From: Odiellus spinosus | Taxonomy: Eukaryota > Arthropoda > Arachnida > Opiliones > Phalangiidae | Direction: 5' to 3' | DNA: 64,000 nucleotides | Assembly: GCA_963920705.1 (NCBI GenBank) | Contig: OY987232.1 | Coordinates: 14,075,726-14,139,725, forward strand | Shown: positions 1 to 64,000 of the stretch, piece after piece | How positions within the stretch are numbered: position 1 is the stretch's first letter | Layout: each line of letters begins with the position of its first letter | Position numbers and translations under genes: made by a program | The notes under the pieces: generated by a model | The model's database searches: none | Told to the model about the DNA's origin: nothing | Seen by the model: the letters and a program-made list of their open reading frames with translations, nothing else

Positions 1-356
1 TAATATTAAATCACAAATAAGTAAAACATATATTGTATCATTATTAATTATTATAAAGCGAGGGAAAAACTGTACGATGAGATATTTAAATATTTAAAAA
101 AATCGGGGAAATTGAGAAATTAACGGAAGCGTATTACTTCGAATGTTATTAATCGCCTTTTAAATATTCGATGCAATTTAAATATAATATCGAGCAATTA
201 TTAATTTACACTATAAGAAATTCACCGTAACTATTAGTGCCTAACCTTAATATTACGTCGCCTATGGTAAAAAATATATTAATTAAAAACCCAGTTGGGC
301 TTCCCATCTAGAAGAAAAAGCTATTTGTGGCAGATATTAAGTAACATGAATAATAG
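1..356 (+). repeat. 3' flank of an upstream copy of the tandem gene family
   Basis: This stretch is nearly identical to about 18609-18957, which follows the terminal exon of copy 1, and closely similar to about 35435-35770, which follows copy 3. A more diverged version lies near 26420-26700 after copy 2. The window therefore opens just downstream of another family member (copy 0) whose exons lie outside. The duplicated block is AT-rich and I see no coding sequence in it. Similarity was judged by eye. Confidence 0.8.
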
Positions 357-475
357 ATTTATCACAAGAATATGGAAGAGCTATACCTTTGTCCGCGCGC
401 AAGTCTCAAGCGGATGGAGCCTTCAGAATTATAGATAATTATAGGTATTATAGGTGGTCTGGGAGCCCTGGCTTT
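357..475. other. Junction replacing the promoter and first exon of copy 1
   Basis: In copies 2 and 3 a TATA box and a short non-coding exon precede the stretch that starts around 'tttactgtctac'. Here the 3' flank of copy 0 is followed by about 120 unrelated bases and then directly by that intron sequence (from about 470). No TATA box or GAAAA|GTAAGT donor is present, so the promoter end of copy 1 seems lost. Confidence 0.55.
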
Positions 476-705
476 ACTGTCTACACTGGAAATACCCAGC
501 CATAAATGTATTTACAGGATTTTATTATCCAAAATTTTGGATTATGCAGGATACAAATTAGATTTTATTTGAGAATATTAAAATTATTTCAAATAAATGA
601 TTTTATACCACATATTTAAAGTTATAAAAAACGCGGCTCATTCGAATTAATTTCTAGTTTAATATTTGATTGTAATTTTTTTCATTAGTGGATTATGCCG
701 ATTTA
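470..705 (+). other. Intron 1 remnant of copy 1
   Basis: The bases from about 470 to 605 match 29458-29600 in intron 1 of copy 3 (shared strings 'actgtctac' and 'aaatacccagcca'). The end of the block resembles the right part of the TTAA-flanked MITE seen in the introns of copies 2 and 3 ('aatttctagtttaatatttg'). It shows that copy 1 once had the same 5' layout. Confidence 0.6.
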
Positions 706-727
706 AACAATATGGAATCGATAAAAC

Positions 728-1043
728 CAAGAATCCATCCAGGTTCCATAAGAATATGGGAGAGCCGCGAATCAATAACCATCCTCCCAAACTTGGTAGC
801 AAGAGTTCGTCCGCTTCGAGTCGATTTTTCAAGTAAATTACTCCTGAAATCTATTATTAACCCGCGCCACTAACGACCTTGACATAATATTTTGGGTAAT
901 AAAAATGGAGCCGACCGAAAAAAGATCTAAGCGTACAAATGTTGCGAAAATTGCGGACGAACATTTGTTACAAAGTTTGGGAGGATGGTGCCAGAGGCTA
1001 AAGCTATGCTCCCATATTCTTATGGAACCTGAATGGATTCTTG
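728..1043. mobile_element. Foldback MITE with 7-bp target duplication
   Basis: The ends are inverted repeats of about 90 bases: the left starts CAAGAATCCATCCAGGTTCC and the right is its near-perfect reverse complement ending GGATTCTTG. ATAAAAC flanks both sides (721-727 and 1044-1050), a 7-base direct duplication. There is no coding capacity. It sits in the 5' intron remnant of copy 1. The superfamily is not assigned. Confidence 0.8.
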
Positions 1044-1157
1044 ATAAAACAAATCACTTTAATTGAAATTAAGTTGCATTCTACCCTAGTTAAGAAAGTT
1101 TAAAATGAAAATGTCAAAAATATATATTAGCAATAAATATTATTCTATAAAAGTAAA

Positions 1158-1340
1158 CAACGCCCCATAGCTTAATGCTATCAAGTGATTTGGACTCTTC
1201 TTCGATATTTTGATTCGGGAGAGGGACGGAATATAGGCGGGCCACGCTTGGCTATATTGTCTTCCCTCCAACTCCCCAAAAGGGGCGCTTCCGATTTCAC
1301 TGTTTACGCCGTCTGCGGCCGCTAGAGTGTCTCGAAACAG
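1158..1340. repeat. Dispersed repeat R1, copy 1
   Basis: A GC-richer stretch running from about 'aagtgatttggactcttc' to 'gcggccgctagagtgtctcga' has a second diverged copy at 41150-41330. I see no terminal repeats or coding sequence, so it could be a SINE-like or truncated element of unknown class. Confidence 0.6.
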
Positions 1341-1368
1341 AATCTGAGGGTACATTAGCCACAGTTAT

Positions 1369-1704
1369 CAGAAGCCGATGAAATCTTCCTTTGAAGTATA
1401 CTACTCAAATGTTCGATATAGCGCTCCTCTCTGTATGGGTAAAATTCACAATTTTACGAGATCGGAGGGGTCCTACTTCTTGCCCCCTGTCTACGGAAAA
1501 TTGGAAATTCTCTCTCTCCAAAAACGACGACGTTTTTTGACGAACTCCAAGGCTGCTAGAGATATTCGCTCGACGAACTCCCACTCCGAAAATATTTACC
1601 GTTAGGAGGCGTACGAATCGCGCTTTTTGAAACTAACCCATACCGAGAGGGGTAGACAAGACCAGGGAGTAATAGACTTCAAAGGAGGGTTTCATCGGCT
1701 TCTG
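1369..1704. mobile_element. CAGAAGCC foldback MITE, copy A
   Basis: One of a family found at 1369, 2426, 26730, 38372 and 44902, with a divergent member near 27899. The ends are inverted repeats of about 33 bases, CAGAAGCCGATGAAA... and ...TTTCATCGGCTTCTG. An inner inverted pair (ctctctgtatgggt and acccatacagagag) makes most of the element foldable. It is non-autonomous, with no transposase. CAG termini recall hAT elements, but that is inference. Confidence 0.8.
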
Positions 1705-2425
1705 ATATATAAAATAAAACAACGAAATTAAGATTATAAATCATCTTTTTATTCGTTGTCATATTCAGAAAAAGCAATTTAGTTTTGTTATCGTTGTACG
1801 AATAAGCGAAGTAACGCGATTATAATTGCTTTCATACGCAGAGTATACGTCAATGCTTTTTAATTCTCCTAGCTTTGACAATTAATTATAATTGCAAATG
1901 TACTACATAAAAAGCGGCTTCTCAAATCGAGTTAAAACATCTGTAGCTTTCGTTTCGCGTCGTATAGAAGTTTGAATATCAAAACCGTGAGTTTTTAAAT
2001 TATTTTTCTTATTTTCGAAAAATATAGTTATCCATTTTGATTACGAATTATCCGTTATCCCAAAATTTCAGTTAAAATGAATTTAAATACGAATGAATTT
2101 TATTAGACTGCTATGGAATAGGCCCGCAGTACCCTCGTATAGATAATTCATCAACAATTATTTTAGATTAGGAAAACAATGGCTTTTAAACTCCGCGTAT
2201 AACTAGCGATGTTGTTTCCTTAAAATTAAACATAGGAAGAATCGCAATTGAAAATTGGAAGAGCCGTCTTCTCCTACCTAAAACACCATTTTGTAGGAAG
2301 AGATCTTTATCCGATTCGGGTCAAACCCGTGAAGGAAACAGAAATTAATTGAAGGAGAAAGAGCAATTTAATATTACACTTGATCGTCGGCCCATAACAG
2401 GGGGTGTAGGTTACGGTAGTTGTAG
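1705..2425. other. Intronic AT-rich DNA of copy 1, no gene seen
   Basis: I find no open frame, splice pair or strong repeat here. It lies between two copies of the CAGAAGCC MITE inside what would be intron 1 of copy 1. Confidence 0.4.
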
Positions 2426-2765
2426 GAGAAGTAGATGAAACCCTCCTTTGAAGTCTACTACTCTAATGATCGATATAGCGCTCCTCTCAGTATGGGTAAA
2501 ATTTTCAATTTTTAAGAGATCGTAGGGGTCCTACTTCATACCCCCTTCTACGGAAAATTGGGAATTCTCTCTCTCTCCACAAACGACGACGTTTTTTTGA
2601 CGAACTCCAAGGCTGCTAGAGATATTCGCTCGACGAACTCCCGCTTCGAAAATATCTACCGTTAGGAGGCGTACGAATCGCGATTTTTGAAACTAACCCA
2701 TACAGAGAGGGGTAGACAAGACCAGGGAGTAATAGACTTCAAAGAAGGGTTACAATGGCCTTCTG
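2426..2765. mobile_element. CAGAAGCC foldback MITE, copy B (decayed ends)
   Basis: It aligns over its length with copy A, with degenerate ends (gagaagtagatg for cagaagccgatg; acaatggccttctg at the right). The body, from 'tcctttgaagtctacta' to 'agacttcaaagaaggg', is intact. Confidence 0.75.
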
Positions 2766-2783
2766 GTGGTAGTAATAGTAGTA

Positions 2784-3268
2784 GAGCTCGTATACTTTTT
2801 AATAATTGGATAAAATGTACTAAATTCTGATGTATATTATCTGTATGATTAAAAATAGACTATTTTTCATTCGAATTAACTTAGTAAAAAACAATTCATA
2901 TCCGTTTTTATCCAAAAATGGCCTTATCTTAGAATATTATCCGCGTTATACGTTCGGATAAAAAAATTCAAAATTTATTTTCGTGAAAAATATTGAAAAA
3001 AAAGATGATTTAAAATCTTAGTTTCGTTGTTTTATTTAAATCCTTCAAATTATGTCAATTTGAAATATTTTTCTTATATTTTAGACTAATTCTGGAAACG
3101 TGAATTTTCTTATCCATCGTTATACGTTTGAAAACGAGTAATTTGTTCGTAGAAAAAGCGCCAAACGCTTATCTTCGGGTAAACCTTATACATTTAACAA
3201 TTATCCGAAAATAAAATATCAGAAAATATACGAATAACAGAAGATAATGGATATCCGATTCCGAACAA
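2784..3268. mobile_element. Decayed AGCTCGGAAT foldback element
   Basis: The left end ('agagctcgtatac') and right end ('tatccgattccgaac') match the ends of the better preserved element at 43486-44023. The interior is AT-rich with repeated 'ttatccg' and 'cggata' motifs on both strands. No coding sequence. The remainder up to exon 2 (3269-3566) shows nothing recognisable. Confidence 0.5.
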
Positions 3269-3566
3269 AATAGCGTCACAATGGGCTCTCGGGGTGTGGA
3301 TTATATTATGAGCTGGGCCATCTTGTTTCTCCTTTATTCACTGTTTTGAGATCTATTTCATAACGCCCTTTAGCAAATTTGAAATTCTCTATCATCTTAT
3401 ACCGAGGAAGGGGATTATCGACGTTTAATAATTGGTTACTCTCCCGAAAAAGATTATCGCGTTGAATAATCAATGCAGTGTAATTCATCTCATCCGCTTT
3501 TGATTATAAAATATAACCATCGATTAAAAAGATAAATTTAATTATCGACTGTTTTTTCCAAATCAG

Positions 3567-3677
3567 GTGTTAAAATCTGAAAGATGCTATCCAACCAAAT
3601 GATCCACCGTTTTACTTTACGATTCGTCGTGTTCGTAGCCATGGCCCTTCTTCTGGCAAACGCAGCTTATTCCCAGA
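3567..3677 (+). pseudogene. Copy 1 signal-peptide exon
   Basis: The acceptor 'ccaaatcag' is followed by 'gtgttaaaatctgaaag' and an ATG at 3584, the same leader as in copies 2 and 3. The exon encodes about 31 residues starting MLSNQMIHRF and ending in a hydrophobic stretch (FVVFVAMALLLANAAYS) typical of a cleaved signal peptide. It ends in phase 1 before a GTAATT donor. It differs from copies 2 and 3 at several codons without a stop. The downstream 30-base exon of the other copies is missing: intron homology stops near 3740 and foreign sequence follows. With the promoter also gone, I call the copy a probable pseudogene, though the exon itself is open. Confidence 0.65.
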
Positions 3678-3894
3678 GTAATTAAAATGAAAAAACCAAT
3701 CAAGTCAAATCATATTTTTTGCGCACTTTTTTAATATTATTCCCCGCGTCCCTGACAGGTCGTAGTCTCTAATTTTAGGGCCTCAAAGTGGCTAAGGCTT
3801 AGGGAAAACCAATAATACGTATAATGTTTCTCTCGTGAAAAGGCGTTTAAAGAAACTAGGAAGTCTGGGTTCGAGAATTTAGAATTAAAGGGAG

Positions 3895-4387
3895 ACTGAA
3901 GAAAATCCTGTGTAAAAAGCGTTCACTTAATTTTTGGATTTCTTAGACCATAAAATATATTATTTAGTAGCAAAAAAAAGGTTGACTACCATTTTGAATC
4001 ACGCTCTGGAGTTATGGGGAGGCGAACCAATCAATCTCGTCTTCTTATTCCTATAGTATAAGGGAAAGTCCCCAAAAGATGGCGCCACATTTCCCACAAA
4101 AATCGATATCAATTCGAGAAAAGTATTCGGAGACTGTGGCGCCATCTAACAAAATACGTAAGACTTTCCCAAAGAAAACTTCTGATTGGCTGGCCTCCCG
4201 TTTGGCACATTAACAAAGATGGCGGACAGTTTAAATATGTCAGGGGGTAAAATGCTCATTTTAAACGTTAATTTCAATGAAATTAAGTAAAATAAAAGTA
4301 TTTCAAAGGCAGCAAAGAGTTCTTTAGATGAATCACCATTTTATTATCAAAATAAAGCTTTTCGTATATCCTTCAGTCTCCCTTTAA
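3895..4387. mobile_element. TTAA-flanked MITE (AGGGAGACTGAAG ends)
   Basis: TTAA at 3895 and 4384 flanks inverted ends AGGGAGACTGAAG and CTTCAGTCTCCCT. An inner inverted pair (agatggcgccaca / tgtggcgccatct) lies near 4078-4146. A TTAA target is characteristic of piggyBac-type elements; no transposase is present. It sits where the 30-base exon of copy 1 should be. Confidence 0.75.
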
Positions 4388-4632
4388 ATTGTTTTTAGGG
4401 TAAAATAAAAAACGATCTCCTTTTGTGTCCAAAAGTGTTTCCAAATAATGGTAGTTTAGTTGTTTTGGAAATAATTAAATAGCCAATCAAAGAACAGCAT
4501 TAGTCACGTGAGCTTAAGACGTAATAAAAAGGAAACTAAGATCAACTTACTAATTAAGGTGGTAATCAAATTTTAAAAGTGAACAAATAAATATCTTTTC
4601 ATGATTGCGTAAAAAAATGGATTCAGCAATTA
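4388..4632. other. Intronic DNA of copy 1, nothing recognised
   Basis: AT-rich sequence between a MITE and the mariner-type element. No exon or repeat was found. Confidence 0.35.
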
Positions 4633-5089
4633 TACAGGGTGTTTTAGAAAGGTTTGGAAAAAATGAAGGGGGTTCTTTGTGGGGTCAGACTGAGTGAAAA
4701 AGATTTATGAACCTTTAGTCTCACGCGCTGTGTTGCGTAGTTATGAGCCCTTGAAAATAGTCCTCAAAAAACGAAAAAAGACCGAAAGGTGTAGGTAAGA
4801 TTGAGCCTTTGACCATTATTGTTTTTCAATTTAATTGTGCATAAGCTAATTATCGAGAGATAAGTTAAACAAGGTGTTTATTTACTAAAAAAAGCGTATT
4901 AACATGTTTAGGAGTGTGCAATCATTAACTTTGGTCAGAAGTACTTGAACTCAAAGTGTGGAATATTACGTGTGTTGCGGGTGTTGAAAAGGGAATTTTA
5001 CAAGACACCATTAATTACCATAATTATCAATTGTTTAATAATCGGAATCATAAGTATTTACAACAAGTTGGGAAACCAAAATATAACCT

Positions 5090-6760
5090 CCCCGACCCCG
5101 ACGTTAAGGTAATCTAACCTAACCTAACCCTACCTAAAATAAAAGATGAAAAGAAATGTAGAGTATTGGATGAGTAGAAGAAACAGCGAAATAGGCAAAA
5201 TATTATATCACATTGAACCTATATGCATTTCTTCAGTATACCAACACAACCCTAAATAATTCTCTACTTAAAACCAAACCTAACTAGAGAAAAAAAGGAA
5301 AATAAATAAGATATAACCACATAGATTTCAAGATAAATAATCCAGTCCATAATTCAGTATTAAAACAAAAAAATCAGAATTAAGACAACTGAAATTAGCA
5401 ATCTTTGGTAATATGTAAAATAGCCCTTACACGAACAATTTAAGTAAAGCAAATTATCAAATAAACGCCAAATAAGTCAATTAATTAAAATTAAAAATAT
5501 TAATCTTACCACTACCAAATAGCGGGCAGAAAACACAGACATCAAGATAACATTAGCAAAATAAATTTTCAACACCGGTAATCCTGAGAACTAGATTCTA
5601 CAAAATCTTCTGGAATAATAAATTTATTTTAATCTAAAAAATATAAAATCTTAAAAAAAATATCTATACAAATAACATATTGATAAACCAATTAAAATTA
5701 GATGCGAAAAACATTTAATCTCGATATGAGATTAAATACACAAGGTCAAGGTTCTTCTTTTAAAACCATATCAGAATTTTGACGGTTGTAGAGTATTTGT
5801 AGACCAAGTAACGTGAAAAGGCAAAATGTTATATCAAATTGAACCTATACATGGCTTCAGTATACAACACAAGTTGTGAAACAAACGTTATTTTACGTGA
5901 CTACACACTAGCTAAAACATCACCGAAAATAAACGACAGTAGGCATTAATAACTCTTTTACGAAAACAAAAAATTACTACAGAGAAAAATGAGTCAGAAA
6001 AAAAAAACCTTTTGATTTCCAAACTAATATTTCAGTCACAACTCAGTAATAAAAATTAGAGTTCAGGTCAATGAAAATATACCAAAAATGTCCAAACAAA
6101 TAATAAACGCATCAAATAAATGATTCAAATTCAAAATTACTTCCTTACCAATAAATTGTATTCAAACGAATGAAACTTAATTTAAAATTTCAACGAGTCA
6201 AATCTCTAGAGAACAAACTTCGTCGAAGATTTCAAAAGAAATGAAACGATTTTACGTTCAATAAATTAAAATTTAGATAAGCAAGGTCAAGGTCCCTCAG
6301 TAAAATCATATCGGCGTTAAGAAAACTAGAGTATTTGTAGACCAAGTAACGTCATTAGGCAAAATATTTGATCAAATCAAGTTATGACCTCGGTATCGTC
6401 ATATAACCGTAAATAAACATATTCAATAAACAATTAACGAATAAGCTTTCCGCATAACACGCTAAACTACGAACTGTGACGTACAATTTCGCTTTTTGGT
6501 GCTACACGACCTACAGATACCTTATAAGCCTACGTCTAAAAACACGTTTTTTGGTGATAATGCTGTGAGTAAAGAATAGATGTTTCTCTTTTGGCCCTAC
6601 CATAAATTTTTTATATTTTTTTTTCTGACAGGGCAGGCCTGAGTAAAAATATACCAAGTTGTGAAACAAACGTCATTTTACGTGACTCCACACTAGCTAA
6701 AATGTTACCGGAAATACACGACAGTAGGCATTAAAAGCCTGGTTCTATTATACTTAATTG
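5090..6760. repeat. Degenerate repeated modules inside the mariner composite
   Basis: A module near 'agagtatttgtagaccaagtaacg...ggcaaaat' recurs at about 5160, 5790 and 6330, giving a spacing of roughly 540-630 bases. A second module, 'aagttgtgaaacaaacgt...gacagtaggcatta', occurs at about 5868-5950 and 6653-6738. No open frame was found. A short (CCTAA)n-like run at 5113-5135 lies just before. Confidence 0.5.
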
Positions 6761-6964
6761 GGATTAACATTAAATTCATGTATGAAAAAGTGTGAAACTA
6801 AAACTAGCAGTCATCACGAGATCCAATCACGTGATTCTTTTCCTCACTCTGTCTACATTTCACTCTTGGGTCAACCATATCATACATGACTATTAAAACA
6901 CGAGAAATTTCAATGTCAATCCGGTTTAAGAAAGTTCGTCAATTGTTAATTGTGGCATGACTAA

Positions 6965-7530
6965 AGCCGGATTCACACAGACCTATTTTCACGCTTTTCA
7001 CGGTCACGCGCGAGGGGCAATGGGCAAACCACTCTTGGAATCAGGTGTACAAACTAAATGGAATCACGCGAATCGATTCGGAATCAGGAGAATCGATACG
7101 GAATCACGCGAATCGATTCGGAATCACGCGAATCGATTCGGAATCAGGAGAATCGATACGGAATCACGCGAATCGATTCGGAATCACGCGAATCGATTCG
7201 GAATCACGAGAATCGATACGGAATCACGCGAATCGATACGGAATCACGCGAATCGATTCGGAATCACGCGAATCGATTCGGAATCACGCGAATCGATTCG
7301 GAATCACGAGAATCGATTCGGAATCACGAGAATCGATTCGGAATCACGCGAATCACGAATCAATTCGGAATCACGCGAATTGATTCGGAATCACTGACGA
7401 TCAAATGAATCTGGAATCAGGTGTACAAAATTTTTCTAGAGTGGTTTGCAACTCGCTCGCGCGTGCTAATGGTACTTCTATGAGTTCACGAGCGTGAAAC
7501 GCGTAAAAACAGGTCTGTGTGTATCCGCGT
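6965..7530. mobile_element. TAA-flanked foldback element with minisatellite core
   Basis: The ends are inverted repeats: left AGCCGGATTCACACAGACCT, right its near complement ending ATCCGCGT, with further inverted pairs (gcaaaccactct / agagtggtttgc) bracketing the core. TAA at 6962-6964 and 7531-7533 fits a TWA target as used by PIF/Harbinger elements. The core is a tandem array of about 20-base units (7061-7400). No transposase. Confidence 0.7.
7061..7400. repeat. 20-bp minisatellite GAATCACGCGAATCGATTCG
   Basis: About 17 units of a 20-base repeat vary mainly at two places (acgcg/acgag/aggag and gattcg/gatacg). The open frames here in all three phases are a by-product of the repeat (ESRESIRNHANRFGITRID-type translation), not genes. 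Confidence 0.9.
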
Positions 7531-8439
7531 TAACCTGGTTCGCTCTGCGCATGTACACAATTTCGCACGAAATACATTTGCGAAACGCGCGAAAATTATA
7601 AAAAAATTAATTTGAAAATCCGTGCCAGTAATTAAAACCAAATACGCCACTGTTTGCAAGTTTGCCAGAAGATTACGATATTTCCCCATACATGAAGCTG
7701 ATTCTCCCAAGAATATCAAAAAAAATCACATTGATATTTTCCATGCGTAAAGAGGTTTCCGACTTCAAATTTAGTGCTCTACACATACTCGCGTGCTGGC
7801 GAACTCGATTTTACACGTGTCACAAATACACTGGAAACCTACTCTACTTCTGTTCGAGGAGAGTTTTCACGACTATCATTTTTCTTAAGTGGTTTAACAT
7901 TATGCATAAATCCGCCTCAGCTTCAAATCTTATACACCAATTCCCCTTGAACTGGTTAAAAATTCACCGAGTATAATCGAAGTTATTATTGTCTTATCTC
8001 TTATCTAAATTATGTTGTTTCAATCTTCCATACCCGTGTAAACGCACCTTTATTTAAGTTCTTCAATCCACCCCAAGTTTGCACCAGAGATAAGCCTATA
8101 CTGCCCGTTATACCTTTGCTTTTTCGAGTAAATGATATATATGGAAAATAGCTTAGGCGCATGCTGCCAACTAAAACTGCCATTAATCGGTCAAATTTCT
8201 TTAAATTTTTGCATAAATTCTCAAATAACTTCTAAACTATCTCGAATTTTAAATTAATTTTTCGACTTTCTAATTAATTAGCTTAAGATGAACCATTTTA
8301 ATATTTTTAATTATAATATAAATTAATATTGCGTTTCATTTCCCTAAACAATATCAAACAAAATCACCCCATGAGGCTAATTTGCATACGTTCCAAAAAG
8401 ATACTATATAAACCTTTCGAAGGGCTATATTAATCGAAG
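7531..8439. other. No gene recognised
   Basis: Moderately AT-rich sequence within the mariner composite. One open stretch on the plus strand (7662-7976) lacks any recognisable motif and I do not call it a gene. Confidence 0.35.
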
Positions 8440-9010
8440 TAACCGTGCGTGATGGCCATGAAGTTAGGGGGAAACCCCCCCCCCCCTTTCAATGTCTTGC
8501 TGATTCTTGATCTCTAGGCGCTTGGCGACGCAATTTACCCATTGGTGGGGCGATGTTTGGAGTCAGTGGAAGGTTGATGTGAACTGTACTAGTGGGGACG
8601 CCTCGCTAGTATGGAACGCTGAGATCGGAAACTGGAGGTTGGACCTTGATGCGGGGATGGTCGGAGGTGATTATGACAGTGGGAGACGTCCCATTGCTTA
8701 TAATCGCCTTCGGCTGTTCAGCATCAAGGTTCGACCGTAAAGTGGATGGTGGAATGCGATGATGTGCAATGGGAGACGTCCTGTTGTATGTCTTTGCACG
8801 ACACTTGAAACTCAATGTGGCAGCCACGCTTAAAGGAGGTAATTCCCCGGAATTGAACGATAAGCTGGTATGATTACGTCTCTAGACTTTTGGCTCCACG
8901 AGCTAGGTCACGTGACTTCCGTTTACACAGGATATCCGCTTACACAGACAGACACACAGACAGAAACGACCAGTGTAACACCTCCCCCTGAACTAAAGTT
9001 CAGTCGGGGA
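8440..9010. other. GC-rich patch of unknown origin
   Basis: Base composition is clearly higher in G+C than the surroundings. It holds a run of C (from about 8476), two copies of 'tgggagacgtcc' (8681 and 8770) and a short ACAGACAGACACACAGACAG tract near 8944. The last part has 'ctccccctgaactaaagttcag' with a short inverted repeat ('cctcccc...ggggagg'). It may be the tail of a retroelement, but no conserved domain is readable. Confidence 0.3.
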
Positions 9011-9014
9011 GGTA

Positions 9015-9826
9015 AAAATTGTTCGAAATGCATTCCGTCAGCGTTGATACACACTTGAGCCCGTCTAATAAATGATTATCTAACTCGTTCGAAGATCCCT
9101 TGTGTGTTGCGTATGGTTTCGCAGGCATTAATAATCCTTTGACGTAGATCTTCCACGTCACGCACAAAGTCCTTAAGGTGGCCCCAAAGAAAGAAATCAC
9201 AAGGGTTTAGGTTCGGAGATCTGGCTGGCCACTCAACCTTTCCGCCTCAACCAATCCACCTCAAATTGAATGTTTCATTAAGGAAGGCCCTGACTAGGAG
9301 AGAAACATAAGGTGGTGCACCGTCGTGCATAAAACACATGTCTCGTCTCAAGGCCAATGGTACGTCTTCAAGAAGCTCTAACAGATTGTCTTGAAGAAAC
9401 GGGAGGTATGCCTCACCATTAAGCCTTGGCTGCAAAAAGAATAATCCAATTAAATGGTCACCAACAATTCCGCACCAGACGTTTAAGCTGAATTGAACTT
9501 GGTGAGCCCTAACACTTGTAGCGTGGGGGTTTTGTTTCGCCCATTGATGCCTGTTGTGCAGGTTCAATATGCAGTCACGAGAAAAAAAGAATGGTCCAAT
9601 TAAATGGTCATCAACAATTCCGCACCAGACGTTTAAGCTGAATTGAACTTGGTGAGCCCTAACACTTGTAGCGTGGGGTTTTGTTGCGCCCACTGATGCC
9701 TGTTGTGCATGTTGTGCATGTTCAATATGCCATCACGGGAAAAATGGCCTCATCCGTAACTAAAAGATTTTGGGGTAAGTTGATGTCTTGATGTTGAGCG
9801 ATAAACCACTGACAAAAGTCCAGTCT
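9015..9826 (-). pseudogene. Broken DUF4817/DDE mariner-type transposase, minus-strand copy
   Basis: This is the reverse complement of the 3' part of the plus-strand copy at 9829-10766. The minus frame at 9247-9693 reads typical family motifs: W.QQN/KQNPHAT, VRAHQVQFSLNVWCGIV, a ...RLNGEAYLPFLQDNLLELLEDVPL block and MHDGAPP, which holds the second catalytic Asp of a DDE nuclease. About 170 bases are duplicated head to tail inside it (9425-9590 and 9595-9720), so the VWCGIV block is read twice. It has no complete N-terminus and is truncated at the duplication boundary. Confidence 0.75.
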
Positions 9827-9828
9827 TC

Positions 9829-10766
9829 TCCGTAATCAACAAACTATCCAAACTGTCGACAGACGTTTGAGGGAAGGTGGACATATCCAACCGGCGCGAC
9901 GCGGTGCTGTAGCTCCAGACGTTCCTGAAGAGGTGGAGGAACAAGTACTCACCATTTTCGACGAAGATCCAGGAACAAGCACTAGGCGAGTTGGACGCCA
10001 ATTGGGAGTAAGTCACGTTCTTATCTGGTGAATACTCCGAGGACATCAGTTTCACCCTTACCATCTACAGAATGTCCAAGCCCTTAACGAAACGGATTAC
10101 CCGAGCAGACTGGACTTTTGTCAGTGGTTTATCGCTCAACATCAAGACATCAACTTACCCCAAAACCTTTTAGTTACGGATCAGGCCAATTTTTCCCGTG
10201 ATGGCATATTGAACATGCACTACAGGCATCAGTGGGCGCAACAAAACCCCACGCTACAAGTGTTAGGGCTCACCAAGTTCAATTCAGCTTAAACGTCTGG
10301 TGCGGAATTGTTGATGACCATTTAATTGGACCATTCTTTTTGCAGCCAAGGCTTAAAAGGTGAGGCATATCTCCCGTTTCTTCAAGACAATCTGTTCGAG
10401 CTTCTTGAAGACGTACCATTGGCCTTGAGACGAGACATGTGGCTTATGCACGACGGTACACCACCTCATTTTTCTCTCCTAGTTAGGGCCTTCCTAAATG
10501 AAACATTCCCTTTGAGTTGGATTGGTCGTGGCGGAACGGTTGCGTGACCAGCCATATCTCCGGACCTAAACCCTTGTTATTTCTTTCTTTGAGGCCACCT
10601 TAAGGACTTTTGTTTATGTTAGTGAAGTGCGTGACGTGGAAGATCTACGTCAAAGGATTATTGATGCCTGTGAAACCATACGCAACGCACGAGTTAGATA
10701 ATCATTTATTAGACGGGCTCAAGTGTGTATCAACGCTGACGGAATGCATTTCGAACAATTTTTGTA
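9829..10766 (+). pseudogene. Broken DUF4817/DDE mariner-type transposase, plus-strand copy
   Basis: Translating across frames gives, in order, a helix-turn-helix-like region (RRLREGGHIQP... then GTSTRRVGRQLGVSH), the first catalytic Asp region (LLVTDQANFSRDG), then MHDGTPPHFSLLVRAFLNE and the WIGRGG block that normally precedes the last catalytic acidic residue. Stops interrupt it after GVSHVLIW, after KFNSA and after GRGGTVA, and at least one frameshift lies near 10340. The family is common in insect genomes. It is a dead copy in inverted orientation to its neighbour. Confidence 0.8.
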
Positions 10767-11558
10767 AATACTTCTGATTCCGATTATTTAACAATTGATA
10801 ATTATGGTAATTAATAATGGTGTCTTGTAAAATTCCCTTTTCAACACCCGAAGCCACAGTTTGAGTTCAAGTTCTTCTGACCAAAGTTAATGATTGCCCA
10901 CTCCTAAACATGTTGATACGCTTTTTTTAGTTAATAAACACCTTGTTTCACTTATCTCTCGATAATTAGCTTATGCACAATTAAATAGAAAAACAATAAT
11001 GGTCAAAGCACAATCTTACCTACACCTTTCGGTCGTTTTTCGTATTTTTCAGGACTATTTTCAAGGGCTCATAACTACGCAACGCAGCGCGTGAGACTAA
11101 AGGTTCATAAACCTTTTTCACTCAGTCTGACCCCACGAAGAACCCCCTTCATTTTTTCCAGACCTTTCTAAAACACCCTGTATATTAGCTAATAATATTC
11201 AAATTTCCAAATGCACTAATAAATAATTATTAAAACTGCATAACAAATGAATTCTGCAGTCTGTAAGTATAATTCATTTACAGGTTAATAATAATCAAAT
11301 AACTAAATGATTACCTTTTCATCATTATGTAACCAATGGATTCTGCAGTTTGTAAGTATAATTTATTTATGGATTAATAATAATATAATTTTAAACGTGA
11401 ACTAACGAACACCGTTTTATAATTGTGTAACCAATGGATTCTGCAGCTCGTAAGTATAATTTATTTATGGTTTAATAATAATATAATTTTAAACGTGAAC
11501 TAATGAATACCTTTTCATCATTATGTAACCAATGGATTCTTCAGATCGTAAGTATAAT

Positions 11559-11857
11559 CATAAGCCTATTAATTCTTCACCCGTAAGTTTGAGTTTTCCA
11601 TAGACCCCTTCGTATTCGGCACTAAAAAGAGATAGAAATTTGAAGCTCTACGCCACCTCGCGGAAAAACCTAGTTAATTCTCCCCACCCCCTACCCCGCG
11701 TCATTCCTCTTGAGAGGAAACGGGATGTCCCAGCGTGCCTTGGGAGAGTTTCGAGCTACCACCACTAGATGGATTTGAGTCGCGAGATTGGCCAGTCATA
11801 TGCTTAACGTTAAAACGACTCTCGTTTCTAACTTACGGGTGAATTAATAAGCTTATG
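11559..11857. mobile_element. 299-bp MITE inside array 1, first copy
   Basis: The inverted ends are CATAAGCCTATTAATTC... and ...GAATTAATAAGCTTATG, with CACCCGTAAGTT / AACTTACGGGTG inside them. GTATAAT is duplicated at both sides (11552-11558 and 11858-11864); it is part of the host repeat unit. The same 299-base element occurs at the same site of a unit at 13039 and 16795. Confidence 0.85.
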
Positions 11858-13038
11858 GTATAATTTATTTATGGATTAATAATAATATAATTATAAACGT
11901 AAACTAATGAATACCTTTTCATAATTGTATAACCAATGGAATCTGCAGGTCGTAAGTATAATTTATTTATGGATTAATAATAATATTATTTTAAACGTGA
12001 ACTAATGAATACCTTTTTATAATTGTGTAACCAATGGATTCTGCAGCTTGTAAGTATAATTTATTTATGGATTAATAATAATATAATTTTAAACGTAAAC
12101 TAATGAATACCTTTTCATAATTGTATAACCAATGGAATCTGCAGGTCGTAAGTATAATTTATTTATGGATTAATAATAATATTATTTTAAACGTGAACTA
12201 ATGAATGACTTTTCATAATTGTGTAACCAATGGATTCTGCAGCTTGTAAGTATAATTTATTTGTGGATTAATAATAATATAATTTTAAAGTAAACTAATG
12301 AATACCTTTTCATAATTGTATAACCAATGGAATCTGCAGGTCGTAAGTATAATTTATTTATGGATTAATAATAATATAATTTTAAACGTGAACTAATGAA
12401 TACCTTTTCATCATTATGTAACCAATGGATTCTGCAGTTTGTAAGTATAATTTATTTATGGATTAATAATAATATAATTTTAAACGTGAACTAATGAATA
12501 CCTTTACTACATTATGTAACCAATGGATTCTGCAGTTTGTAAGAATAATTTATTTATGGATTAATAATAATATAATTTTAAACGTGAACTAACGAACACC
12601 GTTTTATAATTGTGTAACCAATGGATTCTGCAGCTCGTAAGTATAATTTATTTATGGTTTAATAATAATATAATTTTAAACGTGAACTAATGAATACATT
12701 TTCATCATTATGTAACCAATGGATTCTGCAGTTTGTAAGTATAATTTATTTATGGATTAATAATAATATAATTTTAAACGTTAACTAATGAATACCTTTT
12801 CTACATTATGTAACCAATGGATTCTGCAGTTTGTAAGTATAATTTTTTTATGGATTAATAATAATATAATTTTAAACGTGATACACGACCACCGTTTTAT
12901 AATTGTGTAACCAATGGATTCTGCAGCTGGTAAGTATAATGTATTTATGGTTTAATAATAATATAATTTTAAACGTGAACTAATGAATACCTTTTCATCA
13001 TTATGTAACCAATGGATTCTTCAGATCGTAAGTATAAT

Positions 13039-13337
13039 CATAAGCCTATTAATTCTTCACCCGTAAGTTTGAGTTTTCCATAGACCCCTTCGTATTCGGC
13101 ACTAAACAGAGATAGAAATTTGAAGCTCTACGCCACCTCGCGGAAAAACCTAGTTAATTCTCCCCACCCCCTACCCCGCGTCATTCCTCTTGAGAGGAAA
13201 CGGGATGTCCCAGCGTGCATTGGGAGAGTTTCGAGCTACCACCACTAGATGGATTTGAGTCGCGAGATTGGCCAGTCATAAGCTTAACGTTAAAACGACT
13301 CTCGTTTCTAACTTACGGGTGAATTAATAAGCTTATG
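13039..13337. mobile_element. 299-bp MITE inside array 1, second copy
   Basis: Almost identical to the copy at 11559, in the same position of the host unit, after an ATC microexon-like site and 'gtaagtataat'. It therefore spread with the array, not by a new insertion. The distance to the first copy is 1480 bases, about 15 units with the insert. Confidence 0.85.
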
Positions 13338-14026
13338 GTATAATTTATTTATGGATTAATAATAATATAATTTTAAACGTGAATAATAATTACCTTTTGA
13401 TAATTGTGTAACCAATGGATTCTGCAGCTAGTAAGTATAATTTATTTATGGATTAATAATAATATAATTTTAAACGTAAACTAATGAATACCTTTTCATA
13501 ATTGTATAACCAATGGAATCTGCAGGTCGTAAGTATAATTTATTTATGGATTAATAATATAATTTTAACGTAAACTAATGAATACCTTTTCATAATTGTA
13601 TAACCAATGGAATCTGCAGGGGGTAAGTATAATTTATTTCTTTGTAAAAAAACCGAACTATAAAAGCTAAGTAATAAATAAATTTATAATAAATGTGTAA
13701 CCAATGCATTCTGCCGCTAGTATAATTTATTTATGGATTAATAATAACCTAATTTAAAACTAATGAATTCCTTTTTATAATTGCGTAACAAATGAATTCT
13801 ACAGAAAGTAAGTTTAAATTATTTATTGGATAATAATAATCTAATTTCAAAAGTGAACAAACAAGTTCTAAACCGTTTCATAATTGTATCGCCTACTTTT
13901 CTTTAGCTTCCGGTAAGTACATTTTGTGAATTACGATTTCCGCTAGTGCTCGGAATTTGTATAACGTTTATTAATTGGATAGATTTACAGAATTAAATTC
14001 AGATTTTATACGTTATATGGTCAGTC

Positions 14027-14880
14027 CCTAAATCTGAACGCTTCTAATTCTGAACACTTTCGTTTAAAAATGTATAACTTAATTTTGGTTGGGTCTACTT
14101 AACGATGGAAGGGCTCATTTTGTAGATCAAAAATGGGGCTATTTGTGGAACGCGACTTCAACACTCTAGGAAAATACCTGGAGAAGATACGATCCTAATT
14201 AGCCAACCGCGATAATTAGCCGAATTAATTAGACCGTTTTAAGGGGATGTTTCTCTTTACGGTCCGGGAAATAAGGTTTTACGAGCTTCGGAAAAATGCC
14301 AGTCTTACGCGCTCGATTTCGTCGTAAAGTTTGAGTTTCCCGCTACAAAATAAACTTCTCAAACCCAGAATTCGGCCACAAACTCTTCGCGGAAACGTAA
14401 TTTCAAAATATGTCTACGAATTTCTAATTCTGAACGGCGCGCAAAAATATATGAAAAACTCCAAAATTTGCTAAAGGAACCACTTCCGCGCCTCGACGAA
14501 TCGAGAAACGAGTGTCACCAATGGATTCCTTGGCCGAATTTAACAGGGGGCAGGCGAAGTTAGCGTCATCAAGCCAGTATTTGCGAAGTTATTTATGATT
14601 TCCTTCCAAATTAAGATTCTTTTATCTGTACTATGCCAAAGCAAAACAAATTTTTTAAATATTCCGTAACTTCGCAAATACTGGCACGATCGCGCTAATT
14701 CCACCTTTGGTGGTGACACTCATTTCTCGATTGGAGGTGCGCGAGTTTTTCCTTTTGCAAATTTGGGATTTTTTTTATATGTTATAAGATAGTTCAGATT
14801 TAGAAGCAGGGCGGTGTTCAGAATAATTGGAATCGGGGCGTTCAGAATTAGAATCGTTCGTTCAGAATTAGAAGCCGCCA
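14027..14880. mobile_element. Palindromic element with TCTGAAC ends
   Basis: Left 'ctaaatctgaacgcttctaattctgaac' is answered on the right by 'gttcagatttagaag' and 'gttcagaattagaagc'. Inner arms also pair: 'cgagaaacgagtgtcacca' with 'tggtgacactcatttctcg', and 'gccagtatttgcgaagtta' with 'taacttcgcaaatactggc'. No coding sequence. Confidence 0.65.
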
Positions 14881-15241
14881 CTGCCGTCTTTCAACCCGCG
14901 TCCACGTCAAAAGTAGGCGTCATGGAATGATGAAAACTAGCGCAACGTCTCCGCGACTATTCAAACATGATATCAGATACTTAACTTCGTCGCAATCGAG
15001 ATCTCAGATTTCTTAAAAAGCGTTCAGAGGTAGGTGACCTTACCCAATTCGAGTAACTTGTTGATAGATGAACCCAGCATCAATTTAACTTTTATCTGAA
15101 TTTATGGGAATGGTCTTTTTAAGTCATGGACAATCTAAACGAAACAAGATGGGCAAGTCCATATGATAGCTAGACCCCTTAGAGTTGAAAAACGCGAGTC
15201 ATTCACTTTGTGTCACATGAACTTTGGCATAATCGCTTATG

Positions 15242-15832
15242 CAGGGTGACCACTGAAAATTTGAAAATCCTATAGAGGAAATATAAAAAATTTCTTTGCG
15301 AAATATAGGAAAATATAGGCAGAATTTTATGTAAAATATAGGATGAAATAGGAAAATAATTAATTAAAAATAGGAACCATGTTTATTATTGCGTCACAAC
15401 TCTCGCCACCTGTTTAAACGTGGTATTAATATGATCCAAATTGCTTAAATAGTATGGAATTTTACAGACTATTTTAACTGGAAAATGGACAGTTAAGCTA
15501 AAATAATCTTATACAGCCACAGCTGACAGTATGATTTATAACTTTACCCTTAACTAGAGATTTTGAGTAGAAACATAGGAGATTATAGGAATTGCCATTA
15601 AATTATAGGAGAAAATAGGAAGGAGGTGAAAATATAGGAAATTTAGGAAAAGTGGTCACCCTGTTGTATGTCATAATATCACCTACATTACGCAAAAGCA
15701 TCATTGAAAGAAGTTCCCATTCTGTCCGATTTCTTTTGGTCATTTCAGGGGCACTATGAAAAGTGTAACTAAAAAACAATAGGCTTTGAAAAATTTCCTT
15801 CTCTTATCTTTAAAGGAAAAGTGGTCACCCTG
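15242..15832. mobile_element. hAT-like MITE (CAGGGTGACCACT ends), copy 1
   Basis: The ends are CAGGGTGACCACT and AGTGGTCACCCTG. GCTTATGC is found at both sides (15235-15242 and 15832-15839), an 8-base duplication as in hAT elements. A second internal right end (AGTGGTCACCCTG to 15663) shows that the element exists in a short and a long form. The interior is rich in 'aaatatagga'. A related copy lies at 42687. Confidence 0.8.
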
Positions 15833-16303
15833 CTTATGCTCATACGTATTAATTGGTGCTTTTCAAATCGTGTTTTTAATTACTGACAGTCTAGAACTCA
15901 ACACGCGACGAATAGTTTGTTGTTTTCGAGTTCCATAACTGATCATCTTGGACTAAATACAATCATGAGCTCTATTATTCACGCGTTCGCTACAACTTGT
16001 TTGCTGAATTCTATGGCTCTGAAGATTATAGGTTTTTCTCTTCTATTATTCGAAGAGAATGGATTATACGTCAGAGTGTCCGGTACCCGATCGTATGTTA
16101 GCAGCATCGGAAGCGGTCAGTGGCTTTGGGGCAGATGTTATATATATTAAATTCGAGTTTATATTTCAAACTTGGCTCGGATGTCTGGGGGCTAAGAGAC
16201 GATGATGTTTTTCGTCTTCTTACACGACGCCGACGCCACTAGGGGGTGGAGGTCTAGCTAAAAATAGGAGTAACGTAAGTTAATTTTTATTCGATTCCGA
16301 GCA

Positions 16304-18000
16304 CTAGTTTCTGCAGTGGTTTGGCATAGTTAATTATTTAGCTAATAATATTGAAATTTTAAAAATTGTAAACACATGGATTCTGCAGATAGTAAGTATA
16401 ATTTATTTATAGATTATTAATAATATGATTTTAAACGTGAACTAATGAAAACCTTTTCATAATTGTGCAACCAATGAATTCTGCAGTTCGTAAGTATAAT
16501 TTATTTATGGATTTATAAAAATATAATTTAAAACGGGAACTAATGAATACCTTTTCATCATTATGTAAAAAATGGATTCTGCAGTTTGTAAGTATAATTT
16601 ATTTATGGATTAATAATAATATAATTTTAAACGTGAACTAACGAACACCGTTTTATAATTGTGTAACCAATGGATTCTGCAGCTCGTAAGTATAATTTAT
16701 TTATGGTTTAATAATAATATAATTTTAAACGTGAACTAATGAATACCTTTTCATCATTATGTAACCAATGGATTCTTCAGGTCGTAAGTATAATCATAAG
16801 TCTATTAATTCTTCACCCGTAAGTTTGAGTTTTCCATAGACCCCTTCGTATTCGGCACTAAAAAGAGATAGAAATTTGAAGCTCTACGCCACCTCGCGGA
16901 AAAACCTAGTTAATTCTCCCCACCCCCTACCCCGCGTCATTCCTCTTGAGAGGAAACGGGATGTCCCAGCGTGCATTGAGAGAGTTTCGAGCTACCACCA
17001 CTAGATGGATTTGAGTCGCGAGATTGGCCAGTCATAAGCTTAACGTTAAAACGACTCTCGTTTCTAACTTACGGGTGAATTAATAAGCTTATGGTATAAT
17101 TTATTTATGGATTAATAATAATATAATTTTAAACGTAAACTAATGAATACCTTTTCATAATTGTATAACCAATGGAATCTGCAGTTCGTAAGTATAATTT
17201 ATTTATGGATTAATAATAATATTATTTTAAACGTGAACTAATGAATGACTTTTCATAATTGCGTAACCAATGGATTCTGCAGCTTGTAAGCATAATTTAT
17301 TTATGGATTAATAATAATATAATTTTAAACGTAAACTAATGAATACCTTTTCATAATTGTATAACCAATGGAATCTGCAGGTCGTAAGTATAATTTATTT
17401 ATGGATTAATCATAATATTATTTTAAACGTAACTAATGAATGACTTTTCATAATTGTGTAACCAATGGATTCTGCAGCTTGTAAGTATAATATATTTGTG
17501 GATTAATAATAATATAATTTTAACGTAAACTAATGAATACCTTTTCATAATTGTATAACCAATGGAATCTGCAGGTCGTAAGTATAATTTATTTATGGAT
17601 TAATAATAATATTATTTTAAACGTGAACTAATGAATGACTTTTCATAATTGCGTAACCAATGGATTCTGCAGCTGGTAAGTATAATTTATTTTTGGATTA
17701 ATAATAATATTATTTTAAACGTGAACTAATGAATAACTTTTCATAATTGCGTAACCAATGGATTCTGCAGGTGGTAAGTATAATTTATTTATGGATTAAT
17801 AACAATATAATTTTAAATGTGAACTAATGAATACCTTTTCATAATTGCGTAACCAATGGATTCTGCAGCTGGTAAGTATAATTTATTTATGGATTAATAA
17901 CAATATAATTTTAAATGTGAACTAATGAATACCTTTTCATAATTGCGTAACCAATGGATTCTGCAGCTGGTAAGTATAATTTATTCATGGATTAAGTATC
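16304..18000 (+). repeat. Splice-site-bearing repeat array, copy 1, right part
   Basis: Fourteen further units of about 98 bases in the same orientation as the left part. Triplets between acceptor and donor from 16389: ATA, TTC, TTT, CTC, GTC, TTC, CTT, GTC, CTT, GTC, CTG, GTG, CTG, CTG. Nearly all have TCTGCAG (one TCTTCAG) on the left and GTAAGT or GTAAGC on the right. The last units are the most uniform, as expected at a recently amplified edge. The array stops at 'ttaatactagaaacgcattctctac', the same boundary string as in copies 2 and 3. Confidence 0.85.
16795..17093. mobile_element. 299-bp MITE inside array 1, third copy
   Basis: Same element, ends and position in the host unit as at 11559 and 13039. 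Confidence 0.85.
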
Positions 18001-18004
18001 ATTT

Positions 18005-18316
18005 TTTTTTTGTTAATACTAGAAACGCATTCTCTACTAATTAAATGGAAAATGCAAGTTTTCCTATCAATTCCTCCTAATCGATTAAATATGCCTATAG
18101 CGTAGAAAACTATTCTAGCTTGGAAAGTAGGCTGGAATCTACAGTGAGTTTGAAACCTCGTCGTTAACCAGTTTATGGCGAATCACTCTTCATATACTCT
18201 TGATATTAATGATTGTTTTTGTTAGAGAAATTATTCAATTTTGAATGATCTTTGTATTATGAGAAAACTGAAAACCTTAAGTGGAGTTAAGACTAAAAAT
18301 ATCTGTAATTTTTCAG
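18005..18316. other. Last intron of copy 1 with MITE remnants
   Basis: From 18014 the sequence resembles one half of the TTAA-flanked MITE family ('attctctactaatt...atcgattaaatatgcctat'). Near 18180-18215 is the right end of the CTCTTGATA element that is full length in copies 2 and 3. It ends at the acceptor 'gtaatttttcag' (18316). Confidence 0.5.
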
Positions 18317-18600
18317 GAAAGAAGTAAACGGGCTTCAGCCGCGTGGAATCATCAACCTTGCACATTGGGACAAGATATATTTACTGCAGACGCCACGATG
18401 ATTCCACATCTTTATTTCGCACCTTTTATGAAATTAAATATAATATTAAGAGATAACTTGTTAAAGGAATTTTCCTCCTAGTTTCTCCTTTCGACTAAAA
18501 CTTTAAGGCAAATTATTAATGTAGACGCTGTCGGTTAACTAAAGCCACTTTTGATTGTAACCCAAATAAAGAGAAAGCTAATTTTGCATTATAATACTAC
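18317..18600 (+). other. Terminal exon of copy 1 with poly(A) signal
   Basis: It follows the acceptor 'tttttcag' and aligns with 26153 and 35140. If the phase-1 frame of the upstream exons is kept, a stop (TAA) comes at the third codon, so most of the exon would be 3' UTR. It contains an exact 11-base inverted pair, GTGGAATCATC (18343-18353) and GATGATTCCAC (18398-18408), and AATAAA at 18565-18570. In phase 2 it would give a 27-codon tail ending with TGA in the right arm. The true entry phase needs transcript data. Confidence 0.6.
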
Positions 18601-18608
18601 TCATTTTA

Positions 18609-18957
18609 TTATAATGTTAAATCACAAATAAGAAAAACATATATTGTATCATTATTAATTATTATAAAGCGAGGGAAAAACTGTACGATGAGATATTTAA
18701 ATATTTAAAAAAATCGGGGAAATTGAGAAATTAACGGAAGCGTATTACTTCGAATGTTATTAATCGCCTTTTAAATATTCGAAGCAATTTAAATATAATA
18801 TCGAGCAATTATTAACTTACACTATAAGAAATTCACCGTAACTATCAGTCCCTAACCTTATTATTACGTCGCCTATGATAAAAAAAAATATATTAATTAA
18901 AAACCCAGTTGGGCTTCCCATCTAGAAGAAAAAGCTATTTGTGGCAGATATTAAGTA
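18609..18957 (+). repeat. 3' flank of copy 1
   Basis: Near-identical to 1-356, and similar to 35435-35770. It marks the downstream end of the duplication unit. The next 100 bases (18958-19071) show nothing recognisable. Confidence 0.8.
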
Positions 18958-19071
18958 GCATCTTGGAATGGGCAGATACAATTAATTTAAACTGAAAATT
19001 TGAAGATATCAAATTCTTTTGGATAAAGACCTGAGCTTGCCCGCTGATGTCAATAACTGACATTGGCGATG

Positions 19072-19438
19072 CGTAATAAGTATTTATTTTTCTCCATTTC
19101 CCAAAACCAAACGTTTTATTTAGTTCATTTTACCAATCAATCGATAAACTACTGTATTCGAAAAATGATGCCATGTACGCGTTTGAGAATGAGAGGAAAT
19201 TCATTTTCAATTCGGCTCTAGCACACTCGTGAACTAGTTTATTAAACAAGAGTTATTGAACTCAAAACATCTACTTGGCGCGGTAGAATTGGCATGTTAA
19301 AATAATAGTCAAATATTCGTTATATACCTGACATAAATAAAATAAAACCATTTGAACCATAACTTTGCAAATAATTCCAACGTTAAGTCTAGAAATCAAT
19401 TGATGACACTCTTATCCGATTTGAGGAATAGTTCTTAA
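19072..19438 (+). repeat. Intergenic duplicated block
   Basis: Almost identical to 27507-27868, from 'taataagtatttatttttctcc' to 'ttgaggaatagttctta'. A shorter copy lies at 27055-27335. It is part of the spacer between family members and has no coding sequence. Confidence 0.8.
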
Positions 19439-19439
19439 A

Positions 19440-21050
19440 GGTACAGACCGGGATAAAAAGAAGTGTGTCTTAAATTATAGAGCGTATATTAAAACGACTA
19501 ATATCATATCGCAAAAAATTTAATAGTTAGTAGATATTAAGATATTTGCGTTTATTATAAGCAAAAAGTGATCTCTAGTGAACGCCATTTTAGTTTTTTC
19601 ATACCCTTTCGATGCCTGCTGAGGATCGGCTTCGCCGATTGGTTTATTTCTCACCTAAAGTCACTTGACTCTAGCTGAAAATAGATGCGGGTATAAGCGC
19701 GCTCTATTTCTTTAGAGTCAAATAAGATATGCCGGGCCGAAACATAGGCTACTTCCGAAGGATCCCGCGCGCGAACACTAACCCGAAGCTCGGTCGGGCA
19801 GCTGAGCTAGTAGTAGTCAGTACTAGGTATTAACCGAATCTTAAGTTGATTTGAAGAATTAGAAGGTAAGAACTAAACTGCATTCATTAATTACGCAATT
19901 TGGCAAGTTTTCGTAGAAAGTTAGAAATCACAAAATTACGGGTCTTCTTACGAAGTTACGAACAGACGATCCGACTGCAGCCGACTCGAATGGCCTTCGT
20001 TTCGCGAATCTTTATTGGGTCACTTAAAGGCCAATCATAGAAGCGGATCCTTATTTTTAAAACTCGAAATGCCGGGAAGCAAATATGGCGTTCTTCTAGG
20101 AACGTAAATTTCGGTTTTAAAATGATATTTATAAATTAACCAAGACTTAAATCACTATAATGTGTTTTGATTTGTAGGTTTTTAAGCATGCTCTTTCCAA
20201 TGGAAGTACTTTTAAAGTTGCGTTGCCTTTACCTTTAAACTTAACAAATATCTGTTGGAGGAAAGCAAACGCTTTCTTCGCCAGTTTTTGGTTGCCTTAC
20301 GAATCAAAAAGAAAATAAAGATTAGTCTTCATGCCCTTGCTTTAAAACTACGTTTATGTTAGAGACTGATACCATTTTTGCACCAATTTAAAAGTTTAAA
20401 ACATATTTTCAATATAAAATAATTGCAATATGTAATAATAATAATTTCAATGTTTTGGCTAAGAATCTCTTCAGTTGACCCCAATTTTGGGATTTGACCT
20501 TTCCAAAATTTAATAAAAATGGTTTCAAGGTTTCAAGTATGAACCCGGCTTAATTTCGTAGGATCAGAAGTGGATTAAACCCTCATTTGAAGTCTATTAC
20601 TTCTCTTTTTATAATATTGATGTAGATTTCTAGGGAAAGTAACGAGTACGATGAAAAGCAACTACGATGTCAGGTGTATGTAAAAATATAGTCTCGGTAA
20701 TGTTTTCATTTCTTGAAAATGAAATCCATGAGTTTCACGCTAGGTCAATTGGAGGAGACCCGAATTGTGTCTGATAGCGTAAGTCTGCTTTAATTTAATA
20801 ATATTTTTGCGCCACCTTATCAAACATTAATATTTCATAAAAACGCTGAGTCATAGCCATAGAGGTAAGTTCAAACTATCCTTCAACACGAATTACATGT
20901 TTTTCTAATGTTTACGCCTACAACCAAGAACTACATGGAAAACCACTTGGTATCGAAAACATTCGACCCCGAAACGATAAACCGAAAACGAGTACGAAAG
21001 GCTTTTACCTGAAAATAAGAAAACGAGTACACATGTGGGTTACTCGAAGA
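19440..21050. other. Spacer between copies 1 and 2
   Basis: No gene was found. Around 19600-20100 the G+C content rises, with palindromic bits such as 'cggcttcgccgatt', suggesting an old transposon. A stretch at 20870-20990 resembles 28565-28640 upstream of copy 3, so the homology of the promoter flank starts about here. Confidence 0.4.
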
Positions 21051-21051
21051 T

Positions 21052-21116
21052 AAGGGCAATACGTGTCTCTTTTTGATATCATAATATTCAAAAACAAAAG
21101 TCGCGTTAGTATAAAT
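21052..21116 (+). promoter_or_regulatory. TATA promoter of copy 2
   Basis: The string 'agggcaatacgtg', about 25 variable bases, 'gtcgcgttagtataaattg' is shared with copy 3. TATAAA lies at 21110-21115, so transcription should start near 21140. A 5' splice donor follows at 21194. Location relative to the exons and conservation between copies support it. Confidence 0.7.
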
Positions 21117-21139
21117 TGCAGCGTAGATGAACTAACCGA

Positions 21140-21193
21140 GTACTATTGGTTTTAACGTATTTCTCAACAGACCTTCACTCTTTCCGCTGAAAA
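21140..21193 (+). other. Non-coding first exon of copy 2
   Basis: The block 'actaaccga...' to 'cgctgaaaa' is conserved with 29386-29438 and ends at the consensus donor GTAAGT (21194). It has no ATG in frame with the signal-peptide exon. The start is inferred from the TATA box. Confidence 0.55.
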
Positions 21194-21454
21194 GTAAGTT
21201 GAATAAGAGTTTTACTGTCTACTCTGGAAACGCTGAACGAAATGCAAATAAATTATCCTAAAATGGCAACTTATCCTAGAATATTTACGAGTTGTATAAT
21301 TCGGATAAGAAATTTAATAATCGATTTTCTTCAAAAATAATAAATAAAATTTAAACGTAAAAGTTTGGTTTTATTCTTTGAATTTTAAGTAAATTTGAAT
21401 TACTTTGCGTAATCAAAATTAGTCTCTAGCTAATAGGATGATTTTTTCATCGAT

Positions 21455-21858
21455 TCCTTATCGTTTAAATAGGCCTAATCCACCAATAATAAGTTTACTA
21501 AATATATATTAAACTAGAAATAAATTTAAAACTTACCTGGAAAATAGGCTTAGCGGGATTCATGGAGATCCTGAATTGCCTCCGTGTAAGGTCTAGCGAC
21601 CAATGAGCGAAGGCCCGTCGTTCACGCGAGATCGCCACGAGACTTACAATCGAATTCGATTGGTCGCTAGAACTTAAACGCGAGGAAATCAGGATCTCTA
21701 TGAATCCCGCTAAGCCTATTTTCCGGGTAAGTTTTAAATTTATTTCTAGTTTAATATTTGTTCGTAAATGTTTTCACTAGTGGATTAGATCTATTTAAAC
21801 AATAAGGAATCGATAAAAAAAAAAAATCACTTGTTAGGTTCCATTTTCCCTTTAAAAA
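21455..21858. mobile_element. TTAA-family MITE in intron 1 of copy 2
   Basis: A palindromic element related to 39499-39942. It has 'atcgattccttatcgttta' on the left and 'aataaggaatcgat' plus 'aggttccattttccctttaa' on the right, and inner arms 'ggtctagcgaccaatgagc' and 'attggtcgctagaac'. The left terminus is worn. The same family occurs in intron 1 of copy 3. Confidence 0.65.
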
Positions 21859-21953
21859 ATTAGTTTGATTATAAAATAGGCCAATCGATTAAAAAGATGA
21901 TTAGTTAATCTAGAAATAAGAGGATCTAATTATCGCGTGTTTTTCTGAATCAG

Positions 21954-22064
21954 GTGTTAAAATCTGAAAGATGCTATCCAACAAAATGGTCCACCGTTTT
22001 ACTTTACTCTTCGTCGTGTTCATACTCATGGCCCTTATGCTGGCAAACTTGGCTTATTCCCTGG
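21954..22064 (+). CDS. Copy 2 signal-peptide exon of the microexon gene family
   Basis: After the acceptor 'ttttctgaatcag' come 17 leader bases and an ATG at 21971. The exon codes for 31 residues plus one base: MLSNKMVHRF, then a hydrophobic core (TLLFVVFILMALMLANLAYS) that is a good signal peptide, with cleavage likely after ANLAYS or nearby. The donor is GG|GTAATT. Copies 2 and 3 differ by one residue only (ANLAYS and ANSAYS), against many differences in the introns, so the exon seems under selection. The product is expected to be secreted. I do not recognise the family. Confidence 0.75.
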
Positions 22065-22141
22065 GTAATTAAAAAGACCAAACTGTCAAGTCAAATCATA
22101 TTTTTAGTGCCCTTTTTTATTTTTCCCATTTATGATTTTAG

Positions 22142-22171
22142 TTTTACCAGAAAAAACTGGTTCTCGTCAAG
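22142..22171 (+). CDS. Copy 2 30-base coding exon
   Basis: The acceptor 'tttatgattttag' and donor 'gtaagtgag' bound exactly 30 bases. With the one base carried over (phase 1) it reads VLPEKTGSRQ and leaves one base, so the frame is kept. Copy 3 has a 30-base exon at the same place, with substitutions at four residues or fewer and no indel. The exon is charged and hydrophilic, like a propeptide or the start of a mature peptide. Confidence 0.7.
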
Positions 22172-22972
22172 GTAAGTGAGATGATTTAATAATATAAAGA
22201 AAGGACAGAAGTTACACCCCAGGTTCGACGGTGGGCTTGAGCTCTCCCCCGCCCCTTTTCGATGCTAATCGATTTAGCGGATTAAGCCTCGAAAATCATT
22301 AATCCATATCGATTAAATCCACCAGTAAAACCAACTAGAAATAAAATTAAAACTTACCCGGAAAATGGGATAATAAACTGGATTTCTTAGCGACCAACGT
22401 GTCAGTAACCAATAAGCAAATGCCTGTCGTTAATCTGCGTAAGACTTCCAATAACATTCTATTGGTCACTGACCTTTCATTGCGAATAAATTCAGTGCAG
22501 CGAAGCCTATTTTCCGGGCAAGTTTTAAATTCATCTCTAATTTAATATTTGTTTGTATTAGGCATATTTAAACGATAAGGAACCGATGAAAAGCGGTAGA
22601 TAGTTTAAAACACGACAGCTATGCTAGTAATACAAAAGTACCCGGGCCAACCTGAAATATCACCCAACGTCAAGGATTCCCAGTGTAACTTTGATCCTTT
22701 CTTGATATTATCAAGAGTATATGAAAACTCTCCCTAAGAGTATCCATAATCTAACACGCTTCTTATGCCGACCGCATCCGTGAACAATCGAAGCGGAGAG
22801 AAAATACGTTTAACCCATGTTAACATCCATCATCCGAGTGACAGAGAACGTCTAATTGAATTTGATATAAGATTATTTATTGAAAAAGAGTATTAATATA
22901 CTCTTGATAGGATGAATATTTGGAGCATAAATTTATTTAACAACGTATTTCTAACCCATTTCTTAATTGTAT
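22172..22972. other. Copy 2 intron with MITE fragments
   Basis: It holds a diverged TTAA-family MITE (about 22290-22600) and a CTCTTGATA element (about 22715-22905). The latter has ends 'tatcaagagtatatgaaaac' and 'atatactcttgata' and an internal 'gcatccgtgaacaatcgaagcgg'. No further exon was seen. Confidence 0.5.
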
Positions 22973-24830
22973 CGTCTACTAATTCTGCAGCTGAACGTAA
23001 GTATATTTTATAAATTATGGTTTCTGCAGTTGGTTATTAACATTTTCTTAATGCTTAACAACGTATTTCTAAACCGTTTCCTAACTTCATCTTCTACTAA
23101 TTCTGCAGCTGAACGTAAGTATATTTTGCAAATTACGGTTTCTGCAGTGGGTTATTAACATCCTCTCGTAATTTAACAACGTATTTCTAAACCGTTTCTT
23201 AATTGCATCGTCTACTAATTCTGTAGCTGAACGTAAGTATATTTTATAAATTACGGTTTCTGCAGTTGGTTATTAACAATTAATGTTTAACAACGTATTT
23301 CTAAACCGTTTCTTAATTGTATCGTCTACTAATTCTGCAGCTGAACGTAAGTATATTTTGCAAATTACGGTTTCTGCAGTTGGTTATTAACAATTTCTTA
23401 ATGTTTAACAACGTATTTCTAAACCGTTTCCTAACTTTATCGTCTACTAATTCTGCAGCTGAACGTAAGTATATTTTGCAAATTACGGTTTCTGCAGTGG
23501 GTTATTAACATCCTCTCGTTATTTAACAACGTATTTCTAATCCGTTTCTTAATTGTATCGTCTACTAATTCTGCAGCTGAACGTAAGTATATTTTGTAAA
23601 TTACGGTTTCTGCAGTTGTTTATTAACATTTTCTTAATGTTTAACAACGTATTTCTAAACCTTTTCCACTAATTCTGCAGTTTCGTGTAAGTATATTTTG
23701 TACATTACGGTTTCTGCAGTTGGATATTAACATTTTCTTGATATTTAACAACCTTAATTGTATCGTCTACTAATTCTGCAGCTGCCAGTAAGTATATTTG
23801 GTAAATTACGGTTTCTTCAATGTCTAATTAACAATATCTTCGTACTTAATGACGTTTTTATAAACCGTACTACCCAATTGCATCGTCTACAGTTAGTACG
23901 TACTTGCATTTTTTTAATTAAGGTTTCTGCAGTGGTTTTGCGTATTTTATATATTAGCTAATAATATTCATATTTTAAAAATGCGCTAATCAATAAATTT
24001 TCAAAATCGTACAACCAATCAATTCTCAGTTTGTAAGTATAATTTATTTATTGGTTAATAAATCTAATTTTAAAAGTGAATTTTTGGTATTTCCTAACTG
24101 TATCGTCTACTAATTCTGCAGCTGCACGTAAGTATATTTTGTAAATTAGGGTTTCTGCAGTGGGATTGTATAATTTATTTACTGGTTAATAATATTCAAA
24201 ATTTTAAAATGCGCTAATCAACACATCTTCAAAATCGCACAACCAATGAATTCTCAGTTGGTAAGTATAAAATATTTATTTGTTAATAAATCTAATTTTA
24301 AAAGTGAATCTTTGGTATTTAATATTACATGTCTTAACCGTTTAATAATTGTATTGTCACCTAATTCTGGAGCCCGACGTAAGTATAATTTGTAAATTAC
24401 GGTTTCAACAGTGGGTTTGTATAATTTATTTACTAGCTAATAATATTCAAAATTTAAAAATTAACTCATCAACACATTTTGAAAATTGTACAACCAATGG
24501 ATTCTGTAGTTCGTAAGTTTAAATTATTTATTGCTTAATAATAATCTAACTTTAAAATATAAGTAATGAATACCTTTATCATAATTGCGTAACCAATGCA
24601 TTGCGCAGCTCGTAAGTATAATTTATTTCTTGATTAATATTAATCTAATTTTAAATGTGAACTAAAGGTTACCTTTTTATAACTGTGTAATCAATGGATT
24701 CTGCAGTTGGCGGGTATATTTATTAATTAGCTAATTTTAATTAAATTTTAAATATTCATTAATCAATACCTTTTTAAAAATTGAATAACAAATAGGATCT
24801 GTAGATAGTAATTAGCATAATTATTTTTTT
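22973..24830 (+). repeat. Microexon-like array of copy 2
   Basis: Sixteen sites with acceptor and donor 3 or 6 bases apart. The first six are CTGAAC (22991, 23109, 23227, 23341, 23459, 23577), followed by TTTCGT (23681), CTGCCA (23782), TTA (23893), TTT (24030), CTGCAC (24122), TTG (24258), CCCGAC (24373), TTC (24510), CTC (24609) and ATA (24805). Units of about 110-120 bases contain 'cgtctactaattctgcag', a near-perfect branch point (TACTAAT) next to the acceptor, then GTAAGTATATTTT. In the phase set by the 30-base exon each CTGAAC adds Pro-Glu (the first Ala-Glu). In phase 2 it would give TGA. One degenerate unit near 24697 has GC in place of the donor GT. Confidence 0.8.
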
Positions 24831-24994
24831 GGTTAATACTAGAAACGAATTCTCTACTAATTAAGGGGGGAATGCAACCCGATAACGATTTCCGATCGTT
24901 TAAAGAGGTCTATAAGGTCTGTCCTCCATGGGCCAGAGATTTATACTCCCTTTAAGAGGAGAAGGCTTTTATTATTAATCTAACCCAGAAAACT

Positions 24995-26046
24995 GAATAT
25001 TTACAAGAGCCCTAATCCTAGGTATGCGGTCCCGCATCCGTGAGCAATCTAGGGGGCGAGTAGGGCCGGAGGGGAGAAAAATATAGAGGGAAAGGGAATA
25101 TTCCGTCTTACCCTCTCCGAAGGGAGGAATGAGAATGAGTGCCCCCTCGCGAGCGAGGGGGCTAATATCAAGTTTGGCTTACTGAAACCTAGGAAGATGA
25201 AGGGTAAGGACGCCCACCTCATGTTATAACTTGCGTCGTTCAAAGTCAGCTTCTGCTTTCAATTCCCCCTTTGATTCCCCCCTTTGCTGATACGTATTTT
25301 CTAATGCGCATCCTTTTTCGCGCACGCTACGTGTAACACTCGTGACTCCTTGCTAGAGAAGGAGCGAGCTATGGATTTTCTCAGCAGGGGTGCCAATTTA
25401 CAATAAGGTTTCGATTCCACCACAGTTTGCAGTGCGTAAATATTTACCTTATCCGTTATCCTTACGAATAGTTTATTGGGATATTGAGCGCCTCGCTTTA
25501 CGCGCGCTGATCATCACGTTTGGTGACCATTCGCCCGCAGCTGGTTCACTATCTGTGGTTCACCTTAATTTGACAGCGCGTATAAACCTACTCTTTCCTT
25601 TATTTCTAAGAATTGTTTATTTAGAAATGTAAGGAGGGTACTTCACGTTGTACGAAATTTGTCACCCGTGAATAAAAGGATGACCTTGTACCAATATCCG
25701 TGAGAGAGCGGACTAAAACACTCCCCAAGCCCACTCTTCCAGGGAAATCCGAAATTATTCAGGTGCAGCTAAGGCGCCTAGGATATAGCCTGCTGTAATT
25801 TTATGCGAGATGATGTAGGTATGTCACGTGAGTGCGCACCAAAAAAGCGCAGTTAGCTTCTTTGGACACAGAAGCGAGAGAGGAAAACTACGTCATCTTC
25901 AGACATTTCACGGACGGGTTGTGCTATACTAGTGGCCGTTCCTTACCCTTCATCTTCCTAGCTGAAACAGTTGCTCATGGACGTGGGTTCAGGCGAATGA
26001 CTGAGATCAATACTCTTAAGGAGGGTTTACATATACTCTTGATATT
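24995..26046. mobile_element. CTCTTGATA foldback element with unrelated interior
   Basis: The left part (about 24995-25080, 'tttacaagag', 'gcatccgtgagcaatc', 'ggccggaggggaga') and right part ('gttgctcatggacgtgggttcaggcg' to 'tatactcttgata') are inverted with respect to each other and occur similarly in copy 3 at 34697-35027. The interior here is about 700 bases longer, includes 'cgctcgcgagggg'-like palindromic bits, and has no convincing gene. Confidence 0.45.
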
Positions 26047-26152
26047 AATGATTGTTTTCGTTAGAGAAATGATTCAATTTGAATGATCTTTACATTATGA
26101 GAAAACGGAAAACCTTCAAGTGGAGTTACGACTAAAAATCTGTAATTTTCAG

Positions 26153-26400
26153 GGAAATAGTAAACGGACTTAAGCCACGGTGGAATCATCAACCTTGCAC
26201 ATTGGGACAAGATATATTTACTGCAGACACCACGATGATTTCACACCTTTATTTCGCACCTTTTAATAGTTTGAACGCTCGATTATATAACACTTTTAGA
26301 TAACTTTGTTAAAGGAGTTTAGCTCCGAGGGCAATTATTAATGAAGTCGCTGTCAGTTAAATAGAGCCACGTTTAATTATTTCCCAAATTAAGAAAAAAG
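26153..26400 (+). other. Terminal exon of copy 2
   Basis: It follows the acceptor 'gtaattttcag' and aligns with copies 1 and 3. In phase 1 a stop (TAG) is the second complete codon. The inverted pair is GTGGAATCATC (26180-26190) and GATGATTTCAC (26234-26244), with one mismatch. One extra base near 26178, relative to the other two copies, would frameshift any phase-2 reading. The poly(A) motif is degenerate (AATTAA near 26387). The flank to about 26700 resembles 1-356. Confidence 0.55.
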
Positions 26401-26729
26401 CTAATATTGTATTATTCTACTATTCATTTTATTACATTATTAAACCAGAAATATGGAAAACATCTATTAATTGTAATTTTTTATTTCTTATCAAGGGAAT
26501 TGAGACTATAAAGCTTACGTTGAAACCAATAGAAAACTATACGAAGTGATATAAAACACACCCGGGAAATTAAGAAATCAACGAAAGCGAATTGTTACGA
26601 ATTTTGTTAATTGTCTTTGAAATATTCAGAGCAATTAAATATAATAACAAGCAATTATTAACTTACGCTGTAAAGAAACTTACTTTTTGTGCCTAACCTT
26701 ATTATTACGTCGCCTACGGTAATAAATAT

Positions 26730-27052
26730 CAGAAGCCGATGAAACCCTCCCTTGAAGTCTAAAGTTCCATATAGCGCTCCTCTGGGTAAAATTCCCAATT
26801 TTACGAGATCGGAAGGGTCCTACTTCATACCCCTTGTCTACGGAAAATTGGAAATTTTCTCTTTCCACATACGACGACGTTTTTTTGACGAATTCCAAGG
26901 TTGCTAGAGATATTCGGTGGACGAACTCCCGCTCCGAAAATATCTACCGTTAGGAGGCGTACGAATCGCGCTTTTTGAAACTAACCCATACAGAGAGGGG
27001 TAGACAAGACCCGGGAGTAATAGACTTCAAAGGAGGGTTTCATCGGCTTCTG
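26730..27052. mobile_element. CAGAAGCC foldback MITE, copy C
   Basis: It has complete inverted ends (CAGAAGCCGATGAAACCCTC and its complement at the right) and a small internal deletion relative to copy A. 'gtaataa' occurs just outside both ends, four bases off on the left, so the target duplication is uncertain. Confidence 0.8.
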
Positions 27053-27868
27053 GTAATAAGTGTTTATATTTCTCCATTTCCCAAAACCTACGTTTTATTT
27101 AGTTCATTTTAACAATCAATCGACAAACTACTGTATTCGAAAAATGATGCCATGTACGCGTTTTGGAACGAGGGGAAATTCATTTTTTAAACCGAATCTA
27201 GCTCACTCGTGAACTAGTTTATTAAACAAGAGTTATTGAACTCCTAACATCTACTTGGCGCGGTAGAATTGGATTATTAAAATAATTGTTAGATACCCGA
27301 CATAAATAAAATAATCAAAACCATTTGAAAAGTACGATGACATTCCGTAGCCTGAGATGAGGCACTTTTTTTAAATTAGCTTTCCTTAAGCTCAACTTCG
27401 AACTTTAACTTAAGATTGAGGTTAAACTCGACATTGTCTATATAACCAATGAACTCCCTTAGAAAAATGCCCGCTGATGTCAATAAATGACATTGGCGAA
27501 GCGTAATAAGTATTTATTTTTCTCCATTTCCCAAAACCAAACGTTTTATTTAGTTCATTTTACCAATCAATCGATAAACTACTGTATTCGAAAAATGATG
27601 CCATGTACGCGTTTGGGAACGAGAGGAAATTCATTTTCAATTCGGCTCTAGCACACTCGTGAACTAGTTTATTAAACAAGAGTTATTGAACTCAAAACAT
27701 CTACTTGGCGCGGTAGAATTGGCATGTTAAAATAATAGTCAAATATTCGTTATATACCTGACATAAATAAAACAAAACCATTTGAACCATAACTTTGCAA
27801 ATAATTCCAACGTTAAGTCTAGAAATCAATTGGCGACACTCTTATCCGATTTGAGGAATAGTTCTTAA
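27053..27868 (+). repeat. Two copies of the intergenic block before copy 3
   Basis: A shorter diverged copy (about 27055-27335) and a near-full copy (27507-27868) of the block at 19072-19438. Between them (27336-27506) is unrelated AT-rich sequence with no gene. Confidence 0.75.
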
Positions 27869-27898
27869 ACTTCACAAATGCCTAAAAAAATTATATCC

Positions 27899-28385
27899 CG
27901 CAATCTTCTTTGAAGTCTATTTCTCTAATGTTTCGTATAGCGCACCTCTATATGGGGTAAAATTTCCTCTTTAACTATCTTGGAGATGACCTATTTTATA
28001 TTTCAACGGAAAATTGGAAATTCCCTTTTTTGGGAGAGGGGCTTCAAAACACGTAAGATTCCCGTGATTTATTCCCAGACAATCCTGCATGTAAGAGGCG
28101 TCCCGAGCTCTAGCCTTCCCACTCGTACGACACACGCGGAATTTGCATCGTTATAAACAATTTTTCCATCGGCCTCAAGTTTTCATTTTTTGTAAACATA
28201 TCTTGAACTTAGAAACGCGCGGCTGGTGAGACCGTGAGAACCACATGTCGTTTTTTTACCCACGAAAAAATTAATTAGAAAGGCATTGTATTCACTTTTA
28301 ACGGAATCGAATGAATCGATGAACAAATATAATGGGAAACAAGACCAGGACGGGATAGTCTTCAAAGGAGGGTTCAACCGCTTTT
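27899..28385. mobile_element. Divergent longer relative of the CAGAAGCC MITE
   Basis: The ends 'cttctttgaagtctatttctctaatg' and 'gtcttcaaaggagggttcaaccgc' match the family, but the interior (about 490 bases in total) is only partly related. No transposase frame is visible. Confidence 0.6.
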
Positions 28386-29228
28386 GCTTTTACATATAGA
28401 GTACCGCGCTACCCTGAACTATTCTTCTGTTCCAGAGCAGTTGGCGTAATGGGAAAATCTGAGGTGGATTGATATACAATATGTTAAATAAAGTAGATAC
28501 GAAAGTAGTAAGCCCCAACGAATAAACCTTCTCAAACGGTAATATTTTATCCAAACGCCAAGCTTTAGCGTCAACTCTTCTTCAACACGAGCATAAGGTT
28601 TTTTTGCATGTTTACTACGAAGAAAATTACTTTACGAATAAAATACAAATAACAATAGAGCCGCGCTCATATTAGGCCTTGGAATCGATTTAAACCGTTT
28701 CAAAACGATTTTCTGGAGTCGTGTGAACGGAAAACGATGTTTTCTCGAACCAATTTGATTCGATTTCTCGAAACTGCTTCGGGAACCAGTTTTATACAAT
28801 ACATACATACCAGTTTTTTATACAGAGGCTACAATAAATCGATTTTTAAAGATAATGCGTGAACACGTGACCACTAAAACGATTCCTGCCGATTTCAACG
28901 GTTTCAAAGTCTGTAGTGTGAACGTAGCTATAAGCTCCGTTCACACTAGACTTTGAAACGGTTTTTAGGTCAAATTATAAAATTTTTGAGGTCACAAGTG
29001 TAGGCTTTTATTAAGAAACAAAATTAATATCCTAAAAAGTCGATTGGAACATTCGAAACGGTTTGAAACGATTCCAAAGTGTCAAGTATGAACGCAGCTT
29101 ATCGGTTTAATTTCACCGTTTGAAATCGATTACAAAAATGCTAGTGTGACCGTAGCTTAGTTGAAGTATATAAAAACTTTCGATGCCCCAATAATCCACA
29201 ATAAACACATGTGACTTACTCGAAAAAA
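28386..29228. other. Spacer upstream of copy 3 with GTGTGAAC repeats
   Basis: Short elements here share 'gtgtgaac', 'tttcgaaactgcttcggg' and 'cgtagct' motifs on both strands (28680-29160). Related material is at 41430-41540 and 44605-44850. They look like overlapping palindromic MITE remnants. No gene. Confidence 0.45.
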
Positions 29229-29229
29229 G

Positions 29230-29361
29230 GCCAATACGTGATGTTTTTGATGCGATAATAATCAAAAAATCGTGTTCGTATAAATTGCAACGTCGAAAAT
29301 AAGGGCAATACGTGACACTTTTTTATGTCATGGTATTCAACGAAAATCGCGTTAGTATAAA
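29230..29361 (+). promoter_or_regulatory. Duplicated TATA promoter of copy 3
   Basis: Two successive modules of about 70 bases each read 'ggccaatacgtga' or 'gggcaatacgtga', a spacer, then 'tcgtgttcgtataaattg' or 'tcgcgttagtataaattg'. TATAAA lies at 29279-29284 and 29356-29361. The second is closer to copy 2's promoter and to the first exon. Copy 2 has only one module. Confidence 0.65.
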
Positions 29362-29385
29362 TTGTAGGCTTTTTCACTAACCGAA

Positions 29386-29438
29386 CACTACTAGTTTACT
29401 CGTATTTCTCAACAGATCACCACTCACTCCGTCGAAAA
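29386..29438 (+). other. Non-coding first exon of copy 3
   Basis: Conserved with 21140-21193 ('cgtatttctcaacaga') and ending GTCGAAAA before the donor GTAAGT at 29439. The start is estimated from the TATA box at 29356. Confidence 0.55.
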
Positions 29439-29601
29439 GTAAGTTGAATAAGAGCTTTACTGTCTACTCTTGAAATACCCAGCCAAAAATTTCAATTCCT
29501 TATAGAATAGGATTATTTTTCCAAAATTTAGGATTTTACAGGACACAAATTAGCTTTTATATGGGAATATTAAAATTATATCAAATAAATAATTTCATCG
29601 G

Positions 29602-29897
29602 GTCAAGAAGGATCAGACAAGGAGAAGAAAAATGGGGCTGCGTTTAGTTAGAGAGAGAAGAGCCAACCTCCCACTCGGGTGGAAAGGGGGATAGGAAATT
29701 CTCGAGGTAAACTGTTGTCACGTGGTCACTAGCGTCGTCGACTACTACTAAGCTGATAATGGATCCGTTTTACCCACGTGACAACAATTTACCACGAAAC
29801 GTCTCTATCCCCGTTCTCCCAGAGTGGGAGTTTAGGCCGACGCAGTAGGAACCGCGCCGTCCCCACTTTTCCTCTCCATGTCTGATCCTTCTTGATC
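29602..29897. mobile_element. Foldback MITE with TCAAGAAGGATCAGACA ends
   Basis: Left TCAAGAAGGATCAGACAAGG and right CCATGTCTGATCCTTCTTGA are inverted. 'atcggg' (or 'tcggg') flanks both. The inner arms 'gttgtcacgtgg' and 'ccacgtgacaac' also pair. Found only in intron 1 of copy 3. Confidence 0.75.
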
Positions 29898-30048
29898 GGG
29901 TAAATTTCAGCAAAAATATACTTAGAGTCATACGAGATCTTCCTCATTGGCTTTTCTGATAATAAAATATACCAATCGATTAAAATACTAGAGGATTTTA
30001 CTTAAACTAGATTATTTTCCTAATAATCGCGTGTTTTTTCTAAATCAG

Positions 30049-30159
30049 GTGTTAAAATTTGAAAGATGCTATCCAACAAAATGGTCCACCGTTTTACTTT
30101 ACTCTTCGTCGTGTTCATACTCATGGCCCTTATGCTGGCAAACTCGGCTTATTCCCTGG
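30049..30159 (+). CDS. Copy 3 signal-peptide exon of the microexon gene family
   Basis: The same layout as copy 2: acceptor 'ttctaaatcag', 17 leader bases, ATG at 30066, 31 codons plus one base, donor GTAATT. The encoded peptide starts MLSNKMVHRF, carries a long hydrophobic core and ends ANSAYS plus Leu-, so a cleavable signal peptide is expected. It differs from copy 2 by a single residue. Next comes a 30-base exon at 30223. Confidence 0.75.
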
Positions 30160-30222
30160 GTAATTATAAACGACCAAACAGTCCTTTTTGAGATTTTTTT
30201 ATTTTTGTCCGTTTTCGAATAG

Positions 30223-30252
30223 TTTTATCAGAAAAAAGCGATTCACGTCAAG
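30223..30252 (+). CDS. Copy 3 30-base coding exon
   Basis: The acceptor 'cgttttcgaatag' and donor 'gtaagcg' bound 30 bases. In phase 1 it reads VLSEKSDSRQ, one base left over. Compared with copy 2 (VLPEKTGSRQ) there are three substitutions and no gap. The conservation of length and frame is the best evidence that the split gene is real. Confidence 0.7.
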
Positions 30253-31885
30253 GTAAGCGAAATATTTTACAAATAATTTTGTAAGATCAAGAAAGGAACA
30301 GCTAATCCAGGTCTATGTAAGCTCCCCCCCCCACGGAGTCGATCGTCTTAGATTCTAGCAGCCAATCACGAAAAATAGTTAAATGGAGAATGGTACAAGA
30401 TATTTTAGTAATTCCCTGTGGTTAAAATAGGCCTAATCCATCAGTAAAACAAATAAATACAAAATATAAAATTAGAAATCAAATTAAAACTTACCCGGAA
30501 AATGGGTTTATAAACTGGATTCATGGAGATGCTGAATTTCTTCGCATTGATGGGTCAGGGACCAATAAGCAAAGGCCCGTCGTAAAAATTAAGACTTTCA
30601 ATAACATTCGATTGGTCGCGGACCACTCAATGCGAATTAATTCAGGATTTCAATAAATCCAGCTAAGCCTATTTTCCGGGTAAGTTTTAAATTTATTTCT
30701 AGTTTATATTTAGTTGTAATTTTTTTTTTTATTGTTGGATTATGCCTAACGATAAGGAATCGATGAAAAAAAAAATCACTTGTTATTAGGCTGCATTCTC
30801 CCTTTAACGGTGGAGCGGTAGACGGTTTAATAAGCGAAAGCTATGCTAGTTACACAATAGTATCAGATATATAATCCTACGTCAAGAATTCCCAGAGTAA
30901 CTTCTATTGATAGCATCAAGAGTATATGAAAACCCTCCCTAAGAGTATCGATAATGTAACACGCTTCGTATGCCGACCCGCATCCGTGAGCAATCAAAGC
31001 GGAGAATGTCAGAATGGGGCCGGAGGAGAGAAGATGTTCGCTGATATGTAAATTTTCTTTCTTCTCCAATTCAAGGGGGAGAATAAGACATTAAGGGCCC
31101 ACGGCAAGTGCGGGCTAATACGAGGCTTGGTTTAGTTTCCGATTTCAACCGAGGGGGGCGCCAATACGTGCACAAAAAGTATAAAAATTGTTTCGCCACG
31201 AAGGACGCGGGTTCAAGGAAATTTTTGAGATCACTACTCCGTTTTCAATAGAGATATTCTGCCCAAGCATTCTGACGAGCATTTTCGTCAAAACAAAGAT
31301 GAAAGATTAAAGGGAAACTTGAGAGTTAAAAATGGAAGAGTTTTTTGAACTTATTTTCGGAGTCAAAATACCAAAAAAACCTATTTTTTCCGAATTTTTA
31401 GACACTTTTTTGTGTTTAAATTATTTTCTGAAGTTTGGTAAAATTTTAAGAAAAAGTAATTTTATATTTCAGCCTTCAACGGCGATTGATGCCCAAGACT
31501 TTGGTGGTCAAACGTCGCCCTATTCTTTTAATGTTAGGACATTACAAGCACTGTTTTAGGCTGAAATAATATAATTGGCTCGAATTTATATTTACTTTTT
31601 TCAAATTTTCGAATACGTCTTTTTTTTTGGCACGATGATTCTGAAAACAAATTCAAAAGCTCCTAGTTTCCGTTTAAATCAAGCTTTACGTTTAACCCGT
31701 GTTAACATCCAGCATTCTGCATTCAAGTGACAGAGAAGAGTCTAAATAATTTTATAAGATTCTCTTGGTAAAAATTAATTGAAAACGGGGCTTTACGCAG
31801 GGTTTTAATACACTCTTGATAGTATCAATATTTGGAGCATAAATTCATTTAACTTTCTTTGTTCCTTTTGGCTCATCGTAAACGC
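30253..31885. other. Copy 3 intron with nested MITEs
   Basis: It contains a TTAA-family MITE (about 30405-30800), and a CTCTTGATA element (about 30893-31825, ends 'catcaagagtatatgaaaac' and 'aatacactcttgata') into which a TTAA-flanked MITE (31307-31677) has inserted. No exon was seen. Confidence 0.55.
31307..31677. mobile_element. TTAA-flanked MITE (AGGGAAACTTGAGAG ends)
   Basis: TTAA at 31307-31310 and 31674-31677 flanks AGGGAAACT and its near complement AGTTTCCG. The open frame at 31332-31559 lies wholly inside and shows no transposase motif, so I do not call it a gene. Confidence 0.55.
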
Positions 31886-34380
31886 ATCGCATTAACAACT
31901 CGCAGCCCTACGTAAGTTTAATTAACATTATAATGAGAGGGAGTATCTAGGATTATTTTATTTGATCAACGTCTCCCCAATCTTGAATACTCCCTTGGAA
32001 ACAGACTCAATTGCTGAATTCTATTACGAGTAAAGTTTTTTCTACATTTTTCTAACATTATTATCAATTAATTCCGCAGATGGTAAGAATAATTTAACTC
32101 GAATATTACCATTGTCTCGTTATTTAACAACATATTTCTAATCCGTTTCCTTATTGTATCGTCTACTGATTCTGCAGCTGGAGAAAGTAAGTATATTTTG
32201 TAAATTACGGTTTCTGCAGTGGTTTTTTGCAATTTATTTGCTAGCTAATAATATTCAAATTTTAAAAACGCACTAATCAACACAATTTCAAAATTATACA
32301 ACCAATGGATTCTGCAGCTAGTAAGTTTAAATAATTTATTGATTTATATTAATCTAATTTTAAATGTGAACTAATGATTACCTTTTCATAACTGTGAAAC
32401 TAATAGGTTTTGTAGATGGTGGGTATAATTATTAATTAGCTAATAATATTCCAACTTAAATAATCATTTATCAATACATTTTCATAATTGTGTAACAAAT
32501 GGATGCTGCAGAAAGTGGGTATATTTATTAATTAGGCTATTAAATATTCAAATTTAAAAAATTAACTAATGAGTACATTTTTAAAATTGCATAACAAATG
32601 GATTCTGCAGCACGTAAGTATAATTCATTTACTGGTTAATAATAACCTAGTTTTAAACGTGAATTAATTATTACCTTTTTATAATTGTGTAACCATGCAG
32701 TTGGTAAGTATAATTCTTAACTTAACATATTCTAATTTTAAAAATTCACTAATCAATACATTTGCATGATTGTGCAACAAATGGATTCAGGGGGTCGTGA
32801 GTATATTTATTAATTAGGCTATTAAATATTCAAATTTAAAAAATTAACTAATGAGTACATTTTTAAAATTGCATAACAAATGGATTCTGCATTTTTGTAA
32901 TTATGTAACCAATGGATTCTGCAGTTGGTGGGTACAATTATTTATTAGCTATTAGTATTCAAATTTTAAGTATGCACTAATCAATACAATTCTCATAATT
33001 GTGTAATCAATGGATTCCGCAGGTGGTAAGCATAATTCATTTACTGGTTAATAATAACCTAGTTTTAAACGTGAATTAATTATTACCTTTTTATAATTGT
33101 GTAACCATGCAGTTGGTAAGTAAAATTCTTAACTTAACATATTCTAATTTTAAAAATTCACTAATCAATACATTTGCATGATTGTGCAACAAATGGATTC
33201 AGAGGGTCGTGAGTATATTTATTAATTAGGCTATTAAATATTAAAATTTTAAAAATTAACTAATGAGTACATTTTTAAAATTGCATAACAAATGGATTCT
33301 GCATTTTTGTAATTATGTAACCAATGGATTCTGCAGTTGGTGGGTACAATTATTTATTAGCTATTAGTATTCAAATTTTAAGTATGCACTAATCAATACA
33401 ATTCTCATAATTGTGTAATCAATGGATTCCGCAGGTGGTAAGCATAATTCATTTACTGGTTAATAATAACCTAGTTTTAAACGTGAATTAATTATTACCT
33501 TTTTATAATTGTGTAACCATGCAGTTGGTAAGTAAAATTCTTAACTTAACATATTCTAATTTTAAAAATTCACTAATCAATACATTTGCATGATTGTGCA
33601 ACAAATGGATTCAGAGGGTCGTGAGTATATTTATTAATTAGGCTATTAAATATTAAAATTTTAAAAATTAACTAATGAGTACATTTTTAAAATTGCATAA
33701 CAAATGGATTCTGCATTTTTGTAATTATGTAACCAATGGATTCTGCAGTTGGTGGGTACAATTATTTATTAGCTATTAGTATTCAAATTTTAAGTATGCA
33801 CTAATCAATACAATTCTCATAATTGTGTAATCAATGGATTCCGCAGGTGGTAAGCATAATTCATTTACTGGTTAATAATAACGTAGTTTTAAACGTGAAT
33901 TAATTTTTACCTTTTTATAATTGTGTAACCATGCAGCTGGTAAGTATAATTCTTAACTTAACATATTCAAATTTTAAAAATTCACTAATCAATACATTTG
34001 CATGATTGCGCAACAAATGGATTCAGGGGGTCGTGAGTATATTTATTAATTAGGCTATTAAATATTCAAATTTAAAAAATTAACTAATGAGTACATTTTT
34101 AAAATTGCATAACAAATGGATTCTGCATTTTTGTAATTATGTAACCAATGGATTCTGCAGTTGGTGGGTACAATTATTTATTAGCTATTAGTATTCAAAT
34201 TTTAAGTATGCACTAATCAATACAATTCTCATAATTGTGTAATCAATGGATTCTGCAGTTCGTGAATATAATTAATAATTAGCTAGTAATATTCAAATAT
34301 TAAAATTAGACTAATCAATACCTTCTCATAATTATGTAACCAATGAGTTCTGCAGCCGTTAAGATTAATTTATTTACTGC
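31886..34380 (+). repeat. Microexon-like array of copy 3
   Basis: About 23 acceptor-donor pairs 3, 6 or 9 bases apart: CCCTAC (31906), ATG (32080), CTGGAGAAA (32178), CTA (32328), ATG (32416), AAA (32512), CAC (32611), TTG (32701), GGGGTC (32791), TTG (32925), GTG (33023), and then a repeated series TTG, AGGGTC or GGGGTC, TTG, GTG. Donors vary (GTAAGT, GTGGGT, GTGAGT). The 9-base site in the otherwise array-2-like unit CTG...GTAAGT is an in-frame lengthening. The last unit (34360, CC before GTTAAG) breaks the rule of three. One member of each later set, 'tctgcatttttgtaattatg', has lost its AG. Confidence 0.8.
33023..34258 (+). repeat. 412-bp higher-order repeat inside array 3
   Basis: The GTG-bearing acceptor-donor site recurs at 33023, 33435 and 33847, exactly 412 bases apart, with near-identical sequence between. 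Each 412-base block carries four usable splice pairs (3, 3, 6, 3 bases) and one with a broken acceptor. Confidence 0.85.
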
Positions 34381-34696
34381 TAATACTAGAAACGCATTCT
34401 CTACATATTAAAGGGAGAATGCAACTCAATAACGAGTGATTTCTTTCGATTCCTGATCGTTTCTTTAAGTTAGAAAACTACTATAACTTGGAAAATAGGC
34501 TTAGTGTGTTTGAAACCTAGGGCCAATCACGCGAGATCCTCGCCCTTTATTCCGACAGAGAAACATTTTAAACTTGGCTTAAAGGGAGAATAAGCCAAAA
34601 TGAAAAATCGTCTGCTTATGTAAGCGACGTTTCAATTCCCAAGATATTTAGAGTCGAATTTATAAGCTTCCATTATTTATCTAACCCAGAGGACTG

Positions 34697-35027
34697 AGTA
34701 TTTACAAGAGTATATGAAAACTTCGACAATAGTGGTATCGATCTGTAATGCTAGGTATACGGACCCGCATCCGTGAGCAATATAAGCGTGGAGTAGGGCC
34801 GGAGGGGAGAAAAATATCTCGCGAGGGGGCTAAAAATCAAGCTTGGCTAACGTTCTTTCGTTTCCGTTTTAACCAAAGAGGGGCCCCGATGCTTGCCCAA
34901 AACAATTAAAAATTGTTTTGCTTCTGGATCGCTACGATTTTTTTCACCCAAACAATTGCTCACGGACGCGGGGTTCAGGCGAATGGTTGTGAGCGATACT
35001 CTTAAAAGGGCTTCATATACTGTTGAT
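34697..35027. mobile_element. CTCTTGATA foldback element in the last intron of copy 3
   Basis: Left 'tttacaagagtatatgaaaa' with 'gcatccgtgagcaat', right 'attgctcacggacgcgg' to 'tatactgttgata'. It matches both ends of 24995-26046 in copy 2. It follows a piece of the TTAA MITE family (34390-34500). Confidence 0.55.
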
Positions 35028-35139
35028 ATTATTGATTGTTTTCGTTAGAGAAATAATTCACTTTTGAATGATCTTTGCATTACGACAAAAATGAAAACCT
35101 TTAAGTGGAGTTACGAATAAAAATCTGTCTTTTTTTCAG

Positions 35140-35420
35140 GGTTATAGAAAACGGGCTTCAGCCCCGTGGAATCATCAACCTTGCACATTGGGACAAGATA
35201 TATTTACTGCAGACGCCACGATGATTCCACACCTTTATTTCGCACCTTTTACGAAATTAAATATAATATTATGAGATAACTTGTTAAAGGAGTTTTCCTC
35301 CTAGTTTCTCCTTTCGACTTAAACTTTAAGGCAAATTATTAATGTAGACGCTGTCGGTTAACTAAAGCCACTTTTGATTGTAACCCAAATAAAGAGAAAG
35401 CTAATATTGCATTATAATAC
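35140..35420 (+). other. Terminal exon of copy 3 with poly(A) signal
   Basis: It follows the acceptor 'tctttttttcag'. In phase 1 a TAG is the second complete codon. The exact inverted pair GTGGAATCATC (35166-35176) and GATGATTCCAC (35220-35230) is kept, and AATAAA lies at 35388-35393. The 45 bases between the arms are identical to copy 1 and differ at one base in copy 2. Confidence 0.6.
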
Positions 35421-35434
35421 TACTCATTTTATTA

Positions 35435-35770
35435 TAATATTAAATCACAAATAAGGAAAACTTATATTGTATCATTATTAATAATCATAAAGCGAGGGAA
35501 AAACAATACGATGTGATATTCTAATATTTAACAAATCTGGGAAATTGAGAAATAAACGGAAGCGTATTATTTAAAATGTTATTAATCGCCTTTTAAATAT
35601 ACGAAGCAATTTAAATATAATATCGAGCAATTATTAACTTGCACTATAAGAAATTCACCGTAATTATCAGTCCCTAACCTTACTATTACGTCGCCTATGA
35701 TAATGAATATATTAATTAAAATCAAGTTGGGCTCCCAACTAGAAAAGAAAGCTATTTGAGGCAGATTTTA
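35435..35770 (+). repeat. 3' flank of copy 3
   Basis: Similar to 1-356 and 18609-18957 with small changes. It marks the right edge of the tandem family; I see no further copy to the right. Confidence 0.75.
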
Positions 35771-35877
35771 AAACTAAGAATGGGCAGATATTAAGTAGCA
35801 TCTTGGAATGGACAGATACAATTAATTTTAATTCAGAATTTGCAGATATCAACTCTGCCCATTAAATGAAGTCAAAG

Positions 35878-36399
35878 CAAGGTTAGTAAAGAGACAGGTT
35901 AGGCAGATTCTGAAGTCAGCCGGAAGTTACCTAGCGCGCAGCCATCTTCCAAATTCCTTTGACAATTGCTAGATGGCGGTTTATATTGTAAAATTACGGC
36001 GGGAATTTCAAACTAATATCCAATATGTTGTTTCCAATGAACGTTGCCAGGTGGCATTAAGGTCAAGCCGACTCAAGCGACTGAGTGGAATACGAACTGA
36101 ACTGAACTAAATTGAACGACCGGCGTCTGCTTAAAAATTATAATATAGTGAAATTTATGCTTGATTATAGTGAAACGTATGTTAAAGCGTTACCTACGCT
36201 ATATGACAATCGACTTACTAAGTGCCACCTGGCAACGTTCATTGGAAACAACATATTAGATATTAACTTGAAATTCCCGCCGTAATTACAATATAAACCG
36301 CCATCTAGCAATTGTCAAAGGAATTTGGAAGATGGCTGCGCGCTAGGTAACTTCCGGCTGACGTCAGAATCTGCCTAACCTGTCTCTTTACTAACCTTG
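35878..36399. mobile_element. Foldback element with 8-bp target duplication
   Basis: The inverted ends are about 180 bases and nearly identical (CAAGGTTAGTAAAGAGACAG and its complement). AGTCAAAG is duplicated at 35870-35877 and 36400-36407. An 8-base duplication fits hAT- or P-type insertion. No coding sequence in the short loop. Confidence 0.85.
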
Positions 36400-36407
36400 A
36401 GTCAAAG

Positions 36408-36783
36408 GACTTTAGAGTCAATAGTGAGCCACCGGATACGTAACATACCCAGTTTTACGCAACTATCAAAATCGTATACGAGATGGTTAGTGTAATATCT
36501 TATTATTGTCTTAATAAAAGGACAATTACATTATAGGGGTCAAACCCGCAAAGGGACAGAAATTAAGCCACTAAGCTAATCGTTTGAAGTTTTAAAAATT
36601 CGGGTCAATAGAACTTGATTCAAATTCAAATTTTTAGAAAAATGGTTAATTTTTAACAAAATTTTACTAACAGTAATATTTACTAAAAACGTCAATACTA
36701 TATTATTTACAACACTAGACATTCAATTAAATTTTAAAACAAACCGCAATGCTCTAACTATTATAGTTTTCTTGTGACATGAT
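36408..36783. other. No gene recognised
   Basis: AT-rich spacer between two foldback elements. Confidence 0.4.
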
Positions 36784-37336
36784 CTTGGAGGAAGTAGGTG
36801 ATATGGAGTTGCCGACTGTTCGTTTTTCTATTGAAACGATGGTTAGGATTGCCGGGCCTAGAGCGCCGTGTTTTCCCCCTTTTGTGACCCCTTAGCTCCG
36901 GCGCTCGCGCGCTTCTACCTTCGCGCCGTACGTCATCGAATAAAGTCGTCTGAATTTGGAGGAGTCGGCGGCGATAGTTCGGGTTTTTTTTTACAAAGGC
37001 TTAAAGATTTGTTTTGTTTTGTGACGTACAAACAGTACAAACAACATTTTTTATGGTAAACCATTTTTAAAATTTGTTAATAATAAATAGTGCGCTTAGC
37101 AAGCACGCGTAAGCGGCCGCCTTCTTCCCAAAAAAAACCCGTCCGTAGACCGTCGTAGTACCCGCCGTTTAGTTTGAAATTTGGTAGAAAGCATTTCCCG
37201 AGCCACGTGAGTCGTGACGCCCCCTTAAATATGCGTGTTGCCTTGGTAACGGTATGCGCGTCGTAGTAGGAGAGACCGCTACGAGTAACGAAGTTTATAG
37301 GCAGTCGGAAACTCCATCTAACCTACTTCCTCCAAG
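36784..37336. mobile_element. Foldback MITE with CTTGGAGGAAGTAGGT ends
   Basis: Left CTTGGAGGAAGTAGGTGATA and right ACCTACTTCCTCCAAG are inverted, and 'ggagttgccgactg' and 'cagtcggaaactcc' continue the pairing. 'acatgat' and 'acattat' at the two sides suggest a 7-8 base duplication with one change. The interior is GC-rich; its open frame (36868-37059) has no motif. Confidence 0.7.
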
Positions 37337-37420
37337 ACATTATCAAGAAAATTACCACTTTTTCTATCATTTTATTTCATGAAATCGAAATCCCTTAGGC
37401 ACACAGCCTCGCTTTGGTCA

Positions 37421-37715
37421 TAGACTAAGAAAGGGTTTCACCCTGGACACGCGACGTGCTCCCTACGTCAATAATAACTGTTATTGCCGATAACTCTCGG
37501 TACTAGTACGTTTCGGTTGTGCGCTCTTCCCACCATCTCTACAGCTAACGCGCCTGCGCAACTACAATAATTGGCTCGATGACCACTAGAGGCGCCAGCG
37601 AACTGCCCCAACAAAATCCCTAACTATTTAAAAAAAACAGGCGAACAACGGTGGAAGGGCGAAGGATGAGATAGATGCACGTCGCGTGTCCAGGGAGAAA
37701 CCCTTTCTTAGTCTA
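37421..37715. mobile_element. Foldback MITE with TAGACTAAGAAAGGGTTTC ends
   Basis: Left TAGACTAAGAAAGGGTTTCA continuing to 'ggacacgcgacgtgc' is inverted at the right as 'gcacgtcgcgtgtcc' ... GAAACCCTTTCTTAGTCTA. No clear target duplication. Confidence 0.75.
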
Positions 37716-38371
37716 TGCATTGGCTGTACAATTTGTTATGGTCAACGTCGTCTGCTAAGCAAGAAAAGAAGATGACTAATTATTAGACTTTCAAAGGGCT
37801 TTAAAAATCGCAGATAGTCCCTTAATAAAATATATAAAAATGGTTTTCCCAAAACCATTTGAAGACGTGAAGGAACTGATTTCCATTAAAAACCTAGGCT
37901 ATCTACAGACTACATTCTATCTGTACTCTAACGAAATGAAAGTTGGGCTATTACACATAATTTGGGATAATAGAGTTATTTTCTTGTATTATATCTTCGA
38001 CGTTTGTAGTAAAAACGAATCCATTTCAAAACGAAATTGAGACAACAAAAAATAGCTGACACTTCAATTCCAAGAAGTAATATATGGAATACAGGTATGA
38101 GACCTCTTAGTTTCACGATATCATATCCTATTTTAGGAACCTCCTGGTTATTATCGATATATTTGGCGATGCTTTGACGTTCTTGGTCCAACCTTTTTTG
38201 TTTATGTCCAGTTTCAATATACCGAGCGATCCTGAAACCAATAGATTTGGTTTCATCCACAAATGCTCATTGACAATCAAATTTAAGTGTACAAGGTAAG
38301 TCCTATCTAACGTATGTTCTGGGAAGGCTAATAATATGGAGAACTCAACTTGGTGTAGGAATAGGTTTGCG

Positions 38372-38709
38372 CAGAAGCCGATGAAACCCTGCCCTTTGAA
38401 GTCTACAACTCTAATGTTCCGAATAACGCTCCTCTCTGTATGGGTAAAATTCACAATTTTACGAGATCGGAGGGGTCCTCTTCATACCCCCTGTCTACGG
38501 AAAATTGTAAATTCTCTCTCTCCACATACGACGACGTTTGGTTGACGAACTCCAAGGTTGCTAGAGATATTTTCTGGACGAACTTCCGCTCCGAAAATAT
38601 CTATCGTTAGGAGGCGTACGAATCGCGATTTTTGAGACCAACCCATACAGAGAGGGGTAGACAAGACCAGGGAGTAATAGACTTCAAAGGAGGGTTTCAT
38701 CGGCTTTTG
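38372..38709. mobile_element. CAGAAGCC foldback MITE, copy D
   Basis: Complete element with both inverted ends, inserted in an intron of the IR relic between its last two exons. 'ggtttg' occurs close outside both ends. Confidence 0.8.
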
Positions 38710-39498
38710 CGGTTTGTGCTAGTAGGAAAAGCATAAGACAGGGGAGTTGTCTGAGCTGCATACAGTATATAGCTTCAACCTCTATGCTTCCCCAAAAATT
38801 GGTCGCGTCTTTGGACAATGTATTATTAATGAAATAGAGGTGGCGTAGTTTCTGGAAGATTATTTTGAAGTATTTCTTAAATCTCTCATTCAGCTCTAGG
38901 CTTATTTCAATTCTTTGTTAACCCAAAAAAAAAACCAAATTTTAATTGAGATCTGTTATTTAAAAAAGGTTACCTAGAATTTATCCGTTCAAATGTATTT
39001 GTATCCATTCCAAATTTGTTAACGTCCAATATAACGGGTATGGTAAAGTATTTGGTGTTTCCAACGTGAATTAGATAATCATTTTGAGATTGCGACATCA
39101 TTGCGAGGAAGGGCAAGACCATAGCCACAGTTTGTGTGTTTTCGATAAACACTCCCTTCTTATTAATAACTTTATGAAGAATATCCGTTGGTTGGTAATA
39201 TTCGCCTCGTAAGGTACCATTTGTTCGATTTAATTGGTTGAACAATGCAGTCGTTACGTCCAAGTGACTTTTCTACAACGCATTTTATCAGAAAATTAAA
39301 TTCTGTGGCAATTCATTAGACTGCTTTGTCAAATTCTGAATAGTAATTACGGTGCAGTGCAATACGTAACTTTAGAAAACAGCGTGCTTCGAAAATTTCA
39401 ACTACCAATTACTGGTAAAATAATCAATTACACGATTACTTTCAAGTTTAACGCGGCAGACAAAGAAGGAAAAGTGTCGATGGACTCTTAGGAACCGA

Positions 39499-39942
39499 TT
39501 AAAGGGAGAATGCAACCTAATTACAAGTGAATTTTTATCGATTCCTTATCGTTTAAATATGCCTAATCCATCGATAAAAAATTTACAATACAAATATTAA
39601 ACTAGAAATAAATTGAAAACTTACCCTGAAAATAGGCTTAGCGGGATTCATGGAGATCCTGAATCGCGTCCGTGTAAGGTCTAGCGACCAATGAGCAAAG
39701 GCGCGTCGTTCGCGCGAGATCTCCGCGAGACTTACGTCGCGTGCGATTGGTCGCTAGACCTTACACGCGAGGAAAACAGGACCTCCATGAATCCCACTAA
39801 GCCTATTTTCAGGGTAAGTTTTAAATTTATTTCTAGTTTAATATTTGTTTGTAAATATTTTCAGTAGTGGATTAGGCCTATTTAAACAATAAGGAATCGA
39901 TAAAAAAAAATCACTTGTAATTAGGTTGCATTCTCCCTTTAA
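39499..39942. mobile_element. TTAA-flanked palindromic MITE (best copy)
   Basis: TTAA at 39499-39502 and 39939-39942 flanks AGGGAGAATGCAACCTAATT and its complement. Inner arms 'ggtctagcgaccaatgagc' and 'gcgattggtcgctagacct' pair, giving one long hairpin. It lies in an intron of the IR relic. Diverged copies are in introns of gene copies 2 and 3 (21455, 22290, 30405) and next to all three arrays. A TTAA target is piggyBac-like. Confidence 0.85.
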
Positions 39943-40730
39943 CGGATCTTGGCGATTACTTTTAAAAGTAAGCATTACTCTATTACTAGCAATCAGATCC
40001 GTCCAGTACTAATACAGCAATAACTGGAAAACTATGATACTACTTTTACCCCTGTTTGCCTTTAGAGGAATCTTATGGACGCTTTGTTTTGCTATCTGTA
40101 TTAATAGGGTTCTCCCCTTTCTTTCCCCATCTCCCTTTGTTTTTCGAAAGAGTCTCACAAGCATCAAAACCCCCTTTTGACTGGTCTCATATTATGGTAA
40201 AAATGAACACAAAGGTCTACCTGCGTCAAGTAATAAGACGGTGATGATGTGCTCATGATTGGAACTAAATGCGGTCTTTCAACAATGTCTTCGAAACTGT
40301 TAACGTTACAATCTTTATTGACGATGTAGCTTGTTTTCATGTTTCCAGAGTAAGCCGAAAACAAAATTAGTAGCGCCAATACCCAATTTAGATTCAAAAT
40401 TCGACTGGTTATGGTGTTGGGTATTTTTTTATACGCTGAAATAAGAATTAAAATAACAAGCGAAAATTTGTTTTTGATATAAAGGCTCACAAACAGCCCA
40501 ATCTTTAATTTCTGCACTAAAATTCTATCCGCGAATTGGAAAGACTCAATAGGGGTCGCTTCAAGCGTATCCCTTATAGGTAGGAGCTAGGACAAAAGAG
40601 CGAAAAACCGGAGCTCACGGCAAAACAGCCCAATTATATCTTCAGTCGAACTAATCCATGTCGATTCAAAACAATTCCAAACGTTCCGTTTTGGTGTGAA
40701 CGGGGAAACCATTTTATCAAAAGAGAATCA

Positions 40731-41049
40731 CCAGAAATAGATGAACCGAAATTATCAACGAGAGCTTAGATTGGGAAATGCATTTTATTTGGAGTGAATG
40801 GGGAGGGTAAGCACTGGGGGAATGGGCTTCCTCGGCCTCAATGAAATACCGAGGAGGATCTTGGGAAACTGATCGCCCCACGTAGCGACGGCTGCAAACC
40901 AAGCCAGGTGGCGTATTCAACGTTTCTCGGCTAGGCGAAATTCCGCGGGGGAGGGGGCTACAACTGTCGTCTAAGAGAGGGGAAACGGAGAACTTGCCTG
41001 TGGCGTTAGAGGAATAGCTCGTTGATAATTTCGGTTCATCTATTTCTGG
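40731..41049. mobile_element. Foldback MITE with CCAGAAATAGATGAACCG ends
   Basis: Left CCAGAAATAGATGAACCGAA and right TTCGGTTCATCTATTTCTGG are perfectly inverted, continuing to 'attatcaacgag' and 'ctcgttgataat'. AATCA flanks both sides. The GC-rich interior has no gene. Confidence 0.8.
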
Positions 41050-41149
41050 AATCACTTATTCCAGAAAAGTAATTAACTTCCAGTCGTTACGACTGAAGAA
41101 AACAGAAAGCGCGACGTCATAGCCCATCACTAAAAAATAGCGAAAAAAA

Positions 41150-41330
41150 AGTCACCACCCCTGCATGGCTTAAGTGATTTGAACTCTTCCAAGCTGATAT
41201 TTCGAGTCGGGAGAGGGGGACGGAATTGACGCTGGCTATAATATCTTCCCTCCCAACTCCGGAATTTCTCCGAAGAATGGCGCTTCCGATTTCACTATTA
41301 ATACCGACTGCGGCCGCTAGAGTGTCTCGA
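41150..41330. repeat. Dispersed repeat R1, copy 2
   Basis: Diverged copy of 1158-1340, same orientation, sharing 'gcttccgatttcact' and 'gcggccgctagagtgtctcga'. Confidence 0.6.
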
Positions 41331-42256
41331 ATCAATCAGCTCTCTTACGCAGGTTCAGAACTTTGCCTGTAGCGGTACGCGATTTAACGATAAATACTTT
41401 CATGGAATAAGTAATGAACTTTTGGTTTTATTTGAATCAATTTCTCGGAACTGCTTTGAAAATCTGTCTCAACCCGAGTCGGCTTCAACAACCGACAGAT
41501 GGAAACTACGATAAATCGATTGAGCCGCGAAATTAAATTTTCAGACTAGTATTTCTTCACATTTTCCCCCCGAAAATATTTCACGTTAATTTAATGATTT
41601 ATGATATTACGTTTTTGCAAAAGACTGCAAATATTAAACCAAAAGTGATCCATAAATCTTTGGTGTTCCAGTCCGCGTCTGACAATTTCTTCGAGATACG
41701 AAAGGAGTGATACGGTAAACAAACAAAGACATATGGACATCCAAACCTAATTAGAGAAATGTCGTCAATCTTCAAATTGAAAAAAACATTTCAAGGGAGA
41801 ATGCAACCTAACAACGAATGAATTATCGATTCCTTATCGTTTAAATGGACCTAGTCCAACACTAAACTAAAATTACAAACGAATATTTAACTAGAAATAA
41901 ATTTAAAACAAAGAGATTCATGAAGATAACCAGAACTTCCAGTGTAAGGACTATCAACCAATGATCATGGAGATGCTGCATTCAGGCCATCGATTGGTCG
42001 TTAGTTCTTATATGGGGAGTTCAGGTTATCTCCAAAAATCCAGCTAAGCCTATTTTTCGGATAAATTAGGTCTATTTAAACGAAATAGAATAGATACACC
42101 TCTTGTTTTTAAATTGCACTCTCCTTAAACAAAGGGCGACATTCTAGGCGCTGAGATCTAACTCGCTCTCGGCACTCATTTGATTATAATCATCATATAA
42201 ATTTATGGCGCATGTGTTAAATGTCTGGCAAGTTTTAAATTAATTTCTAGTTTAAT
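41331..42256. other. Spacer with worn MITE pieces
   Basis: About 41430-41540 resembles the GTGTGAAC-type remnants. About 41790-42115 is a decayed TTAA-family MITE ('aagggagaatgcaaccta' to 'aaattgcactctcctt'). No gene. Confidence 0.5.
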
Positions 42257-42415
42257 AGAGAGCTGATTGGCAAGAAACCATTAGTCTTAAGAGGTCTTGG
42301 GGAAGTCTTCCATTATGTCAATAAGTCTTGGCGAAGTCTTAAAGACTTTCCCGAGACTTCTGTAGTGTTCTTGAAGACCTCTTCAAATCAGATTAACATT
42401 CACTAGGGAATTCAC
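42257..42415. repeat. AAGTCTT-type repeat, copy 1
   Basis: Repeated 'aagtctt' and 'gaagacct' motifs in alternating orientation resemble the interior of 59532-59730. It is a truncated relative of that MITE. The minus-strand open frame at 42383-42592 shows no recognisable domain. Confidence 0.5.
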
Positions 42416-42686
42416 TAGCACGACAGATATGATTATTCCAAATATGTTAAACAAAGAAATGGTATATTTTAACATCAATACCTCTCTCGATAAGATTGTT
42501 AATAAGAATCCCATGGAAACTTCTTGAATCTGACAACTTTTCGATATTATTAATGTTTGGGTGACGCCAATGGCGCTAGTACACGATATCATATAAGGGA
42601 AAACTCCGTCAGTAACTGTTGGTGTAAATAATATGTTTGTTTGCTGGAAAATATAGTAATCCTTGTAATTATGTTAAAATTATATG

Positions 42687-43336
42687 CAGGGTGACCACTG
42701 AATATTTGAAAATCCTATATAGGAAATATCTTTGCGAAATATAGGAAAATATAGGAAGAATTTTATGTAAAATATAGGAAAATATAGGAAGAATTTTATG
42801 TAAAATATAGGAAAATATAGGAAGAATTTTATGTAAAATATAGGAAAATTTAGGAAGAATTTTATGTAAAATATAGGAAAATATAGGAGAATATAGGAAG
42901 AATTTTATGTAAAATATAGGAAAATATAGGAAGAATTTTATGTAAAATATAGGAAAATATAGGAAGAATTTTATGTAAAATATAGGAAAATATAGGAAGA
43001 ATTTTATGTAAAATATATGATAAAATAGGAAAATAATTAAAAGTAGGAACCATGTTTATTATTGCATCACAACTCTCGCCACCGGTTTAAACACGGTATT
43101 AATATGATCCAATTGCTTAAATAGTATGGAATTTTACAGACTATTTTAACTGGAAAATGTACAGTTAAGCTAAAATAATCTTATACAGCCACAGCTGACA
43201 GTATGATTTATAACTTTACCCTTAACAAGAGATTTTGAGTACAAATATAGGAGATTATAGGAATTGCCATTAAATTATAGGAGAAAATAGGAAGGAGGTG
43301 AAAATATAGGAAATATAGGAAAAGTGGTCACCCTGT
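42687..43336. mobile_element. hAT-like MITE (CAGGGTGACCACT ends), copy 2
   Basis: CAGGGTGACCACT at the left and AGTGGTCACCCTG at 43324-43336, the same short form as inside 15242-15832. The following 150 bases (to about 43485) also match the long form of that element, so its outer right end was cut by the element at 43486. Confidence 0.8.
42720..43025. repeat. 33-bp minisatellite inside the hAT-like MITE
   Basis: About eight units of 'aaatataggaagaattttatgtaaaatatagg', one of them with a small insertion. The other copy of the element (15242) has a single unit, so the array grew inside the transposon. The minus-strand open frame (YILHKILPIFS repeat) is a by-product. Confidence 0.85.
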
Positions 43337-43485
43337 TGTATGTTATAATATCACCTACATTACGCAAAAGCATCATTGAAAGAAGTTCCCATTCTGTCCG
43401 ATTTCTTTTGGTCATTTCAGGGGCACTATGAAAAGTGTAACTAAAAAATAATAAATTTTGAAAAATATCCTTCTCTTATCTTTAG

Positions 43486-44023
43486 AGCTCGGAATTCGTA
43501 TAACTTTTGTTAATTGAATAAGACCATCGTGAATGTCAGTCAGATATTATCCGTTCGCGAACAACATATCCATTTCTTATTCGAGTTAACGTATACCCGA
43601 ATGTAACGGCAAACTTACAATTATAGGAAATTGATCCATTAGACAAGTTATTCATTCGCCGATAAGAACAATTTGAAAACTTTCGAGTTTCTTCGCGGAT
43701 TTTAACTCAAATTAAGATCTCGAAGCTAGAATGTATTAATTTAGTCTCTGTTCCTTTCAATTTAAATTAAAATATAATTATTATATTTCATTCCACACGG
43801 ATTTCGTGAAACGTCATATTTTTATCTTCCCATTATCCGTTTGAATAAACGCGTAATTTGTTTATTAATCTTAAATTTTATCTCCGGGTCTAATTCGTAT
43901 CCATTTGATATAATTAATGGTGTTTATATTAACAAACAATTTATCCGAGATTAAAATATATTAAAAAAGCCTAGTTATCAATGGATATTCTAAATTATTT
44001 ATTATCCGATTCCGAGCTCTATC
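43486..44023. mobile_element. AGCTCGGAAT foldback element
   Basis: Inverted ends 'agctcggaattcg' and 'cgattccgagct'. The AT-rich interior contains several 'ttatccg' and 'cggata' motifs. Relatives are at 2784-3268 and at the borders of 13943-16303. Confidence 0.65.
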
Positions 44024-44195
44024 TTTGAAAATATTTACTTAATTTTGAGAGATGCAATGACAAAATTAAACAAAAGTTTCAAATCTTCAGATATTATCGA
44101 TTCGCAAGTGTTGTTAATAAAACAAGCCAGTTCACCCTGAAAATTATGTCAGTAATATTCCGAATGTGAAAAAAATTACTAACTACACATCTATA

Positions 44196-44586
44196 TACAG
44201 GGTGTTTCGAAAATGGTGGTACAGTGGGTTCTATGGGTCATTTTTAGACGAAAAGGTTCTATGAGGTTTTGTCGTACGGGTCGCCATTTAAAAGTTACGA
44301 AATGAATCATGTGTGGACGACCCCTTAACGTATATTAATAAACGTATACTCAATGCTAAAATCAAATTTTTATCAAGCCCATGCTTTTAAATAACCAGAT
44401 AAATAATTAAACGTATTTTATCATTGAGTATACGTTTATTAATGAACCTTATTAAGGGGTCATCCGTACATGATTCATTTCTTAACTCTTAAACGGCGCC
44501 CCGTACGACAAAACGTCATAGAACATTTTCGTCTTGAAATGACCCACTGTAGCTCGGTCCTAACACCATTTTTGAAACACCCTGTA
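44196..44586. mobile_element. Mariner-type foldback MITE (TACAGGGTGTTTC ends)
   Basis: Ends TACAGGGTGTTTCGAAAATG and CATTTTTGAAACACCCTGTA are inverted, flanked by TA on both sides. The arms extend almost to the centre ('ataaacgtatactcaatg' and 'cattgagtatacgttta'). The terminal 10 bases are shared with the large composite at 4633. Confidence 0.85.
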
Positions 44587-44901
44587 TAATTTGTATACTT
44601 TAATTTATATAAGAGTCGTGTGAACGGGAAACCGTCTTTTCGCGAATGGATTTGATTCTATTTCTCGAAACTGCTTCGGGAACCAGTTTCATACCGATTC
44701 GGCTGGTTTCAACAACCGATAGATGAAGCTACCATAAATCGATTTATAAAGATAATGCGTGAACATGTGAAGCTTAAAATAATTACTGGCGATTCGAATA
44801 TCGGTTTGACTTAAACGTTTCAAATCGATTATGACCGTAGCTATAATATCCCCATAAATTAATTTTTCCAAGAAAATATGTAAACTTTGCATAACTATAA
44901 T

Positions 44902-45238
44902 CAGAAGCCGATGAAACCCTCCTTTGAAGTCTACTACTCCAATGTTCCATATAGCGCTCCTCTCTGTATGGGTAAAATTCACAATTTTACGAGATCAGAG
45001 GGGTCCTACTTCATACCCCCCTGTCTACGGAAAATTGGAAATTCTCTCTCTCCACAAACGACGACGTTTTTGAACGAATTCCAAGGCTGCTAGAGATATT
45101 CGCTCGACGAACTCCCGCTCCGAAAATATATACCGTTAGGAGGCGTACGAATCGCGCCTTTTGAGAATAACCCATACAGAGAGGGGTAGACAAGACCAGG
45201 GAGTAATAGACTTCAAAGGAGGGTTTCATCAGCATCTG
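44902..45238. mobile_element. CAGAAGCC foldback MITE, copy E
   Basis: Complete element with a clear 7-base target duplication, CTATAAT, at 44895-44901 and 45239-45245. Confidence 0.85.
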
Positions 45239-45596
45239 CTATAATCCATCCTCAAAAAATATTATAATTTAAAACTTTTTTCAACTTCCATACATTCGCT
45301 TAGTTTGTCGAAATTAAATTTGTAATCGAAATTTTCAATACTTGCTCATCTTGCATTCATTTACATTCTCCCAAAATAATACTTGCTATCACATAAATTT
45401 AAGTAATAATGTTTGAAAACAGAGAAATTATCAAGTTCTTACTCTTCTAACAGCTATTCCCAAAACCATTTTGAATGGAAACAGTCTACAAATAAATTGA
45501 AAATCAAATAAAACTCATTTTTAGTAATAATAACTTACCAACACGTTAGTTTAGTCTGTAAAAGGTTATAGTTTATAATTAAGCAATCTCCTGTGA
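45239..45596. other. No gene recognised
   Basis: AT-rich spacer without repeats or open frames of note. Confidence 0.4.
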
Positions 45597-46270
45597 CTAG
45601 GGGTCGGCGTTTGTATAAAATTATCAGCTAATTTTTTCGATTAAGAATTACCCTAAATGTTTTGTTAATTTGATACTTTAATTATCTTCAAAAACAATTA
45701 TTTAAAAAAAAATCACTCCGTTTTCACTAACGGTTAACGGTTTATCCATTGGACAAAGGCTCGAAGTTAGAATGAATAATATTTATCGTGAAATTTCGCT
45801 CCGAATTATTTCGAACAATACGATGGTGGTCATCGATTAATCGGACTAAAGGTGAAATAAATATTACTTTCACAAATATCTTCAAAATTCTTGGAAAGTA
45901 TTACGCAAATACGCGTTTGAAACAATATTTATCGAATTTTTTGTTAATCGCGCCATTAAAATATTTCAAAAAGTTAATTAATTTAATCGAAAACTCGCTT
46001 ACGAGTTTGGTAATTAATCACGGATAAACCGGAATAACCGGTTAATCGCGGATAATCAATTAATTTGGATTTAAAATTATTTATAAACAAACTTTAAATG
46101 AATTTTTTCGTGAAAACAATTATATTGAGGTCTTCCATTTCAAAATAATCGAAAATGGTTATTATTAATCGTAATTGTGGTACGATTATTATCTCTTAAT
46201 GATGTTGTTTTTAATTTTTGCACCCGCACCTTATCAAAGGGTAAAATTTCATCCAAACGCCGAGCCCTAC
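45597..46270. mobile_element. Foldback element with GGGGTCGGCGTTTG ends
   Basis: Left 'ctaggggtcggcgtttgtataaaatt' and right 'aaaatttcatccaaacgccgagccctac' are inverted. A lone right-end fragment lies at about 28545-28572. The interior includes 'ggttaacggtttatcc' and its inverse 'ggataaaccgg...ggttaatc'. The plus-strand open frame 45788-46027 shows no transposase motif. Confidence 0.65.
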
Positions 46271-47060
46271 GTGCGAGTACCAACTAAGGATCATACGGAA
46301 TAGTTTAAAAACCTCAGAGCTTGACAAAGATGTGGATAATACTACATAATTTGGGTTCGATACGTTTCAATTTATATGCTTTAATAGAGATGTCTACATT
46401 AATCATTTTAATAGAACTAGGCTACGTGTAGAAAATTCAGATTCAACAACCAATGTTTTTCTGTTATAAATACATTTGTCTCCTTTCATATATGGTTATT
46501 ATTATTATTGATGACGTATTTCTTGAGAAATTAAGTATTATATTCGAAATATTCTTACATCATTTATCGTGGTATTGATATGTTTATTGCGTTAGATTCA
46601 AGTCGTATATCACCCAGTTGTCACGAATCATTTACAAAATAAGAAATTTACCTATCGAAAGATATCCATATAGGAACGGAAAATTGGGTAACTCACCAAA
46701 AAGGGTCATTTGCTGTACCTATCATAAGTTATACCCACAAATGCTATCAGTTCGCGGTTTTCACTTAAATTTCAATTGAAATCTTCTTTAGTTCATGATG
46801 TAATTTTGATAATTATAACGCGAGAGATTAGCGAATCTTGTTTAAAATTAACTTATCATTTCCGTACCTATTATCTCACGTTCTAATGTCGCTAGTTTAT
46901 TCAACTTTACTTCTGACGAGCCATAAATGTCAATTTTAAGTTTAATTTTTCTCTAGTTACGATAAGAATCTATATTGTAACGGTGTTTTACGCGTAAACA
47001 CGAAGATGTCACCGAAAAGTGCTTAGATAACCTCTTAAAAATCACGAATCTTTACAACTA
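46271..47060. other. No gene recognised
   Basis: AT-rich spacer. I looked for upstream exons of the IR relic on the minus strand here and found none convincing. Confidence 0.4.
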
Positions 47061-48475
47061 AATTACTTTATCAAGTCGCCCATCCTTACGATTACTTTTT
47101 CAAGTCGCCCATCCTTACGATTACTTTTTCAAGTCGCCCATCCTTACGATTACTTTTTCAAGTCGCCCATCCTTACGATTACTTTTTCAAGTCGCCCATC
47201 CTTACGATTACTTTTTCAAGTCGCCCATCCTTACGATTACTTTTTCAAGTCGCCCATCCTTACGATTACTTTTTCAAGTCGCCCATCCTTACGATTACTT
47301 TTTCAAGTCGCCCATCCTTACGATTACTTTTTCAAGTCGCCCATCCTTACGATTACTTTTTCAAGTCGCCCATCCTTACGATTACTTTTTCAAGTCGCCC
47401 ATCCTTACGATTACTTTTTCAAGTCGCCCATCCTTACGATTACTTTTTCAAGTCGCCCTTCCTTACGATTACTTTATCAAATCGCCCTTCCTTACGATTA
47501 CTTTATCAAATCGCCCTTCCTTACGATTACTTTATCAAATCGCCCTTCCTTACGATTACTTTTTCAAGTCGCCCATCCTTACGATTACTTTTTCAAGTGG
47601 CCCATCCTTATGATTACTTTTTCAAGTCGCCCATCCTTACGATTACTTTATCAAATCATCAATCCTTACGATTACTTTATCAAATCATCAATCCTTACGA
47701 TTACTTTATCAAATCATCAATCCTTACGATTACTTTATCAAATCATCAATCCTTACGATTACTTTATCAAATCATCAATCCTTACGATTACTTTATCAAA
47801 TCATCAATCCTTACGATTACTTTATCAAATCATCAATCCTTACGATTACTTTATCAAATCATCAATCCTTACGATTACTTTATCAAATCATCAATCCTTA
47901 CGATTACTTTATCAAATCGCTCATCCTTACGATTACTTTATCAAATCGCTCATCCTTACGATTACTTTATCAAATCATCAATCCTTATACGATTACTTTA
48001 TCAAATCATCAATCCTTACGATTACTTTATCAAATCATCAATCCTTACGATTACTTTATCAAATCATCAATCCTTACGATTACAGGGTTGCCACAGTTTT
48101 TTCAGATTCAAATTCCCTGACATTTCCAGGTGTTTCCCTGAACTTTTCCAACGACTTTCCCTGACCGTTTCAGCTAATACTAATTTGTCTGTACTTTCCT
48201 CGGCCGATATATTTTTCATAAAAAGCGCTACAAATTTTGCAATTGCGTTCGCCGAACTTTCGGCATGCATATCTTTGTTCTAATCTATACAATGTCACAG
48301 CCAGCTTAAAATCTTTTCCGCAGATAATTACTGTAATTTCCTGGCTTCTTGAAAGATTTTTAAATTCCCTGACTTTTTTGGTTCATTTTCAAATTCCCTG
48401 TATTCCCTCACCTGTGGCAACCCTGAATTACTTTACCAAATCATCAATCCTTACGGTTACTTTATCAAATCTCCA
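47061..48475. repeat. 29-bp minisatellite CATCCTTACGATTACTTTTTCAAGTCGCC
   Basis: About 37 units of 29 bases. The left part has 'tttttcaagtcgccc', the right part 'tttatcaaatcatcaa', with a short mixed zone near 47455-47640 and a few exceptions near 47915-47960. Within each zone units are almost identical, so two variants have amplified separately. A MITE interrupts the right end. The open frames over it are repeat by-products. Confidence 0.9.
48083..48425. mobile_element. hAT-like MITE (CAGGGTTGCCACAG ends) in the 29-bp array
   Basis: Ends CAGGGTTGCCACAG and CTGTGGCAACCCTG are inverted, the interior is full of 'ttccctga' motifs, and the array continues on the right with 'attactttaccaaatc'. 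The flanks 'cgatta' and 'aattac' would fit a worn 8-base duplication of the unit. Confidence 0.8.
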
Positions 48476-49221
48476 ACAAAGAAAAAAAAAAAAAAAAAAT
48501 TTAAAAGTAAGTTCTTTCCAGGATCAAGATTTCAGGTCTTCCAAGCAGCTGAAAAATCACAAAAAAATCGCAACGCGAAGTACAGCGAGGGTTCTTAACC
48601 TAAAATCCAAATCCCACAGGTCCTAACAGTCCCTAAGTGACTCTTCGCGAGCTCCAACCCAGAAATGGACGCCAGCAGCGCATCGCAATTTTTACGGGGT
48701 CCTTGATGACCCGGCAGAGTTAATGGCCACGTTTCTCTAAGGGTCAAAGGTCCTGCGACCGGGAGAGATACGCTCGAGTCGGTCACAAGTGCCTAACTTT
48801 CCGAATGACCTACGTTCTCTCCCAAACGTAACTAAAAACTCCGCGCTCGTAATGTAGGCCTGCGCATTAACGAGATTAGATTAAATTAATACCACTGAAA
48901 ACAATGAAGGGTTGTAGGCAAAATAAAATAACCGAGGTCAAATGAGCGATAACGCGTAAAAAGGTTGTGAATTATCGATTTGTGGCACTCGTTTGACCCC
49001 GATTAGTTGGGTTTGGTAATTAAGAGAGTGTTGGCATAAGGCCATTAACTACGTGTAAAATATGAGTAGGAAAATATAGGCTTTGATTAGGTTAATATTT
49101 GTTGACCGAATCGCGATTGTACATCTTGTACGCTTTCTTGATTGCATTTTCGTAGGAATGATTAGGAGGTTCTGGCCAGTTTGCGCCCTCGACGGCACGG
49201 CTATAAGGTTTTGCCAGATTC
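48476..49221. other. Spacer with a poly(A) run
   Basis: A run of about 18 A at 48482-48500. The following 300 bases are GC-richer, but no gene or repeat was recognised. Confidence 0.4.
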
Positions 49222-49850
49222 GCGTTCAACGGAATGGTTACGAAAAGTTCTTTCGCGGTTACGCGTTCAACGGAATGGTTACGAAAAGTTCTTTCGCGGT
49301 TACGCGTTCAACGGAATGGTTACGAAAAGTTCTTTCGCGGTTACGCGTTCAACGGAATGGTTACTAAAAGTTCTTTCGCGGTTACGCGTTCAACGGAATG
49401 GTTACTAAAAGTTCTTGCGCGGTTACGCGTTCAACGGAATGGTTACTAAAAGTTCTTTCGAGGTTACGCGTTCGACGGAATGGTTTGGAAAAGTTCTTTA
49501 AAGATAACGCGTTCGATGGATTGCGTAATGAGAAATTGTCAGGTAACGCGTTCGACGGAATGGTTATTAAAGTTTTGGTCAAGTTTCACGTTCGACAGAA
49601 TGGTTAAAGGAAAAGTTCTTTCGCGGTAACGCGTTCGACGGAATGGTTAGAAAAAGTTTAGGTCAGGTAACGCGTTCAACGGAATGGTAATGAAAGCTTT
49701 TTGTCAGGTTTCACTTTCGACGGAATGGCTATGAAAATATCTTGCTAGGTAACGCGTTTTTAGAGGTTACGCGTTCGACGGAATGGTTGTAAAAAGTTCT
49801 TTCGAGTTAACGCGCTCGACGGAATAGTTACGAAAAGTTCTCGCCAGATA
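49222..49850. repeat. 41-bp minisatellite with GCGTTCAACGGAATGGTTACG units
   Basis: About 15 units. The first five or six are nearly identical; later ones decay in sequence and length ('gttcgacggaatggtt'). Frames open across the uniform part because 41 is not a multiple of three and all phases cycle without stops. I reject them as genes. Confidence 0.9.
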
Positions 49851-49967
49851 CCGCGCGTTATTTCCCGAAAATATTTTTGCCCGACGCGAACATACAATAG
49901 AAAACACCAAAAGAAAAAATAGCCATGCTAAAATGGCAAGAAAATTGTCATGGTACTTACACGTTCC

Positions 49968-50058
49968 TTATGAATAATTTACTCCGAGATATCCAATTTT
50001 GAGAAGATGAGACGATTCCAGATATCCACGTGTCTGTTGATTCGATAAATCCAATGTC
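49968..50058 (-). CDS. Candidate exon 2 of a small unrecognised gene
   Basis: On the minus strand the acceptor 'tatttaatag' is followed by an open stretch that completes the AT| codon left by the exon at 53165-53358 (phase 2) and runs 29 more codons to TAA at 49968. The residues (LDLSNQQTRGYLESSHLL...) show no known motif. A consensus donor GTAAGT lies just after the stop, at about 49959, so the exon may instead continue to a further exon in another frame. Support is only open frame plus matching phase. Confidence 0.3.
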
Positions 50059-50204
50059 CTATTAAATACATAATGAAATAAAATTAGTATATTTTAAGGA
50101 TAAATCCTATTCATCTTCACTTGGATTTTCCTTAAAGGGGTGAATGAAGTCTGATAAGTGATTATCGATTATTTATATAATCAAGCTGAGTGGTACCTTA
50201 GAAT

Positions 50205-53063
50205 AATTCAATAGAGGCGGTGGTATCATTAGAATAATTCAATAGAGGCGGTGGTATCATTAGAATAATTCAATAGAGGCGGTGGTATCATTAGAATAAT
50301 TCAATAGAGGCGGTGGTATCATTAGAATAATTCAATAGAGGCGGTGGTATCATTAGAATAATTCAATAGAGGCGGTGGTATCATTAGAATAATTCAATAG
50401 AGGCGGTGGTATCCTTAGAATAATTCAATAGAGGTCATGGTATCCTTAGAATAATTCAATAGAGGCGATGGTATACTTAGAATAATTCAATAGAGGTCAT
50501 GGTATCCTTAGAATAATTCAATAGAGGCGGTGGTATCCTTAGAATAATCCAATAGAGGCCATGGTATCCTTAGAATAATTCAATAGAGGCCATGGTATCC
50601 TTAGAACAATTCAATAGAGGCCATGGTATCCTTAGAATAATTCAATAGAGGCCATGGTATCCTTAGAACAATTCAATAGAGGCCATGGTATCCTTAGAAC
50701 AATTCAATAGAGGCCATGGTATCCTTAGAACAATTCAATAGAGGCCATGGTATCCTTAGAACAATTCAATAGAGGCCATGGTATCCTTAGAACAATTCAA
50801 TAGAGGCCATGGTATCCTTAGAACAATTCAATAGAGGCCATGGTATCCTTAGAACAATTCAATAGAGGCCATGGTATCCTTAGAACAATTCAACAGAGGC
50901 CATGGTATCCTTAGAACAATTCAACAGAGGCCATGGTATCCTTAGAACAATTCAACAGAGGCCATGGATATCCTTAGAATAATTCAACAGAGACGGTGAT
51001 ATCCTTAGAATAATTCAACAGAGACGGTGATATCCTTAGAATAATTCAACAGAGACGGTGATATCCTTAGAATAATTCAACAGAGACGGTGATATCATTA
51101 GAATAATTCAACAGAGACGGTGATATCATTAGAATAATTCAATAGAGGCGGTGGTATCATTAGAATAATTCAATAGAGGCGGTGGTATCATTAGAATAAT
51201 TCAATAGAGGCGGTGGTATCATTAGAATAATTCAATAGAGGCGGTGGTATCCTTAGAATAATTCAATAGAGGTCATGGTATCCTTAGAATAATTCAATAG
51301 AGGCGATGGTATACTTAGAATAATTCAATAGAGGTCATGGTATCCTTAGAATAATTCAATAGAGGCGGTGGTATCCTTAGAATAATCCAATAGAGGCCAT
51401 GGTATCCTTAGAATAATTCAATAGAGGCCATGGTATCCTTAGAACAATTCAATAGAGGCCATGGTATCCTTAGAATAATTCAATAGAGGCCATGGTATCC
51501 TTAGAACAATTCAATAGAGGCCATGGTATCCTTAGAACAATTCAATAGAGGCCATGGTATCCTTAGAACAATTCAATAGAGGCCATGGTATCCTTAGAAC
51601 AATTCAATAGAGGCCATGGTATCCTTAGAACAATTCAATAGAGGCCATGGTATCCTTAGAACAATTCAATAGAGGCCATGGTATCCTTAGAACAATTCAA
51701 TAGAGGCCATGGTATCCTTAGAACAATTCAACAGAGGCCATGGTATCCTTAGAACAATTCAACAGAGGCCATGGTATCCTTAGAACAATTCAACAGAGGC
51801 CATGGATATCCTTAGAATAATTCAACAGAGACGGTGATATCCTTAGAATAATTCAACAGAGACGGTGATATCCTTAGAATAATTCAACAGAGACGGTGAT
51901 ATCCTTAGAATAATTCAACAGAGACGGTGATATCATTAGAATAATTCAACAGAGACGGTGATATCATTAGAATAATTCAACAGAGACGGTGATATCATTA
52001 GAATAATTCAACAGAGACGGTGATATCATTAGAATAATTCAACAGAGACGGTGATATCATTAGAATAATTCAACAGAGACGGTGATATCATTAGAATAAT
52101 TCAACAGAGACGGTGATATCATTAGAATAATTCAACAGAGACGGTGATATCATTAGAATAATTCAACAGAGGCGGTGATATCATTAGAATAATTCAACAG
52201 AGACGGTGATATCATTAGAATAATTCAACAGAGACGGTGATATCATTAGAATAATTCAACAGAGACGGTGATATCATTAGAATAATTCAACAGAGACGGT
52301 GATATCATTAGAATAATTCAACAGAGACGGTGATATCATTAGAATAATTCAACAGAGACGGTGATATCATTAGAATAATTCAACAGAGACGGTGATATCA
52401 TTAGAATAATTCAACAGAGACGGTGATATCATTAGAATAATTCAACAGAGACGGTGATATCATTAGAATAATTCAACAGAGACGGTGATATCATTAGAAT
52501 AATTCAACAGAGACGGTGATATCATTAGAATAATTCAACAGAGACGGTGATATCATTAGAATAATTCAACAGAGACGGTGATATCATTAGAATAATTCAA
52601 CAGAGACGGTGATATCATTAGAATAATTCAACAGAGACGGTGATATCATTAGAATAATTCAACAGAGACGGTGATATCATTAGAATAATTCAACAGAGAC
52701 GGTGATATCATTAGAATAATTCAACAGAGACGGTGATATCATTAGAATAATTCAACAGAGACGGTGATATCATTAGAATAATTCAACAGAGGCGGTGATA
52801 TCATTAGAATAATTCAACAGAGACGGTGATATCATTAGAATAATTCAACAGAGACGGTGATATCATTAGAATAATTCAACAGAGACGGTGATATCATTAG
52901 AATAATTCAACAGAGACGGTGATATCATTAGAATAATTCAACAGAGACGGTGATATCATTAGAATAATTCAACAGAGACGGTGATATCATTAGAATAATT
53001 CAACAGAGACGGTGATATCATTAGAATAATTCAACAGAGACGGCGATATCATTAGAATAATTC
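50205..53063. repeat. 31-bp minisatellite, about 92 units
   Basis: Unit 'cagagacggtgatatcattagaataattcaa' and variants (aggcggtggtatc, aggccatggtatcc, aggtcatggtatcc). A block from about 50210 is repeated from about 51130 with the same order of variants. The rare variant 'gcgatggtatac' occurs at 50465 and 51303, 838 bases apart (27 units plus one base, the extra base being in 'ggatatcc'). The right-hand 1.1 kb is a nearly uniform recent expansion. Confidence 0.95.
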
Positions 53064-53164
53064 TATAATTTCTAGGGTTCTCTTATCAAACCAATAAATC
53101 TCCTGCTAATTTTCTACATCCAATGATTCCAATCCATTAATACACCATTCAAATATCAACTTAC

Positions 53165-53358
53165 ATTAAAAATGTTGCCTCGTGATGAATCCAGTACTTC
53201 AGTCCACAATATGGGGCTTCCTTCAGAACACATTCAAGACAGATTTCACGCTTTTTGTCCATTTGGATACAGTTTCTTGGCCGTTTGAAAAGTAATGAAC
53301 AATCACAAATCACCGTAGTCGTAAACTGATGATACATCGCAGGTCGCGACAAGGCCAT
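53165..53358 (-). CDS. Candidate exon 1 of a small unrecognised gene
   Basis: A minus-strand open stretch starts with ATG at 53358 (MALSRPAMYHQF...) and ends at a strong donor, AAT|GTAAGT (53164). It encodes about 65 residues with six Cys (positions 18, 20, 30, 40, 43, 51) and a His pair (58, 59). CDC and CLEC motifs suggest metal binding, but I do not recognise a family. A decayed, diverged copy of the same stretch lies at about 53430-53620. The intron would contain the 31-base minisatellite. The gene would be divergent to EMSY. Confidence 0.4.
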
Positions 53359-53419
53359 TTTAAATCCATTACTCAACGTGGTTAGGGTTAGCTACCTCGT
53401 TTCATCAGCTTGTTAATTT

Positions 53420-53620
53420 TCAAAAAATTAAACTTCCAATACTTATTTCATCTCGAAATGATTACAGTCCGCAATACGAGCTTTCTTTGGAACACAAATT
53501 TCACGCTTTCAATACATTTCAACAAAATTTCACAGCGAATTAAAAATGACCAAAAATTCACGAACCATTGTAATCGGCAAACTTCAATAAAACTGATTGA
53601 TAAAGAGGCCGCGGAGTCGC
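53420..53620 (-). pseudogene. Decayed duplicate of the 53165-53358 exon
   Basis: It aligns on the minus strand with the neighbouring exon ('cagtccgcaatacgagctttctttggaacac' and 'cagtccacaatatggggcttccttcagaacac'; shared 'atttcacgcttt'), but with deletions and frame breaks. A run of G follows near 53634-53649. Confidence 0.45.
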
Positions 53621-53649
53621 GGACGATGGGGTGCCGGGGGGGGGGGGGG

Positions 53650-54255
53650 AAGAGGAAAATGGCGGGCTATTATACACTCATTATCTCTATACTCACTGTT
53701 TATAATCTACCTAAATTGACTTATTTGGTTTATTCCACGTTTAAAAAATGTTTTAATTTAAAACTGTATTTGTTAAAGAAATAGTATGTGAGAGATTAAA
53801 GAGTAATTACGCACAAGAGATGACGACAATTAACCGAATTAAAGCCTTCTTCCTGTAAATCGACCGTTGCTCGCCTTCCAGCTTGGAATGGGGGGAGGGG
53901 AGTTGTACATGAGAAGGAGTACCCTTCTAAATTTTTTGAAAGGCGCCGAAAGGCTATCAATGCTATGACTCCATGAGGCGCCAAAATCAAATTTATGCTG
54001 AAAACGTCTCATCTCTAAGACCGTGGTGTTGAGCGCTACTGAACGCAGTCAACACTTGGCCCATTTTTTTAATTAAAAATCTGTAGAGAAGCCAATACTT
54101 AAGTTAAGTTAAAGCCCTGGCTTTAATTTATCAAAGTGTTTGATTTACGGCGTTTTTCATTGGAATTCTCATACTGCTTTCGGAGCACAATCCTCTGTTT
54201 TAGATTTTTAAATCACGTAATTATTGGAAAAAACGTGTTTTTGATTTATGATCGT
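53650..54255. other. No gene recognised
   Basis: Spacer between the candidate minus-strand gene and the EMSY gene. It may contain promoters for both, but no motif can be pointed to. Confidence 0.35.
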
Positions 54256-54493
54256 CAGGGACGGAAATAAGCACAAGTCACTGGTCATTGTCCGATAAAT
54301 TTTCCAAATGTCCGATAACTTTTTATTTTTAAGAGGGGATCACTGGACAAATGTCCGATAAAAAAAAGTACGTTTCAATACAAGAAATGTAGCATTGTCC
54401 GGTAATTTTGTTAAATGTCCGATAACTTTTGAATTTTTAAGGGGGGTTACTGGACATTTGTCCAATAATAAAAATTTCTTATTTCCGTCCCTG
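54256..54493. mobile_element. hAT-like MITE (CAGGGACGGAAATAAG ends)
   Basis: Ends CAGGGACGGAAATAAG and CTTATTTCCGTCCCTG are inverted. ATGATCGT is duplicated at 54248-54255 and 54494-54501, an 8-base hAT-type duplication. The interior carries direct and inverted 'tgtccgataa' motifs. Confidence 0.85.
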
Positions 54494-54501
54494 ATGATCG
54501 T

Positions 54502-55569
54502 GCATTTATGATTCTACATTTCAACCAATAGACGGCGTGTTTCAAATTTCATAATATGTATAGTCTGCTAGCTTTGAGCCTGTGAATTGTGATTCCTGTG
54601 TTTTTCATCGGGCATAATTCAGCGAAAGGTATCTAAATTTATGTATATTTCTTCATGGATTAATAACTAATTAATCCATGATTTCATATATCCATGGTTT
54701 GTAACATGTTCCAATAAAAATCTTAGTTGTTTCTTTGGGTGTTTGAATATTATACATAGTTCCTCCTGGAGATTTGAATGCTAGGCCTAAATATACTGGT
54801 AAGTAAACAACTTGGCTATTTTGTACCAACAAGTTAAATTCAATGTTTAGTATCATAATATCGATATCATTATCGCCATGCACTCATAAGCGCTTTATTG
54901 CTAGTTAATGGTGAGTTAGTTAATCTATGATTTAACAGATTGCAAAGTAAATACGTCGCCACAGTGAAAGCGTCAGAAACAAGGGAATTGCATGATTTAC
55001 AGTATATGCAAACCATGGAATGTTTAGACAATTAAGATGTTGAGATGGTATCATGGTGCTTCTGATAACATTAGCATGCAAGTAATGAGTATAGCAAATA
55101 GTCATCAAAAAAAAAAATGGGGAACATTTCACGGTTTTCTTGCAATGTCAGTAACATAAATGCATGTCTCAAATTTGCGACTTGTTCATCATCATTCAAA
55201 CTTTAAAGGCATCTTCTCTTATGTCTGATAAGCAAGAAAATAAGGCAAGGAATTTTAAAGAGATTACATTTGATTTCTAGATTTCCTTTTAAGTTGCCCT
55301 TTTTTACTTAGCAGTGAATTACATTTCAAATTGCACTGTCCAAAGTCCAAACTCCAAAGCTAACTCAAGGGGCACGTTCTAGAGTAGATAAGGCCTTTAA
55401 AGGCGTTTGTACTGTGGCTACGACGAACTTAAACTTATGAGAAGTAATAAGCTATAACACATCATGAGTCGATTTTCATTACGCTTATGTCATACATTAA
55501 GTTTACTACCGATAACTTTTGAGAGCTTCCTTTACGTGGCTAGTTCAAAAAATTTTGTTTGTAGATCAA
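54502..55569. other. Upstream region of the EMSY gene
   Basis: No coding exon was seen. An acceptor-like 'attttgtttgtag' lies five bases before the EMSY start codon, so a 5' non-coding exon probably lies here or further left. Confidence 0.4.
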
Positions 55570-55633
55570 ATGACTTGGCCAATATTGTTGGATTACACAA
55601 GAGACGAATGCAAAAGAATTTTGAGGAAATTAG
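55570..55633 (+). CDS. EMSY: EMSY orthologue, coding exon 1
   Basis: ATG at 55570 opens MTWPILLDYTRDECKRILRKL, the conserved start of EMSY proteins just before the ENT domain helix. The exon ends in phase 1 at GTAATT. EMSY is a nuclear chromatin-associated repressor whose vertebrate form binds BRCA2 and SIN3/KDM5-type complexes; those partners are family knowledge, not visible here. The frame continues into exon 2 as ...L|ELEAYAS. Confidence 0.9.
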
Positions 55634-56518
55634 GTAATTGATAGATTAATATAGTAGCCTTGAACACAAAATCCTGAGCGAAGTTGCACATTATTTTTGA
55701 TGGTTTGAGGTTTTCCTCGACTACGAAAGTGGGCATCTTTGTGTTCAAGGTATCTAGCCACTTTCAAGGAATAATAGACTCTATAAAATGGTTATTTTAA
55801 ATCGATTTAGACTATTTAAATGTGCCGCAGCCTTTTATGGTGACACTCGACAAAAAAAACAAAATGCCAAAACAAAAATATTTCAAATCAAAAGCTTTAA
55901 GGGATCTATTTCAAATAGACTCCACGAAGTTTTGAGTCCAAGTAGATTAAAAATAACTTATCAGAGTCTAATATCCATTTAACCTAGCCTGTTAAAACCA
56001 ATATTGACAGTAATGTGTAAGCAATTCCCATTCAATAGCCTGAGAATGTACAAAGGAAAAATTAGACTGAGATATCAGTTTGATACCCTTCTCCGTTGGC
56101 TCCTCTGTAGAGATGACCTTTTTAGCTACTTCGTGAGGTTTCAATTTCACAGAATTAGATTACCGAATTTAACAACACTAAACTACTCTGAAAGTAGGCT
56201 TAACAAGGATCCACAGATTGTTAACGAGTCGTTGTTCCATGAACAAAAGTGCGCACTTCTTAAGCCAATCTACAGCACTGATTCCTGTTAAGCCGACTTG
56301 CCAAATAAGTTAAAAAACTGATTTCTGATTTAATATTGGTTTATTAGTAGTTTAAATAATCAATTACCTTTTCTCGGATTGGGCATTCTCCCATTAAAAA
56401 ACAAGTGGGCTGTGTTACAATCAAAAAGTGGGAAACAGATACCTTTGTACGTTCTTGGGTCATCAGAAATGGATTATTACGATATATCCGATTATTTTAA
56501 ATAATATATTACTTTTAG

Positions 56519-56618
56519 AATTGGAAGCTTATGCCTCAATAGTATCTGCATTTCGGGCTCAAGGTGAACTTAGTAAGGAGAAGAAAAAATTACTTCAAGA
56601 TCTATGTTCATCACTCAG
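56519..56618 (+). CDS. EMSY: EMSY coding exon 2 (ENT domain, first part)
   Basis: It follows the acceptor 'attacttttag' and reads ELEAYASIVSAFRAQGELSK, then EKKKLLQDLCSSLS, the first helices of the ENT domain. It is 100 bases, phase 1 to phase 2, donor GTTAAT. ENT is a helical dimerisation domain also found in plant agenet proteins. Confidence 0.93.
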
Positions 56619-56778
56619 GTTAATAATTATATTGCTTTTGAGCACCAATGTTTCCTTCAATCCCAATGAATTAGAAACTTCTCCCTAAACGGTTTATTAA
56701 TAGACTTCTATTATTAAGTCGTATCCCAAGTTTTATTCCGGAGTTGTAATATGGTCTAAACCCAGATGTTTTTATCAG

Positions 56779-57035
56779 TATATCTGTGGAACGTCATAGA
56801 GCCGAAATCAGAAGAGCGGTCAATGATGAAAAACTTGGCACTGTGGCGGAGAGAATGGCTGGTCCAAATACCAGCATGGAATGGGCGGTCGAAGGACGCA
56901 GGTTAATTCCATTAATGCCTCGTTTGGTACCGCAAACGGCTTTTACGGCTCTCGCGAACAATCTAGCTGATTTACAAGCCTCTAAAAATGCCGCAATGCC
57001 TATACCTAGTTCTACTGGAAGAAACTTGAAACTTG
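56779..57035 (+). CDS. EMSY: EMSY coding exon 3 (rest of ENT domain)
   Basis: Acceptor 'gtttttatcag'. It reads ISVERHRAEIRRAVNDEKLG, then MEWAVEGRRLIPLMPRLVPQ and TAFTALANNLADLQA, the most conserved part of the family. I place the donor at CTTG|GTTTGT because that keeps the frame into the next exon (phase 1); without splicing there a TAA follows ten codons on. The intron would be only 69 bases. Confidence 0.88.
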
Positions 57036-57104
57036 GTTTGTTAAGACTCGATATCAGTATGGGATAAAATTGAGCTCGGGTAAAAAATCTTAAAAATTAT
57101 TTAG

Positions 57105-57637
57105 AAATAATCCATGCGGAGGAACTACCAGAAAATTTACTAAAACGAAAGAACTCTATAAGTGGGGATCCTTCAGGTGTTCCTATTAAAGTACCAGCTA
57201 TGAGCCCTTCACCAACATCGAACGTACCAACAATGTCGGAGATAGTACAACTCTCTCCCATAATGCCTCAACAGCAAATGATTTTGCCAATGTCGCCATT
57301 AACACCGACACAAGCCACTCCCATTTCATCGGTAACCTCTCGGGTCTCGCCAATAACTCCGCTTCAAACCCCAACTTCATCTAGTGGTGGAAGTTTGATT
57401 ATGGGAAGTCCCTTGACTCCAATTTCGTCATTACCCATTCATTCAACATCGGTGCAAACATCCATTTTGCCGATAACTATTACATCCACCATGCCAACGG
57501 CTACTGTAGCTCTGACAAGTACTCCAATCAGCGGTATTGCGAGAGGGACTAATAGAGGCGTAAACACTATGATTCAGCGACCGATTGCACCCGCTATGCA
57601 AGCTACCACTCATCAGAATATTGGACACGGCTCTAAG
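57105..57637 (+). CDS. EMSY: EMSY coding exon 4 (Ser/Thr/Pro-rich)
   Basis: Acceptor 'aaattatttag'. It starts with EIIHAEELPENLLKRKNSIS in phase 1, then a low-complexity stretch rich in Ser, Thr, Pro and Met (PMSPLTPTQATPISS, repeated SPITP/SPLTP), which are possible phosphorylation sites, and ends AAG|GTAAGT in phase 0. The region is poorly conserved in the family. An RGTNRG bit lies near its end. Confidence 0.85.
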
Positions 57638-57764
57638 GTAAGTTGCCACATGCTAATAGTTTATTTAGTAAACGATGAACCTTTGACATAAATGGTGACT
57701 AGGTCACTTGAAATCTTCACAGATTCTAACCCTTGTCTTTTTTCTTTATATTTGTTTATTATAG

Positions 57765-57939
57765 CAAGTTATATTACTTTCCGGATCAAGTGCCAATATC
57801 CCACCAAGCATATTACAACGTTGTTTAAGCGTCCCAGTTGTTAAAAATATAAATTCACCCGCAATAACAGTCAGTGCCTCTACTGGACCTGTAACTAAGA
57901 TTACTTCCGCTGCGTCGCAAACATTAATTCCAGTTTCAA
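57765..57939 (+). CDS. EMSY: EMSY coding exon 5
   Basis: Acceptor 'tgtttattatag'. It opens in phase 0 with QVILLSGSSANIPPSILQR and continues in frame for 58 codons to TCA A|GTAAAA, phase 1. No named domain; a mixed hydrophobic and Ser/Thr-rich segment. Confidence 0.75.
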
Positions 57940-58233
57940 GTAAAAACACTTTATACTTTTCACTTGCCTTAAAGGTAGCCTGAAGAAAAAATCTAAAATA
58001 ATACAGTAATTAAAGTCACGTCCTCCGTCAGTCTCATATTTTCTACCCCGGTTAAACATTCTCTAATTTTGTTAAGATCGTACTTAAACTTTTACTTTAG
58101 TGTCTGATAGAGGTTATTTCATAAAGAATTATATATTTTGACTACTCATTGAATATAACAAATACCGCTGTTAAATGGTCTCAGAAAACCACCATGAATG
58201 AGATACAATATAAAAATCTTATTTTAGTTACAG

Positions 58234-58527
58234 GATCATCAACAGCCATGGTATCTCAAATTGGTAGCAATAATAATATGGTCGTCTACACAACTACCAA
58301 CAGAGGAAGAGGTGGTGGTCGAGGAGCTACCGGAATCCGACAAGCTGTAGTAAGACCTAGACCTAGTCTAGTGGTTCCCATTCAACAACAAGCTGCCGCC
58401 GCATCGGGAATGCACGCTTCTTCCGCTCTCATTGGACTGTCGGGTCTCGTTTCTTCTCAACAATCCGGACAGTTAATGAAAGCAACTGGACGGGGAAGTC
58501 GGGGAAAGCATTCTGGCGCGGGCAGAG
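58234..58527 (+). CDS. EMSY: EMSY coding exon 6 (RG-rich)
   Basis: Acceptor 'ttttagttacag', entered in phase 1. It contains two Arg-Gly-rich patches (NRGRGGGRGATGIR and TGRGSRGKHSGAGR), possible arginine-methylation or nucleic-acid-binding segments, separated by a Gln/Ala-rich part (IQQQAAAASG). The donor AG|GTATGT leaves phase 1. Confidence 0.82.
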
Positions 58528-60970
58528 GTATGTGACGATTATTCCTCGAAGGGATAGTACCCTGCATGATCTGGTCAAATACTAATTGGGACAAACACTT
58601 TAATTGCACGAGCAAGAACTCATTAATGCGCTTAAAAACAATGGTGTAAGGTAGATCTATATTCTGGTGACAAATACGCTAGTATACAAACTTGGGTATC
58701 TTTATGAAATTGTATTCAAGTAATTATTACTGGTAAAGATTAAACTTAAGTGTATGTGCGTAACATAACTAACAGCTGCTATTCATAACCGAGTCCTAAC
58801 ACATATTAAAGGATAGAGAGGAGTTAAAAGATTGGCACGTGATCCTTCAGCTTTGATCTTTGATTCTTAGCCTTTTAAACTATGTTCTATGTTAAAGTAC
58901 AAGGATTACTTACAAATGGTATACAGTGTAAAGCCCACGGTACAATCTTCGTATATTTCGTAGCCAAAATTCGTTTGCTTTCTCTCCTACCTCTAAAAAC
59001 TAGAAGCACACTCTGGGGCTAATTTTTCTTCTAGGCCATGTAGTTTCACGATTTTACTGCCCTATTCTGGCATGGAACTAATTAAGTCTGAAAAATGGTT
59101 CATTGACAATGCCTCTAGCAGGATTTCAGTGAAACTATGGAAACTGAGTGATTCCTCAGATTTTTACATGAAATTTTATATGGCACGGGAGCTGCCGCAA
59201 CGAAAACGGGCATAATTAGTTTTATGATTTTGGATTTAGAACTTTCGCAAATGTTCTTAGGTACATAAATGAGTTCTTGGTATGGGGGACAATTAAAGGA
59301 CGAAAATATATGGTTGTTACCCAAAAAGAAAATATTTTTTCCTATATTCCTATATAGAAATCAATCTCCAAAGTCTTAAATTAATTACAACAACGAGCTT
59401 GTCAGTCAAAACTTAAATTTTCAGCTCTAGTGCTTTATGTTGAAATTGTCTCGAGGCAAGTGATGATAACGTCACGTTCCATATAAATAGCTGCTCTACA
59501 TAAAAAGCTTTGCTTTCAGATTGTAGTGGCGCTATCCCTTACCAAAAAAAGGTTAGTCTGATCTGAAGAGGTCCTCAAGAACACTACAAAAGTCTTGGGG
59601 AAGTCTTTAAGACTTTCCATAGACTTCTTGACGTAATGAAAGACTTCCCCAAGACCTCTTAAGACTACATAAGACACCCAAACGGATTCCCCAGAACCTC
59701 TTAAGACTAAATATTTTTGGTAAGGGATAGGGTAGTTCCTAGCCTTGGTTTTTGCGTTAATTTAAAAATTCTTAAGAAAACCGTCAAGGTAGGCTTATAA
59801 TGAACTGAAAACTGTTCGAATAAAGTTAGTTCAAATTCCTATTTACCGCCTCTCATTGGCGCCAATTAATAATGGAGCACAAGCGCCTGTTTACTTGAAG
59901 TCACTTGTGACGATTCGAGGTGATTTTTCACTAAACTCCTCCCATATTATAAATTTATCTGAAAGAAAATTCAGAAATTATATAAAGTTAATTTTCGCTA
60001 AACTTTGTGGGACAACCAAACCTTTTCTTGATCGTCAAAATGTCCCCTACACTTTAAAATAAATAAATAACACGCGCAAATCATGTGGTACTATCCCTCT
60101 AAGGAAACCAAAATATTCGTAACATTTTATATGATAAAATATTTGGGAAAATATTTTTCACTTTTGCGCTATATAAAAACCTAGGAAAAATTTGTTGGAC
60201 CGATGAATTGAAAAAACTGAAGCTGCTCAGGGGAGAAGAAAATTTAGGTGTCTTTTAAAACCCAATTTTTTTATTTGGCACTTTTTTCACAACCAATTAT
60301 GAATATTAGTTTAAAAATTTAATTGGCATATAACTCATTACGTTGCACGATAAATGAATCAGATACGCATATACTATGTGAACTATATACTCGGTGTTAC
60401 CTTGTAGATATTTCAGACACAGTAATGTTGCATTTGTCTTAACTCTTCAACTTGAGAATTCTGGATACCACAAATTTATTGACAATTGTATATTAAAGAG
60501 TCTAACTACGTACAAAGCTTTTCTTCTAATCAGCGACTGCATTAACAGACAGTTTTTACTTTGTATTTTGCTTGATTCCTTGACTTTCAATTTCCAAACT
60601 AGGCTTAGCATAAAAGTTGATAGAAAAGGCTGGTTAATGCACTAACTGTATCTCCGAAAGCTCTATATCGAGAAACTCTATATGTGAATAGAGATGATCT
60701 GTTCTAAATCATTGCGTAATAGACACAACTTCAGACAATGTAAACTAGTTTTTTAGGATTCTTACCAGTGAAGTTACTGAACGTAGCGATGTCATGTATG
60801 GAAATATTTCCCTCAACCTCTTTAAATTTAATGTACCTTTGACCCATTTAGTAGATAGAAGTGATATAGTTTAAAATGATATGGTAGATTCAAATGCAAC
60901 ATTCAAGTTTCCTTCACTTGTGATCTGAATAATCTACAAGGTAATATTAAGATTTTATAATTGACTCTAG
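58528..60970 (+). other. EMSY intron 6
   Basis: A 2.4-kb intron. It contains the AAGTCTT-type MITE at 59532-59730. The short open frames at 59856-60062 and 60394-60645 have no recognisable features. Confidence 0.7.
59532..59730. mobile_element. MITE with CTATCCCTTACCAAAAA ends in an EMSY intron
   Basis: Ends CTATCCCTTACCAAAAA and TTTTTGGTAAGGGATAG are inverted; the interior has alternating 'aagtctt' and 'aagactt' motifs like 42257-42415. Confidence 0.75.
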
Positions 60971-61488
60971 GATTTGTTAAAAATGTAGGCATGAAGATTG
61001 GCCCTCAAATGATGATGCTATCAAGCCCCAATACCACATCAACGAGAATTCTTCCAAAACCCACAATGTCTCACGCTTCCGTAGCCGCTGCCCTCGGAAA
61101 CTTCTCAAACATATCCCAAACCACTTTGGCTTCTCCGCTCGTAGTGATGGGTAGCACTAACCTTCCAGCCTCAATGACTAAAGGCGGGACCTTAGTTCAA
61201 TCATCAACACCACGTATTGTCAACGTGATGTCAGTCACTCCTGCTCCAAACAGAATTATACCTCCAGCCAATACTTATTCTGGAGGAACAAAATTTTCGA
61301 AAATAGCCAAATCATCAACTTCGAACATCATGACAGTTGGTAGTTTTCCGTCAACTACAACCACTTTATCTTCAGGCTCGGGAGCTAAGCCAAACGTTAT
61401 TGTGGTACATAAAGCTTCTCCCGCTTGGCATCAAGTGACGCAACAACAAACTCATCCACAAATTCTTGGGAAAGCAACTATGACTAAG
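60971..61488 (+). CDS. EMSY: EMSY coding exon 7
   Basis: Acceptor 'ttgactctag' (an alternative, 18 bases downstream, 'aaaatgtag', keeps the same frame). It is entered in phase 1 and encodes about 172 residues rich in Ser/Thr/Pro with KIGPQMMMLSS, an Ala-rich bit (HASVAAALGNF) and ANVIVVHK-like hydrophobic strand (KPNVIVVHKASPAWHQ). It ends AAG|GTTAGT in phase 0. Confidence 0.82.
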
Positions 61489-62110
61489 GTTAGTTAGCTT
61501 GTTATTGCATGTCGCATAAAATTAGGAGGGAAGTGATTGGTGATTCTTGGAAACTTGTTACGGAAAAACTAAAGCTCCCAAAAATAAACGGTTTTCACTA
61601 TTTATAACTCAAATAGTTGTTTAGTTACTAATGGTTAAACCTAATTCTTTGTCATTGATACACGAATACTCCTGATTGGTGCGATTACTATTGTTTGAAT
61701 TATAATTATTAGCTATGGGAATGATGTAATGAACGTAGCATAAAAGATCACATACTAGTTTAACTATTTTATAATTAGAATAAAGCGCATTGGCGGTAGT
61801 TCACAAGAAAGGCCCGAGATGTCGCTACCATTAGAAAAACAAAATCACGGTTTTGGTACGTTCTACATCCCAAACAGTAAAAAAGAAAAAGCCCTATGTA
61901 GGATAACTGAAATTATTCCTTGTTTTTTAATCCATATCTTTCACTTAATTTGTTTATCGAATAAAAATGTTAGACGAGTCTCAACGCCATCTAGTAATTT
62001 TTTCTCAGAAACCTTTTACTTCCCCGTTAAGTAGTGTGTAATGTATTGGACTATAGCTTCTCAAGTAATCAAAATTATAACGCGCTCAAAATGATACCTT
62101 TAATATACAG

Positions 62111-62299
62111 GGTATAAGACTTCCTAAGATGTCACCAGCAACCACAGTTTCTAAAATGTTGAGCAGTATGCACTCCACCGTTGAAGGAGTAAAACGTACA
62201 ACATCTTCACCAATTGTTCAAGCGCTGTCGTCAAGCCAACAACTTGGTTCCCAACAATCCCCTGAATCTTTTGATGCCACTCAATTAGATCCCTCAAAT
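62111..62299 (+). CDS. EMSY: EMSY coding exon 8
   Basis: Acceptor 'aatatacag', 63 codons in phase 0 to 0, starting GIRLPKMSPATTVSKMLSSM and Ser/Gln-rich near the end (SSSQQLGSQQSPES). Donor AAT|GTAAGA. Confidence 0.82.
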
Positions 62300-63015
62300 G
62301 TAAGAGTTATTGAATTTATTTTAAAGGGATAGACTCTTCAGAGATAGGTTTTTTTATCAATTTGGAAATAAAATATGTATAAAAACTTTATACAAACTCA
62401 CCAAAGGTTTCTCTGCAATTCTGTTAGTTATCATAGTTGGCCTCACCAAGCCAAACACTCTTTAGAAAAAAATAGAAAGGTGACCACAAAAAAAATGTTA
62501 TTTCCTATTTTTAGAAACGTAGGAGAGTTTTAACTGAACTTATAGGAAAATATTGGTTTCAAATATGAACAAATGCTTTTCGATGGTTTAACTAACATCG
62601 AAGTAACCCCCATATTTGCCATTCCAAAACTAAACACATAGCAGATGACACGACCCAATTTCCCAAGATTTAATTTAGTTGTGGAGTGCCATCTATATTA
62701 AAAATATGCAGTAGAAGAGTGCAAATTTGAAAAAGGATAATATAGGAAAATAGTCAAAATTATAGGAACTTATAGCAACAAGTACATAAATGCTGGCGTC
62801 AATAAGAGACGGTCTTTAAAATGATACATAAACCAATCTAACAGGTCTATTGATTCACGTAACATTTGTAAGGCAGCGACATCATGGCATCGAGATTTCA
62901 ATAAGATTTTTGCATTCCCTTAAAACCTTTAGTGAGTTTGAATGTTTTTACGCACCGTCTAAATAGGTTTAACATAGTATGCCTATTAAAAGGTAAAATA
63001 TTTTTTTTTATATAG
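62300..63015 (+). other. EMSY intron 8
   Basis: AT-rich. A few 'ataggaaaatag' motifs near 62520-62770 look like scraps of the CAGGGTGACC MITE interior. Nothing else seen. Confidence 0.6.
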
Positions 63016-63955
63016 TTGGATCCTAAGAACACTCTTTTAGCGGATTTGATTCAAGCCGCTGGAATCGTATTACCAGAAGGTACAACCGCTACTATGCCAG
63101 TTTCAGCTTCAGCTTTTAAAACGCTCCCCAGTAATATCGCTTCATCGAGTTTGCGTAAAATTGCCGGTCTTACTGGCGCTGGTATACAATCTGCCGTTAC
63201 ACCAACCGGATTACCAGTTTCATTTCCAACTAGAAAAGGACCTCAAATGAGAGCTCCGCCAAAGTCTACGAAGCAAAATATATCACCCCCGAAGAAAGTT
63301 ATTACTCAAACTATACCGAAATATCCACCTTCCATTACCATATCGCAACAAATGGATACAGATATTGACGAAATTTCATCGCATATACAACAAACAACGG
63401 TGCCCAAAGTTAAAGTAGAATCCGTTAAGGTTTCTGACATAACCATACCAGAAAAAACAACAACCGCCACAACATCCCAAGATAATCCAGAAATGGTTTC
63501 TTTAAAAAACGAAGATTTAATTACACAGAGCATCATATCTGAATCATTACCAGAAGTTAAGTTGGAAACTACCATGTCAAACAGATCTGAATCTATTGCG
63601 CTTGTAACTGAAACCACTGCAGCGTCAGCATCATCTCTCGTCACAACTTATCATTCTGACGTTTTTACCGCTGATATTACTCCAGAGACATCAATGGCTG
63701 ATAATAGCGGTCTTAGTCTACAACAGGATATATTTACCACCGAAATTATTACAGCGGATGTGGATACAGTAACCGTTACGCCAACGCCTGAAGTTGAAAA
63801 TACTAAAATAGAAGCAGATTCTGTAACATCCATTACGCCCGCAGTTGTGGAGGAGACTATGGTCTTAGATCCTACTACATGTACCACTACTATCGTGGAT
63901 GAGTCTGGGAACCCTATTGAACATCAAGTTGAAGAGGGTCAGGTGTTTGAAATAC
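63016..63955 (+). CDS. EMSY: EMSY coding exon 9 (gene continues beyond the window)
   Basis: Acceptor 'tttttatatag'. It opens in phase 0 with LDPKNTLLADLIQAAGIVLP, then about 290 residues of Ser/Thr/Glu-rich, acidic, probably disordered sequence with a few basic patches (KPPKKV-like near residue 95), ending EEGQVFEI. I take the donor as ATAC|GTAAAT at 63956 (phase 1). Otherwise the frame ends at a TAA at 63982. With this exon about 1020 residues are in the window; the human protein has about 1320. Confidence 0.82.
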
Positions 63956-64000
63956 GTAAATATACAATTTTTTTTCAACAATAAATCAGGGTTCAAAACT

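Follow-up and report, generated by a model that had tools for sequence, protein, structure and literature searches.

We propose that the harvestman Odiellus spinosus carries a gene family in which the mature peptide would be spelled mostly one codon per exon, with the predicted units joined in order by stepwise splicing, a reading to which we assign a probability of roughly 0.86. That exon and codon here coincide, such that dozens of consecutive 3-base exons, spliced in order, would each add one residue to a secreted peptide, with repeat number setting peptide length, we also consider quite likely. In the proposed layout a leader exon, encoding a signal peptide, would end after the first base of a codon and be followed by as many as about forty exons, mostly of 3 bases (rarely 6, 9, 12, 15 or 18), with a terminal exon supplying the stop and often Gly-Lys. 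The window analysed is a stretch of 64,000 nucleotides, part of chromosome 8 in a genome assembly of 443 Mb.

Three predicted gene copies in the window

The window holds three copies (A, B and C) of the putative gene, with the following features.

Copy A
3584..3677, + strand: signal-peptide exon, 94 nt, ending 1 base into a codon, donor GTAATT; homologous to those of B and C
4540..4628, + strand: first array unit, a remnant cut by the inserted element (partial unit ending at 4628)
4625..11190, no strand: inserted element, about 6.5 kb, inverted ends of about 445 bp, 91% alike
11260..11547, + strand: 3-nt exons TCT, TTT, CTC and ATC at 11260, 11349, 11447 and 11545
11949..13027, + strand: twelve 3-nt exons, GTC CTT GTC CTT GTC TTT TTT CTC TTT TTT CTG ATC
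13428..13807, + strand: 3-nt exons CTA GTC GGG AAA, and a broken unit at 13717
13907..13912, + strand: 6-nt exon CTTCCG
16389..16783, + strand: five 3-nt exons, ATA TTC TTT CTC GTC
17185..17969, + strand: nine 3-nt exons, TTC CTT GTC CTT GTC CTG GTG CTG CTG
18317..18570, + strand: terminal exon, phase 1 reading GA AAG AAG TAA, AATAAA at 18565

Copy B
21971..22064, + strand: signal-peptide exon, 94 nt
22142..22171, + strand: exon 2, 30 nt (21 nt if a second acceptor is used)
22991..23787, + strand: eight 6-nt exons (six CTGAAC, TTTCGT, CTGCCA), reading AEPEPEPEPEPELSSA
23893..24807, + strand: mixed exons TTA, TTT, CTGCAC, TTG, CCCGAC, TGG (weak donor), TTC, CTC, TTG (GC donor), ATA (weak donor)
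26153..26420, + strand: terminal exon, phase 1 reading GG AAA TAG

Copy C
30066..30159, + strand: signal-peptide exon, 94 nt
30223..30252, + strand: exon 2, 30 nt
31906..32186, + strand: first part of array, CCCTAC (6 nt), ATG (3 nt), CTGGAGAAA (9 nt)
32318..34261, + strand: main part of array, built in 412-bp blocks, 3-nt exons and four 6-nt exons (A/G)GGGTC behind TTCAG, reading TNETLGGLGVEGLGVEGLGAGGLG
35140..35393, + strand: terminal exon, phase 1 reading GG TTA TAG, AATAAA at 35388

Read unit by unit, array A has 35 usable sites (34 of 3 nt and one of 6 nt), array B has 17, of which two have weak donors, and a further one with a GC donor, and array C has 23 (one with a weak donor), so that the about 74 acceptor-NNN-donor sites reported by an earlier, sequence-only reading become about 75 on recounting. 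The same reading had placed all sites on the coding strand, which agrees with our finding that all 30 occurrences of CTGCAG-NNN-GTAAGT in the window are on the + strand. The exceptions to the rule of three, which it had attributed to decayed units, are indeed broken units, namely the one at 13717, the four TTCTGCATTTTTG units in array C and the one at 34356, where the donor is lost and the spacing is still 3. Two of its descriptions hold in part: the 30-base exon is present in copies B and C and absent from copy A, and the acceptors can be called strong only generously, as their pyrimidine stretch is short.

A unit family with a well-conserved AG and GT around a variable triplet

Across 268 kb comprising the window and related loci, the approximately 98-bp unit is present in 630 copies, all of which are on the coding strand (the opposite one has no copy), and the introns, of about 95 bp, are copies of this one repeat. 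The unit core is covered in 616 copies, 580 of which keep both AG and GT; the gap between the two is 3 bases in 564 of these intact units, with 12 (seven units), 6 (five), 15 (one), 0 (two) and 2 (one) making up the rest. AG or GT is lost in the other 36 units, and as some of these lie within arrays, a few units must be skipped. When the gap between CTGCAG and GTAAGT is left free from 0 to 30, the window yields 39 sites with gaps of 3 (30 sites), 6 (eight) or 9 (one) and no others. Genome-wide (443 Mb), TTCTGCAGNNNGTAAGTAT gave 220 matches against none for the reversed control, and CTGCAG-N6-GTAAGTAT gave 18 against one; over the same 443 Mb, versions of the motif with a gap of 4-5 returned no match (control one) and those with a gap of 1-2 a single match (control two). 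A chance motif is excluded by these reversed controls, the empty opposite strand and the shuffles of the window, in which CTGCAG-NNN-GTAAGT occurs 0.01 times on average.

The presence of tandem units with blocks of high similarity, along with the amplification of array A together with its inserted element, would also fit an intronic satellite or mobile intron whose splice-like motifs were a founder accident, passively copied, and copying alone would hold the spacing constant. Passive copying, however, does not account for a triplet that is the most variable part of the unit between an AG and a GT that are among the least variable, nor for the removal of stops. Based on 460 distinct units, column entropy is 0.12 and 0.21 bits at AG and 0.06 at each base of GT, which are among the least variable columns, and 1.94, 1.31 and 1.72 bits at the three exon bases, the first of which has the highest entropy of all 99 unit columns. 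Furthermore, among the 100 of 220 matches listed, the strict sites are confined to three chromosomes and few clusters, and on C8 and C4 a signal exon accompanies most clusters, which is not so on C6. We therefore regard the passive satellite as extremely improbable.

Reading frame and stop avoidance

The donor of the signal exon is recognised in 24 of 26 cases, all in phase 1, and in all genes read this carry-over places the start of the small internal exons at codon position 2. With the phase thus set, the codons formed at the junctions of consecutive triplets contain no stop in 524 cases, against 8 of 586 in phase 0 and 51 of 524 in phase 2. Shuffling the exons in phase 1 gave a mean of 18.0 stops when all were shuffled and 11.4 within runs, zero never being reached in 2,000 shuffles, and the 185 distinct ordered pairs contain no phase-1 stop against a null mean of 7.8 (P 5e-5). 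At loci outside those used for profile building, 77 of 81 units are intact, all with 3 nt, and stops number 0 of 71 in phase 1 and 4 of 71 in phase 2. Against this, the C6 array, in which no signal exon was found, carries a stop in phase 1; the test set of C6 plus C4 (47 codons) has this count of one in phase 1 and none in phases 0 and 2. At exon base 2, which is the wobble position in phase 1, GC is 8%, as opposed to 57% at the third codon position of the signal exons, and because of this difference codon use does not explain the bias, which also counts against the proposal; an AT-rich wobble was accordingly dropped as support for phase 1.

The avoidance of stops is further restricted to neighbours: none is found in 429 neighbour joins, as against 58 of 1,876 at skip distances of 2-8 (one to seven units skipped) and 14 of 429 in reverse order. 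Unit order is thus related to reading frame, which sets the arrays apart from a non-coding tandem repeat. The same counts bear on the suggestion that the units are real but optional exons, a varying subset of which would enter each transcript and let one array make many peptide isoforms. Skipping would keep the frame, since the exons of the intact units, with a single exception, have lengths divisible by three and share one phase, and exons such as TAG and AAG, where they follow CAG, provide another acceptor whose use would lose the codon; yet stops are absent solely from joined neighbours and would be exposed by free skipping, and we consider optional inclusion unlikely.

Indels point in the same direction as the stops. 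Insertions inside the exon are multiples of three in five of five events (one further exon event deletes a single base, and one unit reads as 2 nt), whereas in the introns multiples of three account for only 9 of 38 insertions and 16 of 61 deletions, and 474 intron lengths fall into modulo-3 classes of 139, 128 and 207. This, together with the confinement of stop avoidance to neighbours in the exon-1 phase, upholds the earlier proposal of in-frame 3-, 6- and 9-base microexons.

Signal exons, terminal exons and predicted peptides

The signal-exon layout was found at at least 37 loci, including divergent copies on another chromosome, and the hydrophobic leader of about 30 residues is conserved across 37 genomic matches, of which one contains a stop. 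Terminal exons reach a stop within at most four codons in phase 1 in 15 of 15 cases (none of the 15 does so in phase 0 and two do in phase 2), which, along with the shared layout, supports the view that the copies form a secreted-peptide family, as had been suggested. A terminal exon in phase 0 was rejected: its long open frame in A and C is broken in B, and it needs a frame change that no exon supplies. Longer retained exons, running from an acceptor to the next donor, were likewise rejected, the intervening sequence, as far as it was read, being full of TAA.

In five genes read end to end, exon 1 is predicted from the DNA to encode about 27-31 residues and 23-40 microexons the remainder except the last few residues. 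The predicted spliced string of copy A runs CTTATTCCCAGA-TCT-TTT-CTC-ATC-GTC-CTT-GTC-CTT-GTC, and that of gene C8:10406180 would start TTCATTCTATGG-CTGAAC-CTG-ATC-GTG-GAG-AGA-AAT-ATC-GAT, continue with eleven more triplets and then with GCC... as the genome reads, and end TGC-CTC-ATG-GGAAATAATAA. The predicted peptides are orderly, with GPYP repeats, EPEPEP and YRYQYQYDRYGQRLPH-GK. After an exon ending in G, the terminal exon of copy A reads Gly-Lys-Lys-stop in phase 1, and Gly-Lys at a peptide end is a usual amidation signal, such that the predicted products may be amidated. Searches of a protein database with the predicted precursors recovered no protein (6,672 candidates at E 0.01; 1,105 at E 10); these searches require shared 5-residue words, distant relatives could escape them, and O. 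spinosus itself seems absent from the database (its COX2 was not among the 120 matches listed). The five open frames of the window gave one sub-threshold match to Pfam only, and Rfam and tRNA scans gave no matches.

Predicted splicing and comparison with known systems

U1 and U2AF cannot fit simultaneously on the two sides of an exon of only 3 bases, and for this reason the exons, if transcribed, are probably joined in succession. Each acceptor, once used, would put the growing message 3 bases from the next donor, in the manner of a ratchet that keeps a codon per click. The recursive splicing previously offered as an alternative is probably the route by which such short exons are spliced, and it is no rival since the triplets would then be kept. 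We posit that the array grows as a minisatellite of codons via unequal exchange; because all exons share one phase and have lengths divisible by three, the peptide would change by whole residues whenever a unit is gained or lost. We know of no precedent for a spliceosome handling forty 3-nt exons in a row, which counts against the proposal.

Drosophila ratchet points are described as an acceptor and a donor side by side, used stepwise, with zero bases between (PMC8605326). The resemblance of the harvestman sites to these, and the two units with zero bases between sites, might suggest that the array is one long intron, removed stepwise or whole, with triplets that never enter the message and paired sites serving as ratchet points or decoys. 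However, ratchet points leave nothing in the message, whereas here three bases would be kept dozens of times: zero spacing occurs in only 2 of 580 intact units and a spacing of 3 in 564. An unread array would also have no reason for one-phase, neighbour-only stop avoidance or for exon insertions in threes, and we judge the long intron very unlikely.

The exons of aphid bicycle genes encode several residues each and carry paired CYC motifs, which on inspection are absent from six predicted harvestman sequences. Many very small internal exons starting at codon position 2 are described in the secreted, fast-evolving, clustered bicycle genes, which have about 17 exons on average, and more than 100 microexons in one megacycle gene (PMC9168663). 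The harvestman genes are similar in having many small internal exons of one phase that start at codon position 2, and differ in their one residue per exon and low-complexity predicted peptides. The schistosome MEGs, secreted families described as restricted to platyhelminths, have very small symmetrical exons making up most of the coding region behind a leader (PMC4350168). Our predicted genes likewise have most of their coding region in such exons and a hydrophobic leader ahead of them, predicting secretion; unlike the MEGs, they come from an arachnid, their commonest exon is a single codon, and their introns are tandem copies of one repeat in a layout suggesting in-order inclusion of neighbours. 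No sequence relation to platyhelminth MEG proteins was found with either predicted-precursor alignment, both requiring shared 5-residue words. Exons of 1-3 bases can be spliced, as shown by the 3-bp exon of homothorax, the 3-nt exons of Ncam and TnT and a 1-nt exon in Arabidopsis (PMC7392893, PMC4674806, PMC8042270), but these stand alone in ordinary genes, whereas here arrays constitute most of the coding sequence.

The micro-exon genes known so far have exons that encode several residues, and the known 3-base exons occur singly; our search of open-access literature found no earlier description of genes of this kind. If the proposal of codon-sized exons is true, one codon would be the lower limit of exon size in long constitutive runs, and stepwise splicing could run some forty times with high fidelity. 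A string of forty exons would show the spliceosome repeatedly handling exons without room for exon definition, and would offer a natural setting in which to test stepwise splicing, exon-junction marks and proofreading. It would also link the turnover of intron repeat units to the residue-by-residue evolution of a secreted peptide, processes usually kept apart. Such genes would escape gene finders that accept only longer exons, and database searches found no protein of the family.

In the element inserted in copy A, the inverted ends are formed by 4625-5066 aligned against 11190-10759. Array A is also interrupted by three copies of an element of about 299 bp.

Gene copies and family size

The window (G000:C8:14075726-14139725, from a 443-Mb assembly) holds three copies of the putative secreted-peptide gene, A, B and C, each with a 94-nt leader exon that encodes the signal peptide and ends one base into a codon, an array of units, and a terminal exon:

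Copy A: leader exon 3584-3677; terminal exon starts at 18317
Copy B: leader exon 21971-22064; terminal exon starts at 26153
Copy C: leader exon 30066-30159; terminal exon starts at 35140

A 30-nt second exon is present in B and C and absent in A. A fourth copy is represented by its 3' flank at positions 1-327, which shows ~90% similarity to that of C. Because an acceptor-like stretch, TTTTTTC..AATCAG, is conserved directly before the leader exon, a 5' untranslated exon probably lies upstream. Protein search with the leader exon gave 37 genome matches, one with an internal stop, and a targeted look upstream of arrays lacking a match added three more divergent leaders, so that the family has at least 37. 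The loci analysed were C8:13955001-14075000, C8:10405001-10475000, part of chromosome C6, four C11 genes and, later, five further loci.

A constant exon gap in a drifting repeat

Each unit places mostly three bases between an acceptor AG and a donor GT, which we read as a one-codon exon. A profile was seeded with 120 units drawn from a pool of 399 distinct 98-bp ones and scanned across 268 kb (C8 14M, C8 10M, the window and C11), recovering 630 units on the plus strand and 0 on the minus strand; as all seed units were called with a 3-base gap the profile is biased to these, and broken units and other gaps were recovered nonetheless. Both sites are present in 580/616 core-covering units and one is lost in the remaining 36, the gap in the 580 being 3 (564), 12 (7), 6 (5), 15 (1), 0 (2) or 2 (1). 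Beyond the profile, a loose scan found exons of 6 nt (CTGAAC and kin), 9, 12 and 18 nt, the many unrelated sites of other lengths that it also returned from inserted elements and flanks being excluded by eye.

Across 460 distinct units exon base 1 is the most variable of 99 columns (1.94 bits; base 2, 1.31; base 3, 1.72), with AG at 0.12/0.21 and GT at 0.06/0.06 bits. Introns between consecutive 3-nt exons span 75-122 nt, and 474 of them fall into classes of 139, 128 and 207 modulo 3, a drift not seen in the exon gap. All five exon insertion events are multiples of 3, as are 9/38 insertions and 16/61 deletions in introns; the two exon deletions are of 3 and 1, and nine other deletions cross the unit core and destroy it. 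Two signs of function stand out, the entropy peak at exon base 1 beside weakly variable AG and GT, and the constant exon gap against drifting introns, with the qualification that unit copies are kin by descent and their counts non-independent, better guides being the test on distinct exon pairs and the divergent C11 copies described below.

Stop avoidance depends on exon order

Joining successive units no more than 130 bp apart (62 runs, 556 units) yielded stops in 0/524 codons of phase 1, the frame set by the leader exon, compared with 8/586 in phase 0 and 51/524 in phase 2. A recognisable donor is found in 24 of the 26 leader exons examined, and all 24 end in phase 1. Shuffling of exons gave a mean of 18.0 phase-1 stops overall and 11.4 within runs, never reaching 0 in 2,000. 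Since duplication makes copies, we also counted each ordered exon pair once: phase 1 retained 0/185 stops against a null mean of 7.8 (P 5e-5), whereas phase 2, with 18 against 20.4, displayed no avoidance. Direct neighbours have 0/429 phase-1 stops, the same neighbours reversed 14/429, and units at distances two to eight 58/1,876. On this sequence evidence, the order-dependent absence of stops is the mark of exons predicted to be translated joined to their direct neighbours.

The five later loci, which had no part in building the profile, contributed 83 units, nearly all from two related genes (L042 and L043; L040 and L044 gave one each, L041 none), of which 81 cover the core and 77 are intact, all with 3 nt; stops number 0/71, 0/75 and 4/71 in phases 1, 0 and 2. 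A regex search for the leader exon in L040 and L041 found none. In a C6 and C4 set, likewise outside the profile, 56 of the 62 covering units are intact and every one of these has a 3-nt gap; a single stop falls among the 47 phase-1 codons and none in phases 0 and 2, which counts against the phase-1 rule. This stop sits in a C6 array (L028; C6:5290001-5300000, minus strand) that has the same unit and many degenerate donors (GTGGTA, GTAGTA), and for which a leader exon was looked for and not found; we read it as a decayed gene, with a predicted Gly-His-rich peptide. On another chromosome, the divergent copies L029-L032 (C11:22.035-22.056 Mb) have the same layout, tandem 12-nt exons replacing the 3-nt ones in L031.

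Terminal exons and predicted peptides

Among 15 terminal exons identified by motif, a stop follows within four codons in 15/15 in phase 1, 0/15 in phase 0 and 2/15 in phase 2. Eight of the 15 start with GG AAA or GA AAR; where the preceding exon ends in G, this would give Gly-Lys, Gly-Lys-Lys or Gly-Lys-Arg, an amidation signal. A near-perfect inverted repeat recurs in the terminal exons of the window (18343-18410, 26180-26247 and 35166-35233; GTGGAATCATC ... GATGATTCCAC, with one G-U in B), its pairing mostly kept with altered letters on C11 and mismatched in some C8 copies. Peptides were read end to end by joining exons, B and C by hand, omitting broken units, so that single residues are uncertain.

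Predicted peptides of window copies and other C8 family members
Copy A: MLSNQMIHRFTLRFVVFVAMALLLANAAYSQIFSHRPCPCLFSLFSDPSRETSDILSRLPCPCPGAAGKK; 35 microexons
Copy B: ...SLVLPEKTGSRQAEPEPEPEPEPELSSAIISALARLP; LGK if the GC-donor unit is used
Copy C: ...SLVLSEKSDSRQALHAGETNETLGGLGVEGLGVEGLGAGGLGL
Gene 10406180: ...AVHSMAEPDRGEKYRYQYQYDRYGQRLPHGK; 23 microexons
Gene 10411113: KRDSKRDPGPYLGPYPGPYPGPYLGPYLGPYHGHGQHEG; end of gene not found
Gene 13967018: ...GTMAKQTKHEHGHGPYKAPAGPHHGPHNDDQPDDDADDDDEPAYGKR; 40 microexons and one zero-length unit
Gene 14017341: ...DSLDAGAKIDAPLDLGLGAGRGAGGGAGLGGGLGGGAGLGLGTGRGAEK; 40 microexons
Gene 14046567: C-terminal ...EEDERK

In gene 10411113 there is one four-unit block (CTG or TAG, GAC, CAT, ACC) per GPYP or GPYL. 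The predicted products, amidated, repetitive and glycine- or proline-rich secreted peptides, suggest a possible function in defence or glandular secretion. Protein searches with the predicted precursors returned no match, a weak negative as the database apparently lacks this species.

Proposed stepwise splicing, and array growth

Since a 3-base exon leaves no space for factors on both sides, the exons would be joined sequentially, and each splice would leave three bases between the growing exon and the next donor. Of the donors in 435 distinct 3-nt units, most are GTAAGT (194) or GTGGGT (121). In Drosophila, according to one study (PMC8605326), inclusion is decided by the choice between junction and downstream donors; by analogy, the strong downstream donors of the units would favour inclusion. 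The arrays grow in blocks. Array C has 412-bp blocks in 4.3 copies, 96% alike, and array A holds a ~299-bp element in triplicate (11559-11857, 13039-13337, 16795-17093), each copy with inverted ends and at the same place in the unit, and thus block copying followed insertion of the element.

Relation to known systems

Schistosome micro-exon genes (MEGs) and aphid bicycle genes resemble the harvestman family in having many small exons of one phase behind a leader, the bicycle exons even in the same phase; Drosophila ratchet points likewise pair acceptor and donor sites, and lone 3-nt and 1-nt exons elsewhere show that splicing such exons is feasible. Within the extracts of the literature searched, none of these includes runs of one-codon exons. 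Because the small-exon design is shared and such runs were not found in the known kinds, we call the family a putative micro-exon gene variant of independent origin, whose exon size is at its lower limit.

Other elements

An element inserted in the array of copy A (4625-11190) has inverted ends of ~445 bp, 91% alike, and broken frames that we take to be transposase-like; a Pfam search with one of these frames gave no match. Exons at about 56500-64000 resemble those of an EMSY-type gene, an ENT-like domain included, and four open frames there gave nothing above the Pfam cut-off. Large minisatellites occupy 47062-48083, 49221-49758 and 50190-53063 (periods 29, 41 and 31 bp). Elsewhere in the assembly, the mitochondrial COX2 gene lies next to COX1 and is 93% identical to its counterpart in the harvestman Oligolophus tienmushanensis, the best match among those listed, in keeping with a harvestman source, very probably Odiellus spinosus. 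Chromosome C17 bears several nuclear copies of mitochondrial COX1, and TTAGG repeats occur at 2 of 6 contig ends examined.
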